DNA of 58,395 nucleotides from Prevotella sp. GTDB taxonomy: Bacteria; Bacteroidota; Bacteroidia; Bacteroidales; Bacteroidaceae. The DNA lies in assembly GCA_017395215.1 (NCBI GenBank), contig JAFPVW010000199.1, positions 1-58,395 of the forward strand, read 5' to 3'. Below, in pieces: positions 1 to 58,395 of this stretch (position 1 is its first letter; each line of letters begins with the position of its first letter). The translations under genes and the position numbers were made by a program. The notes under the pieces were generated by a model. That model did not search any database. It worked only from the letters and a program-made list of their open reading frames with translations, and was not told the origin of the DNA.

Positions 1-1834
1 CTCGTTCTCGTGGTCAATCGACGAGGTGGCCTCGTTCTACGACAACAACAACTTCACCATGCAGTGGTGTACCATTGGCGAGAGCCTCAACAATGCCGGT
101 CACGGCAAGGGTGCCCACGGCTACGGCGGCATCTGGGGCGGCAAGCTGGCCTCGTTCCACCACAACCTCATCTGCCACGTCAACAACCGTTCACCCCGCT
201 TCAACGGCGCCCGCTACAACTGGACGGGCTACACAGGCAACAAGCTCTACGACCAGTACAAATGGCAGAACGCCGTGCAGGCCGAGAACGTAGACTTCCG
301 CAACTGCGTCATCTATAACTGTGGCGACGGCTGCTACGGCGGTCCCGGCGGCGGCAAGGTCAACATGGTAGGCAACTACTACAAGACAGGCCCTGGCGCT
401 ACTACCAGCCGCCTGACCACCGTCACCGTCGGAGCCAACAGTAACTCAGAGGGGCACCCTGAATACTGGACGATGACCAGCCGCTACTACCTCAGTGGCA
501 ACCAGATTAACAATAACGACGCAGGCTGGTCGCAGATGTCGTACGATAACGGTACATACACCATCGATGGCAAACGCTATAGCCCCGACCCCAATCACTA
601 CAACGGCAACGACGTGGACTACGTCAAGAACTCGGCAGGCACCGACTGCGTCTGCATCCAGCTCGACGAGCCCGCACCTGTCGGAGAAGTGACCACCCAT
701 AGCGCCGCCACGGCCTTCGACAAGGTGCTCGGCCTGGCCGGTGCCTCGCTTGTTCGCGACACGGTTGATGAGCGATACATGACAGAGGCGAAAAACGGTA
801 CCGCCACATACAAAGGCTCTGTGACGAAAAGGGCTGGCCGCATCGACCTGGTCAGCGACGTCAACGGCTACACCGAAGTGAACTTCGGGACAGGCAGCCG
901 CCCCGCCGGCTTCGATACCGACCGTGACGGCATTCCTGACGCGTGGGAGACGGCCAACGACCTGAACCCCAACGATGCTTCGGACGCCGCCTTCAAGACC
1001 ATTGACACCGAGCGAGGATGGTACACGAACCTGGAGATCTACCTGAACTCACTGGTTGAGGACATCATGAAAGCCTGCCAGGCCGACGGCGAAAATGCCG
1101 TCAGCGAGTACTACCCTGAGTGGAAGAAACCTGGCGAAGGACAGACAGAGCCGGACACCCCCGATGACCCGGGGAACAATGAAGACCCTCAGGAGCAAAC
1201 GGTTTCCTACACCGTGTCGTTCAACAACTCTGACAGCGAGAATCCCGAAGGGGTATTCACCTACGAAGGCAAACACAACTTCAACCCGAAGTTTGCCGGG
1301 AAATATGACGGTCAGGAATATAGTGCAGGGCTGAAGATGGAGGGCACAACCGTCATCAACTTCTCCACCACGGCAACGGCCACCGTCACCATCGTGCAGT
1401 CAACCTGGAGCGAATACACCATCAAATTAGACGGCACAGAGTTGGCCACGTCGAACGCCACGACACCAGAAGACTCAGAAAAAGTGCGTGTCTATACCAT
1501 CAGCGGCGTACCCGCCGGCGACCATAAGATTACCCGTGGCTCGGGTGAGAGCGGGGTGCTCTACATTGCGGTGGTCACAGAAAACACCACCAATCCCAAC
1601 CCCGACCCCGATCCAGACCCTGACCCCGACCCAGTCATCATGCCTGGCAATGTTGACGGCAACGAAGTGGTTGACAGTGGCGACGTGACGTACCTGGTCA
1701 ATCACCTGTTAGGCCAGACGCCCGATAACTTCGTCATCGAGGCTGCCGACGTGAACGACGACGGCGAAGTGGACATTGCCGACGTGGCAGCCCTCATTGC
1801 CACCATTATGGAGCAAATGGGCGTGCAAGAATAG
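1..1834 (+). CDS. Pectate lyase-like beta-helix protein with dockerin-like C-terminus (5' end missing)
   Basis: The reading frame is open from base 2, so the start lies outside the window. The N-terminal part reads like family PL1 pectate lyases of Bacteroidetes (SIDEVASFYDNNNFTMQWC, then an HGYGGIWGG stretch and NNRSPRFNGAR), the conserved face of a right-handed beta-helix that cleaves homogalacturonan by beta-elimination. Next comes a calcium-binding segment (DTDRDGIPDAWE), a beta-sandwich-like region from about residue 395, and a linker of alternating Asp-Pro. The C-terminus has two EF-hand-like loops (NVDGNEVVDSGD and DVNDDGEVDIAD) with the spacing of dockerin type I repeats. Export is expected, but the signal peptide is not in view. 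The gene ends 28 bp from the convergent transporter gene. The family call is firm; substrate preference and the role of the dockerin-like module are inferred. Confidence 0.85.
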   Translation, partial: SFSWSIDEVASFYDNNNFTMQWCTIGESLNNAGHGKGAHGYGGIWGGKLASFHHNLICHVNNRSPRFNGARYNWTGYTGNKLYDQYKWQNAVQAENVDFRNCVIYNCGDGCYGGPGGGKVNMVGNYYKTGPGATTSRLTTVTVGANSNSEGHPEYWTMTSRYYLSGNQINNNDAGWSQMSYDNGTYTIDGKRYSPDPNHYNGNDVDYVKNSAGTDCVCIQLDEPAPVGEVTTHSAATAFDKVLGLAGASLVRDTVDERYMTEAKNGTATYKGSVTKRAGRIDLVSDVNGYTEVNFGTGSRPAGFDTDRDGIPDAWETANDLNPNDASDAAFKTIDTERGWYTNLEIYLNSLVEDIMKACQADGENAVSEYYPEWKKPGEGQTEPDTPDDPGNNEDPQEQTVSYTVSFNNSDSENPEGVFTYEGKHNFNPKFAGKYDGQEYSAGLKMEGTTVINFSTTATATVTIVQSTWSEYTIKLDGTELATSNATTPEDSEKVRVYTISGVPAGDHKITRGSGESGVLYIAVVTENTTNPNPDPDPDPDPDPVIMPGNVDGNEVVDSGDVTYLVNHLLGQTPDNFVIEAADVNDDGEVDIADVAALIATIMEQMGVQE

Positions 1835-1862
1835 AGTGATTGTTGTCGTGCGGACGTTGGGA

Positions 1863-2783
1863 CTATTCTGACAGGAAGAACAGGCTGACGCCCAAGACCG
1901 AGATGAGGGCGCCCACTACAGACCGCCACGTGACGGGCTGGCGGAAGAGCCAGTAGGAGGGCAGGATGATGATGATGGGCGTCAGCGCCATCAGCGTGGA
2001 GGCGATGCCCGCACCAGTGTACTGCACGGCCATCAGAGAGAAGCCCACCCCCACAAACGGACCGAAGACGGTAGTGGCCGTAGCCACGGCCATGCCCTTA
2101 CGGTCGTGGATGGCCTCACGCAGCGGTGCCAGTCCCTCGCGGAAATATAGCAGCAGACCGAAGCCTAAGATGCCCGCCACGCAGCGCAGGAAGTTGGCAC
2201 TGAAGGGTACAAGCCACGCCGGCTGACCGCAGGCTTCGTAATGGTCCATACCTATCTTGCTCAGCACGAGTCCGATGCCCTGACACAGGGCTGCACCGAC
2301 GGCATAGAGCACGCCGTGCAGCGGCAGCTTCAGCGACACCCTGTGGTGCTCGCCCCGCCCCAGCACGGAGAGTCCAATGCCGCCCAACGTCACCATCATA
2401 GCCACAAGACTCATGGGCGTCATCTGCTGGCCCAGCGTCACCCATGCCATAAGGGCTGCCGCCAAGGGTGCCAGGGTCATGAACAGCTGACCATAGCGCG
2501 AACCAATGATGATGTAGCACTGGAAGAGGCAGAAGTCGCCGATGACGTAGCCCACCAGACCTGAGAGCAGCATCCAGCCGCAGGCCTCGGCGGTGATGCC
2601 GCCGGGCAGGGGCGAGCCTGTCGCTACCCAGAAAAGCACCAGCGACATAGCCAGTGCCAGCGCCATACGCAGCACGTTGAGCGTCAGATTGCCTAACCGC
2701 TTACTGCCAAACTCGCTCAACAGGGCCGTGGCCGTCCACGAGAAGGCCACGCCTATCGATATCAGCTCACCAAGATATGACAT
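1863..2783 (-). CDS. EamA/DMT-family transporter
   Basis: 306 residues with about ten hydrophobic segments in two similar halves, the usual size and layout of EamA (drug/metabolite transporter) proteins of the inner membrane. The first half begins MSYLGELISIGVAFSWTATA; the second contains GFSLMAVQYTGAGIASTLMA and a PITW/PVTW-like loop typical of the fold. Substrates in this superfamily range from amino acids and nucleotide sugars to lipids, so none can be assigned. I chose the ATG at 2783. The frame is open much further upstream, but that extension only mirrors the PAP2 gene in another frame. The start overlaps the end of the PAP2 gene by 22 bp, so the two are almost certainly cotranscribed and translationally coupled. 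Confidence 0.88.
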   Translation of the reverse strand: MSYLGELISIGVAFSWTATALLSEFGSKRLGNLTLNVLRMALALAMSLVLFWVATGSPLPGGITAEACGWMLLSGLVGYVIGDFCLFQCYIIIGSRYGQLFMTLAPLAAALMAWVTLGQQMTPMSLVAMMVTLGGIGLSVLGRGEHHRVSLKLPLHGVLYAVGAALCQGIGLVLSKIGMDHYEACGQPAWLVPFSANFLRCVAGILGFGLLLYFREGLAPLREAIHDRKGMAVATATTVFGPFVGVGFSLMAVQYTGAGIASTLMALTPIIIILPSYWLFRQPVTWRSVVGALISVLGVSLFFLSE

Positions 2784-3721
2784 CGCTGAGTGGTGAAATA
2801 AAGAATGACGCCGGAAAGGAGTCCGGCCACGACGTCGATGACGTAGTGGGCGCGGATGTAAACGGTGGCGAAGCACATCAGCACGAAGAGCACGGCCACA
2901 AACCAGATGAGCCCGCGGCAGCGCGTGCGAATGGCCAGGAGCAGCAGGACGAGCGTCACGCCGACGTGACTGCTGGGGAAGGCGGCCGTGGGCCGCTCGC
3001 CGGCGGCGTGGGCATGCACCATGATCTGGTAGAAGAAACCGTCCTCGTAGCCGGGCATGGTCATCATCTCGTCGTGCGTCAGGAAGTAGTTGCCCACGTC
3101 GGGGAACACGCCCTGAGCCACGTTGTCGAGCCCTGCGGCGAGGTAGTAGAACTGGGGCCCCGTGACGGGCAGCGCGACGAAAACGACGTAGAACAGGAAG
3201 AAAGAAGCGACGATGACGAACGCCGTGCGCAGGAACTCGTCGTAGCGGCGGAAGAAGTAGTAGACGGCGACAGCTGCCACTAACAGGAAGTAGCTGGAGT
3301 AACTTAAGTACATCAGCTCGCTGACGACGGGGTTGGGCAGCCGCTCGGCAAAAAGCAGGGCGGGCTGGCAGCCGAAGACCGACTGCTCGGCGGCAGCGAA
3401 GAGGTGGTCGAGGTTGGGGAAAATGCGGTTGAGGTCGAACGTGTCGGGATACCACCACGACAGCAGGGCCAGCTGCAGCGTGACGCGGCAGAGCAGCGTG
3501 AAGCGGCAGGGCACCATGCGGTAGACAGCCCACAGGGCGGCGGTGGTGACGACGATGCGCAGACGGCCCCAGACCATCGGCTCGGGCGACGGCAGCTTGG
3601 TCCACGTGAAGAATATGAGCACAAGCGTCAGCACGAGATAGGCCAGCACGACCCACTCGGCCGCCAGCAGTCCGCGCACCGGCTTCTTGTCTGTCGCAAA
3701 CAGATACTTGATTACAGCCAT
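2762..3721 (-). CDS. PAP2-superfamily membrane phosphatase/phosphotransferase (Aur1-like)
   Basis: 319 residues with several membrane helices. The catalytic signature of the PAP2/Aur1 group is visible: AAFPSSHVGV with the His near residue 252, and RAHYVIDVVAG with His near 292 and Asp near 296. In this superfamily the two His residues and the Asp form a phospho-His relay that dephosphorylates or transfers a phospho-headgroup of a lipid on the outer face of the inner membrane. The long N-terminal membrane part and the SSH/HYxxD arrangement resemble inositolphosphotransferase-like members more than small undecaprenyl-pyrophosphate phosphatases. It overlaps the upstream SDR gene by 10 bp and the downstream transporter by 22 bp. 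A role in membrane lipid headgroup chemistry is an inference; the superfamily is certain. Confidence 0.85.
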   Translation of the reverse strand: MAVIKYLFATDKKPVRGLLAAEWVVLAYLVLTLVLIFFTWTKLPSPEPMVWGRLRIVVTTAALWAVYRMVPCRFTLLCRVTLQLALLSWWYPDTFDLNRIFPNLDHLFAAAEQSVFGCQPALLFAERLPNPVVSELMYLSYSSYFLLVAAVAVYYFFRRYDEFLRTAFVIVASFFLFYVVFVALPVTGPQFYYLAAGLDNVAQGVFPDVGNYFLTHDEMMTMPGYEDGFFYQIMVHAHAAGERPTAAFPSSHVGVTLVLLLLAIRTRCRGLIWFVAVLFVLMCFATVYIRAHYVIDVVAGLLSGVILYFTTQRCHILVS

Positions 3722-4731
3722 TTGTTGTCTTTATACCACTTGATGCTGCGGCGGACGCCCTCGCTGAGGTCTACCTCGGGATGGTAGCCCAGTTCGCGGA
3801 TGGCGGGCTCGATGTCGCAGCGCCAGTTGCGCTGCTTGAGGATGTTGTACTTGTCGTTGTTCAAGGCAGAAATCTTGCCCGTCAGCCGTCCGATGTGCTC
3901 GCCGAAGAAGGTCACCACGCGGAGCACCCAGACCGGGGCCGTGATGCGTATCCACCAGGGGCGGCCCAGCTCCTCGTGGATGAGGTCGCTGAATGTCGTT
4001 GACTGGTACACCTGACCGTCGCTGAGGAAGTACTTGCGGCCCGTCTGTCCCTTCTCCAAGGCAAGGAAGACGGCCTGCACCACGTCGGTGACATAGACAA
4101 AGGTGATGTCCTGGCGCTTGAAGCCCACGGCGAAGTCGCTGTGCTGCTTGATGCTCTTGGCCATTAGGAAGTAGTCGCGCTCACGAGGGCCATAGACACC
4201 GGTCGGTCGCAGAATAACATACGGGAACTCCCCCCTCCCTTCGGGGGAGGGGCCGGGGGAGAGGCTCTCTAACCACCGCTCTGCCTCCAATTTACTGCGT
4301 CCGTACTCCGTATTGGGCTGCGGGGTGTCGGTCTCGCGGATTTCCTCGTAGGGCTGCTGCTCGCGGATGGCACCGAAGACGCTGAGCGAACTCAGATAGA
4401 CGAAGCGGCGGATGGGCATCTGGAGGGCCATGAGCGCCGTGACGAGATTCTTCGTCCCCTCGGTGTTGATGCGGCGGAAGTCGCGCTTGTCGATGCACTT
4501 CGTCACGCCGGCGGCATGGACCACGTAGTCGAACTGATGGCCGCTAAGCTGCTTCTCGAGCTGCTCTTCCGACGAGAGGTTCAGCTCGATGAAGTGTATG
4601 TGGGGGTCCTGCAGGTATGCGCGTGAACTGCTGCCGCGCACGGCGGCCCACGTTTCGAAGCCCCGCCGCAGGGCCTCCTCGACAATGAACGAGCCAATAA
4701 AACCGCTGGCTCCGGTGACCAATATTTTCAT
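3712..4731 (-). CDS. NAD-dependent epimerase/dehydratase-family protein (extended SDR)
   Basis: 339 residues. The N-terminus has the Rossmann motif TGASGFIG, followed by VVHAAGVT, and the SDR catalytic pair is in YGRSK (Tyr about 143, Lys about 147). Length and motifs fit extended SDRs, which include nucleotide-sugar epimerases, 3-beta-HSD-like enzymes and bacterial 3-ketosphinganine reductase candidates. I prefer ATG 4731 to the in-frame GTG at 4737 because the Rossmann strand starts right after it. Just after the catalytic Lys, residues about 158-168 (SPGPSPEGRGE) are encoded by a GC-rich palindrome that looks like an inserted repeat. First gene of a three-gene overlapping operon with the PAP2 and EamA genes. 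The substrate is unknown; the pairing with a PAP2 lipid enzyme makes a lipid substrate plausible. Confidence 0.85.
   Translation of the reverse strand: MKILVTGASGFIGSFIVEEALRRGFETWAAVRGSSSRAYLQDPHIHFIELNLSSEEQLEKQLSGHQFDYVVHAAGVTKCIDKRDFRRINTEGTKNLVTALMALQMPIRRFVYLSSLSVFGAIREQQPYEEIRETDTPQPNTEYGRSKLEAERWLESLSPGPSPEGRGEFPYVILRPTGVYGPRERDYFLMAKSIKQHSDFAVGFKRQDITFVYVTDVVQAVFLALEKGQTGRKYFLSDGQVYQSTTFSDLIHEELGRPWWIRITAPVWVLRVVTFFGEHIGRLTGKISALNNDKYNILKQRNWRCDIEPAIRELGYHPEVDLSEGVRRSIKWYKDNKWL
4228..4261. repeat. GC-rich palindromic element inside the epimerase gene
   Basis: Hairpin with arms CCCTCCC (4233-4239) and GGGAGGG (4245-4251) and a TTCGG loop, followed by a second G-rich copy up to 4261. 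It is read in frame as SPGPSPEGRGE in the SDR protein. The composition is unlike the surrounding gene. Confidence 0.7.
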
Positions 4732-4750
4732 TTTCACAACTTTTTGCGCG

Positions 4751-4758
4751 CAAAGTTA
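4751..4758 (-). promoter_or_regulatory. -7 box for the SDR-PAP2-EamA operon
   Basis: On the minus strand this reads TAACTTTG, matching the Bacteroidetes consensus TAnnTTTG, 19 bp before the chosen ATG. I see no clear TTTG at the -33 position, so support rests on the -7 box alone. Confidence 0.5.
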
Positions 4759-4779
4759 CACATTTTTATTTATTTTCCT

Positions 4780-4787
4780 TACCTTTG
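4780..4787 (+). promoter_or_regulatory. -7 box for the GH67 gene
   Basis: TACCTTTG on the plus strand, 34 bp before the GH67 ATG, back to back with the divergent promoter of the SDR operon. There is no convincing -33 TTTG. Confidence 0.5.
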
Positions 4788-4821
4788 CACCTACAATTTA
4801 ACGAACAAAAGCAGAACGACG

Positions 4822-6711
4822 ATGAAAAGACAGTTTTTACTGCTGGCAGCAGTGCTGCTCAGTTGTATGGCAATGGCCGAGGACGGCAGCCGCCTCTGGC
4901 TGCGCTACGACGAAGTGAACAAGGCAAAGGTGACGGGACCCGAGTGTATAGCCGCCGACGAGCTGCGCAAGTACTATCGCGGCAGCGAGGCGCAGCTGGT
5001 GATTGACCCGACGGTCAGCGACGACGAGGGCTACGTCATCAGCGGCAGCACCGTGCGCGCCAAGACCGAGCAGGGACTGATGTACGGCGCCTACGCCCTG
5101 CTGCGCGGCGAGACGGGCGCTTCGAGGCCGTTCTACAAACTGCGCATCCTGAACCACTGGGACAACCTGGACAGCTCGATTGAGCGCGGCTATGCCGGAC
5201 TGAGCATCTTCTGGGCCTTGGAGGACCCGAAGACCAGGCGCACGCCAGACCAGTGGAAGCCCAAGCCCATCAACCGCGAACTGATTAAGGACTACGCCCG
5301 TGCCAACGCCTCGATAGGCATCAACGGTACGGTGCTAAATAACGTCAATGCCTCGCCGAAGATGCTCACCGCCATCTATATAGATAAGGTAAAGGATATT
5401 GCCGACATCCTGCGCCCCTACGGTATCAAGGTGTATCTTTCCGTCAACTTCGGCTCGCCGATGACGGTCGGTGCCAAAGGTGTCAACGGAGGTAAGCCGC
5501 TGAAGACCGCCGACCCCATGAATGCTCAGGTGAAAGCCTGGTGGAAGGCGAAGGCCAAGGAAATCTATCAGCAGATTCCTGACTTCGGCGGATTCCTGGT
5601 TAAAGCCAACAGCGAGGGGCAGCCCGGTCCCTTCGACTATAAGCGTACCCATGCCGATGGTGCCAACATGCTGGCCGATGCCGTGAAGCCATACGGCGGC
5701 ATCATTATGTGGCGCAGCTTCGTCTATGGTGCTGCCCATAAGGGTGAGGACCGCGTGAAGCAGGCAGTGTCGGAGTTCAAGGACCTCGACGGCAAGTTCC
5801 GCGACAACGTCATCCTGCAGTCGAAGAACGGTCCGCTCGACTTCCAGCCGCGTGAGCCCTACGCACCCATCTTCGACAACATGCGCCAGACGAAGCAGAT
5901 GGCCGAACTGCAGATTACGCAGGAGTATCTGGGACAGTCGCGCCATCTGGTCTACCTGGCCCCGATGTGGCGCGAGTTCTTCCGCTATGTGGAACCCAGC
6001 CGTCTGGTGGGCATTGCTGGCGTGGCCAACATCGGACTCGACAAGAACTGGTGCGGCCATCATTTCTCGCAGGCCAACTGGTATGCCTTCGGGCGGCTGG
6101 CGTGGAATCCATCGATGAAATCGGAGGAAATTGCAAGCGAGTGGCTGGCGGCGACGTTCGGGAAAACCGAGAAGGACGATGCACTGCTGAGCGTCATGCT
6201 CCGCAGTCGCGAAGCCTGCGTGGACTATATGATGCCGCTCGGACTGCACCATATCTTCAAGTTCGACCACCACTACGGACCGGAGCCCGACGGGTTCATC
6301 AAGTCGTACCCGATAGAGTGGTGCCCAGTCTATTACCATCAGGCCGACAAGCAGGGCATCGGCTTTGACCGCACACATACGGGCAGCGACGCCACGAGCC
6401 AGTACCGCGAGCCTTACTGCTCACTCTACGACAACCCGTCGACCTGCCCGGAGAACCTGCTGCTGTGGTTCCACCACCTGCCCTGGACCTACCGTATGAA
6501 CAGCGGCCGCACGCTGTGGGAGGAGCTACAATATCGCTACAACCGTGGCGTCGCAGAGGTTGAGGATTTCTGCAAGGTGTGGCAGGACTGCAAGCCCTAC
6601 ATTGACGAGCAGCGCTGGAGCGAGGTCGACAAGCGCATGCAGCACCAGCTGGAGAACGCCCGCGAGTGGCGCGACGTCTGCCTGAAATACTTCGGCTCGT
6701 TTGTGGAGTAG
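4822..6711 (+). CDS. aguA: GH67 alpha-glucuronidase
   Basis: 629 residues starting MKRQFLLLAAVLLSCMAMA, a clear signal peptide, which is why ATG 4822 is chosen over the longer open frame. GH67 enzymes remove 4-O-methyl-glucuronic acid from the non-reducing end of xylo-oligosaccharides made by xylanases. The three GH67 catalytic acids are present: Glu about 265 (KANSEGQPGP), Asp about 340 (NGPLDFQP) and Glu about 368 (ITQEYLGQ). Their spacing nearly equals that remembered for Cellvibrio GlcA67A (292, 365, 393). The enzyme probably works in the periplasm on imported aldouronic acids. Neighbours are a carbohydrate esterase, an oligosaccharide symporter, GH10 and GH43, so it belongs to a xylan degradation set. 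It ends before a long inverted repeat that may terminate transcription. Confidence 0.95.
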   Translation: MKRQFLLLAAVLLSCMAMAEDGSRLWLRYDEVNKAKVTGPECIAADELRKYYRGSEAQLVIDPTVSDDEGYVISGSTVRAKTEQGLMYGAYALLRGETGASRPFYKLRILNHWDNLDSSIERGYAGLSIFWALEDPKTRRTPDQWKPKPINRELIKDYARANASIGINGTVLNNVNASPKMLTAIYIDKVKDIADILRPYGIKVYLSVNFGSPMTVGAKGVNGGKPLKTADPMNAQVKAWWKAKAKEIYQQIPDFGGFLVKANSEGQPGPFDYKRTHADGANMLADAVKPYGGIIMWRSFVYGAAHKGEDRVKQAVSEFKDLDGKFRDNVILQSKNGPLDFQPREPYAPIFDNMRQTKQMAELQITQEYLGQSRHLVYLAPMWREFFRYVEPSRLVGIAGVANIGLDKNWCGHHFSQANWYAFGRLAWNPSMKSEEIASEWLAATFGKTEKDDALLSVMLRSREACVDYMMPLGLHHIFKFDHHYGPEPDGFIKSYPIEWCPVYYHQADKQGIGFDRTHTGSDATSQYREPYCSLYDNPSTCPENLLLWFHHLPWTYRMNSGRTLWEELQYRYNRGVAEVEDFCKVWQDCKPYIDEQRWSEVDKRMQHQLENAREWRDVCLKYFGSFVE

Positions 6712-6735
6712 GTGATAACCTTAGATATTATTTTT

Positions 6736-6805
6736 GGCACGGAAGAACACGGAAAGCACTGTTTTTTCCCCGGCCAGACAGTGTCCTTCCGTGTTTTTCC
6801 GTGCC
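6736..6805. repeat. Long inverted repeat after GH67, possible terminator
   Basis: Arms of about 26 bp (6736-6761 and 6779-6805; GGCACGGAAGAACACGGAA against TTCCGTGTTTTTCCGTGCC) with two or three mismatches and a 17-nt spacer, followed by a run of A. It could terminate transcription from either side. The CACGGAA-type sequence looks like a dispersed Bacteroidetes repeat. Confidence 0.65.
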
Positions 6806-6855
6806 TAAAAAAAGAGCGCGCAAGCTTTCATGGCGAATATTGCTCCCTCTTCAAC

Positions 6856-6902
6856 CCTGGGAGCTCTTTGGCCTTTCAGGCCGTCTCTCGGATGCATGCG
6901 GA
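6856..6902. repeat. Short repeat-like hairpin between GH67 and the esterase
   Basis: The segment TTCAACCCTGGGAGCTCTTT is followed by a GGCC-TTTCA-GGCC hairpin. From memory it resembles a common small interspersed element of Bacteroidetes (CAACCCTGGGAGCTTTTGCC type). No reading frame of interest covers it. Confidence 0.4.
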
Positions 6903-6913
6903 TAATCTTTTTT

Positions 6914-8923
6914 TTAGTTATGGGGGTGATAATCAGCCACACGGTCAACCAATAGCTCAAACGGTCCGACGGGCAGTCCCGTCTCGGCATAGGCGTTCAG
7001 CCGTAGAGGATTGTCCTTCCAGGCGTGGCGCACCAGTTTGGGATAGTCAATGGGCGAGTCGATGATGACGTTGCGGCCTTCGCTGTGGGCGGTAGCGTTG
7101 TAGGCGCGCCCGCCCTTGTCGACGACCTCAAACTCAAAGAGCTCGCCGCAGGGGCGCAGGGGCTGGTCAAAGGTCAGGATGATACGCCCTTTCCCGTAGG
7201 TGAACGACGTGATTTGCGGCATCAGCTTCACCTTCTTGTCTTTATATACCAGACGGTCGAAGCAGAGGCCGATGCGCTCGGCCACCTCACGCTTGCGCAG
7301 CGGATGAATGTCAACGGTCTCGCCGAGGTCGATGGCGGTAGCCAGTTCCACGTTGTCCATCTTCTGAGCCGTAAGCCGCTGAGCCTCGCGCAGCTGTGCC
7401 CAGTTGCTGTTGGTGCTGACGGGCGTGGCCTGATAGGTGATGGGACGCGGCATGCCCGTCTGCTGGCGTCCGTCGTAGTTGGCTAACTGTACCACGACGA
7501 AGGGCAGCTCGGGCTGCTGCCAGCGGTCGCGCCAGCAGCCGATGAGCTTCTCGAGGTAGTCGGCGTAGGGGGCAGGGTTGCCCACGTTCGACTCGCCCTG
7601 ATACCAGACGACGCCCGACAGCGCGAAGGGAGCCAGCGGATGGAGCACGGCGTTGTAGAGTGTGGTGGGCAGGTTCTGTAAGGAGACGTCGCCGCCAGGA
7701 CAGGGAGGCATCTCGGCACCCAGGTGGAACTTCCACGACGGACTGAGGGGAATCACATCTTTCGGCATGGGGTTTTGCGAAAGGCGGTCGTCGCCAAAGC
7801 AGAGCATGTAAGGCTTCTCAGGTATGAAGTGTGCGGCCCCGTTCTTGTTGATGAAGCGGATGGTGATGACGTTGTCGCCCTCCTGGAGCAGGCCTTCGGG
7901 AATATCGTAGCGGCGCGGGGGATACTGATAGCCGGTCTGGCCGATCTGTCGGCCGTTGAGGTAGGTGACGTCCTGGTCGTAGAGGGTGCCCAACAGCAGG
8001 CGGGCGGGCTTGCCGGCGTGGGCCTTGTCGATGGTGATATGCTGACGCAGCCAGACGGAGCCCGTGCCCCGCCAGTTCCAGTTGTTCTGGTCGATGACGG
8101 ACCAGTCATTGTCCTGGAAGTCGGGCTGAGCATAGCTCTGCACATTATCTTCCTTGTTGAGCATCTCGTTCCATCGGCGGCTGGCCTCGCCGTTGGCCTG
8201 AGCCTGGGCCTTGACGTAGTTGTCGTTCTGGAAGAACTCCACCCTCTTCACCAGCATCGGGTAGTCGCGGCGCAGTGAGTCGGCACTGATCCAGGCCTCG
8301 ATGGGCGTACCGCCCCAGCTGTTGACGATGATGCCTTGGGCCACTCCCGTCTTCTCAAACATCCGCTTGCCGAGGAAGGAGCCGACCGCCGAGAAGAGCC
8401 AGGCGTTCTGCTTCGTCAGCGGCTTCCAGTTAATGCTCGTAGGTCGGATGTCGTCCTTCACGCCGTGAGTATCCGTGTCGTTCTGTACACGGAATAGCCG
8501 GACCTTGTCAAGCGAAAAATCATCGATTTCATCGGTATAATTCGGATATACGCGCTCAATCGTCACGTCGATGTTCGACTGGCCTGACAACAGCCAGACG
8601 TCGCCGATGAACACGTCGTCGAGCAATATCTTTTCACTTTTCACTCCGTCACTATTCACTTCCAAGGTATAGGGTCCGCCCGCCTTCATCTGTGGTAGGT
8701 CTACCCGCCAGCGGCCGTCGGCATCGGCGACAGTCGCCACCTTTTTCTTATTAAGAGTAACCGTGACGGCCTCGCCGGCGTCGGCTTTCCCCCAAACAGG
8801 GATAGCCTTGCCACGTTGAAGTATCATACCATTCTGGAACAGTTGAGGCATTGTCACCTTGGCTTCCAAGGTAACTGAGCAGGCCAGCATTGTGGCCCAA
8901 AGCATAAGTCGGATGTTCATCAT
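6914..8923 (-). CDS. SGNH-type carbohydrate esterase (sialate O-acetylesterase-like)
   Basis: 669 residues. A signal peptide is present (MMNIRLMLWATMLACSVTLEA). The catalytic Ser lies in LLSGQSN (about residue 116), a second block is VVWYQGESNVGNP, and the Asp/His pair is in DIHPLRK (Asp about 538, His about 540). This is the layout of the sialate-O-acetylesterase/DUF303 group, which also contains acetylxylan esterases. A jelly-roll-like insert sits between the catalytic blocks. The position between GH67 and the symporter-GH10-GH43 operon argues for removal of acetyl groups from xylan or its oligomers rather than sialic acid. It matches the esterase position (xynE) in the Prevotella bryantii xylanase cluster as I remember it. 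Transcribed alone, opposite to its neighbours. Confidence 0.88.
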   Translation of the reverse strand: MMNIRLMLWATMLACSVTLEAKVTMPQLFQNGMILQRGKAIPVWGKADAGEAVTVTLNKKKVATVADADGRWRVDLPQMKAGGPYTLEVNSDGVKSEKILLDDVFIGDVWLLSGQSNIDVTIERVYPNYTDEIDDFSLDKVRLFRVQNDTDTHGVKDDIRPTSINWKPLTKQNAWLFSAVGSFLGKRMFEKTGVAQGIIVNSWGGTPIEAWISADSLRRDYPMLVKRVEFFQNDNYVKAQAQANGEASRRWNEMLNKEDNVQSYAQPDFQDNDWSVIDQNNWNWRGTGSVWLRQHITIDKAHAGKPARLLLGTLYDQDVTYLNGRQIGQTGYQYPPRRYDIPEGLLQEGDNVITIRFINKNGAAHFIPEKPYMLCFGDDRLSQNPMPKDVIPLSPSWKFHLGAEMPPCPGGDVSLQNLPTTLYNAVLHPLAPFALSGVVWYQGESNVGNPAPYADYLEKLIGCWRDRWQQPELPFVVVQLANYDGRQQTGMPRPITYQATPVSTNSNWAQLREAQRLTAQKMDNVELATAIDLGETVDIHPLRKREVAERIGLCFDRLVYKDKKVKLMPQITSFTYGKGRIILTFDQPLRPCGELFEFEVVDKGGRAYNATAHSEGRNVIIDSPIDYPKLVRHAWKDNPLRLNAYAETGLPVGPFELLVDRVADYHPHN

Positions 8924-8951
8924 TTGTTTTAGTTGCTTTTAGTATTTTCTG

Positions 8952-8959
8952 CAAAAATA
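8952..8959 (-). promoter_or_regulatory. -7 box for the esterase gene
   Basis: Reads TATTTTTG on the minus strand (TAnnTTTG), 28 bp before the ATG. The -33 element is not evident. Confidence 0.45.
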
Positions 8960-9066
8960 CAAAAATCCTGCGATGAAATGGCGAAAAGTAGCCTTTTTTA
9001 ACTGAAATGAGATAATTAGAAAGACATCTGTAACATTTTTGTAGGATATGGTTGCGAAAAAATAAG

Positions 9067-9074
9067 TATCTTTG
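9067..9074 (+). promoter_or_regulatory. -7 box for the xylan operon
   Basis: TATCTTTG, 30 bp before the symporter ATG at 9105. The nearest TTTG (9038-9041) is 25 bp upstream, a little farther than the usual 19-21. Confidence 0.5.
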
Positions 9075-9104
9075 CAGACAAATTCAAATCTAAAACTTAT
9101 CACA

Positions 9105-10505
9105 ATGGCAACATCAATCAATGAAACCAAAGGCTTTTACAAGCTTTCGTGGCTCCAGCGCATCGGCTTCGGCTCGGGCGACCTGGCGCAGAACCTCATC
9201 TTCCAGACGGTAGCAACCTACCTGATGATTTACCTGACAACGGTATTGAAAATCAATGCCGCCTTTGTCAGCGGACTGATTCTCACGGTTCGACTTATTG
9301 ACTGCTTCTGGAGTCCTATCGTGGGACGCTATATTGACAACCGCAATCCCAAGTTAGGCAAGTATCGCACTTATCTGCTTTACGGTGGTATTCCTCTGAC
9401 GGTGGCTGCCTGCCTGCTGATGCTTCCTCAGGCTGCAACATGGTCTATGCCGATGAAGATGATCTATGCTGCTCTGAGCTATACCGTGCTGAGCATGATC
9501 TATTCGGTGGTGAACATTCCGTACGGCTCGATCATGGCCAGTATGACTCGTGACAACGATGAGGTGCTGATTCTTACCTCTACGCGAATGGTCTGTGCCA
9601 ACATCGGTCAGATTGTTGTCCAGGCGGGTTTCCCCATCGGTCTCGCCATGTGTGTCCATGCTGCCATTGACTGGAATCAGGCTACGTTTATGGCTATCGG
9701 AACGATTCCGGCTTTCGTCATCCTGCCTTCTCTGCCGATACTGAAGAAGTGGCTGGGCAAGAAGGGCCTGTACTACACGCTTCTCGCCGTTGGCCTTGTT
9801 GGATTCGCTATCCTGTTCACCATTGGCAAGTTCTTCGACGTAAGCAGCTACAATACGCTTGTGCAGATTGCAAAGGTTATGACGGGTGTCGGTCTCCTTG
9901 TTGGTTCTCTGATGTGGGCGCTTGTTCCTGAGGTTATCACCGAGGCTGAATACCGTACAGGAAACCGGCCTGCCGCCACAGTTAACGCACTTGCCGGTGT
10001 CGCCTTTAAGGCCGGCTTCTCAATTGCCGGTTGGATTACTCCTTTGGTAATGGGATGGATCGGCTTTAACTTTGCCAGTGAAGAGTCGGCCTTGTCAACT
10101 GATCCTATGGCATGGTTTACGGTTACTTGTGTATTTGCCATCGTCGGATTCTTCCTCTTGATGCTTTGCTTTATGGGCAGCAAGGAGAATATCACTACTA
10201 CACCTGAAAAGCCTGTCTCGTTTGGTGAGATGTGGCAGGAGTTCAAGGCGAACAAGTGCCTGCAGTTGGTGCTTAGCATCTTTGTCGTGGTGTTCCTGGC
10301 TTCGTTCATCAGCGCACCGGTCAATGCCTACTATCCAAAGCTGGCCAACTATTCTGACATCGCCCAGAACGCTATCTTGGTGTTCACGACCATCATTCCT
10401 GCCATTCTTCTTGTCATTGTAGGCTACCTTATTTATAAGTATCCCCTTACCGATGAGAGACTTGACGAAATCAACAGGGAAATTGAGGCACGCAGCAATG
10501 AATAA
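9105..10505 (+). CDS. xynD: GPH-family sugar:cation symporter (MFS superfamily)
   Basis: 466 residues with about 12 membrane helices. The N-terminal RIGFGSGDLAQNLIFQ and the following cytoplasmic loop (VGRYIDNRNPKLGKYR) are typical of the glycoside-pentoside-hexuronide family (MelB, XylP, XynB-type). These transporters move oligosides across the inner membrane with H+ or Na+. ATG 9105 is preferred over an in-frame upstream start because it follows an AT-rich leader and the -7 box. The stop overlaps the GH10 start by 8 bp (AATGAATAA), so translation is coupled. Next to GH10 and a signal-less GH43, its cargo is most likely xylo-oligosaccharides. The symbol follows the Prevotella bryantii xyn cluster from memory. 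Confidence 0.9.
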   Translation: MATSINETKGFYKLSWLQRIGFGSGDLAQNLIFQTVATYLMIYLTTVLKINAAFVSGLILTVRLIDCFWSPIVGRYIDNRNPKLGKYRTYLLYGGIPLTVAACLLMLPQAATWSMPMKMIYAALSYTVLSMIYSVVNIPYGSIMASMTRDNDEVLILTSTRMVCANIGQIVVQAGFPIGLAMCVHAAIDWNQATFMAIGTIPAFVILPSLPILKKWLGKKGLYYTLLAVGLVGFAILFTIGKFFDVSSYNTLVQIAKVMTGVGLLVGSLMWALVPEVITEAEYRTGNRPAATVNALAGVAFKAGFSIAGWITPLVMGWIGFNFASEESALSTDPMAWFTVTCVFAIVGFFLLMLCFMGSKENITTTPEKPVSFGEMWQEFKANKCLQLVLSIFVVVFLASFISAPVNAYYPKLANYSDIAQNAILVFTTIIPAILLVIVGYLIYKYPLTDERLDEINREIEARSNE

Positions 10506-11601
10506 GAAATTGTTGTTCCTTTGCTTGGCCATGATGCCGCTGGCATCAATGGCCCAGCAGGGGTTAAAGGACGCCATCGGCAAGTACTGCCTCATTGGCG
10601 CGGCCATCAACCAGTGGCAGAGTGACGGGCAGGTGCCCGAGGGTGATGCCATCGTCGACAAGCACTTCAACTGCGCCGTGGCCGAGAACTGTATGAAGCC
10701 GGAGTCGCTGGCTCCCGCCGAGGGCATCTTCGACTTCCGCGTAGCCGATAAGTTCGTCAGCTACTGCCAGCAGCACAAGCTGAAGGTGCTGGGGCACTGC
10801 CTCGTCTGGCACTCGCAGGCTCCCGACTGGTGGTTTACCAACGGTTATACGGCCAGTCCTGCCTCCAAGGAAGTACTCAGGGAGCGGCTCATCAAGCACA
10901 TCAAGACCGTCGTCGGCCACTTCAAGGGTCAGGTACACGGCTGGGATGTGGTGAACGAGGCCATCGAGGACGACGGCTCGTTCCGTAAGTCGCCCTACTT
11001 CAACCTGCTGGGCGAGGAGTTCATCGAACTGGCCTTCCGCACCGCCCACGAGGCCGACCCCGATGCCGAGCTGTACTACAACGACTACTCGATGGCCGGT
11101 GAGAAAAAGCGTGAGGCCGTCTGCCGGCTAGTCATGAATCTCAAGGCCAAGGGCCTGCGCATTGACGGTGTGGGTATGCAGAGCCACAATGGCTTGGACT
11201 ACCCCAACCTTGAGGAGTACGAGAAATCGATGGACGCCTTTGCTGCCTGTGGCGTGAAGGTGATGATTACCGAGCTCGACTTGAACGTGCTGCCCAGTCC
11301 CGAAGGGTTTGGCGGTGCCGACATCAGCCAGAACTTTGAGATGCAGCAGAAGCTGAATCCCTACACCACCGGACTGCCCAAGGACAAGCAGAAGGAGGTG
11401 GACGCCCGCTGGCTGCAGCTGTTCAAGATCTTCTATAAGCACCGTTCGCAGATTTCGCGCATCAACCTGTGGGGCGTCAGCGACGGTGGATCGCGGCTCA
11501 ACGGCTGGCCCGTCAAGGGACGCACCAACTACCCGCTGCTCTTCGACCGCCACTACAAGGAGAAGCCCGTCATCAACGAAATTATCAAACTTTATCAATA
11601 A
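10498..11601 (+). CDS. xynA: GH10 endo-1,4-beta-xylanase
   Basis: 367 residues with a signal peptide (MNKKLLFLCLAMMPLASMA). It is a single GH10 (beta/alpha)8 domain with WHSQAPDWWF, the acid/base Glu about 154 in WDVVNEAIED and the nucleophile Glu about 259 in MITELDLNV. The enzyme hydrolyses the xylan backbone and tolerates decorated substrate. There is no carbohydrate-binding module and no C-terminal sorting signal, which suggests a periplasmic enzyme acting on imported fragments. ATG 10498 lies inside the end of the symporter gene, which explains the lack of a spacer. GH43 follows after 8 bp. Confidence 0.96.
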   Translation: MNKKLLFLCLAMMPLASMAQQGLKDAIGKYCLIGAAINQWQSDGQVPEGDAIVDKHFNCAVAENCMKPESLAPAEGIFDFRVADKFVSYCQQHKLKVLGHCLVWHSQAPDWWFTNGYTASPASKEVLRERLIKHIKTVVGHFKGQVHGWDVVNEAIEDDGSFRKSPYFNLLGEEFIELAFRTAHEADPDAELYYNDYSMAGEKKREAVCRLVMNLKAKGLRIDGVGMQSHNGLDYPNLEEYEKSMDAFAACGVKVMITELDLNVLPSPEGFGGADISQNFEMQQKLNPYTTGLPKDKQKEVDARWLQLFKIFYKHRSQISRINLWGVSDGGSRLNGWPVKGRTNYPLLFDRHYKEKPVINEIIKLYQ

Positions 11602-11609
11602 CTACAATT

Positions 11610-12617
11610 ATGGCAAAACTTCCACGTTATCTTTTCCCGAGTGACTATATGGCCGACCCTGCGGCCCACGTGTTTAACGACAAACTCTACGTCTACCCAT
11701 CGCACGACTGGGAGGCCGGTGCAGCCTTCGATGACGACGGCGGCCACTTCCAGATGAAGGACTACCACGTGTTGTCGTTCAACGATGTCGAGAACGACGA
11801 TGCTGTTGACCACGGCGTGATCCTCGACGTCAGTCAGGTGCCCTGGGCAGAGAAGCAGATGTGGGACAGCGACGTCGTCGAGAAAGACGGCAAGTACTAC
11901 CTCATCTTCTCGGCCAAGGACTACAACGGCGTGTTCCATCTTGGCGTTGCCATCGCCGACAAGCCCGAAGGCCCGTTCATTCCACAGGAGCATCCCATTC
12001 GCGGCGCCTACAGCATCGACCCCTGTGTGTTCAAGGACGACGACGGCCAGATCTACTGCTACTACGGCGGCCTCTGGGGCGGCCAGCTGCAGTGGAATGT
12101 GGCTCCGCAGCAAGTACTGAAAGAAGGCGTTGACCTGGGTCCTGCACCCGACCGTAAGACACAGCTCTTCACTGCCCCCGACATGCCTGCCCTGCCCAGT
12201 CTGATGGCCCGCATGAGTGACGACTTGCTGCAGTTTGCTGAGGCTCCTCGTCAGGTTCTCGTCGTCGACAAGGACGATCAGCCGCTGAAGGCCGGCGACC
12301 CGCACCGATTCTTCGAGGCTTCGTGGATGCACAAGTATCAGGGCAAGTACTACTTCTCGTACTCCACAGGCGACAGCCACTTCCTGTGCTACGCCATCGG
12401 CGACAACCCCTACGGCCCATTCACCTATCAGGGTGTCATTCTGGAGCCTGTCGTCGGCTGGACCACCCACCACTGCATCGTCGAGTTCAAGGGTCAGTGG
12501 TACCTGCTCTACCACGACTGCGTACCCTCTAACGACGTGACACACCTGCGCTCTCTGAAGGTGCAGCGCCTCTTCTACAACGAGGACGGCACCATCAAGC
12601 TTGTCGTTAATGAATAG
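11610..12617 (+). CDS. xynB: GH43 beta-xylosidase/alpha-L-arabinofuranosidase, cytoplasmic
   Basis: 335 residues, one five-bladed propeller, no signal peptide. The catalytic triad expected for GH43 is visible: Asp about 16 (MADPAAHVF), Asp about 137 (YSIDPCVF) and Glu about 236 (RFFEASWM). It should release xylose or arabinose from short oligomers brought in by the adjacent symporter. The lack of a signal peptide is consistent with this. Small single-domain GH43 proteins of this kind include XynB of Prevotella bryantii. The stop codon overlaps the sigma-factor start (ATGAATAG). Subfamily and exact specificity cannot be settled by reading. Confidence 0.92.
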   Translation: MAKLPRYLFPSDYMADPAAHVFNDKLYVYPSHDWEAGAAFDDDGGHFQMKDYHVLSFNDVENDDAVDHGVILDVSQVPWAEKQMWDSDVVEKDGKYYLIFSAKDYNGVFHLGVAIADKPEGPFIPQEHPIRGAYSIDPCVFKDDDGQIYCYYGGLWGGQLQWNVAPQQVLKEGVDLGPAPDRKTQLFTAPDMPALPSLMARMSDDLLQFAEAPRQVLVVDKDDQPLKAGDPHRFFEASWMHKYQGKYYFSYSTGDSHFLCYAIGDNPYGPFTYQGVILEPVVGWTTHHCIVEFKGQWYLLYHDCVPSNDVTHLRSLKVQRLFYNEDGTIKLVVNE

Positions 12618-13107
12618 GAACAAGCTCATATCAGACTACTACACCCTGCACCGGGCAGAGCTGCTGGCCTATGCCAGTAGCCGCCTCGGTGACAAGGACG
12701 AGGCTGAGGACCTCGTCCAGAACACCTTTCTGCGCCTGCTGACCACTGATAAGATGCTGACCGAGCAGACGCTGCCCGCCCTCGTCTTTACCATTTGCCG
12801 CAACCTCGTCAGCGACTACTTCCGCCGAAGGGCCTTCCGACACGAATTTGAGCATTACATTCAGGGCTGCGGAGAAGGATTTTCCACGATGGAATCGGCG
12901 TTCTTTGCTGCCGATATCATCGAGCGCATGGAGCACGGGCTGGCTCGGATTCCCGAAAACTGCCGCCACATCTACCGCCTGCACATCCTCGACGGGATGC
13001 GCGTCAGCGAGATTTCGGAGCAGACGGGCGAGAAATACAAAACCGTGGAGAACCGTCTCGGGCTGGCCCGCCGCCAGATGCGCGCCTACCTGCGCGCCAT
13101 CGTGTAA
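12610..13107 (+). CDS. ECF RNA polymerase sigma factor
   Basis: 165 residues with sigma-70 region 2 (about 10-75, with DEAEDLVQNTFLRLL) and region 4 (about 105-160, with the helix-turn-helix RVSEISEQTGEKYKTVENRL). There is no region 3, so it is an ECF factor, resembling FecI-like sigmas of Bacteroidetes. ATG 12610 overlaps the GH43 stop by 8 bp. An upstream in-frame TTG (12601) would add three residues. It is unusual in being the last gene of a catabolic operon: no FecR-type anti-sigma gene and no SusC receptor with a signalling domain lie nearby. It may report xylan operon expression to other loci. Its targets are not visible here. Confidence 0.93.
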   Translation: MNRNKLISDYYTLHRAELLAYASSRLGDKDEAEDLVQNTFLRLLTTDKMLTEQTLPALVFTICRNLVSDYFRRRAFRHEFEHYIQGCGEGFSTMESAFFAADIIERMEHGLARIPENCRHIYRLHILDGMRVSEISEQTGEKYKTVENRLGLARRQMRAYLRAIV

Positions 13108-13163
13108 CAAAGCGGCAAAAGTTACGAAATTTACTTAAAAAACAGCTGGATTGGCTGATAATA

Positions 13164-13195
13164 TTTGTTTAATGACGCTTTTCTGATTACTTTTG
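13164..13195 (+). promoter_or_regulatory. Promoter of the DUF2490 gene (TTTG-N20-TACTTTTG)
   Basis: -33 TTTG at 13164-13167 and -7 TACTTTTG at 13188-13195 with a 20-bp spacer, an exact fit to the Bacteroidetes housekeeping promoter. The ATG is 29 bp downstream. Confidence 0.75.
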
Positions 13196-13224
13196 TAGTC
13201 GGAATTACGAACACAACAGAACAA

Positions 13225-13968
13225 ATGAGAAAACTGATTACCATTATCGGCATGCTGCTTGCCACTGCTGCCACCGTCTCCGCTCAAGGCGACGATTTCG
13301 GTGTGTGGTACGAACTGGGGGCCGAGAAGAAGCTCTCTCCAAAATGGAGCATCGGCGTCGAAGGAGAGTTCCGTACGCGTAACAACAGCCGCACCGCCGA
13401 CCGCTGGAGTGCCGGACTCAGTGGTGAGTATAAAATCATCAAGGGACTGAAAGCCTCGGCGGGCTACACCTTTTTATATGATAACAACAAGGAGGAGTTC
13501 GACCTGAAAAGCGACGGTCTCCGCCCCAACAAGTGGATGCCCTCTTACTGGGGCGTGCGCCACCGCACGAACGTCAGCTTGTCGGGGAACGTCGACATTG
13601 GCCGCCTGAACATTGCATTGCGTGAGCGCTGGCAGTACACCTACCGCCCGATGGCCGAGGACAAGAAGTACGACTTCGACAACGAGGAGTGGCGGTCGGT
13701 CAAGGGCAAGGGCAAGAACGTGCTGCGCAGTCGTCTGCAGCTGAGCTACGACATTCCCCACTGGAAGTTCGACCCCACAGCCAGCGTCGAGATGTTCAAC
13801 GACAAGAGCGGCATCGCCAAGATGCGCTATCAGGTTGGCGTCGACTACAAGTACCAGAAGAAACACGTCTTCGGTCTCAACTACCTCTACCAGGACGTCA
13901 ACAGAGACGATGACGACAACGAGGTGAACAGCCATATTATTGGACTTAGCTATAAATACAAATTCTAA
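13225..13968 (+). CDS. DUF2490-like outer-membrane beta-barrel protein
   Basis: 247 residues with a signal peptide (MRKLITIIGMLLATAATVSA). The rest alternates polar and hydrophobic residues in strands such as GVWYELGAEKKL and RERWQYTYRP, and ends in LSYKYKF with a C-terminal aromatic residue, the usual end of an outer-membrane barrel. The pattern matches DUF2490 proteins of Bacteroidetes, whose function is unknown. It is followed after 6 bp by a lipoprotein of the Cthe_2159 type, so the two form an operon. The frame is open upstream, but the promoter and signal peptide fix ATG 13225. Confidence 0.8.
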   Translation: MRKLITIIGMLLATAATVSAQGDDFGVWYELGAEKKLSPKWSIGVEGEFRTRNNSRTADRWSAGLSGEYKIIKGLKASAGYTFLYDNNKEEFDLKSDGLRPNKWMPSYWGVRHRTNVSLSGNVDIGRLNIALRERWQYTYRPMAEDKKYDFDNEEWRSVKGKGKNVLRSRLQLSYDIPHWKFDPTASVEMFNDKSGIAKMRYQVGVDYKYQKKHVFGLNYLYQDVNRDDDDNEVNSHIIGLSYKYKF

Positions 13969-13974
13969 GACACG

Positions 13975-15021
13975 ATGAAGAAGATACTTGCATTGCTCAC
14001 CATAGCAGCCACCATCACGGCCTGCACCAACGACGACCGCTATACCTGGGACGACGACTTCGCTGACCGCACAGCGACCGACACCATCAACATCGGCATC
14101 AGATGGAACGGCACCAGCGTTACCGTAACGGGTGACGACCACGGATACGTCACCACCAATGGTGCCGACGTCACCGTCAGTTCGAACACCAACAAATTCC
14201 TAAGCCTGCAGCTCAGCGGCGCCTCCAACGACGGTTCGCTACTCATCTACAGCTGGAAGAAATTAGGCATCGTGCTCAACGGCCTTCAACTGACGAACAA
14301 CGACGGCCCCGCCATCAACAACCAATGCTCGAAGTGGCTCTACGTCACGCTAGCCGAGGGTACTGTGAACTCTCTGGCGGACGGTGAGAGCTACTCAGAG
14401 AAGGCATACGACCAAAAGGGGACGATTTTCAGCGAGGGACAGATATGCTTTTTGGGCAAGGGTTCGCTGACCGTCACCAGCAATGCCAAGAGCGGCATTG
14501 TCAGCGATGACTTCATAGAGATTAACGGTGGAACGCTGAACATCACGGCGAAGGCCGACGGCGGGCGCGGCATCAAGGTTAACGACGGCCTTACCATCAA
14601 CGGCGGCACAACAACCATCACCACTTCTGGTGACTGCAAGATAGAGACTGTCGACGGCGTGCGCGACACCACCTCAGCTGCTGGCATCAAGAGCGACAGC
14701 CTCTTTACCATGACTGCTGGCACGCTCATCATCACCAGCACGGGCGACGGCGGCAAGGGCATCAACTGCTCAGGGAACGTGGTGTTCAAGGGGGGTACGC
14801 TGAACATCACCACCACCGGCTCCAACGACGAGGGCAAGCCTAAGGGCGTGAAGAGCGACACCGCCATCATCGTCAGCGGCGGCTCTTTTGCCGTCGAAGT
14901 CAATAAAAGCTGGGCCTGCGATAACGGCTCTGAGAGCGAAGAACCCGAGGATCGCGTCACGATTTTAGGTACGCCTGTTTCAAAGACCCTTCAGAAACGA
15001 TTAGTCGACATTCGGTATTGA
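13975..15021 (+). CDS. Cthe_2159-like carbohydrate-binding-domain lipoprotein
   Basis: 348 residues starting with a lipoprotein signal (ITACTND, lipid-anchored Cys about 17). The body is built of repeated short strands with the pattern INGGTLNIT, FKGGTLNITTTG and TAGTLIITSTGDGGKGI, the mark of a parallel beta-helix. This matches the DUF4353/Cthe_2159 family, a member of which binds cellulose and polygalacturonate through a pectate-lyase-like fold. No catalytic motif is visible, so a binding or structural role on the cell surface is likely. Second gene of a pair with the DUF2490 barrel, followed by a strong terminator. Family assignment is moderately firm; ligand is inferred. Confidence 0.78.
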   Translation: MKKILALLTIAATITACTNDDRYTWDDDFADRTATDTINIGIRWNGTSVTVTGDDHGYVTTNGADVTVSSNTNKFLSLQLSGASNDGSLLIYSWKKLGIVLNGLQLTNNDGPAINNQCSKWLYVTLAEGTVNSLADGESYSEKAYDQKGTIFSEGQICFLGKGSLTVTSNAKSGIVSDDFIEINGGTLNITAKADGGRGIKVNDGLTINGGTTTITTSGDCKIETVDGVRDTTSAAGIKSDSLFTMTAGTLIITSTGDGGKGINCSGNVVFKGGTLNITTTGSNDEGKPKGVKSDTAIIVSGGSFAVEVNKSWACDNGSESEEPEDRVTILGTPVSKTLQKRLVDIRY

Positions 15022-15056
15022 ACAGCCTCACATTCTGAGCTATACGCAGCAACTTT

Positions 15057-15110
15057 AGAAAATCATTCTGCTACGAAGCCTTTTAACAAGCCGTAGCAGA
15101 ATGATTTTCT
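15057..15110 (+). terminator. Strong hairpin after the Cthe_2159-like gene
   Basis: Perfect 18-bp arms (15057-15074 and 15093-15110) separated by 18 nt. A second AT-rich hairpin, TATTCAGAAA/TTTCTGAATA, lies at 15123-15146. Confidence 0.8.
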
Positions 15111-15156
15111 GTTAGACCATTATATTCAGAAAGCTTTTTCTGAATACAGCAATAAA

Positions 15157-15188
15157 TTTGGAGGATTCATCCAAAGTCAGTACCTTTG
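15157..15188 (+). promoter_or_regulatory. Promoter of metY (TTTG-N20-TACCTTTG)
   Basis: -33 TTTG at 15157-15160 and -7 TACCTTTG at 15181-15188 with a 20-bp spacer. The ATG is 45 bp downstream. No riboswitch-sized leader is present. Confidence 0.78.
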
Positions 15189-15233
15189 CACCCGAAATCA
15201 CTCATCAATTAAAGAAAAGAAAGGAAAAAGACT

Positions 15234-16526
15234 ATGAGTACAAAGAAGAACTATCGTTTCGAGACCCTCCAGCTTCACGTAGGTCAAGAACAGGCCGACC
15301 CCGCTACTGATGCACGCGCAGTACCCATCTACCAGACCACCTCCTACGTGTTCCACAATTCGCAGCACGCCGCCGACCGCTTCGGACTGCGCGACGCCGG
15401 CAACATCTACGGCCGACTGACCAACTCGACACAGGGCGTGTTTGAGGATCGTGTGGCTGCCCTCGAAGGTGGCGTGGCCGGACTGGCCGTGGCCTCTGGT
15501 GCCGCAGCCATCACCTATGCCCTGCAGAATATTGTGCAGGCTGGCGACCACATCGTTGCTGCCGACAACCTGTACGGCGGCTCATACAACCTGATTACAC
15601 ATACGCTGGCCACGCAGGGCATCGCCAACACCATTATAAATGTGAACGACCTCGATGCCCTCGAGGCAGCCATCCAACCCAACACAAAAGTAGTATACGC
15701 CGAGACTTTCGGCAACCCCAACAGTGACGTGCTCGACCTCGAAGGCGTAGCTGCCGTAGCCCACAAGCACGGCATCCCGTTTATCGTTGACAACACGTTC
15801 GGTACGCCATATCTGATTCGTCCTTTGGAGCACGGTGCCGACATCGTGGTACACTCAGCTACGAAGTTCCTGGGCGGTCACGGCTCGTCATTAGGTGGTG
15901 TCATCGTCGACGGAGGCAAGTTCGACTGGCTGGCCAACCCCGACAAGTTCCCTACCCTGGCTAAGCCCGACCCCTCGTATCACGGCATCGTGTTTGCAGA
16001 GGCTGTAGGCGCAGCGGCCTACGTCACCCGTATCCGTGCCGTGCTGCTGCGTGACACCGGTGCCACAATATCACCCTTCAACGCCTTCATCCTGCTGCAG
16101 GGTGTCGAGACACTGAGCCTGCGCGTAGAGCGACATGTGGAGAACGCGCTGAAGGTGGTCGACTTCCTTGCCAAACACCCCAAAGTAGCCAAGGTGAACC
16201 ACCCCGTCCTCGATAGCCACCACGACCACAAACTCTACCAGAAATACTTCCCAAATGGCGGAGGATCTATCTTCACCTTCGAGATTAAGGGTGGCCAGGA
16301 AGAAGCCTGGAAGTTTATCGACGCACTGCAAATCTTCTCGCTGCTGGCCAATGTTGCCGACGTGAAGAGTCTGGTCATCCACCCCTATACGACCACTCAC
16401 TCGCAGCTTTCACCCGAAGAACTGGCTGCCCAGCACATCACGCCCTCAACCATCCGTCTCTCAATAGGCACTGAACACATCGATGACATCATTGACGATT
16501 TGACGCAGGCATTCGACAAAATATAA
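15234..16526 (+). CDS. metY: O-acetylhomoserine aminocarboxypropyltransferase (sulfhydrylase)
   Basis: 430 residues, the full length of MetY-type Cys/Met-metabolism PLP enzymes. It begins FETLQLHVGQE and has the PLP-binding Lys about 211 in HSATKFLGGHG, with the family-typical IYGRLTNST and ASGAAAITYAL. The longer C-terminal region (about 430 instead of 380-400 residues) favours O-acetylhomoserine sulfhydrylase over cystathionine gamma-synthase. It makes homocysteine from O-acetylhomoserine and sulfide in the cytoplasm. Followed by an SDR gene and cysK, the other main sulfide-fixing enzyme, which makes a small sulfur-assimilation group. Confidence 0.94.
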   Translation: MSTKKNYRFETLQLHVGQEQADPATDARAVPIYQTTSYVFHNSQHAADRFGLRDAGNIYGRLTNSTQGVFEDRVAALEGGVAGLAVASGAAAITYALQNIVQAGDHIVAADNLYGGSYNLITHTLATQGIANTIINVNDLDALEAAIQPNTKVVYAETFGNPNSDVLDLEGVAAVAHKHGIPFIVDNTFGTPYLIRPLEHGADIVVHSATKFLGGHGSSLGGVIVDGGKFDWLANPDKFPTLAKPDPSYHGIVFAEAVGAAAYVTRIRAVLLRDTGATISPFNAFILLQGVETLSLRVERHVENALKVVDFLAKHPKVAKVNHPVLDSHHDHKLYQKYFPNGGGSIFTFEIKGGQEEAWKFIDALQIFSLLANVADVKSLVIHPYTTTHSQLSPEELAAQHITPSTIRLSIGTEHIDDIIDDLTQAFDKI

Positions 16527-16565
16527 AAAGAAACCGCGAATTACACATATTTCACGAATAATTTG

Positions 16566-16573
16566 TACCTTTG
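16566..16573 (+). promoter_or_regulatory. -7 box for the SDR-cysK pair
   Basis: TACCTTTG, 11 bp before the SDR ATG, which gives a very short leader. No TTTG is seen at -33. Confidence 0.5.
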
Positions 16574-16584
16574 CACAAAAAACA

Positions 16585-17277
16585 ATGGAAAAGACCGTGG
16601 TAGTGACTGGTGCCAATAAAGGCATCGGATTTGGAATAGCAAAGCACTTGGGGCTTAACGGATGGAAAGTGATAATCGGTGCACGCGACGAGCAGCGGGC
16701 AACAAAAGCCATCGAGAAGCTAAAGACTGATGGCATTGATGTGATTGGCTGGGTGAACGTTGAACTGAAAGACCTTGAAGGCATTGAACAAGCTGCAGAA
16801 GAAATCAACAGGGAATACCCCAGTCTATCGCTGCTCGTCAACAATGCCGGCATCCCTGGCGACATGAGCGTAGACAGCGAACATACGGAGGTTGGCGTCA
16901 TCCGCGAAACCCTCGACGTGAACTTCATCGGAACCTTCGCCCTCACGAAAGCACTGATACCGCTTATTGCCAAGAACGAAGGACGCATCATCAATATTAC
17001 TGTGCCTTCAGAGATTAGTCCCTACTGGCATCCGTTGGCCTACGTTGCCAGCAAGGCTGCGCAGAACGCCATGATGGGGGTGATGGCTATTGAGAATACG
17101 GTAGAAATATTCTCAGTTCATCCTGGTCCCACGACAACCGACTTAAATGGCAATATGTCGCTCCCTGGTTTCCACGACATCGAAACCGTTGGCCGGAAGT
17201 TTGCCGAATTGGTTGATGACGGCCAGCACCATCAAGGCGAGTTCATCGAACTCTACCCCATTGTGAAAGAGGACTAA
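16585..17277 (+). CDS. Classical SDR-family oxidoreductase
   Basis: 230 residues. Cofactor motif TGANKGIG near the N-terminus, NNAG at about 90, and the catalytic Tyr about 153 and Lys about 157 in YVASK. This is the carbonyl reductase-like group of classical SDRs. The reaction is an NAD(P)(H)-dependent oxidation or reduction of a small carbonyl or alcohol; substrate unknown. It lies between metY and cysK and, because cysK lacks its own -7 box, is probably cotranscribed with it. A link to sulfur metabolism is only positional. Confidence 0.85.
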   Translation: MEKTVVVTGANKGIGFGIAKHLGLNGWKVIIGARDEQRATKAIEKLKTDGIDVIGWVNVELKDLEGIEQAAEEINREYPSLSLLVNNAGIPGDMSVDSEHTEVGVIRETLDVNFIGTFALTKALIPLIAKNEGRIINITVPSEISPYWHPLAYVASKAAQNAMMGVMAIENTVEIFSVHPGPTTTDLNGNMSLPGFHDIETVGRKFAELVDDGQHHQGEFIELYPIVKED

Positions 17278-17316
17278 GCGTCTACAGAGAATTGACAACT
17301 TAATAATATAATTGTT

Positions 17317-18264
17317 ATGAGTAAGATTGCAAAACAGCTGACAGAGCTCATCGGCAACACCCCACTTCTTGAGCTCAATAAGTATTCAACGGCAAAGGGG
17401 CTGGCGACCCCAGTGATTGCCAAAGTTGAGTTTTTCAACCCTGGCGGCAGTGTCAAGGACCGTATCGCACTGGCTATGATTGAGGATGCCGAGCAGAAAG
17501 GACTGCTGAAGCCCGGCGCAACTATCATCGAACCGACCAGCGGCAATACTGGCGTAGGACTGGCACTGGTCTCGGCCGTAAAGGGCTATAAGCTGATACT
17601 GACCATGCCCGATACGATGAGTATAGAGCGTCGGAACCTGGTGAAGGCCTATGGTGCAGAGGTACGCCTCACACCTGGCAAGGATGGTATGCCCGGTGCC
17701 ATCCGCGCTGCCGACGAATTGCGCAACAACATCCCCGGCAGCATTATCCTCCAACAGTTTGAGAACGAGGCTAACCCCGCAAAGCATTACAACACTACTG
17801 GTCCGGAAATATGGGCACAGACAGACGGGACAGTAGACATCTTTGTTGGCGGCGTGGGCACAGGCGGCACCATCTCGGGCGTAGCCAAATTCCTGAAGGA
17901 GCAGAAGCCCGATGTCAAGATTATTGCCGTAGAGCCAAAGTCAAGTCCTGTGCTTAACGGCGGGCCAAGCGGACCACACAAGATACAGGGCATCGGTGCT
18001 GGCTTTATCCCCAAGACATACAACGGCAGTCTTGTTGACGAGGTATTCGACGTGGAGAACGACGATGCCATCCGCACGGGTCGCGAGATTGCCAGTCAGG
18101 AAGGCCTGCTGGTTGGTATATCGGCCGGAGCCGCCCTCTTCGCTGCCGCCGAGGTAGCCAAGCGTCCCGAAAACCGCGGCAAGCGCGTTGTTGTGCTTCT
18201 TCCCGACACTGGCGAGCGCTATCTCTCTACCGTTCTTTATAACACCACCGATTATCCTCTGTAA
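17317..18264 (+). CDS. cysK: Cysteine synthase A
   Basis: 315 residues, the usual CysK size. The PLP Lys is about residue 47 in NPGGSVKDR. The substrate loop TSGNTG, the phosphate-binding GTGGT and the ISAGAA motif are all present. The enzyme makes cysteine from O-acetylserine and sulfide. The C-terminus is short (YNTTDYPL) and does not end in Ile, which matters only for complex formation with CysE. It starts 39 bp after the SDR gene with no promoter visible between. A bidirectional terminator follows. Confidence 0.95.
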   Translation: MSKIAKQLTELIGNTPLLELNKYSTAKGLATPVIAKVEFFNPGGSVKDRIALAMIEDAEQKGLLKPGATIIEPTSGNTGVGLALVSAVKGYKLILTMPDTMSIERRNLVKAYGAEVRLTPGKDGMPGAIRAADELRNNIPGSIILQQFENEANPAKHYNTTGPEIWAQTDGTVDIFVGGVGTGGTISGVAKFLKEQKPDVKIIAVEPKSSPVLNGGPSGPHKIQGIGAGFIPKTYNGSLVDEVFDVENDDAIRTGREIASQEGLLVGISAGAALFAAAEVAKRPENRGKRVVVLLPDTGERYLSTVLYNTTDYPL

Positions 18265-18286
18265 TTATTTTAGCAACTAAACTGTT

Positions 18287-18322
18287 CGCCGCCGACAACA
18301 GAATGGGCTGTTGTCGGCGGCG
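18287..18322. terminator. Bidirectional terminator between cysK and the susD-like gene
   Basis: Perfect 15-bp arms (18287-18301 and 18308-18322; CGCCGCCGACAACAG) with a 6-nt loop, followed by TTCGTTTTT on the plus strand. It serves both convergent operons. Confidence 0.85.
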
Positions 18323-18349
18323 TTCGTTTTTAGAGTGACGAGTGGAAAC

Positions 18350-20206
18350 CTACTTAAGTGGCAGGAACCAATTCTTCTCGTCAAGCAGCGAGACGGCGGG
18401 GTGCTTGTAAGCCAGCTTGGCGGCCAGCCACTCACTACCGTAGTTGCCACCATAGAGGGCTGCGCGGTTCTTGTGGCGGGCTATACGGGTAAGGTCGCCG
18501 AAGCGGTTGCCCTCGAAGGCCAGCTCGAGTGCCATCTCGTCGCAGATGAGGTCCTCGACGGCATTGATAGTATCGGCCTTGGTGATACCGACTGGAGAGC
18601 CTTTGGCTGCAAGTTCAGCGAGCTTACGCCCTACAATGGCATTGAACTGATAGGGCGAGAAGGCACCCTGGGTGTAGTAGGTACCACGGCTGTGGATGCC
18701 CCAGTTGTCGTCAAAGATAGCGATGTTCTCAGCCGACAAGAATGGCACTGTCGTCCGCAGCATCTCAACGGTCTCTGGCTGGATGTAACGTCCAGACTCC
18801 AGGTCAGTGCTGTCGCCACGTGCGGTGTAGGTGAGCAAGTCCTCACTGATGCCGTCCTTCAAAATGGCAAAGGCAGCGTCAGGATAGCCCATACGGTTGA
18901 GGGCCTCAGCCAGACGAAGGTAGACGGTGGCCGTGCGGTAGATGGGCACGTTGGCCGAGTTGAACTTACGCATGACTGAGAACGAGGAGTCGTTGCGCGT
19001 GACGGGGTACATGGTGTAGAAGCGGCGGAGGTCGCCAATCTCGGCGGTGCGCACGACGGTAGAGCCGCCGGTGGCAGCTGACGGCGTGTAGTAGTAGTCC
19101 TGAGCGTTGCTGAGGGCGTAGTAGGCCGGCGAGGCGTCAATCTGTCGCTCCAGGAGGTAGCGCTCGTTCGACGAGGCCGAGCCGCTGGTGGTGCTGTAGA
19201 AGTCGTAGCCGAAGTAACGGGGCAGCTCGGTGACGACGCCACGCAGACGGTTGGCGGCCAGTGGGATGTAGGTAACGATGTCGTTGGTGCTGGTGACGTT
19301 GAAGATGGTACCCCACTGGAATCCGGAGAAGGTCGGGTCGAACGACGACGGCATCTTTTCGCGCAGCGAACTCAAAATCCAAATCTCCGTGGGATCAATC
19401 CAGGTCTGGCGAATGGTCCACTGGTTTGTGCGCAGGAAGTTAAAGTAGTAGCGGGCTGCCTGCTCGTACTGATGGGTCTCGAGGAAGAGGTCGCCCAGAA
19501 TGACGTCGACGGGAATCATGGCCCGGCTTGAGACAACGCTCTTCTCCTGCGGGTTCTCGCTGTCGCTACTGTTGAGCACACCGGCAGAGATGTTGCCGTA
19601 GGTCGGCACCGGGGTACCGCTGAAGCGAATCAGTTCGGGAGCCAGTGCGTCGCAGATGCCCTGAATGTCCTTGGTCTCGTGCTGGCTGTTGGCATCGCCA
19701 ATACTGGTCAGCGGGTCGGTGAAGAAGGGCACGGAGCCGTAGTTCTTGGCCAGCTGCAGATAAGCCCATGCACGGACGGCCAGTGCCTCGGCATATTCGG
19801 GAATGGTCACGAGGCGGCTGCCTGTGCGCAACGTCGTATCGCGGTGGGCGATGAAGTAGTTGCAGTTGTTGATGACACGATAGTAGACGTAGGCCGAGTC
19901 ATACTTGTTGGAGGCATCGGCAGAGAAGTCGGCCAGCTGGCGCAGGTCTATCTCAGTATAGCTGTTGGTGGCTGTCAGGTCGCCACGCATCTCACCCACC
20001 ATGACGTACTGGTCGGCCAGCATCTGCAGCCCCTTGAGCATGCCAAGGGTGTAGAACATGGAGTCGGTCTTCTGGTCGAGGGCCGGGTCGAAGATCTGGC
20101 GGTCGCTGTCGGTCTCGAACATGTCGGAGCAGGCTGTGAGAGCTGCGGCACCGCCGCAGCACAGGAGACAGGCGGTGATGAGGGTCTTTATGCTTTTGGT
20201 AATCAT
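18350..20206 (-). CDS. SusD/RagB-family lipoprotein, second pair
   Basis: 618 residues. A lipoprotein signal peptide ends at LTACSD. The body shows helix-rich SusD/RagB features: YVYYRVINNCNYFIAH, then RAWAYLQLAKNYGSVPFF, the tetratricopeptide-like core, and a C-terminal ELAFEGNRFGDLTRIARHK close to the signature RxxELxxEGxRxxDLxR. SusD proteins cap the SusC barrel on the cell surface and bind the ligand. The open frame reaches a TTG at 20215 inside an AATTGA array, but ATG 20206 matches the starts of its relatives. Last gene of the seven-gene operon, 30 bp after its SusC partner. Confidence 0.95.
   Translation of the reverse strand: MITKSIKTLITACLLCCGGAAALTACSDMFETDSDRQIFDPALDQKTDSMFYTLGMLKGLQMLADQYVMVGEMRGDLTATNSYTEIDLRQLADFSADASNKYDSAYVYYRVINNCNYFIAHRDTTLRTGSRLVTIPEYAEALAVRAWAYLQLAKNYGSVPFFTDPLTSIGDANSQHETKDIQGICDALAPELIRFSGTPVPTYGNISAGVLNSSDSENPQEKSVVSSRAMIPVDVILGDLFLETHQYEQAARYYFNFLRTNQWTIRQTWIDPTEIWILSSLREKMPSSFDPTFSGFQWGTIFNVTSTNDIVTYIPLAANRLRGVVTELPRYFGYDFYSTTSGSASSNERYLLERQIDASPAYYALSNAQDYYYTPSAATGGSTVVRTAEIGDLRRFYTMYPVTRNDSSFSVMRKFNSANVPIYRTATVYLRLAEALNRMGYPDAAFAILKDGISEDLLTYTARGDSTDLESGRYIQPETVEMLRTTVPFLSAENIAIFDDNWGIHSRGTYYTQGAFSPYQFNAIVGRKLAELAAKGSPVGITKADTINAVEDLICDEMALELAFEGNRFGDLTRIARHKNRAALYGGNYGSEWLAAKLAYKHPAVSLLDEKNWFLPLK
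20142..20160. repeat. GC palindrome in signal peptide, copy 1
   Basis: GCTGCGG-CACC-GCCGCAGC, in the part of the susD-like gene that codes for the hydrophobic core of the signal peptide. Similarity to the gldL copy extends about 25 bp beyond it. Confidence 0.7.
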
Positions 20207-20236
20207 AATTCTCAATTTTCAATTATCTATTCTCAA
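20207..20236. repeat. AATTGA-type repeat array at the susC/susD junction
   Basis: Degenerate units of (T)TGA(G/A)AATTGA on the minus strand fill the whole spacer and abut the ATG. AT-rich and without hairpins, so it may act as an unstructured ribosome landing site. Confidence 0.65.
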
Positions 20237-23200
20237 TTAGAGGTTAATCTTAAGTCCGAGGGTGAAGGTACGGCCGAGGGCGATGTTGCCGGCGTCAATA
20301 CCCTGATAGAGCACGGCGTTGGCGACGCTTGCTTCGGGGTCGTTGCCCAAGTAGCGGGTGACGGTCAGGAGGTTGTTGGCCTCTGCCCAGACGCTGAGGC
20401 CCTGGAGCCATGAATAGTTGACGGGTACGCGATAGTTGAGGCGTACTGTCTTCAGCCGCAGGTAGGAGCCATCTTCAATCCAGCGGTCGCTGAAGCGAGA
20501 GTTGCCCATGGGGTCGCCGTAGGTGACACGGGGAATGTCGGTCTGCTGTCCCTCAGCACGCCAGCGATTGGTCATGGCTGTCGTCTGGTTGTAGAAGTTG
20601 CTGCCGCTCTCGAGCAGTGAGCGCTGATAGTTGAAGATATCATTGCCCAGCGAGTAGTTCAGCCCGACGTGCAGGGTGAGGTTCTTCCAGTTGACATTGG
20701 CAAAGATATTACCATAGATGTCGGGGTTGGGGTTGCCGATAATGGTGCGGTCAGCCTCACCGATGATGCCGTCGCCGTTGATGTCGACGAAGCGCACATC
20801 GCCAGCCTTGAAGTTCTGGCGGGCTCCCGTCTCATCAATCAGGTAGAGATAACCTGCCTTGCCTGCAGCGGCAGCTTCCTTGTCGTCGGCAAAGACGCCA
20901 TCGGTCTTGTAGCCGTAGAACATGCCTACGGGCTGGCCGACGATGGTAGCAATATTGTCGGAGCCATAGATGCTGGAAGTATAGCCCTGAGCCGTGGGCT
21001 GACCATTCATATAAATGCGTGTATTGTCGGGCAGGCTCTTTACCTTATTCACATAGTGACCTGCACTTACGCCCAACTCCATATTGAACTGGCGGGTGAC
21101 GATGGGCTTGGCCGTCAGCGTGACTTCGAAGCCCGTATTGTCGAGCGAGCCGCCGTTGCTCCAGTAGTTGTTGATACCTGCCACGGGATTCTCGAACGTC
21201 TTAAGAGTAAGCAGGTTCTTGGTGTGACTCATGTAATAGTCGAAGTCTAAGCCAATGCGGTTGTTCAGGAAGTAAGCCTTCAGGCCAACATTCATCTTGC
21301 CGGTCTGCTCCCAGGTGATACTTTCGTTACCGATATTGTCGAGCAGGGCAGCAGTTGACTTGTACAGGTATTTGGTAACACTGAACGACGTACGGGCGGC
21401 ATTGCCGGCGATGTCATCGTTACCGGAGATGTCGTAGCCGGCCTTCAGAAGCAGGTAGCTGATACCCTTGTTCTTGGGGAACCATGCCTCATTGGTAAGC
21501 ACCCATCCCAGCTGGAGACTGGGGAAGATCCCCCACTTCACACCGGCAATCTTCAGTCCGCCGTCGGCCTCCCTGCCGAAACGGCTGCAACTCTCGACGG
21601 CGAGCATCAACTGAGCGAAATAGCGGTTGCGGAAGTTGTAGTCAACATTGCCGTACCAGGTCATCGAGCGCCAGGAGTCATCGGTACCGGTGGCGTCGAT
21701 GAAGTCCATATCCTTCGATATATTCGGAGTCTTGTCGTTGCCTGCCGACGAATACTGTCCCTCTGGTTCGTTGTCGTCGAATGCGAAGGAGGAGAAGCGG
21801 AAGCCTGCAAAGGCATTGACGAAATGTTCGCGCAACTGACGGCTCCATCCCAGGCGGGTATCGCTCACGACAGCAGTCTCCTTCGAGAACATCGACTTCG
21901 ACATGTTCTGCACGCGACCGATTCCATCGATAAGGAAGGTTGGCATGCCACCTTCCGGGCGATAGTAGCGCTGTGACACGCGGTCGAGCGTGTAGCTGAA
22001 CGTCTCGGTCAGCACAAGGTGGTCGTTGAACTCATAGCGCGGAGCAATGACCGTGTTGAAGTGGGTCATCTCGACGCGGTTCTTGTTGATGGCTTCACCG
22101 TTGGCCAGGAGGGCCGTGGGGTTACCAAGGGTCAGATCCTGGTCGAGCACGGTCAGGTAGTCGTCGGCATCCGAGAGCGTCGACGAGAGCTTGCGCGTTA
22201 CATTATTAAATGTATAGGGATTGAGGAACGGCGACTTGACGAGTGCCAGAAACGTAGGCGACGAGATGGTACCCGTGAGCAGGCTTTCTGGTGCGCCATT
22301 GTCAAAGACATCGCGGTTAACCTTTGTGTACGACATATCGAAGCGGGTGGTGAGCCGGTTGATGATATTAATGTCGGTATTGAAGCGCACGTTCAGACGG
22401 TCGAAACCATTCTTGCGCGCCGTGCTCTTTCCGTCGGTATAGCCTAAGGAGAGGTTGTACATACCCACATCGTCACCACCCTGCACGTTGATGTTGTAGT
22501 TCTGATTGAGAACCGTGTGGTAGACCTCATCTTTCCAATCGGTGTCATTATGGAACTTGGCATAATAGTACTTTGACGGATCGTCAACGAGGAACTTAAA
22601 GGTCTGCGGATCAGTGTAGAGGCTGATGTCGGGGTAAGAGCCCAACATCTCGGAAGCATACACCCTGTACTGTGCGGCATTCATCACTTCTGGCGTACGG
22701 GGTTCGAGGGTGACGCCCACGCCGATGTTAGCATCGATGCGGGTGGCCATGCTGTGTCCGCGCTTGGTTTCGATGAGGATGACACCGGCAGCACCCTTGG
22801 CACCATAGAGAGCTGTGGCATTCTTGAGAACCGTCACTTTGTCAATGTCCTCAGGGTTGATGTTAAGCAGCAAGTTGGTGTAGTCGCCATAGTGCAGCGT
22901 CGAGCGTGTCTGCTGCATGTCCTGCACAACGCCGTCGATAACAATCAACGGCTGCGCATTGGCATTGAGCGAACTAAGTCCACGGACGAACATGGCAGCG
23001 CCGTAGCCCGGGCCGCCCGAACGAGTAATACTGCGGACGTCGGCCCCCATCAGCTCCTCAATGTCGGTCTCGACGGTATGCGAGGTTGTGTTCCTCACAT
23101 TGGCCGTTGCCTCAGCCACGATGTGCGTGGTGTTGTCGTACATCGGCCGGAACTTGTCGCTGAGCATCTCAATGGTGAGCGGCGTGCCTTGACGGCCCAG

Positions 23201-23542
23201 TCCGACATGCTGGCTCATAAACTCTGGAGCATGTACATAGAGTGCCGTGGCAAACGTCGGGACCTTGATGACGAACGTGCCGTCCTCCTCGGTCATGGCC
23301 GTGTAGTTCTTATCGTTCAGCGCCTGTATCATGACACCTGCCAAGGGTTTCTTGGTGGCGGCATCAATGCACTGACCCTTGACCTCGACGGTTGGGTAAG
23401 TCGGAATCTTGACCACCTTCTTCTTGGGGGCGACCACGATTTCATCGTCGTCGACGTCTTCATCCTGTGCGTACGCAGGCATACCCAAGCAGAGCATGCT
23501 GAGAATGGAGAAATAAAGAATATGTTGTCTTTTCATTTTCAT
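20237..23542 (-). CDS. SusC/RagA-family TonB-dependent transporter, second pair
   Basis: 1101 residues. Signal peptide (MKMKRQHILYFSILSMLCLG), an unusual acidic then Lys-rich stretch (residues about 27-48), a carboxypeptidase-D regulatory-like domain (VEVKGQCIDAATKKPLAGV), then the plug with DVRSITRSGGPGYGAAMFVR and PLIVIDGVVQD, and a 22-strand-type barrel ending TFTLGLKINL. SusC proteins import ligands across the outer membrane using TonB energy. It lies 19 bp after the third fasciclin gene and 30 bp before its SusD partner. No CAZyme accompanies this pair, so the substrate is not indicated. Confidence 0.96.
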   Translation of the reverse strand: MKMKRQHILYFSILSMLCLGMPAYAQDEDVDDDEIVVAPKKKVVKIPTYPTVEVKGQCIDAATKKPLAGVMIQALNDKNYTAMTEEDGTFVIKVPTFATALYVHAPEFMSQHVGLGRQGTPLTIEMLSDKFRPMYDNTTHIVAEATANVRNTTSHTVETDIEELMGADVRSITRSGGPGYGAAMFVRGLSSLNANAQPLIVIDGVVQDMQQTRSTLHYGDYTNLLLNINPEDIDKVTVLKNATALYGAKGAAGVILIETKRGHSMATRIDANIGVGVTLEPRTPEVMNAAQYRVYASEMLGSYPDISLYTDPQTFKFLVDDPSKYYYAKFHNDTDWKDEVYHTVLNQNYNINVQGGDDVGMYNLSLGYTDGKSTARKNGFDRLNVRFNTDINIINRLTTRFDMSYTKVNRDVFDNGAPESLLTGTISSPTFLALVKSPFLNPYTFNNVTRKLSSTLSDADDYLTVLDQDLTLGNPTALLANGEAINKNRVEMTHFNTVIAPRYEFNDHLVLTETFSYTLDRVSQRYYRPEGGMPTFLIDGIGRVQNMSKSMFSKETAVVSDTRLGWSRQLREHFVNAFAGFRFSSFAFDDNEPEGQYSSAGNDKTPNISKDMDFIDATGTDDSWRSMTWYGNVDYNFRNRYFAQLMLAVESCSRFGREADGGLKIAGVKWGIFPSLQLGWVLTNEAWFPKNKGISYLLLKAGYDISGNDDIAGNAARTSFSVTKYLYKSTAALLDNIGNESITWEQTGKMNVGLKAYFLNNRIGLDFDYYMSHTKNLLTLKTFENPVAGINNYWSNGGSLDNTGFEVTLTAKPIVTRQFNMELGVSAGHYVNKVKSLPDNTRIYMNGQPTAQGYTSSIYGSDNIATIVGQPVGMFYGYKTDGVFADDKEAAAAGKAGYLYLIDETGARQNFKAGDVRFVDINGDGIIGEADRTIIGNPNPDIYGNIFANVNWKNLTLHVGLNYSLGNDIFNYQRSLLESGSNFYNQTTAMTNRWRAEGQQTDIPRVTYGDPMGNSRFSDRWIEDGSYLRLKTVRLNYRVPVNYSWLQGLSVWAEANNLLTVTRYLGNDPEASVANAVLYQGIDAGNIALGRTFTLGLKINL

Positions 23543-23561
23543 TCAGTTTTGAGGGTAAGAC

Positions 23562-25307
23562 TTAATAGATGCCTTTGTCGTATTTGTAGTCAGGATGCAG
23601 CTTGAGATAGTCGTCAAGCTCCTTCGGACGGAGGATGAGACAGTCTATGCGCAGGTTGCGGTCGTAGTTGGCTCGTTCCCTTGAAGTGACAGCACTGTTA
23701 ATCCTCAGGTAGGGATAGTAGTCGCCCGTGCCGTAATAGGATATCGGGAAGGTGAAGTCGCCCAGATAGATGGTATCGACCTGCGCCGAGTCGCTGACAA
23801 ACGCGCTCTCAGCCACCCAGCTGCGGTCGCCGTCCTGATTCTTGCCAGAGGCATCGGCAAAGCCCATTGTCGCCGAGAAGCGGTAAGGCTTGGTGGCATT
23901 TCTGGGATTGGTAATGTTGGCGGGAACCGTGACCACGTAGATGCTGTAAGTGGTTGAGCGTATTTCCGGGAAGTAGAAGACGACGCCGGGGTTTGTGCTC
24001 TGACTGATAGGCTGCACGTCGAGATAGGCATTTGACGAGAGGTGACCCGTCACCTCAGGATTCTGCGTACCGGGAGTCACATAGATGCGCTGCGGCTCGT
24101 TCTCGTTGGCCACATTGACTGCGCTGGCGATGACGGCTCTGTTCTCAGCCTCTATCCGCAGTTCCGGATTCCAGACTGTCCACGTGCGCATGCGCAGGCT
24201 GTCGTCAGTCAGCCATACCCAGCCATTGCTCTTCGCAATGCGCCGTGTGTTCTCCAACAGGCGTGACGCATCCTCGGAATAGAGTTTCACAGTAAGGGTG
24301 CTATAGAGCGAGTCACAATGGAAGTTTGTTGCGGCATCAGGCGCATCCAGCTGTCGGTTGTCGTACATGTTGTTGTTGAAGAAGAGGCCAGCCGTGAGCA
24401 TCTGGTTGACGATAGAGTCCTGGAGATATTTGACATCCCTGATCTTGACGTCAACCTTCTTTCTTTCGGTTGTCGACGTATTCTCCATGAACTCAAACGA
24501 AGGCACGTAGTGGAAATACTTGCTGATGGTTGCCTTCGCCCTGTTCCATGCCTCGTTGGTAGGCACAATCATGGAGTAGTTGCTGTCCTCACGGTTGATG
24601 TAGGCAAAATAGCGAAGGAAGAGGTCGTTGTGCTCGTCGAAGATGGAGTCGAGATACGTAATCTCGCCATTCAGTGTCGGACCTTGCACACTCTTCTGTT
24701 CATTGAGTTTCCTGACATCATAGCTGTGAATATACGCGCTGATGGAGTCGATGGGGTATTCATAGTTGTTCAGCGACTCGTAGATGTTCTGCACAAACGG
24801 TATCTTTCCCTTCAGCGTATGGATGGTACCGTTGCCCGTTGCCACGTTAGCCTTGTCGATGCCTATGCCCTGAATGACATAGCTGCCGGCGCCGCTGAAG
24901 AGCATCAGTTTCTCGTTCAGCGTGTAAACCCTTTGGTCGACAGCGCCGGAGGCAGGATAGTTGTTGCGGGCAATGTGGTTCTCGACAAACTCCTTCACCA
25001 GGCGGTCGCTACTCAGCGAGGCGAGTGTCTCATAATCAAAGGTACCGTTGACTGGAGCCCAGACGGTGTAAGTCTGAGTGGCGTTGAGCACTTCGTCATA
25101 GCCTGCCTTCTTGAGCAGGGAGGCAAACTGCGACAAGTTCTCATTCTGCAAAATGTTCTGCCAGAGGGTGGCATGCTGCGTGTCGAGCAGCGACGTGTCG
25201 GCATCGTAGTGGTCGTTCCAGTCGGCGCAGGCCGCGAGTGCGAGAGCTGCGGCAGCGCTGCAGCACAGCGAACATTTCGCGATGTGTTTCTTTATATTGG
25301 TAATCAT
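23562..25307 (-). CDS. Fasciclin-domain lipoprotein 3
   Basis: 581 residues. Lipoprotein signal with two Cys in the core and the likely lipid-anchored Cys in LAACADW. The first FAS1 domain is clear: H1 motif TYTVWAPVNGTFDYETL at about 80 and H2-like NGTIHTLKGKI at about 158. A second H1-like motif is SMIVPTNEAWNRAK at about 245. The last 200 residues have no FAS1 features and look like a beta-sandwich ending in IDCLILRPKELDDY. FAS1 domains mediate adhesion or binding of proteins and glycans; the role beside SusCD systems is unknown. Starts 18 bp after fasciclin gene 2, 19 bp before susC. Confidence 0.88.
   Translation of the reverse strand: MITNIKKHIAKCSLCCSAAAALALAACADWNDHYDADTSLLDTQHATLWQNILQNENLSQFASLLKKAGYDEVLNATQTYTVWAPVNGTFDYETLASLSSDRLVKEFVENHIARNNYPASGAVDQRVYTLNEKLMLFSGAGSYVIQGIGIDKANVATGNGTIHTLKGKIPFVQNIYESLNNYEYPIDSISAYIHSYDVRKLNEQKSVQGPTLNGEITYLDSIFDEHNDLFLRYFAYINREDSNYSMIVPTNEAWNRAKATISKYFHYVPSFEFMENTSTTERKKVDVKIRDVKYLQDSIVNQMLTAGLFFNNNMYDNRQLDAPDAATNFHCDSLYSTLTVKLYSEDASRLLENTRRIAKSNGWVWLTDDSLRMRTWTVWNPELRIEAENRAVIASAVNVANENEPQRIYVTPGTQNPEVTGHLSSNAYLDVQPISQSTNPGVVFYFPEIRSTTYSIYVVTVPANITNPRNATKPYRFSATMGFADASGKNQDGDRSWVAESAFVSDSAQVDTIYLGDFTFPISYYGTGDYYPYLRINSAVTSRERANYDRNLRIDCLILRPKELDDYLKLHPDYKYDKGIY
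25246..25264. repeat. GC palindrome in signal peptide, copy 2
   Basis: GCTGCGGCAGCGCTGCAGC within the signal peptide region of fasciclin gene 3, a diverged copy of the shared element. Confidence 0.55.
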
Positions 25308-25325
25308 AATTCTTATAGATATTTG

Positions 25326-27407
25326 TTAGTACATATCTTCCACGTAGCGGGTGTTATTGTAGACGTTCTCGGGGCAGAACTCTATGTAGTCGAGGTGGAA
25401 CTCTCCCTGCGGGTTCTCAATAACGCTCTTGAAGCGGAGCCAGTATTCGCCCTGCTTGAACTCCTGACGGGCAATGATGCGGCGCAGGTCCTTGGGGTTG
25501 TTGCGGGCATAGTTGCCGGAGTTCACGCCGACGGTATAATAAAGAGGTCCGCGCATGTAGCCGAGGTTACGCATATTGGCATCGCTCTCAATACCCTTGT
25601 CGTCAAGGCGGGTCCAGTCGCACCAGCCCGTGTAGACGTCAGGCGTCAGATTGCTGTTGTTGGCCGGAATGATACGCATGTCGAGCGGGATGTCGAGGGC
25701 TTGCATGGCCGAGAGATCCGAGCTGTTGCCGATGTAGAACTGCAGCATGCCTCGCTCGTTCTCAGCCGTGTAGCCGAGACGCAGCTCGTAAGTGCCGTCG
25801 GGCACCGGCGGCAGACGCATGGCGAAGTCGTAGTTACCCATACAGTTGAACTCGTCCTCCTGGTAGTTACTCCAGCTGCTGCCCTGTCCGGGGAAGTAGT
25901 AGAGGCGGGTGTCCTCACCATTGTAGATGGCCATATTCTTAAAGAAGCGCGGTGGGAAGCGGATGTAGTCGCAGTTGGCGTGGCGACCGTCGGTGCCCTG
26001 CTTTCCGCCGTTCAGGGCCTTCACCGTTGAGTAGGCAATACCCCTGAAGGAGTTGGACATCATTTCGAAGCAAATGGCCGTATCGTCAATTCTAATGCGC
26101 TCGTTCAGGGCTCCCCTCGGCACGCGCTCTTCGTAGGCGAGCGTGCTCTTCAGCGGATGGATGTAGCCGTTGACGGCAGCCACCTGCTCCCTGATGCCCT
26201 GCAGCTCGATGCCCTCGAAGAGCACGGCGTGCATAGCCGGTGTTCCCAGCTCGGCCACCATGTCGGTGAGCGAGTTGTTGGCTGTCCAGCGGTTCAGCAT
26301 CAGCTTACCGTTGTTGCGGGTTACCTTCACCAGTGTGTAGGGCAGAAGGGTCTCGTAGTATTCTACCAGCGTCACCTTCGATATCTGATTGTGCGAGTTG
26401 ACCAGCTTCTCGTAAGGAATCTTGTACTCCAGGACATGGTAGCGCACGAACATGCTCAGCGTGTTCCAGGGGTTCTTGAAGTCGTTGGCGGTACTGATGG
26501 CGATGTGGTTGTTGCGCGCATAGTCGTACCATCCCGTCCCCTGTGCCGCACAGTTACCGTAGACGCTGTCGGCATACTCCTTGAGCTGGTCGATGTTGGT
26601 AATGCCACGGCTGGCCAGGGTCTCGTCGGTCTCGGCAAAGATGGTGTAGCCCTGTTCGCACTTGTCGGGTGTGTAGAAGCCACGCTTGTTGTCGACGGCA
26701 TCGAAGTCGGTTGTGCTGATGTTAGTCAGCGAGTCGGCCAGTCCCGTCAGCTTCAAGGCCTGGGTGAAGAGGGTGTACTTGTCGGGACGGTTCTCCATCT
26801 CACCGGCCACGAGCATGTTCGAGCGGCGTATCACCTGGTCGATCTCGTGCAGGACGCCGTTCTCCAGCTCGTTGTCCATGCTCGTCACCTTCGAGTATCG
26901 GCTGATGAGCACTGAGCCTGACACCGAGTCGATAGAGGTGTTGATGTCGCGTCCGAGCATGGTCTTGATGGTCAGACCGTTACCCATGTTTACGCCCATC
27001 ACCTCAGAGCCTAACAGATGGAACAAGGCGATGTCCTTGCACAGCGAGTCGGTCAGTCCCTCCAACCCGCGCCCGGTCATGCCGTTATGGGGCAGCTCCT
27101 TGTTCACGGGGTCGTCATAGAGGCTGTCAATATACTCGATGACAGCATCATTCGAAGGTGCGAAGCAGGTGTAGGTGCCGTAGGCCGAAAGAATCTTGTC
27201 GTAGCCGATACGTGACAGGATGTAGTTGAAGTTGCTGAACTTCTCGCTGCGGTTCACGAGATAGTCCTCGATGGTCTCACCCGTGAACGTATAGAGGTTC
27301 GACTCGTCGATGTCCTCCTTACAGGAGGTGAGCGGCGAGAGGGCTGCGACGGCCCCGCAGCACAACCAGCAGGCGGTTATGATATGTTTGATGCTTTTGG
27401 TAATCAT
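25326..27407 (-). CDS. Fasciclin-domain lipoprotein 2
   Basis: 693 residues. Lipoprotein signal ending LTSCKED. Two FAS1 domains are recognisable: H1 motifs TYTCFAPSNDAVIEYID (about 80) and GYTIFAETDETL (about 260), with H2-like NGVLHEIDQVI (about 185) and NGYIHPLKSTL (about 415). The C-terminal 260 residues form a separate module with many aromatic residues (YNGEDTRLYYFPGQGSSW) and end in LDYIEFCPENVYNN, the look of a galactose-binding-like beta-sandwich. ATG 27407 is chosen over a TTG nine bases upstream in the repeat array. Positioned between the first SusD and fasciclin gene 3, where surface glycan-binding proteins usually sit in polysaccharide loci. Confidence 0.88.
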   Translation of the reverse strand: MITKSIKHIITACWLCCGAVAALSPLTSCKEDIDESNLYTFTGETIEDYLVNRSEKFSNFNYILSRIGYDKILSAYGTYTCFAPSNDAVIEYIDSLYDDPVNKELPHNGMTGRGLEGLTDSLCKDIALFHLLGSEVMGVNMGNGLTIKTMLGRDINTSIDSVSGSVLISRYSKVTSMDNELENGVLHEIDQVIRRSNMLVAGEMENRPDKYTLFTQALKLTGLADSLTNISTTDFDAVDNKRGFYTPDKCEQGYTIFAETDETLASRGITNIDQLKEYADSVYGNCAAQGTGWYDYARNNHIAISTANDFKNPWNTLSMFVRYHVLEYKIPYEKLVNSHNQISKVTLVEYYETLLPYTLVKVTRNNGKLMLNRWTANNSLTDMVAELGTPAMHAVLFEGIELQGIREQVAAVNGYIHPLKSTLAYEERVPRGALNERIRIDDTAICFEMMSNSFRGIAYSTVKALNGGKQGTDGRHANCDYIRFPPRFFKNMAIYNGEDTRLYYFPGQGSSWSNYQEDEFNCMGNYDFAMRLPPVPDGTYELRLGYTAENERGMLQFYIGNSSDLSAMQALDIPLDMRIIPANNSNLTPDVYTGWCDWTRLDDKGIESDANMRNLGYMRGPLYYTVGVNSGNYARNNPKDLRRIIARQEFKQGEYWLRFKSVIENPQGEFHLDYIEFCPENVYNNTRYVEDMY
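27343..27361. repeat. GC palindrome in signal peptide, copy 3
   Basis: GCTGCGACGGCCCCGCAGC, the most diverged copy, in the signal peptide of fasciclin gene 2. Confidence 0.5.
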
Positions 27408-27446
27408 AATTCTCAATTATCAATTTTCAATTCTCAATTCTCAATT
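27408..27446. repeat. AATTGA-type repeat array at the susD/fasciclin-2 junction
   Basis: Five units of TTGAGAA/TTGAAAA/TTGATAA type on the minus strand. The SusD stop codon (TGA of AATTGA) is supplied by the first unit and the last unit abuts the next ATG. Confidence 0.65.
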
Positions 27447-29225
27447 CTTTGAAGTAGACTTCTCCTGGATGTAGACGGGATTCTGGTTCAAGAGGCTGTT
27501 CACCTTCACCTCACTCTCCTGTATAGGCCAGTAGAGGTAGGGCTCGCTCTTCATCTTGAACGACACGGCGTCGCCGCCACCGTCGTTACTGTACTTCCTG
27601 ATGACCATGGTGAGCATGGGCTGGTAGAGTTCAGGCCAGGCTCCAGTGTCGGCCAGACGCTGGCTGATGTTGACACCGGTCATGTGGCGGTAGCAGTAGC
27701 GCATGAGGTCGAACCAGCGCTTGCCTTCGAAGCAGAGCTCACGCTCACGCTCGGCGAGCACGAGCAGTTCCATGTCTTCCTTCGACTTGAAGTTCTCGAA
27801 CTTCAGCGTGTCGGTGGCATTCTTGGCCATCGAGCGCTTGTTGACGGCCTGCACCAAGTCAAAGGCGCGCTTCAGCGTCACGCGGTCGCTGTCGCTGGCA
27901 GCCGTCTCCACCAGGGCCTCGGCCTTCATCAGCATGACGTCGGTCAGGCGGTAGACAATCCAGTTCTGGCGGAACTCGTCGAACGAGCGGCTGTTCGACT
28001 TTGCCGGGCCCACCGTCAGCGCTGTGAGGTTCGTGGCAATGTCGTCAGTGGCCACCATCTTGCGGATGGCGAGCTGCTGGGCCTCCTCGTTGTTGGCATC
28101 GAAGACGTTGTTCCAGAAGCGGTAGTCGTTCTTCGACATGTAAACCTTCTGGGCATCGGCAGTGTTGGCGTTGGTAGCCACGCTGTTGAAAAGCTGCGAG
28201 GCCATCAGGATGCTGGTCTGCTGGTGGTTGTCTTTATTGCCTGACTCGTAGTAGTAGTTCTCTAAAGCCGTGTTCGAGTTGTTGCGGCCGTTGTACTGCC
28301 ACTCCAGGATGCTCTCGTGGGAGTTTCCGCGATTGGTGCCGAAGATGGTGGAGTAGGCCATGTCGCCGTCTTCAAGATGGTAGCGGTCCTCCTCCTTGCT
28401 GGTGATGTCTAACTCCTGATAGAGCTTGTAGTAGGCATCCTTGGCATTGATGACCGAGTCGCTGAAGGCGATGGCCTCCTGGTAGTCGCCGGCACTGTGG
28501 GTCATGGCGGCGCGCCACAGGTAGATGTCGGCCATCAGGGCGTGGACGGCGTCGCGGGTCATGTAGCCCCAGTTGCGCCAGTCGTTGCGTCCGTAGGAGC
28601 CTGACTTCATGATGTACTTCCGGGCCTCGTCCAGGTCTTCTAAGCAATGCTGTAGCACTACGTCGGGGGCACTCTGCGGCATGGCCTCCACCTGACTGTC
28701 GTCCTCGTAGGAGCGGGTCGAGTAGGGGACGTCGCGGAAAGCACGCACCAGGTAGAAGTAGCACAGTGAACGCAGGGCCAGCATCTGGGCCCGCACCACC
28801 TGATAGTCGCCCTCGGTGAACTCCGGGTCTTCGATCATGACGTCGGGGGCGTGGTTCAGCACGACGTTGCAGTTGTTGATAACCTTATAGAAGTTGCTCC
28901 ACGAGGTGTACCTGTTCGTGGGCAGCAGGATGACAGCACTGATGTTGTCGAGCGTGTTGTCGTTATAGTCGCCCAGCTTCACCAGCTCGTCGGAGCGGTA
29001 GGCGCCCCACATGATGGCGCGTTCCTGAATGCTGTAGTCTATCATGCTCAGGTAGCAGCCGTCCACCATCTGGTCAACGTCCGCCTTCTTCTTCCAGAAG
29101 TCTTCGGCAACGATGCGGTCCGTCGGGTAGATGGTCAGGAAGTCGTTGCAGGCCGTGAAGGCTGCGGCACCGCCGCAACACAGCAAACAAGCGATGAGGG
29201 TATGTTTTATGCTTTTGGTAATCAT
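27441..29225 (-). CDS. SusD/RagB-family lipoprotein, first pair
   Basis: 594 residues with lipoprotein signal FTACNDF. SusD hallmarks are present: FLTIYPTDRIVAEDFW near the mature N-terminus, FYKVINNCNVVLNHAP, ALRSLCYFYLVRAFRDVPYS, and a C-terminal LLVLAERERELCFEGKRWFDLMRY, an almost perfect family signature. It should pair with the SusC gene that lies 43 bp upstream. The gene begins with ATGATTACCAAAAGCATAAA, nearly the same 20 bases as the other susD and fasciclin gene 2. Its stop codon lies in a repeat array. Ligand unknown. Confidence 0.96.
   Translation of the reverse strand: MITKSIKHTLIACLLCCGGAAAFTACNDFLTIYPTDRIVAEDFWKKKADVDQMVDGCYLSMIDYSIQERAIMWGAYRSDELVKLGDYNDNTLDNISAVILLPTNRYTSWSNFYKVINNCNVVLNHAPDVMIEDPEFTEGDYQVVRAQMLALRSLCYFYLVRAFRDVPYSTRSYEDDSQVEAMPQSAPDVVLQHCLEDLDEARKYIMKSGSYGRNDWRNWGYMTRDAVHALMADIYLWRAAMTHSAGDYQEAIAFSDSVINAKDAYYKLYQELDITSKEEDRYHLEDGDMAYSTIFGTNRGNSHESILEWQYNGRNNSNTALENYYYESGNKDNHQQTSILMASQLFNSVATNANTADAQKVYMSKNDYRFWNNVFDANNEEAQQLAIRKMVATDDIATNLTALTVGPAKSNSRSFDEFRQNWIVYRLTDVMLMKAEALVETAASDSDRVTLKRAFDLVQAVNKRSMAKNATDTLKFENFKSKEDMELLVLAERERELCFEGKRWFDLMRYCYRHMTGVNISQRLADTGAWPELYQPMLTMVIRKYSNDGGGDAVSFKMKSEPYLYWPIQESEVKVNSLLNQNPVYIQEKSTSKN
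29161..29179. repeat. GC palindrome in signal peptide, copy 4
   Basis: GCTGCGGCACCGCCGCAAC, differing from copy 1 at one base, in the signal peptide of the first susD-like gene. Confidence 0.65.
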
Positions 29226-29265
29226 AATTCCTAATTCTCAATTATCAATACTCAATTATCAATTC
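29226..29265. repeat. AATTGA-type repeat array at the susC/susD junction (first pair)
   Basis: Repeated TTGATAA/TTGAGTA/TTGAGAA units on the minus strand fill the 43-bp spacer up to the susD ATG. Confidence 0.65.
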
Positions 29266-29268
29266 CAC

Positions 29269-32200
29269 TTAGAATCCCACTTGAATGTTCAGCGTAACCG
29301 ACTTGCTTCGCGGTGTCTGAGAGTTGTCGTAGGCAATGCCCCACGAACCGGGAGAGTGCTCCGGGTCTGTACCGCTGTACTTGCTCCAGCAGAACAGGTT
29401 CTGGCCGGAGATACTTGTCGTCAGACGGTTCAGGCCGATAGATTTCAGCATCTTCTTCTTGAAGTTATAAGAAAGCTGAATGTAGCTCATACGGACGAAC
29501 GAGGCATCCTCGACGTAGCGGTCACTGCCGAGCCAGTTGTAGCCCGTGTCGAACATAGCGCGCGGAATCTGCGTCACGTCGCCGTTCTTGCGCCAGCGCC
29601 AGTTCACGGCCGAGCTTTGGTTGTAGGCATTGAACATCTCCTCGAGCCCCATCTTGGCCGAGTTCACAATCTTGATGCCCTGACGGTAGCTGAAGCTGGT
29701 GCGCAGCGACCATCCGTCGTACTGCAGGTTCACACCGAAGCCACCGTTGAGGTGGGGGTTCGAGTTGCCTAAGTAGACGATGTCGAGCGAGTTGATCTGG
29801 CCGTCGTTGTTCACGTCGTCGTAGATGGCGTCGCCACCCTGGAACTTATACGTCGAGCTGCCGTCGTCGAAGTTGTAGACCTGGCGGATGGGGTCGCCGT
29901 TGGCGTCCATCATGACGTGGCCCTCGTTGTCGATGGCAACAGGGGCGGTCTTGCCCTTGGCCAGGAAGTCGTTGTTGATGAAGTTCTGCAGCTGTTCGCC
30001 GGTCCAGCCGTTGCTCTCCTTCATGTTGAGCAGATATTCATAGGTGTACTGGTAGACGCCCTTATAGCGCAGTCCGTAGATAGAGCCGAGGGGGTTGCCC
30101 TTCTGAATGCGGTTCAGGTACTGTCCGCGCTTGCTGGGGTCCCATTCGCCGTTGATGCTCTCGAGCACGCTCTCGTCCATCTCGACAATCTCGTTGAAGT
30201 TCTGCGAGATGTTGAAGTTGGCACTGAGTGAGAACTTGCCGATGTTGATAATACGGTTGGCCGATACGTTCAGTTCCCAACCCTTGTTGGTCATCTCGCC
30301 GACGTTTGCCCACGACAGTGAGCTGAAGCCTGTCGACGACGGTATGCGGACGCCCGACATCAGCAGGTCCTTCGTCCGCTTGAAGTAGTAGTTGAAGTCA
30401 CCCGTCAGCTTGCCGTCGAAGAAGCCGAAGTCGCCACCGAGGTTCAGCTGCGACGTGCGCTCCCACTTCAGGTTGTTCAGCTGCAGGCCCTCAAGATAGG
30501 TCACGCTGTGCTTGTCGGCCACGCTACCATAGATGCCGTTCGTGGCATACTTGGAGTACTGCAGGTATTGCGAGCCGGGCTGGCGTCCCACGATACCCCA
30601 TGAGGCACGGAAGGCCAGCATCGAGAGCGTCGGCTTGAGTTTCTCCATGAACGGCTCGTCGGAGATGATCCACTTGGCCGAGAGGCCCGGGAACCAGCCC
30701 CACTTCTTGGTGTCGCCGAACTTCGTGGTACCGTCAGCACGCAGCGACGGGTCCAGCACGTAGCGTCCCTTGTAGGCGAAGTGGCCGGTATAGACCATCG
30801 ACATGGAGCGCCACTGTCCGTTGCCGGTGCTCATGTCCTCGACGTTGGTATCGACGGTGGGCGACGTCGTTCCGTTAGGTGCGTTGCGGTTTACCACGCG
30901 CTGGTTGTTGTCGTTGCCGCTGGTCAGCTCCCACTTGCCGAGCATCTGGATTTTGATGTCCTGATTGTTGAAGTAGGGAACAAAGGTCAGCTGGTGGCGG
31001 GTTGTAAAGGCCAGCGAGTTGTAGTCATATACCTCCGAGCGGTTATAGTTGCCATCCTCCCAGCCTTGGGTCGACAGCGAGCCGGGCCAATACTTGGGCT
31101 CACTCTTCGAGAAGATGTCCATGTAGACCAGACCGACGTAGTTCAGCTGCGTGGCCGAGTCGTCCTTGCTCATCAGGTAGTAGTCGAGGCGGAACTCAGG
31201 CGAGATACGGTAGGTCTTCTCGTTGCGCCAGGCCTGTTCGGCTATGGCGACAGGGTTACCCAGACTGCGGATGGCCGACAACTGTCTCGACGATGTTCCT
31301 GCCAACGACGAACCGACATCGTTAGAGGTACCCTCAGGCAGCATGATATAGAATTCATTGGTGTCGTGGCCGTTGGCATCCTGACGATAGACGGCCATGT
31401 TGGGCGACAGCTTCTGCGAACGGCCCAGAATGTTGTCATCGTAGTTGCGCAGGTTGGCCGTATAGGTCAGCGGGAAGGTGGTGCGGAACGTGATGCGGTC
31501 CGACACGAAGTAGTCGAGTGCCAGTTTCGTGGTGAAGCGGTCGAGCTTTTGCTTGATGATGGTACCCGTCTGGTGGTCGTAACCGGCCGAGACGCGGAAG
31601 TTGGCCTTCTCGCCACCACCGGTAAGCGTCAGGTAGTGGTACTGGCTCCAGCCGGTCTGCTGCACCTCCTTCACCCAGTCGGTGTTGTTGTTCCAGTTCT
31701 CGAACTCAGCCCACGAGCGGTTGTAGTTGATCTCGTTGATGTTGGTCGTTGCCGTGGCGCTCTGGGCGGGGTTGTAGTACATCTCCTTCAGCATCATGGT
31801 GTAGTCGTCACCGTTCAGCAGGTTGTAGCCCTTGGGCTGCCACGATGCCTGGACGCGCAGTGAGTAGTCAACACGAGTGGCACCGCGGGCACCACGCTTG
31901 GTGCGGATCTGGATGACACCGTTTGCACCACGCGATCCCCATACGGCTGTGGCAGCGGCATCCTTCAGCACCTGGATATCCTCGATGTCGGAGGGGTTCA
32001 CCGACAGCAGCGAGGCGTAGGTCTCTTCGTTGGCGTTCTGGAAGTCGAAGTTCTCGTCGGGATTGTCGAAGATGTTGCCGTCGACGACGATGAGCGGTTC
32101 GGCCGAGCCGTTGATACTGGTCACACCACGCAGGCGCATGGTCGTTCCGGCACCGAGGTTACCCGAGTTGGCCACGATGTCGAGACCGGCAATCTGGCCC

Positions 32201-32670
32201 TGCAGGGCTTCGTCGGCCGACGTGAAGGCCAGACCCTCGACCTCCTTCATGTTAAACGTCTGGGCGGCCACCGACACCTCGCGTTCGGGGATGGCCAGGC
32301 CGCCCTGGTTGAACTTACGCTTGGCAGTGATGGTCACCTCCTTGATCTGGGTGGCATCCTGCAGCTTGATGTCGAAGCGTGTACGTGTGCCGATGGGCAG
32401 TATCTGCGTCTTGTAGCCCACGTACGATATCTTCAGCTTGTTCTTGGCATTCTTGACGGCCATCGAGAAGTTACCGTTCAAGTCGGTCTGCGTGAAGGAG
32501 ACGTTACGGTTGTTACCGTCTACCTCGACGACGTTACACATCATCACCGGCCCGAAGGCGTCGCTGACGGTACCCGAGATACGGGCCTCCTGGGCGAGGC
32601 AATTGACAACGAACAATTGACAACTGACAATTACCAATCCCAATATTCTGTATAGTCTTTTACTAATCAT
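29269..32670 (-). CDS. SusC/RagA-family TonB-dependent transporter, first pair
   Basis: 1133 residues from ATG 32670; an in-frame TTG nine bases earlier is part of a repeat array. After the signal peptide (ending VVNCLAQ) comes a carboxypeptidase-D regulatory-like domain (ARISGTVSDAFGPVMMCNV), then the plug domain with LQGQIAGLDIVANSGNLGAG, PLIVVDGNIFDN and the SusC signature DIEDIQVLKDAAATAVWGS, then the barrel, which ends SVTLNIQVGF. It is the first transporter of the operon and directly follows the largest fasciclin lipoprotein; its start region lies inside the repeat that also holds the fasciclin stop codon. Ligand unknown. Confidence 0.97.
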   Translation of the reverse strand: MISKRLYRILGLVIVSCQLFVVNCLAQEARISGTVSDAFGPVMMCNVVEVDGNNRNVSFTQTDLNGNFSMAVKNAKNKLKISYVGYKTQILPIGTRTRFDIKLQDATQIKEVTITAKRKFNQGGLAIPEREVSVAAQTFNMKEVEGLAFTSADEALQGQIAGLDIVANSGNLGAGTTMRLRGVTSINGSAEPLIVVDGNIFDNPDENFDFQNANEETYASLLSVNPSDIEDIQVLKDAAATAVWGSRGANGVIQIRTKRGARGATRVDYSLRVQASWQPKGYNLLNGDDYTMMLKEMYYNPAQSATATTNINEINYNRSWAEFENWNNNTDWVKEVQQTGWSQYHYLTLTGGGEKANFRVSAGYDHQTGTIIKQKLDRFTTKLALDYFVSDRITFRTTFPLTYTANLRNYDDNILGRSQKLSPNMAVYRQDANGHDTNEFYIMLPEGTSNDVGSSLAGTSSRQLSAIRSLGNPVAIAEQAWRNEKTYRISPEFRLDYYLMSKDDSATQLNYVGLVYMDIFSKSEPKYWPGSLSTQGWEDGNYNRSEVYDYNSLAFTTRHQLTFVPYFNNQDIKIQMLGKWELTSGNDNNQRVVNRNAPNGTTSPTVDTNVEDMSTGNGQWRSMSMVYTGHFAYKGRYVLDPSLRADGTTKFGDTKKWGWFPGLSAKWIISDEPFMEKLKPTLSMLAFRASWGIVGRQPGSQYLQYSKYATNGIYGSVADKHSVTYLEGLQLNNLKWERTSQLNLGGDFGFFDGKLTGDFNYYFKRTKDLLMSGVRIPSSTGFSSLSWANVGEMTNKGWELNVSANRIINIGKFSLSANFNISQNFNEIVEMDESVLESINGEWDPSKRGQYLNRIQKGNPLGSIYGLRYKGVYQYTYEYLLNMKESNGWTGEQLQNFINNDFLAKGKTAPVAIDNEGHVMMDANGDPIRQVYNFDDGSSTYKFQGGDAIYDDVNNDGQINSLDIVYLGNSNPHLNGGFGVNLQYDGWSLRTSFSYRQGIKIVNSAKMGLEEMFNAYNQSSAVNWRWRKNGDVTQIPRAMFDTGYNWLGSDRYVEDASFVRMSYIQLSYNFKKKMLKSIGLNRLTTSISGQNLFCWSKYSGTDPEHSPGSWGIAYDNSQTPRSKSVTLNIQVGF

Positions 32671-32702
32671 AATTCTCAATTATCAATTCTCAGTTCTCAA
32701 TT
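32671..32702. repeat. AATTGA-type repeat array at the fasciclin-1/susC junction
   Basis: Units TTGAGAA, CTGAGAA, TTGATAA, TTGAGAA on the minus strand. They encode the last residues of fasciclin 1 (ELRTEN), its TGA stop, and the leader of susC. Confidence 0.65.
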
Positions 32703-35574
32703 CATTGTCGTATCTCTTATATAAATAGGTGTCGAACTGCCTGCGGTATTCCTGCAGCCGCTGACGGGAACCGCTGCCGGTCCAGGCCGCATCGTAGCGG
32801 TCGGTATCCTTGTGCGTGCAGAACGGCGTGCTGACCTCGTGGACGACGGCGAACGACGACGTCGAAATGGCCTTCTTGCGGCTGTCGATGACGAAGTCGC
32901 GAGCCATCTGGTTGACCATCTTCGAGCCGTCGGCAGCGTCAACGACGATCTCCTGTCCGCGGATGTCCTTCACCGTGATGCGGCCAGAGCCGCCCGTGAT
33001 GGTCAGCTTCTCGCGGATACCCAGTGAGTCAGAGCAGGCCGTCGGATAGATACCCTCATCGATGGTGTTGTCGGCATAGACTGAGTTGTCCTGGAAGTGG
33101 TAGCGGATGAAGGCGTTGATCTCCTCGACCATTGCCAGCGCCTTGTCGCGGGCAGCCTGCACCTCGGGGCTGATGTTGCCACCGGCCTTCTCGCGGTCGA
33201 GCTGCTCGGCATACTGGTCGTAGATGACCTTGATGTCGCTCCAGCGCGGCAGTCCGCGCTCGTAGGCTTTCCGCATCGCCTCGTTGTTGGGGGCGTAGAC
33301 GGTGTAGTTATACGAGTTGAAGTAGTTCACGTTGTCGGTCAGTCCGCCCTTGGCGGCGAATGTGTGGTAGGCCTCCATGCGCTTCTTCTTGGTGACGGGG
33401 TTCACCTCCACCAGCTTGTCGCTGGCAAATTCCATGATGACATCCATGTCGAAGTCGGTACAGAGACTCATGAACTCCGAGTATCTCGAGTCGTTCTCCA
33501 GCACGTCAAGCACCGAGCGGTGGGGGCCCTGCACGACGTGGTCAATGGCGTAGGCCACACCGTTGGCCTGCTTGTAGACCTGCGTAACGGCCGACGACGG
33601 CGTGGCGCCCTCAATCTGCGAGCCGCTCTTCACGCTGTTGCTGGCAGCGTCGAAGAGGACGGTGCCGCCGTGCTTCGTCTTGTAGTAATTGTTGCTGCCG
33701 AGGGTCTCGCCGCTCTTCAGCACCACGGTGTGGTAGTTCAGGATGTCGACAAACTGCGAGCGGAACTGGTCGGCCGACACACGGCCGATGGAGTCGGCGG
33801 GCGTCGTACCCACGGTGCCCGTCTCCTTGTCGTACTTCCAGGCCGAGCAGTAGACGTAGGGCGTCTTCGGCTGGTAATAGAACTTCAGGGCGCGCGGCTG
33901 GTCGGTGTTCAGACTGGCCGGGTCGACGTAGTAGCGCTCGAAGGCGTCGTCCGTCGGGATGAAGAAGGCGTAGTTGGCGCTCATGGCCAGCAGGTAGGCG
34001 TAGTAGTTCAGGTTCAGGGCCAGCGTGGTGCGGTGCTTACCGTCGTTCACGGCCTCGTTCATGACGCGCATGTTCGAGCTCAGCGTCACGGGTGCCGAGA
34101 CGGCAATCAGCGATGGTGGAGCAAACATGCGGTTCAGCATGTAGGCCACGCCGTTGTTGGCAATCTTCACGTCGAACGAGCCGTTCTCATTGCGGTTCAG
34201 CACGTCGAGCGACAGTCCCATCGGGTCGTTGGCCTCGTCCATGACGCGGTTGAACTTCGAGGGTACCGTTCCCACGAACGAGCTCTTCATCAGGTTGGCG
34301 ACGAGCTGCTGCACGTTCTGCAGGGGGATGGAGTCGATGTTCTCGGGCAGGTTCTCAATGGTGTTGGGCTTCTTGCCGAAAGCGTTGATCAGGAACTCAC
34401 CGGCACCGCTCGGCAGGAAGTAGTCCTGCAGGGCCTTGTCCGTCGGCACGAACATGGCTGCGATGTCCTTGCTCGAGTTCTCGTTGGTGCCGCTGTTGTA
34501 GTTGTTCCATCCCGGGTCGTAGGGCAGCACGTACTGCGCCTGTGTTCCGTTCGGGTCGGTCAGGAGCGTACCGCCCTGCGAGCGCTGGCTCATGTAGCGC
34601 TTCTGGAAGATGGAGTCGATCAGCGGCAGGTTGTTGGCTGTGGCGTAGTCGTTATAGTTCTTCGTCGTCGCAGCGTCGTAATACGGTGCGCTGAAGCGGT
34701 CGAGCATACGGCTGAAGAGGTTGCTCTCACCATTGTTGCGGATGACCTCGGCCAGGTTGCCCGGCGGCACGAGCACGTCCTCCATCTGGTGGATGTAGCC
34801 GTTCTTGCAGGTCACGTCGGCACAGATAATCTTGTTGCGGAAGATGTAGGCCGACTTCTCCTCGGCGTTGTACGGTGTACCCGTCACCACCTCGAAGTCG
34901 CTGTTCTCCTCGCGCGTCTTGATGTTGTTTGTGGTCATCTGCTCCTCGGTGAAGTGCACCATCATCGGGCGCGTGGCGTCCATCACCATGTGGATGCCGC
35001 GGTCGTAGTACTTCTCCCAGTAGGGGTTGTTCACGGGCATGTCCTGCCGTCCGCGCAGCCGGGTGATGGTGTCGATGACGTTGGCACCCGTCGTGTGCTT
35101 CAGCGCCTGGCCAGGTGTCACGGCGGTGGCACCGTCCGAGATGTTCGACAGCATCTCCACCAGCAGTGCGTTGTCAAGCATCGAGGCGTAGAGCAGCTGG
35201 CGCTTCATGGCGTCGGTCAGCTGACTGTAGTTCCTGACCCCCCACGGGTTGTTGGCATAGAAGCGGTCGAAGGCCTCATCGTTGGCCGGGAACACGGTCT
35301 TCGAGCCTGTCTTCGACAGAGTCTCGGCGTAGCCCAGGTCGTCAATCAGCCGCAGGTAGTTGTTGAAGGTACCCTTCAGCACGTTACCGTTCTCGCCTTG
35401 CAGGTTCTCCGGGTTCTTCATGGCATCATAGATACTGCCACCCAGCCACGACGGGTAGTTGCCCTCGTCGTCCAGGTCGTAGTCATCCTTGCATGCCGTG
35501 AACCCACCACAAATTGCAGCCAGGCACAGTCCCATATAGACGCTCCTGGCTTTCTCAATCAAGCGGTAATTCAT
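32683..35574 (-). CDS. Fasciclin-domain lipoprotein 1 (four FAS1-like domains)
   Basis: 963 residues, first gene of the operon. Lipoprotein signal ends GGFTACKDD. Four FAS1 H1 motifs can be read in order: TVFPANDEAFDRFY (about 95), MFVPTDKALQDYF (about 370), FFIPTDDAFERYY (about 550) and TVYAPNNEAMRKAY (about 790). H2-like motifs NGYIHQMEDVL, NGVAYMLNRMF and NGVAYAIDHVV follow the first three. The first domain carries a long insertion between its H1 and H2 motifs. The protein is expected on the outer-membrane surface. FAS1 repeats elsewhere serve adhesion, but no function is established beside SusCD. A canonical promoter lies upstream, so this gene leads the 17-kb transcription unit. Confidence 0.9.
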   Translation of the reverse strand: MNYRLIEKARSVYMGLCLAAICGGFTACKDDYDLDDEGNYPSWLGGSIYDAMKNPENLQGENGNVLKGTFNNYLRLIDDLGYAETLSKTGSKTVFPANDEAFDRFYANNPWGVRNYSQLTDAMKRQLLYASMLDNALLVEMLSNISDGATAVTPGQALKHTTGANVIDTITRLRGRQDMPVNNPYWEKYYDRGIHMVMDATRPMMVHFTEEQMTTNNIKTREENSDFEVVTGTPYNAEEKSAYIFRNKIICADVTCKNGYIHQMEDVLVPPGNLAEVIRNNGESNLFSRMLDRFSAPYYDAATTKNYNDYATANNLPLIDSIFQKRYMSQRSQGGTLLTDPNGTQAQYVLPYDPGWNNYNSGTNENSSKDIAAMFVPTDKALQDYFLPSGAGEFLINAFGKKPNTIENLPENIDSIPLQNVQQLVANLMKSSFVGTVPSKFNRVMDEANDPMGLSLDVLNRNENGSFDVKIANNGVAYMLNRMFAPPSLIAVSAPVTLSSNMRVMNEAVNDGKHRTTLALNLNYYAYLLAMSANYAFFIPTDDAFERYYVDPASLNTDQPRALKFYYQPKTPYVYCSAWKYDKETGTVGTTPADSIGRVSADQFRSQFVDILNYHTVVLKSGETLGSNNYYKTKHGGTVLFDAASNSVKSGSQIEGATPSSAVTQVYKQANGVAYAIDHVVQGPHRSVLDVLENDSRYSEFMSLCTDFDMDVIMEFASDKLVEVNPVTKKKRMEAYHTFAAKGGLTDNVNYFNSYNYTVYAPNNEAMRKAYERGLPRWSDIKVIYDQYAEQLDREKAGGNISPEVQAARDKALAMVEEINAFIRYHFQDNSVYADNTIDEGIYPTACSDSLGIREKLTITGGSGRITVKDIRGQEIVVDAADGSKMVNQMARDFVIDSRKKAISTSSFAVVHEVSTPFCTHKDTDRYDAAWTGSGSRQRLQEYRRQFDTYLYKRYDNELRTEN

Positions 35575-35632
35575 ACAATTTAGGTTTTTTATATTTATAC
35601 TGATTTTTATGTGCGTTACTGGAATGCGAGCG

Positions 35633-35660
35633 CAAAGTTACGAAATTTATTTAAAACAAA
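35633..35660 (-). promoter_or_regulatory. Promoter of the fasciclin/SusCD operon
   Basis: Minus-strand -7 box TAACTTTG (35633-35640) with TTTG at 35657-35660 (16-bp spacer) and another TTTG at 35663-35666 (22-bp spacer). The leader to the ATG is about 55 nt and AT-rich. Confidence 0.6.
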
Positions 35661-35708
35661 TGCAAACTTTAGCAAAAAAATAACAAACGACGTCTAATAA
35701 TTATGAAT

Positions 35709-36010
35709 CACAGGAAACAACCCACACTTCCGACACTTCCTACACCTAACGCATATCTATACATCAACCGTATTTTTATGCAAACGAGGCATCCCACAGC
35801 CAAAAAGCGGCGGTTCTTGCCGAAAACGTGGCGGGTTTTTGGAAAAACGTGGCGGGTTTTCGGCGAAACCAGCCACCCCTTGCCAATTGCATATTTATCC
35901 ACAACGCAGGTGTCGGTTAGGTGTCGGTTCTTTTGGGAACCTGCACCTAAAACCGCACTTACTCTCAGGCGGTTATGTCAGAAGTGTCAGAAGTGTGGGT
36001 TGTTTCCGTG
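35709..36010. repeat. Inverted-repeat-bounded non-coding element upstream of the fasciclin operon
   Basis: The outer arms (about 35709-35745 and 35972-36010) are imperfect inverted copies that contain 9-bp tandem units: ACACTTCCG-ACACTTCCT on the left and GTCAGAAGT twice on the right. Inside are two copies of AAAACGTGGCGGGTTTT (about 35823-35865), a related third unit, two copies of GGTGTCGGTTA, and TTATCCACA at 35896-35904, an exact DnaA-box sequence. The plus frame is open through the whole element, but the predicted peptide is low-complexity and runs into antisense hicB, so I treat 35575-36095 as non-coding. Confidence 0.6.
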
Positions 36011-36095
36011 TTTCCCTTTACACAAACCACCCGAGGTGTCGCCTTGCACCTTGTACCCATCGCCTGGTATGGGGTATAGAAATCCTCAGACACTG

Positions 36096-36437
36096 CTAAT
36101 ACGCCAGTTCGACCTCCTTTGCCAACACCTGTCGGACGAAGGCATTGATGGACACGCCTGCCTGTTGTGCCATCATGGCAATCGCACTGTGAATCTCTGG
36201 AGACACCCGGACATTGAATGTACCGCTGTAAGGCCGCGATGGTGCCACGCCGCGGGCAGCACAGCCCTCCAAATAGTCATCGACGGCGCCCTCGAAGTCC
36301 TGTCGCAGCTCATCCACTGTCTGTCCCTCATAGGTAATGGCATCCTTGCTCAGTCCCATCACTTTGCCGAACAGGCAGTTGTCCTCCTCACTGTATTCTA
36401 CACTGCCCGTATAGCCTTTATACCTCATATTTCCCAT
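36096..36437 (-). CDS. hicB: HicB-family antitoxin
   Basis: 113 residues. The N-terminal half is the HicB partial RNase-H-like fold (YKGYTGSVEYSEEDNCLFGKV, then GQTVDELRQDFEGAVDDYL), and the C-terminal half is a ribbon-helix-helix DNA-binding domain (SGTFNVRVSPEIHSAIAMMA). HicB neutralises HicA and represses the pair. It begins 3 bp after the hicA stop, in the order toxin then antitoxin. The start ATG 36437 has a second Met at position 4. Confidence 0.92.
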   Translation of the reverse strand: MGNMRYKGYTGSVEYSEEDNCLFGKVMGLSKDAITYEGQTVDELRQDFEGAVDDYLEGCAARGVAPSRPYSGTFNVRVSPEIHSAIAMMAQQAGVSINAFVRQVLAKEVELAY

Positions 36438-36440
36438 ATT

Positions 36441-36713
36441 CTAATCCTCCTTCTCTGCTAAATAACCATTCGACATCAGATACGTGAAAACTTGCCTCAT
36501 GACATAGCCCTTGACAATGTTAGTTGGGTGAGGCTTGTGCATGATGTAGCTTTTTCCGTCATGTTCGTTGAAGAACTCCACCCGCGAACCCGAAGTTGCG
36601 CCCTTGTTGCTAAGTTCAAAACCGCAGCCTTTGAACAGCATTGCCATTTCCTCGAACGTAAAGTCCCGAGGCAGGCTTCTGAACCGTTTGAGCAGTTTTT
36701 CTTTCTTGTTCAT
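36441..36713 (-). CDS. hicA: HicA-family mRNA interferase toxin
   Basis: 90 residues starting MNKKEKLLKRFRSLPRDFTF. It shows the small HicA double-stranded-RNA-binding-like fold: FEEMAMLFKGCGFEL, SGSRVEFF, and HKPHPTNIVKGYVMRQV. In the canonical family the catalytic His follows the Gly-Ser of the second strand; here that position is Arg (TSGSR), as I remember for a Bacteroidetes subgroup with HKPHP later. ATG 36713 is 17 bp after a good -7 box, whereas the longer open frame would start upstream of that promoter. Toxin-antitoxin with hicB. Confidence 0.9.
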   Translation of the reverse strand: MNKKEKLLKRFRSLPRDFTFEEMAMLFKGCGFELSNKGATSGSRVEFFNEHDGKSYIMHKPHPTNIVKGYVMRQVFTYLMSNGYLAEKED

Positions 36714-36730
36714 CTTTCCTATTTTGGGTG

Positions 36731-36762
36731 CAAATGTAACCAAAATTAGTTGCACCACCAAA
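36731..36762 (-). promoter_or_regulatory. hicAB promoter (TTTG-N20-TACATTTG)
   Basis: Minus-strand -7 TACATTTG (36731-36738) and -33 TTTG (36759-36762) with a 20-bp spacer. HicB is expected to bind near here, but no operator is obvious. Confidence 0.72.
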
Positions 36763-36822
36763 TCTTTTCGGCTTTTTTATTGTTGAAATCTGAAATTTCA
36801 CTCTATAGTAGACCATAACCCA

Positions 36823-36857
36823 ATTCGCCAGTCCTCAGTTGCAGAAGGCTGGCGAAT
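36823..36857 (-). terminator. Terminator of the GH2 gene
   Basis: Inverted repeat ATTCGCCAG (36823-36831) and CTGGCGAAT (36849-36857), 12 bp after the GH2 stop in the direction of transcription. Confidence 0.65.
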
Positions 36858-36869
36858 CGATATCCAAAT

Positions 36870-40877
<4,008 letters not shown>

Positions 40878-40960
40878 CTAAAACTACATCCCAAAACGAC
40901 CCATATACAATAAAAAAACACATTTTTGAAAGTTTCTGAAACAAAAACAGCCCCCTTAAT

Positions 40961-40982
40961 ACTAATATTATTAGTACTTTTG
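40961..40982 (+). promoter_or_regulatory. -7 box and overlapping AT palindrome for GH5-GH43
   Basis: TACTTTTG at 40975-40982, 29 bp before the ATG. Directly before it lies ACTAATATTATTAGT (40961-40975), a near-perfect palindrome placed where an operator could act. No TTTG occurs at -33. Confidence 0.45.
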
Positions 40983-41011
40983 CAGCTGAAACAACTAACA
41001 TCACTGAAGAT

Positions 41012-44000
41012 ATGAAGAAACTACTTTCGGCATTTGCCTTAGCAGCCCTGACCACGATTGCAGCGTGGGCGCAGGGCGTGAAGCCGCTGCCCTCGCTCCA
41101 CGTCGAGGGTAGGTGGCTGGTCGACACGCACGGTAACCACGTCGTACTCCACGGCGTGATGGACACACCGAGCATGTGGTTCAACGACAACCGCTGGCAG
41201 GGCGGCTACAACTCAACGGGCGCCACCAACTGCCAGAACTATTTTGAGAAACTGTTCAAGGGACTCGAGCAGGCCAAGTGCAACGTCTTCCGCCTGCACA
41301 TGGACCCCGCCTGGACCAACGACAACAGCTACACCTACCCCATCGCCCTCGGACAGTCAACCGAGTACACCGGCGAGGCCGACATCAAGCACTTCAACCC
41401 CACCCGACTGACGACCTACCTGAAGTCGCTCTACTTCCCCCTGATGCAGCGCGCCATGAAGCACGGCATGTATGTCGTCGTGCGCCCACCGGGGGTTTGC
41501 CCCGGCAACATCCAAGTCGGCGACTACTACCAGAAGTACCTCATCAACGTCTGGGACCTCTTCACCCAGAACGACTCCATCCGCAAGTATTCTGGCCAGA
41601 TCAGCATCGAGCTGGCCAATGAGCCGGTCAGCGTCAAGAGCGCCTCGAACACCGACGACAAGAAGGCCCTGCGCGACTTCTTCCAGCCCGTGGTCGACAA
41701 GATTCGCGAGAACGGCTTCACCGGCATCGTCTGGGTGCCCGGCGCCGGCTGGCAGTCAGGCTATGCCGACTACAAGACCTATCCCATCATAGGAGACAAC
41801 ATCGGCTATGCCGTCCACGACTACACCGGCTGGTATGGCTGCAGCGACGAGAGCGTTGACCGCGACAAGAACATCGAGACGAGCAAGCGCAAGAAGATTG
41901 AGCAGTTCCACAACCAGGTGCCCGTCGTCGACACCAACCCCATCATCATCACCGAGATTGACTGGAGCCCGAAGAAGCCCGGCACCGGCCACTACAACGA
42001 GCACGGCGAGTGGGTGGAGTCGAACTACGGCACGTGGTCGACCGGTTCCACGTCGAAGTGGGGACAGTGCTACAAGGCCATGCTCGACCACTACGGCAAC
42101 ATCTCGATGACGCTCTCGGGCACGCACTGCCTCATCGACATCGACGACCTCATCAGGACCGGCGTGGCCAAGCCCTCGTTCGGTGGCGAGCCTGAAGCCT
42201 GCGGCAAAGCCTGCTGGGACTGGTATGCCGAGTGGTACGAGAAGGACTACCCGAAGGCCGACTTCAAGAGCGTGCCCGTCAGCGACTTCGGCAAGACTTT
42301 CCAGAACCCCATCGTCCGTGCCGACTTCCCCGACCCCGACGTCATCCGCGTCGGCGACACCTATTATATGGTATCGACCACCATGCACCACTTCCCCGGT
42401 GCCACCATCCTGAAGTCGCAGGACCTGGTCAACTGGGAATACTGTGCTCACCCCCTTGCCCAGTTAGGCAGCGACGCGGGCTACACCCTGCTCAACAACA
42501 AGAACGCCTATGCCTCGGGCATGTGGGCCTGCTCCATGAAGTACCACAACGGCAAGTTCCATATCCTCATCAACGAGAAGCGCCCCATCGACGGCTGGAA
42601 CCTGAACGGCTACCTGCTGACGGCCACTAACCCCGAGGGACAGTGGACGATGAAGAAGCTGTCGCGCAGCTACTACGACCCGGGTATGCTCTTCGACAAC
42701 GGCAAGGTCTATGTGGCTCAGGGCATCGGCAACATCTCCGTCTGCGAACTTGACGAGAACTTCAACTTCAAGCGCGAGAAGACCGTCATCACCGGCAAGG
42801 ACGGGCTCGAGGGCAGCCACTTCTACAAGCACGGCGACTACTACTACATCTACGCCACCTACGGCGGCTGGCCCTCAGGTCAGGCCGTGTTCCGCTCGAA
42901 GGATCCCTTCGGACCCTACGAGGAGAAGATGGTGGTCGAGAAGAGCTACGACGGCCGGCCTAACACCATCCATCAGGGCGCACTCGTCGAGGACGTCGCC
43001 GGCAAGTGGTGGACTGTCATGCAGGAGGACCTCGGCGCCATGGGCCGCTTCCCCAACCTGCAACCCGTAAAATGGACAAGCGACGGATGGCTCACCGTGG
43101 GCAACAACGGCAAGCCCTACGAGACGTTCGTCAGCAAGGTGACACGCCCCGCCGCCTCGGGCGACAACGCCATCAAGCGCCTGCCTACCACCGACGCGTT
43201 CCGCACCTACCCCATCGGTATGCAGTGGGAGTGGAACCACAAGCCCGACGACAAGGCCTGGAGCCTCTTCGAGCGTCCGGGCTGGCTCCGACTGAAGACG
43301 GCCAACGTCACCTCGAAGCTGCCGCAGGCACGCAATATGCTCACACAGCGCATCTTCGCCATTAAGGACAAGGAGACGACGGGCAGCGTCCGCATCGACG
43401 TCACCCACCTGACCGAAGGCGACCGCGCCGGCATCTGCATCCTGCAGGACCCCTACGCCATGATCTGCGTCGAGATGGTTGACGGCAAGCTGCAGCTGCG
43501 CTGGGAACAGGACAAGGTGCGCGACCCGGGCTCTAACTTCACCCCCGCCTCGAAGACGCAGGCCGTCGAACTGACCGACAGCATCATCTACCTGCGCGCC
43601 GGTATGAAGTACGGCGAGAACAAGACCAAGTTCTACTACTCGCTCGACAACAAGACATGGAAGGCCTTCGGCGGACAGACCTCACAGTCGTTCAACCTCA
43701 GCGTCTTCGTAGGCTCACGCTTCGGACTCTTCTGCCAGGCAACCAAGAAGAAAGGCGGATACGCCGACTTCGACTGGTTCACCACCGAGGCCGACTTCGA
43801 CGAGGCCGACATCTACCCCGCCGACTTCACCGCCCCTGTTGAGGATATGTTCCAGGTCACGAAGATAGCCCTGCCCGCCAACGTCAAGACCGTGGAGACG
43901 ATGATCGGTGCCAAGGCCATCCCCGTCGTCACTGCCACCTACGCCGACAAGCACACCGCCATCGTCAACAACGTCACGGAGTTCGTCCCCGACGAGAAGG

Positions 44001-44713
44001 GCATCGTCGACTTCCACAACGGACAGATGACAGGTCTCGACCAGGGCAGCACCAACGTCAACATGACCTACACCGACCTGTTTGGCAACAAGGCTGAGGC
44101 TTCGTTCACGGCCAAGGCCAGCTACTTCCCCTTCGACTACCAGTTTGTACGCAACAACATAGCGGGCAGCGGCACCTACGTCAAGAACGCCTCCAACTCT
44201 GCCTTCAAGTTCACCACTGCCAACAGCCAGATGGGTTGGGTCTACGATGCCAATACCGACTTCTCGGCTTACAAATACCTGGTCATCCGACTCAGTCAGA
44301 AGCAGCTGGCCGAGGCTCAGCTGAACCTCTATACCACCGACAAGGTGACGGGGGCCTGCTGCTCGACGCCACTCAACGTCAACGATGCAGTGACCGTCAT
44401 CGACCTCGAGAACGCCCTCTACACCTCGAAGACCAGCAAGGGAAAGCCCTTCGACGCCTCTCGCGTGCGCATGGTCACCCTGTCGGGCAATGTTATTAAC
44501 AAGGTGGTTGCCGTCAAGGAAATCTTCCTTACCAACGACAGCCAGTACGCCCCCACCGGCATCGCCACGGCTACCACTGCTGCCAGCCAGAAGGTCAGCG
44601 TCTACACGCTCGCCGGCCAGCTCGTCCGCAGCGGCATCGACCGCAGTCGTGCCACCATCGGCCTGCCAGCCGGCATCTACGTCGTAGGCGGCAAGAAGGT
44701 CCTGGTGCGCTAA
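41012..44713 (+). CDS. Bimodular GH5-GH43 glycoside hydrolase with type IX-like C-terminus
   Basis: 1233 residues with a signal peptide (ending TIAAWAQ). Residues about 25-415 form a GH5-like barrel with acid/base Glu about 204 (ELANEPVS) and nucleophile Glu about 315 (IITEIDWSP). Residues about 430-720 form a GH43 propeller with Asp about 438 (ADFPDPDVI), Asp about 556 (SYYDPGMLF) and Glu about 600 (GLEGSHFY), followed by the concanavalin-like domain that often trails GH43 (about 740-950). A Big-like or carbohydrate-binding region comes next, then a short C-terminal module (VYTLAGQLVRSG to GGKKVLVR) like type IX cargo. Such a pair suits branched xylan or arabinoxylan, backbone and side chain, but the GH5 subfamily is not clear by eye. 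The neighbouring GH2 gene is divergent. Confidence 0.9.
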   Translation: MKKLLSAFALAALTTIAAWAQGVKPLPSLHVEGRWLVDTHGNHVVLHGVMDTPSMWFNDNRWQGGYNSTGATNCQNYFEKLFKGLEQAKCNVFRLHMDPAWTNDNSYTYPIALGQSTEYTGEADIKHFNPTRLTTYLKSLYFPLMQRAMKHGMYVVVRPPGVCPGNIQVGDYYQKYLINVWDLFTQNDSIRKYSGQISIELANEPVSVKSASNTDDKKALRDFFQPVVDKIRENGFTGIVWVPGAGWQSGYADYKTYPIIGDNIGYAVHDYTGWYGCSDESVDRDKNIETSKRKKIEQFHNQVPVVDTNPIIITEIDWSPKKPGTGHYNEHGEWVESNYGTWSTGSTSKWGQCYKAMLDHYGNISMTLSGTHCLIDIDDLIRTGVAKPSFGGEPEACGKACWDWYAEWYEKDYPKADFKSVPVSDFGKTFQNPIVRADFPDPDVIRVGDTYYMVSTTMHHFPGATILKSQDLVNWEYCAHPLAQLGSDAGYTLLNNKNAYASGMWACSMKYHNGKFHILINEKRPIDGWNLNGYLLTATNPEGQWTMKKLSRSYYDPGMLFDNGKVYVAQGIGNISVCELDENFNFKREKTVITGKDGLEGSHFYKHGDYYYIYATYGGWPSGQAVFRSKDPFGPYEEKMVVEKSYDGRPNTIHQGALVEDVAGKWWTVMQEDLGAMGRFPNLQPVKWTSDGWLTVGNNGKPYETFVSKVTRPAASGDNAIKRLPTTDAFRTYPIGMQWEWNHKPDDKAWSLFERPGWLRLKTANVTSKLPQARNMLTQRIFAIKDKETTGSVRIDVTHLTEGDRAGICILQDPYAMICVEMVDGKLQLRWEQDKVRDPGSNFTPASKTQAVELTDSIIYLRAGMKYGENKTKFYYSLDNKTWKAFGGQTSQSFNLSVFVGSRFGLFCQATKKKGGYADFDWFTTEADFDEADIYPADFTAPVEDMFQVTKIALPANVKTVETMIGAKAIPVVTATYADKHTAIVNNVTEFVPDEKGIVDFHNGQMTGLDQGSTNVNMTYTDLFGNKAEASFTAKASYFPFDYQFVRNNIAGSGTYVKNASNSAFKFTTANSQMGWVYDANTDFSAYKYLVIRLSQKQLAEAQLNLYTTDKVTGACCSTPLNVNDAVTVIDLENALYTSKTSKGKPFDASRVRMVTLSGNVINKVVAVKEIFLTNDSQYAPTGIATATTAASQKVSVYTLAGQLVRSGIDRSRATIGLPAGIYVVGGKKVLVR

Positions 44714-44736
44714 GACATTCTCAAACAGCAAAATAT

Positions 44737-44765
44737 TCCCCGAACCGCCAAGCGCGATTCGGGGA
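44737..44765. terminator. Bidirectional terminator between GH5-GH43 and GH3
   Basis: TCCCCGAA (44737-44744) and TTCGGGGA (44758-44765) with a 13-nt loop, flanked by AAATAT and TTTTA, so it works for both convergent genes. Confidence 0.75.
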
Positions 44766-44803
44766 TTTTACTGTCTCAGTCAAACGGCAGGCATACCGTA
44801 GGA

Positions 44804-47128
44804 TTACATGTTGGGCGTGTCCCACACCTTGGTCTTGGTACAGCAGACCTTCTGCGAGAGGCGGGCGATGCGGAGCAGGAAGTCGCCCTCCTCAAGACGC
44901 CAGCGACAGTCGGCACCGACAAAGGCTAACTGACGGGCGGGCAGTCGGAAGGTGACGGTCTTCGTCTCGCCAGGCTGCAGGCTCACCTTTGTGAAGTCGC
45001 GCAGCCGCCTGTTGTCGGGCACGATGGAGGCGATGAGGTCGCTGGAGTAAAGGAGCACCGGCTCCTTGCCGGCACGACTGCCCGTGTTGCGGACGTCGAC
45101 GCTGACGGTGAGCACATCGTCGGCCGTGAACTGCTGACGGTCGACGCGCAGGTTTGAATACTCGAAGGTGGTGTAGCTGAGTCCGTAGCCGAAAGGCCAG
45201 AGCAGCGAGACCTTGGCATCGTAGTTATAGGCACCGGCCATCGTGCCCACCTCTTCGCTGACCTTATAGTCGTAGGTATTCAGCGAGTTGATTTCGCGGG
45301 GATAGGTGTAGGGCATCTTGGCCGAGAAGTTGGCATCGCCGCTGAGCAGGTTGGCCAAGGCATCGCCACCGTAGTTGCCGGGCAGGAATATGTGGACGAC
45401 GGCCTTGCAGAGCGGCTCGATGTCAGTGATGAGTCGCGGACGGCCCTCGTTGAGTACGAGGACGATGGGCTTGCCCGTCTTGGCCAGTGCCTTGACGAGG
45501 TTGCGCTGGTTCTCGGAAAGCCAGAGGTCGGTCAGGTTGCCAGGCGTCTCACAGTAGCTGTTCTCGCCGATGCAGGCGATGATGACGTCGCACTGGTCGG
45601 CAGCCTTCACGGCACGGTCAATCTGAGGCGTGTTCTCCTGCCAGTACTGTCCGCGCTCGTTGTAGGTGACACCCTGCTCCAGCGTGACGTTCTCCTTACC
45701 ATATTTATTACAGAGGGCTTCGTAGATGGTGTTGTACTGCTCGGCCAGGTCCTCGGCGTTCGAGCCCTGCCAGGTGTAGCTCCAGCCGCCATTGAGGCAG
45801 CGCATCTGGTTGGTGTTCGGGCCTGTAAGCAGGATTTTCCCGCCTTTGGCAAGCGGCAGGATGTTGCCCTTGTTCTTCAGCAGCACCATCGTCTCCTCAG
45901 CAGCACGGAGGGCTTTGTCGGCGTGCTCCTTCGAGCCGAACTTCTCATAGCCTTTGCCGCCCGTGTCGGGACGGTCGAAGAGTCCGAGACGGTACTTCAG
46001 GCGCAGGATGCGGCGGGCGGCATCGTCGATGCGCGACATGGGAACGAGACCCTCCTTGACGAGCTCCTTGAGAAGGATGCAGAAGTCGACGCTGTAGGGG
46101 TCCATCGTCATATCGATGCCGGCATTGATGGCTATGCGGATGGCGTCCTTCTTGTCCTTGGCCACATGCTCGCGCTGGAACAGGTTATTGATGTCGGCCC
46201 AGTCGGTGACAATCATACCGTCCCACCCGAGGTCCTCCTTCAGCCACTTCGTCAGGTACTCATAGCTGGCATGGACGGGCACGCCGTTGATGCTGGCTGA
46301 GTTGACCATGATGGTGAGCGCACCGGCACAGATGGCGGCGCGGAACGGCTCGAAGTACTTCTCACGGAGCATCTGCGGCGACACGTAGGCCGGCGTGCGG
46401 TCCTTGCCGCTCCACGGTGCACCGTAGGCGAAGTAGTGCTTCACGCTGGTGGCCACGTTGTAAGGGCCAAGGTGGTTGGGGTCGTCGCCCTGGTAGCCGC
46501 GCACTTCTGCCTCGGCCATGCGGGCGTTGACAATGGCATCCTCGCCGAAACTCTCCCAGATACGGCTCCAGCGGGGGTCGCGTCCCAGGTCGAGCACGGG
46601 GTTGTAGACCCACGGACAGTCGCCGGCACGACTCTCGTAGGCCGTCACCTCGGCCATCTGGCGGGCGAGCTCGGTATTGAACGAGGCGGCCAGGTTGATG
46701 GGCTGCGGGAAGAGCGTGCCCTGCTGAGTATAGGTAACACCGTGGTTATGGTCCAGTCCGTAGACATCGGGGATGCCCAGATACTTCATCGACTTCTGCT
46801 GTATCAGCCGTATCCACTTCTGCCACTCGTCGACGGTGTGGGCACGGGTGCCGGGAGCATTGAGGATGCTGCCCACCCGGTATTTGGAGATGAGCGTGTC
46901 GAGGGTGGTCTCGTTGAGCTGCCAGCCGCCATCCTGGTACTTGCCCATGATGTCGAAATTCAGTTCGAGCATCTGGCCTACCTTGTCGTCGAGCGTCATG
47001 GCGGCGAGTGTCTTCTCTACTTTAGCCTCCAGTGCGGCATCGCGCGGAATGGCTGGTTTCACAGGGCCCTGGGCCACTGTCAGAGTGGCAGCACAGGCCA
47101 TCAAAACGGTAAGAAACGTTGTCTTCAT
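44804..47128 (-). CDS. GH3 beta-glucosidase/beta-xylosidase-like enzyme
   Basis: 774 residues from ATG 47128, which gives a clean signal peptide ([20 protein letters not shown]) and follows the promoter; longer in-frame starts would lie on or before it. The N-terminal GH3 barrel has LDHNHGVTY and the nucleophile Asp about 309 in IVTDWADI. The second GH3 domain ([15 protein letters not shown], then [11 protein letters not shown]) and the C-terminal fibronectin-like domain ([16 protein letters not shown], then [11 protein letters not shown]) are complete. It has no type IX-like tail, so a periplasmic enzyme is likely, cleaving terminal beta-linked glucose or xylose from oligosaccharides. Which sugar cannot be read from the sequence. 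Confidence 0.93.
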
Positions 47129-47164
47129 CGGTGTTTTTAGTCTGTTGATTGTCATTATTGGCTG

Positions 47165-47195
47165 CAAAGATACGAATAAATTACAATAAAACAAA
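47165..47195 (-). promoter_or_regulatory. Promoter of the GH3 gene (TTTG-N19-TATCTTTG)
   Basis: Minus-strand -7 TATCTTTG (47165-47172) and -33 TTTG (47192-47195) with a 19-bp spacer. It supports the downstream ATG at 47128. Confidence 0.72.
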
Positions 47196-47216
47196 AAAAA
47201 ATACGTTATATTAGAC

Positions 47217-48155
47217 GTGCTTAGACGTTACGCCATACTCGCCGTCGTACTTATTATGGGGCTTCAGGCCCGGGCACAGTACGATCCGTCGTTCAGTCAC
47301 TACTGGGCGATGGAGACTGCGTTTAACCCTGCGGCAGTGGGCAAGGACCAGAAGCTGAACGTGAGCGGTGCCTACAACATGACACTGGTGGGATTCGAGA
47401 ACAGCCCCAAGACGATGTTCATCGGCGCCGACCTGCCCCTCTACTTCTTCCGCTCGTACCACGGCGTAGGCCTGCAGCTGATGAACGACGAGATCGGCCT
47501 GTTCTCGCACAAGCGCATCACCGCGCAGTACGCCTTCAAGCGGCGCCTGTTCGGCGGCATGCTCAGCATCGGCGTGCAGGGCGGACTGCTGAACGAGACA
47601 TTCGAAGGCGGCAAGGTGGACTTGGACATGGCCGACGACCCTGCCTTCACGAAGTCGGACATCACCGGCAACGCCCTCGACCTCGGCGGCGGCATTTACT
47701 ACAGCCACCGCAGCGGCTGGTACGCGGGAGCCTCGGTGCTGCACGCCCTGGCGCCCGTCATCGAACTGGGCGAGACGAACGAGCTGGACGTCAGCCGGAC
47801 GTATTATTTTACAGGCGGATACAATATTCGGCTGAGAAATCCGTTACTTATGTTGCAGACCTCGGTCATGGGGCGCACCGATGCCGTCGCATACAGGGGC
47901 GACATCACCGCCCGACTCAGGTACTCGCACGAGAACCGGCTGATGTATGCCGGCCTGGGCTACAGCCCCACCAACTCGGTGACGGTGTTCATCGGCGGAC
48001 AGTTCCACGGCATCATGGTGGGCTACAGCTACGAAGCCTACACCCGGGCCATCAGCATCGGCAACGGCAGCCACGAGCTGCACGTGGGCTACCAGACCGA
48101 CATCGACTTCGGGAAGAAGGGCAGGAACAAGCATCAGAGTGTAAGACTATTATAA
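47217..48155 (+). CDS. porP: PorP/SprF-family type IX secretion protein
   Basis: 312 residues with GTG start and signal peptide ([20 protein letters not shown]). The opening of the mature part, [23 protein letters not shown], is the PorP/SprF signature, and the rest is a 14-strand-type outer-membrane barrel ([16 protein letters not shown]). PorP/SprF proteins are outer-membrane partners of the type IX secretion system and attach substrates to the cell surface. First gene of porP-gldK-gldL-gldM-gldN, the conserved order of the system core. No canonical -7 box is visible before it; the GTG lies only 22 bp from the divergent GH3 -33 box. Confidence 0.93.
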
Positions 48156-48162
48156 CAACGAT

Positions 48163-49614
48163 ATGAAAAGACTGACAATAGTGTTTTGCGCCATGGCGGT
48201 GATTTTGCTGACCGGCTGCTTCGGCAGCAAGGTGGCATCGGGCAGTGGCGGCGAACTGACAGGAAGCAGCGGACGGGCCTTCTCAGAGCCTGTCCCCTAC
48301 GGCATGGTGCTCATCAAGCGCGGCCACCTGAAGATGGGTATCGACAAGCAGGACTCGCTCTGGGGCAAGGAGACGCCCGTGCGCGACATCTCGGTGGACG
48401 GATTCTGGATGGACGACACGGAGATTACAAACTCCGAATACCGCCAGTTTGTGAACTACGTACGCGACTCTATCCTGCGTGAGCGACTGGCCGACCCCAA
48501 CTACGGCGGCGACGAGACCTACAAGATTGAGGAAGACAAGAACGGCGACCCCGTCAAGCCCCACCTGAACTGGAAGAAGAGCCTGCCCCGCAAGCCCAAC
48601 GAAGACGAGCAGCGCGCCATCGAGAGTCTCTACGTCACCAACCCCGTGACAGGTGAGAAGATGCTCGACGCATCGCAGATGAACTACAAGTACGAAATCT
48701 ACGACTACACGACAGCTGCCCTGCGACGCAACCGTCTCAACCCCGAGGAGCGCAACCTGAACACGGATATCGCCGTCGACGAGAACGAGAAGGTGTGGAT
48801 TTCGAAGGACACGGCCTACATCAACGACGAGGGCAAGATTGTGCGCGAGACGCTGAACCGCGAGCTGAGCGGCCCGTGGGACTTCCTCAACACGTACATT
48901 ATTAATATATATCCCGACACGACCTGCTGGGTGAACGACTTTCCCAACGCCGACAACGAGGTGTATATGCGCAACTACTTCTCGAACCCGGCCTACAACG
49001 ACTACCCCGTGGTAGGAGTGAGCTGGGAGCAGGCCAACGCCTTCTGCGCCTGGCGCACGGAGTACCTGCTGAAGGGCCTCGGCCCCGCCGCCCGATTCGT
49101 GCAGCGCTACCGTCTGCCGACCGAGGCTGAATGGGAGTATGCCGCCCGCGGCAAGGACGGCACGGAGTTCCCGTGGGAGAACGAGGACGTAGCATCGGGC
49201 AAGGGCTGCTTCTTTGCCAACTTCAAGCCCGACGACGGCAACTACACCAAGGACGGCAACCTGATAACGTCGAAGGTGGGCATCTACTCGTCGAACACCA
49301 ACGGCCTGTACGACATGGCCGGCAACGTGGCCGAGTGGACATCGACCATCTACACCGAGGCCGGCGTCGACGCCATGAACGACGTGAACCCGCAGCTGCG
49401 CTACAACGCCGCCAAGGAAGACCCCTACCGGCTGAAGAAGAAGTCGGTGCGCGGCGGCTCGTGGAAGGACCCCGAGAGCTACATCCGCTCGGCCTGGCGC
49501 TCAAGCGAGTTCCAGAACCAGCCCCGAAGCTACATCGGATTCCGCTGTGTGCGCTCGCTGGCCAACACCGTGAGCGAGAAGACCAAGCCAGGCAAGACCT
49601 CAAAAAAAAAGTAG
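48163..49614 (+). CDS. gldK: GldK/PorK type IX secretion lipoprotein
   Basis: 483 residues. Lipoprotein signal VILLTGCFG. The body is a formylglycine-generating-enzyme-like fold (MVLIKRGHLKMG, WMDDTEITNSEYRQFV, RLPTEAEWEYAARG, GLYDMAGNVAEWTS, SVRGGSWKD, YIGFRCVRS) without enzyme function in this family. GldK/PorK forms, with GldN/PorN, the large periplasmic ring under the outer membrane that is part of the type IX machine. The C-terminus is Lys-rich (KTKPGKTSKKK). Starts 7 bp after porP. Confidence 0.95.
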   Translation: MKRLTIVFCAMAVILLTGCFGSKVASGSGGELTGSSGRAFSEPVPYGMVLIKRGHLKMGIDKQDSLWGKETPVRDISVDGFWMDDTEITNSEYRQFVNYVRDSILRERLADPNYGGDETYKIEEDKNGDPVKPHLNWKKSLPRKPNEDEQRAIESLYVTNPVTGEKMLDASQMNYKYEIYDYTTAALRRNRLNPEERNLNTDIAVDENEKVWISKDTAYINDEGKIVRETLNRELSGPWDFLNTYIINIYPDTTCWVNDFPNADNEVYMRNYFSNPAYNDYPVVGVSWEQANAFCAWRTEYLLKGLGPAARFVQRYRLPTEAEWEYAARGKDGTEFPWENEDVASGKGCFFANFKPDDGNYTKDGNLITSKVGIYSSNTNGLYDMAGNVAEWTSTIYTEAGVDAMNDVNPQLRYNAAKEDPYRLKKKSVRGGSWKDPESYIRSAWRSSEFQNQPRSYIGFRCVRSLANTVSEKTKPGKTSKKK

Positions 49615-49677
49615 CCAACAAAGGTGAGACACGCCACAACTTCGGCGGCTCCACCATCCATTAAACAGTAAACAGAT

Positions 49678-50634
49678 ATGACAAAGTACAGTAAGTTCAA
49701 TATCATCTACCGCTTGCAGAAGTGGCTCGACAGTGTCCCCGGACAGACGTTCATGAACTACGCCTACAGCTGGGGTGCGTCGATTGTGATCCTGGGTACG
49801 CTCTTCAAGCTGACCCACCTGCCGGGTGCCAACTTCATGCTGTTCCTCGGCATGGGCACTGAGGTCGTGGTGTTCTTCATCGCTGCCTTCGACCGTCCGT
49901 TCGACAAGACGGCCGACGGCATGGAACTGCCGACGCACGTGGGCACCGAAGTGGTGACTGTTGGCGGAGCCGACAGAGCCGTTGGCGGTGTTGAAGCGAC
50001 GGAAGCTCCGCTGTCTAACGAACAAGTCGAAACCGGCGGTGAGGGCGTCTCGTACAGTGGCGGCGGCACCGTCATTGGCGGTGGCGGCACCGTTATCAGT
50101 GGTGGCGGCGTTATCGGCGGCGGTGGCGGTACCGTTATCATCGGCGGCGGTGGGGCTGCGGCAACGCCGCAGCACAGTGGACAGACTGGTGAGGACGTGG
50201 TCATGCCGCAGGCTGGCGAAGCTCCGACGGTCGATACCGAGGCCATTGCTGCCGTTGCTTCGTCGGTAACGACGATGGCTGGCGGTACGGTTATCTCGCC
50301 TGTGCCTGAGGTGAACCCCGAACTGGAGGAGGCCACGGCCAACTATGTCGACGAGCTGAAGCGCCTGACGGAGATGCTCTCGAAGGTGGCCGAGCAGAGC
50401 GAGCGCCTGACGCGCGACTCTGAGGAGATGGAGAACCTGAACCGCACGCTGACCGGCATCTGCAAGATCTACGAGATGCAGCTGAAGGGTGCCAGCCAGC
50501 AGATTGGCACCATCGACGAAATCAACGAGCAGACGCGCAAGATGGCCGACCAGATAGCCGAGCTGAACAAGATCTACGCCCGCATGATTGAGGCTATGAC
50601 CGTCAACATGCCCAAGGCTCCCATCACCCAATAA
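49678..50634 (+). CDS. gldL: GldL/PorL type IX secretion motor protein with expanded linker
   Basis: 318 residues. Two N-terminal membrane helices (ASIVILGTLFKLTHL, and MLFLGMGTEVVVFFIAAFD with a membrane-embedded Glu expected for proton use), then a periplasm-independent C-terminal coiled coil (DELKRLTEMLSKVAEQSERL). GldL and GldM form the proton-driven inner-membrane motor of the type IX system. It is longer than usual: residues about 125-175 are almost pure Gly with repeated GGGTVI units, followed by AAATPQHSGQTGED, encoded by DNA like the signal-peptide palindromes of the susD-type genes. The conserved domains on both sides are intact, so the protein should function. Confidence 0.94.
   Translation: MTKYSKFNIIYRLQKWLDSVPGQTFMNYAYSWGASIVILGTLFKLTHLPGANFMLFLGMGTEVVVFFIAAFDRPFDKTADGMELPTHVGTEVVTVGGADRAVGGVEATEAPLSNEQVETGGEGVSYSGGGTVIGGGGTVISGGGVIGGGGGTVIIGGGGAAATPQHSGQTGEDVVMPQAGEAPTVDTEAIAAVASSVTTMAGGTVISPVPEVNPELEEATANYVDELKRLTEMLSKVAEQSERLTRDSEEMENLNRTLTGICKIYEMQLKGASQQIGTIDEINEQTRKMADQIAELNKIYARMIEAMTVNMPKAPITQ
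50058..50173 (+). repeat. Glycine-coding minisatellite and GC palindrome (copy 5) in gldL
   Basis: Degenerate tandem units of the type GGCGGCACCGTTATC from about 50058 to 50150, ending in GCTGCGG-CAAC-GCCGCAGC at 50155-50173. The sequence after it (ACAGTGGACAGACTGGTGAGG) matches the flank of copy 1. Confidence 0.7.
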
Positions 50635-50664
50635 CCCCATAATGCCCATTATCCACATCAAACC

Positions 50665-52227
50665 ATGGCAATAAAGAAAAGACCAGTCTCGCCGCGCCAG
50701 AAGATGATCAACCTGATGTACGTCGTCTTGATGGCCATGCTCGCGCTGAACGTCTCGAACGAGGTGCTCAACGGCTTCTCCATCGTGGAGGAAAGCCTGA
50801 ACCGCACCACGTCGAACGCCGCCAAGGAGAACCTGGCCATATACGACGACTTTGAGGAGCAGATGAAGGCCAACCCGCAGAAGGTGAAGGAGTGGTACGA
50901 CAAGGCCATGCTGGTGCGCCAGATGAGCGACTCCATCTATAACTTCGCCGCCGACCTGAAGCTGGCCATCGCCCGCGAGGCCGACGGCAGCGACGGCAAC
51001 CCCAAGAACCTGCGGAACAAGGAGGACCTGGAGGCTGCCAACCAGGTGATGCTGGCTCCCGGCCGCGGCCAGGGCGGCGACCTGAAGTCGGCCATCGACC
51101 AGTACCGCGAGCGCATCCTGAAGATGATTCCCGACACGGCCAAGCAGCACACCATAGCCAGCGACCTGACCACCGACGTCCCCCCGACGGGACTGGGCAA
51201 GAACTGGCAGGAGTATATGTTTGAGTCGATGCCCGCCGCTGCCGCCGTCACGTTGCTCTCGAAGCTGCAGAACGACGTGCGCAGTGCCGAGCGCGAGGTG
51301 CTCCACACGCTGGTGCAGAACATCGACGTGAAGGATATACGCGTGAACGCCCTCGAGGCCTTCGTCATCCCGAACTCGCAGACCATCGTCCGCGGCGACA
51401 AGTTCTCGGCCCACATCGTCATGGCCGCCGTCGATACCACGCAGGTGCCCGACATCTACATCGGCAACCAGAAGGTGACGCTGCGCAACAACATCTATGA
51501 GCGCATCTGCGGCTCGACGGGCGACTTCACCCTCTCGGGCCATATAGAGACCGTCAACGGCAACGGCGACAAGATCAAGCGCGACTTCTCGCAGAAGTAC
51601 ACCGTCGTCGACCCGTCGGCCACCGTCTCGGCCGACCTGATGAACATGCTCTACGCCGGCTACTCAAACCCCATCAGCGTCTCCGTGCCCGGCGTGCCTC
51701 TTAATAAGATTCAGGCCTCGATGAGCGGCGGCGGCACACTGCAGCCCACCGGCCCCGGCAAGTACATCGCCCGGCCGACGAAGGTAGGCGAGAACGTGAC
51801 CATCACCGTCACCTCGACCAACACGGGGCGCCCGCAGCAGATGGGACAGTTCACATTCCGCGTGCGCAAGCTGCCCGACCCCACCCCGTTCATCGCCATG
51901 AAGGACGAGCAGGGCAACCCCTCGCGCTTCAAGGGCGGCCGTCTGGCCAAGGGCAGCCTGATGGGCATCGACGGCATCGGCGCCGCCATCGACGACGGCA
52001 TCCTCGACATCACCTTCAAGGTGGTGTCGTTCGAGACGGTGTTCTTCGACAACATGGGCAACGCTGTGCAAATACCCAGCAACGGCGCGCAGTTCTCCGA
52101 CCGCCAGAAGGACACGTTCCGCAAGCTGGCCCGCAACCGCCGCTTCTACATCTCGCGTGTGACGGCCGTCGGTCCCGACGGCATTCAGCGCACGCTGCAG
52201 AACCCAATGGAAATTATTGTAAATTAG
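50665..52227 (+). CDS. gldM: GldM/PorM type IX secretion motor protein
   Basis: 520 residues, the family's usual length. One N-terminal membrane helix follows a short cytoplasmic start (RPVSPRQKMINLMYVVLMAM). The periplasmic part begins with helix-rich D1 (NVSNEVLNGFSIVEESLNR) and continues through beta domains, including TVSADLMNMLYAGYSNPISV, which is well conserved in GldM. A dimer of GldM sits in a GldL pentamer and transmits torque or movement to the GldK/GldN ring. It starts 30 bp after gldL and ends 6 bp before gldN. Confidence 0.96.
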   Translation: MAIKKRPVSPRQKMINLMYVVLMAMLALNVSNEVLNGFSIVEESLNRTTSNAAKENLAIYDDFEEQMKANPQKVKEWYDKAMLVRQMSDSIYNFAADLKLAIAREADGSDGNPKNLRNKEDLEAANQVMLAPGRGQGGDLKSAIDQYRERILKMIPDTAKQHTIASDLTTDVPPTGLGKNWQEYMFESMPAAAAVTLLSKLQNDVRSAEREVLHTLVQNIDVKDIRVNALEAFVIPNSQTIVRGDKFSAHIVMAAVDTTQVPDIYIGNQKVTLRNNIYERICGSTGDFTLSGHIETVNGNGDKIKRDFSQKYTVVDPSATVSADLMNMLYAGYSNPISVSVPGVPLNKIQASMSGGGTLQPTGPGKYIARPTKVGENVTITVTSTNTGRPQQMGQFTFRVRKLPDPTPFIAMKDEQGNPSRFKGGRLAKGSLMGIDGIGAAIDDGILDITFKVVSFETVFFDNMGNAVQIPSNGAQFSDRQKDTFRKLARNRRFYISRVTAVGPDGIQRTLQNPMEIIVN

Positions 52228-52233
52228 AAAGAT

Positions 52234-53295
52234 ATGAAAAGACTATTGTTCTTATTGATGATAACGCTGACGGTCGGCGCAGCTACAGCGCAGCCAAAGC
52301 GCAGCCGCGTGCAGCAGACGCAGCAGGCTAAGCAAGCCCAGCAGCAGAAGAGTCAGGGCGCGCAACAGTCGCAGGGCATGACCCGCCGCATGCAGATCAG
52401 CTATCCCGTAGCCCTCGACATGCCCGAGGACGTGGTGTGGCGCCGCGACATCTACCGTGAGCTGAACCTCAACGACGATGCCAACGCCGGACTGTACTAC
52501 CCCGTACAGCCGCAGGGCAAGCAGCTGAACCTGTTTACCTACATCTTCAAGCTGGCTCAGAACGGCTACATTCCCATCTATGAGTACTCGGTGGCCAACG
52601 ACGGCAACGACGACTTCTCGGACGAGGCGAAGGTGAAGTTCAAGACCGTGCTCGACGACAAGCACATCTTCTACGAGGAGCAGAACGGCAAGCTGAAGGT
52701 GGACAACAGCGACATTCCCTCGCAGGAGGTGATGAAGTACTACCTGAAGGAGAGCGCCTACTACGACCAGAGCAACGCCACCTTCCACATCAAGCCGCTG
52801 GCCCTCTGCCCCATCATGATGCGCGAGGACGACTTCGGCGGCGAGGCCACACAGTACCCGCTCTTCTGGGTGAAGTACTCAGACCTGGAGCCGTTCCTCA
52901 GCCGACAGACCGTCATGACGTCGAACGTCAACAACGCTGCCGTCATGTCGATGGACGACTTCTTCACGCTCAACAAGTATAAGGGCAAAATCTACAAGAC
53001 CAACAACATGCTGGGCAAGACGCTGGCACAGATTGCCGGCGGCGACTCCACCAAGCTCTCGGACGAGCAGAAGCGCATCGAGGCCGAGCTGGAGGCGTTC
53101 AAGAACAACATCTTCGGCGACAAGCTGAAGAGGGACTCGCTCGACAGCGTGGCCGACACCAAGGCCAACGTGAAGAAAGCCAAGAAGGAGCGCCGCACGA
53201 AGACCAAGGCCGAGAAGGCCAGCAAGTCGAGGTCGGCATCGTCCTCTTCGTCGCCAGCCGCCGCCCGCGTGTCGGTACGCAGACAAAGACATTGA
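52234..53295 (+). CDS. gldN: GldN/PorN type IX secretion protein
   Basis: 353 residues with a signal peptide (ending TVGAATA) followed by a Gln-rich stretch. The core shows VVWRRDIYRELNLNDDANAG, then LFTYIFKLAQNGYIPIYEY, and the C-terminal MSMDDFFTLNKYKGKIYK, typical of GldN/PorN. It forms the periplasmic ring with GldK. The tail is long, Lys/Ala/Ser-rich and basic, more extended than I expect for the family. The next gene starts 4 bp after its stop. Confidence 0.94.
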   Translation: MKRLLFLLMITLTVGAATAQPKRSRVQQTQQAKQAQQQKSQGAQQSQGMTRRMQISYPVALDMPEDVVWRRDIYRELNLNDDANAGLYYPVQPQGKQLNLFTYIFKLAQNGYIPIYEYSVANDGNDDFSDEAKVKFKTVLDDKHIFYEEQNGKLKVDNSDIPSQEVMKYYLKESAYYDQSNATFHIKPLALCPIMMREDDFGGEATQYPLFWVKYSDLEPFLSRQTVMTSNVNNAAVMSMDDFFTLNKYKGKIYKTNNMLGKTLAQIAGGDSTKLSDEQKRIEAELEAFKNNIFGDKLKRDSLDSVADTKANVKKAKKERRTKTKAEKASKSRSASSSSSPAAARVSVRRQRH

Positions 53296-53299
53296 TAAG

Positions 53300-53926
53300 A
53301 TGATTGGCAGAAAGCTGGTGGTTGTCTTGGCGATGGTGCTGAGCCTGCCCATGAAGGCGGGCACACCTGTTGACTTCGGACTCAAAGGCGGGTTCGAACT
53401 CACCGAGATGAACTTTAACGCCAGCGACCTTCGCGAGGCCAACCGCGCCGGTTTCTACCTCGGCCCCGTAGTGAAGTTCACCCTGCCCGTGGTAGGACTG
53501 ACCATCGATGCTTCACTGCTTTACAGCCAGCGCGACCTGAAGGTCGAAGGCGAGAAAATCCTGCAGAAGAGCCTCCTGCTGGGCGGCGACCTGCGCTACG
53601 GCGTAGGAGTAGGCGACGCACTGGGCATCTTTGTCAACGCCGGCCCCCAGCTGAGCCTCAACGTCGGCGACGACGTGTTCTACTGGAGAGACGAAGCCAT
53701 GAACAATCATCAATACGCCCTGCAGAACACGATGATCAGCTTCAACCTGGGACTGGGCGTCAGCTTCCTCAGCCATTTCGAGGCTGGCATCTACTATAAC
53801 ATTCCCGCCGGCAAGACGGCCGACTTCACCTGGGACAAGATAGGCGAGGACCTGAAAGATACCAGCTGGAACCGCGCCAAGTCGAAAACCAATGCCTGGC
53901 ACGTCGCCGTGGCCTATTACTTCTAA
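53300..53926 (+). CDS. Small outer-membrane beta-barrel protein (PorT-like)
   Basis: 208 residues with a signal peptide (ending LPMKAG). Mature part VDFGLKGGFELTEMNF is followed by eight or so amphipathic strands and a C-terminal HVAVAYYF with a terminal Phe. This is the general PorT/OmpW-like eight-stranded barrel of Bacteroidetes. PorT is needed for type IX secretion in Porphyromonas, and the position directly after gldN (4 bp) suggests a related task, but the small barrels are hard to tell apart. Cotranscribed with the gld genes and priA. Confidence 0.8.
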   Translation: MIGRKLVVVLAMVLSLPMKAGTPVDFGLKGGFELTEMNFNASDLREANRAGFYLGPVVKFTLPVVGLTIDASLLYSQRDLKVEGEKILQKSLLLGGDLRYGVGVGDALGIFVNAGPQLSLNVGDDVFYWRDEAMNNHQYALQNTMISFNLGLGVSFLSHFEAGIYYNIPAGKTADFTWDKIGEDLKDTSWNRAKSKTNAWHVAVAYYF

Positions 53927-53932
53927 CGAATC

Positions 53933-56263
53933 TTGAACTTTGCCGATGTCATACTGCCCGTGCCGCTCGACGGCTGCTTTACCTACGCCATTCCACAGCA
54001 GTGGCGCGACAGCGTAAAGGCGGGGCAGCGCGTGCTCGTTCCCTTCGGGCGCAACAAGCAGCACGTGGGCATCATTGCCAAGCTACATGACGACCAGCCG
54101 CAAGGCTACGAGGTGAAGGATATACTCCAGCTGATGGATGCGGAGCCTATCCTGCTGCCCTCGCAGCTGGCCCTGTGGCAGTGGATTTCCACCTATTATA
54201 TGTCGCCCATCGGCGAGGTCTACAAGGCGGCACTCCCCGCCGGACTGAAGGCAGAGGACGGCTACCATCCCAAGACCGAAACTTACATCCGGCTGACCGA
54301 GGCCTTCAGCAGCGAGGCCGCCCAGCACATTGCCCTCAACATGCTGCAGCGGGCCCCCAAGCAGCTCAAGGCGCTGACCGACTTCCTGTTTCTTGCTTCA
54401 TCTGGTGAAGGGTGTCAGGTGAAGGGTGAAGGGTGTCAGGTGAAGGGTGAAGGGAGAATAGACTCTGCGCAGGAACAAACCTCCCTTCACCCTTCACCCT
54501 TCACCTTTCACCATCAAATCACCCGCGACGAACTGCTGAACGAAGGCCACACGCTGCAGACTGTCACGATGCTCATCAAGCGCGGCATACTCGAGACCTA
54601 CGAGGTGGAGGTGGGCCGTCTGAACCACGGCGGCGAGCCCCACCCCGAACTGGTCAAGAAGCTCAGCCCCGCCCAGGAGACGGCCTACAACGAAATCCTC
54701 ATGTCGTTTCTCAAGAAGAAGGTCACGCTGCTGCACGGCGTTACCTCCTCAGGCAAGACCGAAATCTACATCCACCTCATACAGCGCGAGATCGACCAGC
54801 ACCGCCAGGTGCTCTACCTGCTGCCCGAGATAGCGCTGACCGTCCAGATGATGGACCGCCTGCACCGCGTCTTCGGCGACCGCTTGGGCATCTACCATTC
54901 CAAGTACAGCGATGCCGAGCGCGTGGAGATCTGGCAGAAGCAGCTCTCCGGCCATCCTTACGACGTTATCCTCGGTGCCCGCTCAGCCGTCTTCCTGCCC
55001 TTCCAGAACCTCGGACTCGTCATCGTCGACGAGGAGCACGAGACGAGCTTCAAGCAGCAGGACCCCATGCCCCGCTATCATGCCCGCTCGGCAGCCATCA
55101 TGCTGGGGACCAAGGTTCTCCTCGGCACCGCCACGCCCTCGATGGAGTCCTACCACAATGCACGGACGGGCAAGTACGGCTACGTACAGCTGACCGAGCG
55201 CCACCAGGGCATCGAACTGCCCGAGATACAGGTCGTCGACATCAAGGACCTGCAGCGCCGCAAGATGATGACCGGCCCCTTCTCACCTCTTTTATTAGCA
55301 CGCGTCCGCGAGGCACTTGAGCGCGGCGAGCAGGCCATCCTCTTCCAGAACCGCCGGGGCTACGCGCCGATGATCGAGTGCAAGGCCTGCGGATGGGTGC
55401 CCCGCTGCCAGAACTGCGACGTCTCGCTGACGCTCCACCGCCAGATGAACCAGCTGGTCTGCCACTACTGCGGGGCCGTCTACCAGGTGCCCGTCGTGTG
55501 CCCGGCCTGCGGCGGCAACGACCTGCAGACACGCGGCTACGGCACGGAGAAGATTGAGGCCGACGTGCGCGACATCTTCCCCGAGGCCCGCATCAGCCGC
55601 ATGGACCTCGACACCACCCGCACACGCAACGCCTACGAGCGCATCATCAGCGACTTCGGCTCAGGCCGCACCAACCTGCTCATCGGCACACAGATGATTT
55701 CGAAGGGACTCGACTTCGACCGCGTCAGCGTGGTCGGCATCCTTAACGCCGACACCATGCTCAGCTACCCCGACTTCCGGGCCTACGAGCATGCCTACAT
55801 GATGATGGCGCAGGTCAGCGGGCGAGCCGGCCGCAAGGGCCGTCGCGGCCTCGTCATCCTGCAGACGCGCCAGCCCCAGCTGCCCATCATCCAGCAGGTG
55901 GTCCAGGGCGACTACGAGAGTCTCTACCGCTCGCTCTGTGCCGAGCGCCAGCAGTTCCACTATCCGCCCTACTACCGCCTCATTGCCGTCTACCTGAAGC
56001 ACCGCAGCGACACGCTGACAGAGACCGCCGCCCAGGAGCTGGGCCTCCGCCTGCGCCAGTGGTTCGGCGCACGCGTCCTCGGCCCCGACAAGCCCGGCGT
56101 GGCGCGCGTCAAGTCGCTCTGCATACGCAAGCTCGTGCTCAAGCTGGAGAACGGCCTCAATCTGGCCGACGTCCGCCGCTACCTCGCCCTCGCCCAGCAG
56201 CAGATGCTGCAGGACAAGCGCTACGCCTCGCTACAAGTCTACTACGACGTCGACCCGCTGTAG
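53933..56263 (+). CDS. priA: Primosomal helicase PriA with repeat-encoded insertion
   Basis: 776 residues with a TTG start 6 bp after the barrel gene; no better start is seen, and FADVILPVPLDGCFTYAIP is the family's N-terminus. Helicase motifs are complete: Walker A GVTSSGKTEIY, DEEH box, GTATPSMES, and the paired zinc fingers (CKACGWVPRCQNCDVSL, CHYCGAVY, CPACGG). PriA restarts stalled replication forks. Residues about 158-195 (GEGCQVK twice, then Ser/His/Pro-rich) are encoded by a tandem and inverted repeat inserted in frame between the DNA-binding and helicase parts. The reading frame is intact, so the protein is likely active. It shares the gld transcription unit. Confidence 0.95.
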   Translation: MNFADVILPVPLDGCFTYAIPQQWRDSVKAGQRVLVPFGRNKQHVGIIAKLHDDQPQGYEVKDILQLMDAEPILLPSQLALWQWISTYYMSPIGEVYKAALPAGLKAEDGYHPKTETYIRLTEAFSSEAAQHIALNMLQRAPKQLKALTDFLFLASSGEGCQVKGEGCQVKGEGRIDSAQEQTSLHPSPFTFHHQITRDELLNEGHTLQTVTMLIKRGILETYEVEVGRLNHGGEPHPELVKKLSPAQETAYNEILMSFLKKKVTLLHGVTSSGKTEIYIHLIQREIDQHRQVLYLLPEIALTVQMMDRLHRVFGDRLGIYHSKYSDAERVEIWQKQLSGHPYDVILGARSAVFLPFQNLGLVIVDEEHETSFKQQDPMPRYHARSAAIMLGTKVLLGTATPSMESYHNARTGKYGYVQLTERHQGIELPEIQVVDIKDLQRRKMMTGPFSPLLLARVREALERGEQAILFQNRRGYAPMIECKACGWVPRCQNCDVSLTLHRQMNQLVCHYCGAVYQVPVVCPACGGNDLQTRGYGTEKIEADVRDIFPEARISRMDLDTTRTRNAYERIISDFGSGRTNLLIGTQMISKGLDFDRVSVVGILNADTMLSYPDFRAYEHAYMMMAQVSGRAGRKGRRGLVILQTRQPQLPIIQQVVQGDYESLYRSLCAERQQFHYPPYYRLIAVYLKHRSDTLTETAAQELGLRLRQWFGARVLGPDKPGVARVKSLCIRKLVLKLENGLNLADVRRYLALAQQQMLQDKRYASLQVYYDVDPL
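54404..54512. repeat. Tandem and inverted repeat inside priA
   Basis: Two direct 21-bp units at 54404-54424 and 54425-54445 (each begins GGTGAAGGGTGTCAGGTGAA), then GGTGAAGGGTGAAGGGAG at 54439-54456, whose inverse lies at 54481-54512 (CTCCCTTCACCCTTCACC and on). The 21-bp period keeps the frame. Confidence 0.8.
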
Positions 56264-56264
56264 C

Positions 56265-56334
56265 CCCCACCCCTGGCCGTCGCCTGAAAAGCCAACCGAT
56301 ATAACAGATGGGACGTAAGACAGAAGGGGTGGGG
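56265..56334 (+). terminator. Inverted repeat after priA
   Basis: Perfect 10-bp arms CCCCACCCCT (56265-56274) and AGGGGTGGGG (56325-56334) with a 50-nt loop. It may end the porP-priA transcript. The rest of the gap to 56584 holds only the hairpin at 56452 and the promoter of the next gene. Confidence 0.5.
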
Positions 56335-56451
56335 TCTGTGACATTCAATCATACCAAGTAATTATTTAACAATTACCAAACATTGTCTCAGTTTTGTCAT
56401 CCATTGGCTCAGTTTTATGCTTATCGCACTGATATCTATCACTCCAATTCT

Positions 56452-56474
56452 GCACAAACCATGCAGGTTTGTGC
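56452..56474. promoter_or_regulatory. Perfect short hairpin upstream of the FadL-type gene
   Basis: GCACAAACC (56452-56460) and GGTTTGTGC (56466-56474) around ATGCA. It lies about 75 bp before the -7 box, so it could be an operator or a remnant repeat. Confidence 0.35.
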
Positions 56475-56547
56475 GGTATTTAAGTTCCTTTAAGTTAACA
56501 TATCCTAATACTGTGTACGAAAACAGCCCCGTTCGGAACAATTACAA

Positions 56548-56555
56548 TACCTTTG
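56548..56555 (+). promoter_or_regulatory. -7 box for the FadL-type gene
   Basis: TACCTTTG, 29 bp before the ATG. The -33 region has no clear TTTG. Confidence 0.5.
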
Positions 56556-56584
56556 CAGCCGAAATTTTAAGAAGTTTTTAGGAT

Positions 56585-58084
56585 ATGAACAAAATTCAAG
56601 CTACGCTCGCCGGCGCCATGATGCTGGCCGCAGCAGCCACCGCCCAGGCCGGTGGCATTCTGACCAACACAAACCAGAGTATCGACTTTTTAAGGAACCC
56701 CGCACGCGATGCCTCCATCGCGCTCGACGGCGTCTACTCCAACCCCGCCGGTGTGGCCTTCATGCCCGAGGGCCTGCACATTGGCTTCAACTGGCAGTAC
56801 GCCCACCAGACGCGCACCATCACGTCGACCAACGACTTCTTCAAGTATGGCCGCAAGAACAACGGCCAGGCCACGAAGACCTTCGAGGGCACGGCCGACG
56901 CCCCCTTCATCCCCTCGCTGCAGGCTGCCTACAACACGGGCGACTGGTCGTGGCAGCTGAACCTCTCGGTGCCTGGCGGCGGCGGCAGCTGTGAGTTTGC
57001 CGACGGTCTGGGCTCTTTCGAGAGCGTTGTCGGCAACATCGCCACGCAGCTCGCGCCGTTCGGTGCCCAGGGCTACGACATGGACGGCTATATGGAGGGT
57101 CGCCAGTACTACTTCGGCATTCAGGCCGGAACAGCCTACAAGGTCAACGACCGTCTGTCGGTCTACGGCGGCCTGCGCGTGCTCTACGGCACTGCCACCT
57201 ACAAGGCCAAGATCAGCAATATCATGGTTAACGTGGGCGAGGACCGCTACATGAACTTCGGCAGCTTCCTGCAGACGGCAGCCACCACCGTCGACAACAA
57301 CATCGACCTGGTCAATGCCGGCATGGCGCAGTATGAGGCCGCCGGAGCCACCGCCGTGCCTCAGTACGCTGAGCTGGTAGCCAAGAAGGCTCAGTTAGAG
57401 GGAGCCAAGAAGAGTTTCAGCTCGCTGCAGAAGTACTCGCAGGGCGTCAATCTGCTCTGCAACCAGTCGGGTGTCGGCGTGGCTCCCGTCATCGGCGTCG
57501 ACTACCGTCTGAACGACCGCTTCAACTTCGCCGCCAAGTATGAGTTCAAGACGCAGATGCGCATGAAGAACGAGTCGACGGTCTTCGAGGCCAGCGAGAT
57601 TGAGGCTGTCAACAAGTACCGCGACGGCGAGTCGGTCAACGAGGATGCCCCCGCCCTGCTGTCGGTAGGCGTGCAGTGGAGTCCTATCAGCGACGTGCGC
57701 ATCAGCGCTGGCTGGCACCACTTCTTCGATAAGGAGGCCGACTGGTATGGCAACGCCCAGGACGAGCTGAGCCACAACTCCAACGAGCTGCTGGCCGGTG
57801 CTGAGTGGGACGTCGCCGACCGCCTGACCATCTCGGCCGGCGGACAGCTCACCCGCTACGGACTGACCGACGAGTATATGAACGACATGTCGTTCGTCGT
57901 CAACAGCTACAGCCTCGGCTTCGGCTTCAACTACAAGGCTACAGACAAGGTGACGCTCAAGGCCGCTTACTTCCAGACGATATACGACACCTACGACCGC
58001 GTGACGTCGAAGCAGCCGCTGGTCAGCGACTCCTTCACCCGCACCAACCGCGTGCTCGGCCTCGGCGTCGAGGTTAGCCTGTAG
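56585..58084 (+). CDS. OmpP1/FadL/TodX-family outer-membrane channel
   Basis: 499 residues with a signal peptide (ending AATAQAGG). The start of the mature protein (ILTNTNQSIDFLRNPARDAS, then GVYSNPAGVAFMPEGLHIG) carries the NPAG motif of the FadL plug. A 14-strand-type barrel follows and ends LGLGVEVSL. FadL-type channels let hydrophobic compounds such as fatty acids cross the outer membrane. A helix-rich insert at about 235-290 (AAATTVDNNIDLVNAGMAQY) is a feature of Bacteroidetes members. Transcribed alone, with its own promoter. Confidence 0.92.
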   Translation: MNKIQATLAGAMMLAAAATAQAGGILTNTNQSIDFLRNPARDASIALDGVYSNPAGVAFMPEGLHIGFNWQYAHQTRTITSTNDFFKYGRKNNGQATKTFEGTADAPFIPSLQAAYNTGDWSWQLNLSVPGGGGSCEFADGLGSFESVVGNIATQLAPFGAQGYDMDGYMEGRQYYFGIQAGTAYKVNDRLSVYGGLRVLYGTATYKAKISNIMVNVGEDRYMNFGSFLQTAATTVDNNIDLVNAGMAQYEAAGATAVPQYAELVAKKAQLEGAKKSFSSLQKYSQGVNLLCNQSGVGVAPVIGVDYRLNDRFNFAAKYEFKTQMRMKNESTVFEASEIEAVNKYRDGESVNEDAPALLSVGVQWSPISDVRISAGWHHFFDKEADWYGNAQDELSHNSNELLAGAEWDVADRLTISAGGQLTRYGLTDEYMNDMSFVVNSYSLGFGFNYKATDKVTLKAAYFQTIYDTYDRVTSKQPLVSDSFTRTNRVLGLGVEVSL

Positions 58085-58141
58085 CCATATAATAAGGTAT
58101 GCGCACACACGCAGGCGCAAGAAAACATTTCAAGAATTTGC

Positions 58142-58225
58142 CTACACTGCCTACACTGAGGCTTAACCAGCTGTCCGACAGATGGTTGCGCAGTGTAGGC
58201 AATTTTGTTTAGTGTAGGCAACGGC
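58142..58225. repeat. Inverted array of 9-bp units
   Basis: Left arm has two 9-bp units (CCTACACTG-CCTACACTG); the right side has two inverted copies (GTGTAGGCA) separated by ATTTTGTTTA. No gene is seen between 58085 and 58298. Confidence 0.6.
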
Positions 58226-58298
58226 CTGGCGATGGCATCAAGAAAACCGGGCTTCTGTCTTATTTTAAATAAGGTTGACACCAAAAGTTCAAAAAGTT

Positions 58299-58395
58299 AT
58301 GGTGAAACAACCAAATGAGAGTGTTTTTGTAAAGTCCTCCGCTCGTATCAACGATATGAGGCAAGTGTATGAGATGCGCCACATGGATCACCTCA
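58299..58395 (+). CDS. Unidentified gene, 5' end only
   Basis: An ATG at 58299 opens a frame that runs to the window edge. The first residues are MVKQPNESVFVKSSARINDM, then RQVYEMRHMDHL. The codon choice is plausible for a gene, but 32 residues do not reveal a family. The AT palindrome CTTATTTTAAATAAG and GGTTGACACC just upstream resemble the end of an insertion sequence, so a transposase is one option. The start and even the reality of this gene are uncertain. Confidence 0.35.
   Translation, partial: MVKQPNESVFVKSSARINDMRQVYEMRHMDHL

Follow-up and report, generated by a model that had tools for sequence, protein, structure and literature searches.

A conserved seven-gene cassette of Prevotella with two SusCD pairs and three FAS1 lipoproteins, a probable core for outer-membrane glycan uptake

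The window considered here, a stretch of 58,395 nucleotides from a Prevotella sp. assembly (GCA_017395215.1, contig JAFPVW010000199.1), carries seven co-directional open reading frames on the minus strand, running from 35574 to 18350. In the order of transcription they encode FAS1 lipoprotein A, SusC1, SusD1, FAS1 lipoproteins B and C, SusC2, and SusD2. Place and order match those of the original prediction made from the sequence, and are confirmed by the open reading frames together with Pfam/NCBIfam matches. The genes and the promoter-like site ahead of them are as follows.

35633..35666, minus strand: promoter-like site TTTG-N22-TAACTTTG, 58 bp upstream of the start codon of the first gene
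32683..35574, minus strand: FAS1 lipoprotein A, first gene, 963 aa (Pfam Fasciclin 3.2e-22, two stretches)
29269..32679, minus strand: SusC1, TonB-dependent transporter, 1136 aa (TIGR04056 4.1e-202; nearest solved chain 8aa4)
27441..29225, minus strand: SusD1 lipoprotein, 594 aa (SusD_RagB 2.6e-26)
25326..27416, minus strand: FAS1 lipoprotein B, 696 aa, two FAS1 domains and a CBM-like C-terminal sandwich (Fasciclin 1.2e-16, one stretch; predicted model)
23562..25307, minus strand: FAS1 lipoprotein C, 581 aa, FAS1 domains and a CBM6/35-like C-terminal sandwich (Fasciclin 2.5e-15, one stretch; predicted model)
20237..23542, minus strand: SusC2, 1101 aa (TIGR04056 5.9e-173; nearest solved chain 8aa4)
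18350..20215, minus strand: SusD2, divergent SusD, last gene, 621 aa (SusD_RagB 1.3e-12)

With the longest starts, the intergenic gaps measure 3, 43, 24, 18, 19, and 21 bp. They are short, as had been predicted, but the range of 12-43 bp given then becomes 3-43 bp; a gap of 12 bp would fit a later start of SusC1. The pattern TTTG-N17-23-TAnnTTTG, which we take to be the Bacteroidota promoter consensus, has its sole full match on the minus strand of 18001-36000 at 35666-35633, ahead of the first gene, so that the single promoter seen originally is seen again. Among 24 related loci with enough upstream sequence, the full pattern precedes the first gene in five and is absent in 19; it occurs in none of the 145 upstream stretches of the other six cassette genes in the same scan. 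The seven genes are probably one transcription unit, a reading with which the promoter pattern is compatible and of which it is not proof. A sigma-70 scan returned 20 sites against 8.9 expected from shuffles, many of them within repeated leaders, and its model was judged unsuitable for the phylum.

These leaders, about 117 nt long, span the gap, the start codon, and the signal-peptide coding part of several operon genes. Copies lie at 20123-20239, 27324-27440, and 29142-29258, with partial ones at 25221-25315 and 32657-32703; the genome holds 21 matches, several in other cassettes, and the leader may be spreading by recombination between gene starts. An 828-codon open frame at 33097-35583, on the strand opposite protein A, is probably a coding-strand shadow. 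Rfam gave nothing at gathering score in 17000-41000, and the SusC2 DNA had no match in a plasmid collection.

That these proteins are lipoproteins is suggested by lipobox-like matches, found in 22 of 25 members of the protein A family; each of the five lipoprotein types has 22-23 members with such a match, versus 5/25 for SusC1 and 2/24 for SusC2. The family profile of protein A matches periostin and TGFBIp. The original description of A as a four-FAS1 protein holds in that it is a Fasciclin protein; the count of four is not proven, and Pfam gives two stretches. In the predicted model of protein B (pLDDT 82), residues 46-430 resemble TGFBIp by structure comparison, and residues 437-687 resemble xanthan-lyase, MiXBM, CBM4, and CBM35 modules. 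Protein C (pLDDT 84) is modelled with two FAS1-like folds, and its residues 378-565 resemble MiXBM, CBM35, and CBM6. The FAS1 regions of both proteins align with TGFBIp and periostin. For the C-terminal sandwiches the best alignments are to carbohydrate-binding modules; Cry-toxin and laminin domains are also among the matches, and the modelled sandwich fold alone is no proof of sugar binding. The two C-terminal domains match each other weakly (hhalign probability 7.9), and when solved relatives of B and C were sought by profile, FAS1 proteins and one chance-level TPR row were returned. The FAS1-only picture of B and C first proposed needs correction: FAS1 is there, but both proteins add a CBM-like sandwich, and C, thought to have one FAS1 domain, models as two FAS1-like folds. 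The operon thus has the FAS1 fold of FAS1 adhesins (Pfam and models) together with two features of PULs, namely adjacent SusC/SusD genes (two pairs) and, judging by the lipobox-like motifs and the predicted CBM-like domains of B and C, lipoproteins with a carbohydrate-binding fold.

All eight Fasciclin matches in the window genome fall within four loci (the window and contigs C96, C34, and C23), and the latter three carry the same seven genes as the window, which makes four cassettes in the genome. Searching 60 genomes with protein A gave matches in 14, including the window's own; 13 were strong and all 14 belong to the same genus. The same-genus set comprises 30 of 33 match rows (G021:C227, G022:C48, and G024 were left out), and 29 of these 30 cassettes have all seven genes on one strand and in one order (24/25 and 5/5 loci), so that the arrangement is not a matter of chance. 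The lone exception is cut by a contig end, while one of the 29 has a frame-broken SusC2. Up to four copies per genome occur in the genus examined. In a collection of named assemblies, the best 80 loci come almost entirely from assemblies of Prevotella-type or other Bacteroidales, with rumen or gut as the source of many, and include Hoylesella saccharolytica and Xylanibacter rodentium; within the DNA available at each locus, 57 of them read FA-C1-D1-FB-FC-C2, 15 are shorter prefixes of that order, and eight deviate by a split, extra, or missing call. On the contig of L098 (G755:C114) and L192, 28 kb separate two SusD2 genes, and a further protein A, SusC1, and SusD1 are encoded in this interval, which looks like two cassettes in tandem.

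With the protein A profile, 212 of the 301 genomes sampled from the family give a match, some of them a weak one, and 18 of its 30 genera are represented. A phylum-wide sample yielded protein A matches in 25 of 395 genomes, the window's own included, and outside the family these extend over partial length only. Nine extra-family regions were taken from 8 of the 24 non-own matching genomes, mostly the strongest matches. In eight of them, which come from seven genomes and represent two other families of the class, all seven genes are present, on one strand and in unchanged order; because the regions were picked for strong matches, 8/9 is neither a frequency nor a random sample. The ninth (G559) encodes a single FAS1 protein and lacks SusCD. 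Against genus-built profiles, the extra-family cassettes score 903-983 bits for SusC1 and 788-873 bits for SusC2. Descent from a common ancestor would be the simplest reading of these distant copies, with transfer as the alternative. The order is kept in 37 of 39 loci examined across three families, with two SusCD pairs in all 37 complete loci; since every locus was picked through protein A, the survey would miss such SusCD pairs where FAS1 genes are lacking. Co-occurrence of FAS1 lipoproteins with SusC/D across genomes, the check suggested at the outset, is thus strongly positive (29/30 in the genus, 8/9 beyond the family). Two candidate readings were rejected along the way: that of the locus as a unique oddity, given matches in the genus, the named collection, and the family, and that of the FAS1 proteins as free adhesins, given that all those of the genome lie in cassette loci, that their order is conserved, and that CBM-like domains are present.

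Pairwise distances are correlated for all 21 pairs of cassette proteins (0.912-0.967 over 23 loci), and no pair's value was reached in any of 2000 permutations; the set excludes G013_C80 (cut), G023_C15 (frame-broken SusC2), and five later-added loci. On this evidence the cassette appears to evolve as a unit. A tree of 36 concatenated cassettes places the genus set in four groups, W (that of the window), Ib, and those of C96 and C34; four nodes inside groups or the outgroup have support below 0.95. Clade labels of named loci come from the best BLAST seed rather than a tree, one of the 80 being without a label, and the C96 and C34 groups are absent from these 80 because the loci kept are those nearest to the window.

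Two independent uptake systems with different substrates might merely share one operon. The SusCs are not close copies, as was originally noted (25% identity), and SusD1 and SusD2 are 32% identical over 180 aa, which makes them two distinct uptake pairs; ordinary tandem SusCD pairs also exist in a Segatella xylan locus, according to the text available from PMC11784079. Independence of this kind nevertheless fits poorly with pairs that are interleaved with three lipoproteins in a single order across three families, and whose distances track each other (r 0.923-0.955 between the two pairs). It fits no better with what surrounds SusD2: in 23 genomes there are 76 strong SusD2 matches, and for at least 63 of them the matches listed include a SusD1-like one 8-13 kb upstream. 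We regard it as rather unlikely, while giving it real weight.

The surroundings of the window copy include the following genes:

36870..40838, minus strand: GH2 enzyme with an F5/8 type C domain (Pfam/NCBIfam), outside the operon, starting 1.3 kb upstream
41012..44713, plus strand: GH5-GH43 two-enzyme protein (domain scan)
44804..47194, minus strand: GH3 enzyme (domain scan)
4744..12617, plus strand: xylan-type set with GH67 (4744-6711), MFS_2 (9072-10505), GH10 (10453-11601), and GH43 (11469-12617)
6914-8923, minus strand: SASA esterase within the xylan-type set (domain scan)

The original prediction saw no hydrolase, and this is true of the operon, but not of its vicinity: the GH2 gene is followed by GH5-GH43 and GH3, and GH43, GH10, and GH67 lie 5.7-13.6 kb downstream, beyond several other genes. 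All six of these carbohydrate-active enzymes are within 14 kb, and they are absent from most orthologues. The accompanying idea, that FAS1 proteins occupy the place of surface binding proteins and that enzymes are encoded elsewhere, finds support. No HTCS or sigma/anti-sigma regulator was found among the 28 window open reading frames scanned. The most likely substrate of the window copy is a polysaccharide of plant cell walls; a polymer rich in xylan or arabinose would be no more than our guess, somewhat more apt to be wrong than right.

Several further observations concern these flanks. In the closest relative, L103, the GH2/GH5-43/GH3 block (window 36063-48148 against L210-L212) has 97.6-99.8% DNA identity and the cassette 84.5%, and given this difference (97.6% against 84.5%) the block may reflect recent exchange. 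The block includes a small gene pair at about 36100-36720, HicAB-like by eye. At L103:5509-8106, between the cassette and GH2, is the gene for a leucine-rich-repeat protein of 865 aa that ends in a dockerin-like sequence and is absent from this place in the window. A secreted-looking protein of about 1060 aa is encoded co-directionally upstream at 10 of 24 W loci by clustering and 11 of 27 by tblastn (L092, L094, L095, L099, L102, L104, L106, L107, L128, and L157; L048:5161-8340), and two members scanned had no Pfam match. Another protein, of about 1150 aa, stands upstream of three W cassettes (L106:6381-9890, with relatives in L102 and L104); the one member scanned gave a sub-threshold Pfam row only, and by eye it reads as a helical toroid and then a sandwich, and may be a lyase not yet described. 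Beyond the enzyme block of the window, 47217-53295 carries the type IX secretion genes porP/sprF, an FGE-domain gldK-like gene, gldM, and gldN, and 26-1834 encodes a CBM77 with a dockerin type I domain; dockerin-like ends are seen again in proteins that flank the cassettes of relatives (L190 and L103).

Enzymes beside related cassettes point to other polymers. PL11 rhamnogalacturonan lyases are found within 10 kb of 30 cassettes for 9 of 55 genes (12 genomes), where 0.95 would be expected; the nine genes represent six loci, five of them Ib, so that the count by locus is 6 against 0.95. These positions are midpoints, with fragments merged by eye, and the Poisson values assume independent genes, an assumption violated by clustering. 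In the named set, with up to 10 kb upstream examined, 21 of 52 Ib loci have a PL11 and none of the 27 W loci does (Fisher 3e-5). With 0/27 named and 0/4 genus-set loci near a PL11 gene in the window's own clade, a PL11/pectin link was rejected for that clade. At the C23 locus, downstream proteins read as GH115 and PL4 (group tally and sequence). The C96 group (G000_C96, G009_C13, and G022_C18) has separate genes for a cyclomaltodextrinase (GH13), a pullulanase-like GH13, and a GH97, which together are a Sus-like starch set.

Outside the family, four of eight cassettes are near pectin or rhamnose genes. A pectate lyase recognised by PDB-search match starts about 150 bp after the cassette of G607_C9, an open reading frame for which PF00544 gave no row; RhaD and RhaT are within 10 kb of G389_C1 and of G607_C13; and G363_C2 has two GH28 genes within 10 kb, plus relatives of the C23-locus GH115 and PL4 proteins. 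G506 has a possible pectin acetylesterase recognised by eye only, and the searches made near G377, G558, and G697 recognised no pectin or rhamnose gene. Of the 30 same-genus loci, 7 have HTCS-like matches in the flanks examined, and at six of these the match is within 10 kb.

FAS1 domains are adhesion modules in animals and some bacteria, and an adhesion-coupled system could be envisioned in which the FAS1 proteins bind protein, glycoprotein, or cells and anchor the bacterium, with uptake secondary. The alignment of the FAS1 regions of B and C with TGFBIp and periostin agrees with this, and in the part of PMC10199937 available, strong transcription of a FAS1 gene in the mussel symbiont Urechidicola is taken as a sign of adhesion. 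The CBM-like C-terminal domains argue the other way, as do the placing of the FAS1 genes among two SusCD pairs, seen in every complete locus examined, and relatives that adjoin pectin and starch enzymes; binding to the plant cell wall could combine both functions. We find a primarily adhesive role improbable. The earlier proposal of adhesion to a protein or glycoprotein keeps its FAS1 fold and is weakened by the CBM-like domains, the SusC scores given next, and the relatives' neighbours.

An importer of peptides or another non-glycan ligand, of the RagAB kind, has in its favour that SusCD pairs can import peptides (RagAB) and that a peptidase-bearing protein lies near the orthologue L191, but it is very hard to credit when SusC1 and SusC2 match 8aa4 best among solved chains (323 and 295 bits), with 5t3r or 6zlt next, 8aa4 and 5t3r being presumably SusC homologs of glycan systems that score better than RagA (130 and 140 bits) or BT2264 (106 and 79 bits), and when the relatives' enzyme neighbours are carbohydrate-active.

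It is therefore as one copy of a conserved seven-gene outer-membrane cassette for glycan uptake, a PUL core without enzymes of its own, that we would read the operon, and with good though incomplete assurance. In Prevotella-like and related bacteria such cassettes very probably serve the uptake of plant polysaccharides, pectin and starch among them. The three FAS1 lipoproteins would sit on the cell surface with their FAS1 domains as scaffold, and the predicted CBM-like sandwiches of B and C would hold the polymer. Enzymes encoded nearby, as their genes are near relatives, or at a distance would cut it, and the two different SusC-SusD pairs would import the products with TonB energy. Both pairs are present together in all complete loci examined, and probably they divide the work between two sorts of fragment or two portions of a single polymer. 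From the pectin, rhamnose, and starch genes beside related cassettes, we infer that the ancestral substrate was probably a rhamnogalacturonan-type pectin, some paralogues having later shifted to starch and others.

Polysaccharide loci are usually described as fast-changing mixtures. An order kept in 37 of 39 loci across three families, in which the two transporters were not seen apart, speaks for a physical machine more than for a loose collection of genes. More speculatively, the cassette might encode one fixed assembly in which FAS1 stalks, topped by CBM heads, connect two non-equivalent SusCD barrels. Such an assembly would have originated on rhamnogalacturonan-type pectin before the families split, been inherited as a unit, and been retargeted to starch or other polymers through its CBM heads and SusD lids; we offer this as a tentative model with a minority share of our confidence. 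An assigned function would give meaning to many proteins known solely by their FAS1 domain, and would make testable the use of starch and pectin by Prevotella-like bacteria via loci unlike the Bacteroides models.

Among known systems, SusCD-type PULs are the nearest in kind, with their SusC/SusD pairs, lipoproteins of carbohydrate-binding fold, and the enzymes and HTCS found near several relatives of the cassette. The cassette differs in that two dissimilar SusCD pairs are always together in the complete loci examined, with three FAS1 lipoproteins, no enzyme in the operon, and one order in three families. The archetypal Sus starch system is laid out susRABCDEFG, a single SusCD followed by SusE, SusF, and the SusG amylase; the C96-type clade resembles it in adjoining a GH13 cyclomaltodextrinase, a pullulanase-like GH13, and a GH97. 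Here, however, FAS1-CBM proteins replace SusE/SusF, there are two SusCD pairs, and no amylase is in the operon.

A Xus-type xylan locus consists of two contiguous SusCD pairs, whereas in the cassette two FAS1 lipoproteins intervene between the pairs and a third heads the operon. The tandem loci of Prevotella/Segatella share with it the two SusCD pairs, and xylan-type enzymes are near the window copy; Segatella copri combines such a tandem pair for xylan with an incomplete starch system (both in the text available from PMC11784079). Periostin, TGFBIp, fasciclin I, and MPT70 have the FAS1 fold in common with the cassette proteins, which differ as lipoproteins of a transporter operon, B and C with CBM-like ends. 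A SusD-bearing, cellulose/hemicellulose-like locus of Flavobacteriaceae has one FAS1 domain protein labelled in a figure (PMC4891872), a likeness that the section available presents without discussion or a seven-gene organisation. In the open literature searched (subscription papers and preprints lie outside it), no paper describing the seven-gene set was found; "fasciclin" together with SusC and SusD led only to PMC10199937, PMC11784079 not being among the matches, and a term search of the accessible text of the FAS1 review PMC6032426 gave no whole-word "Bacteroidetes" or "Sus." Set beside these systems, the cassette stands out as a SusCD core in which two pairs travel together with predicted FAS1-CBM lipoproteins as a conserved block.
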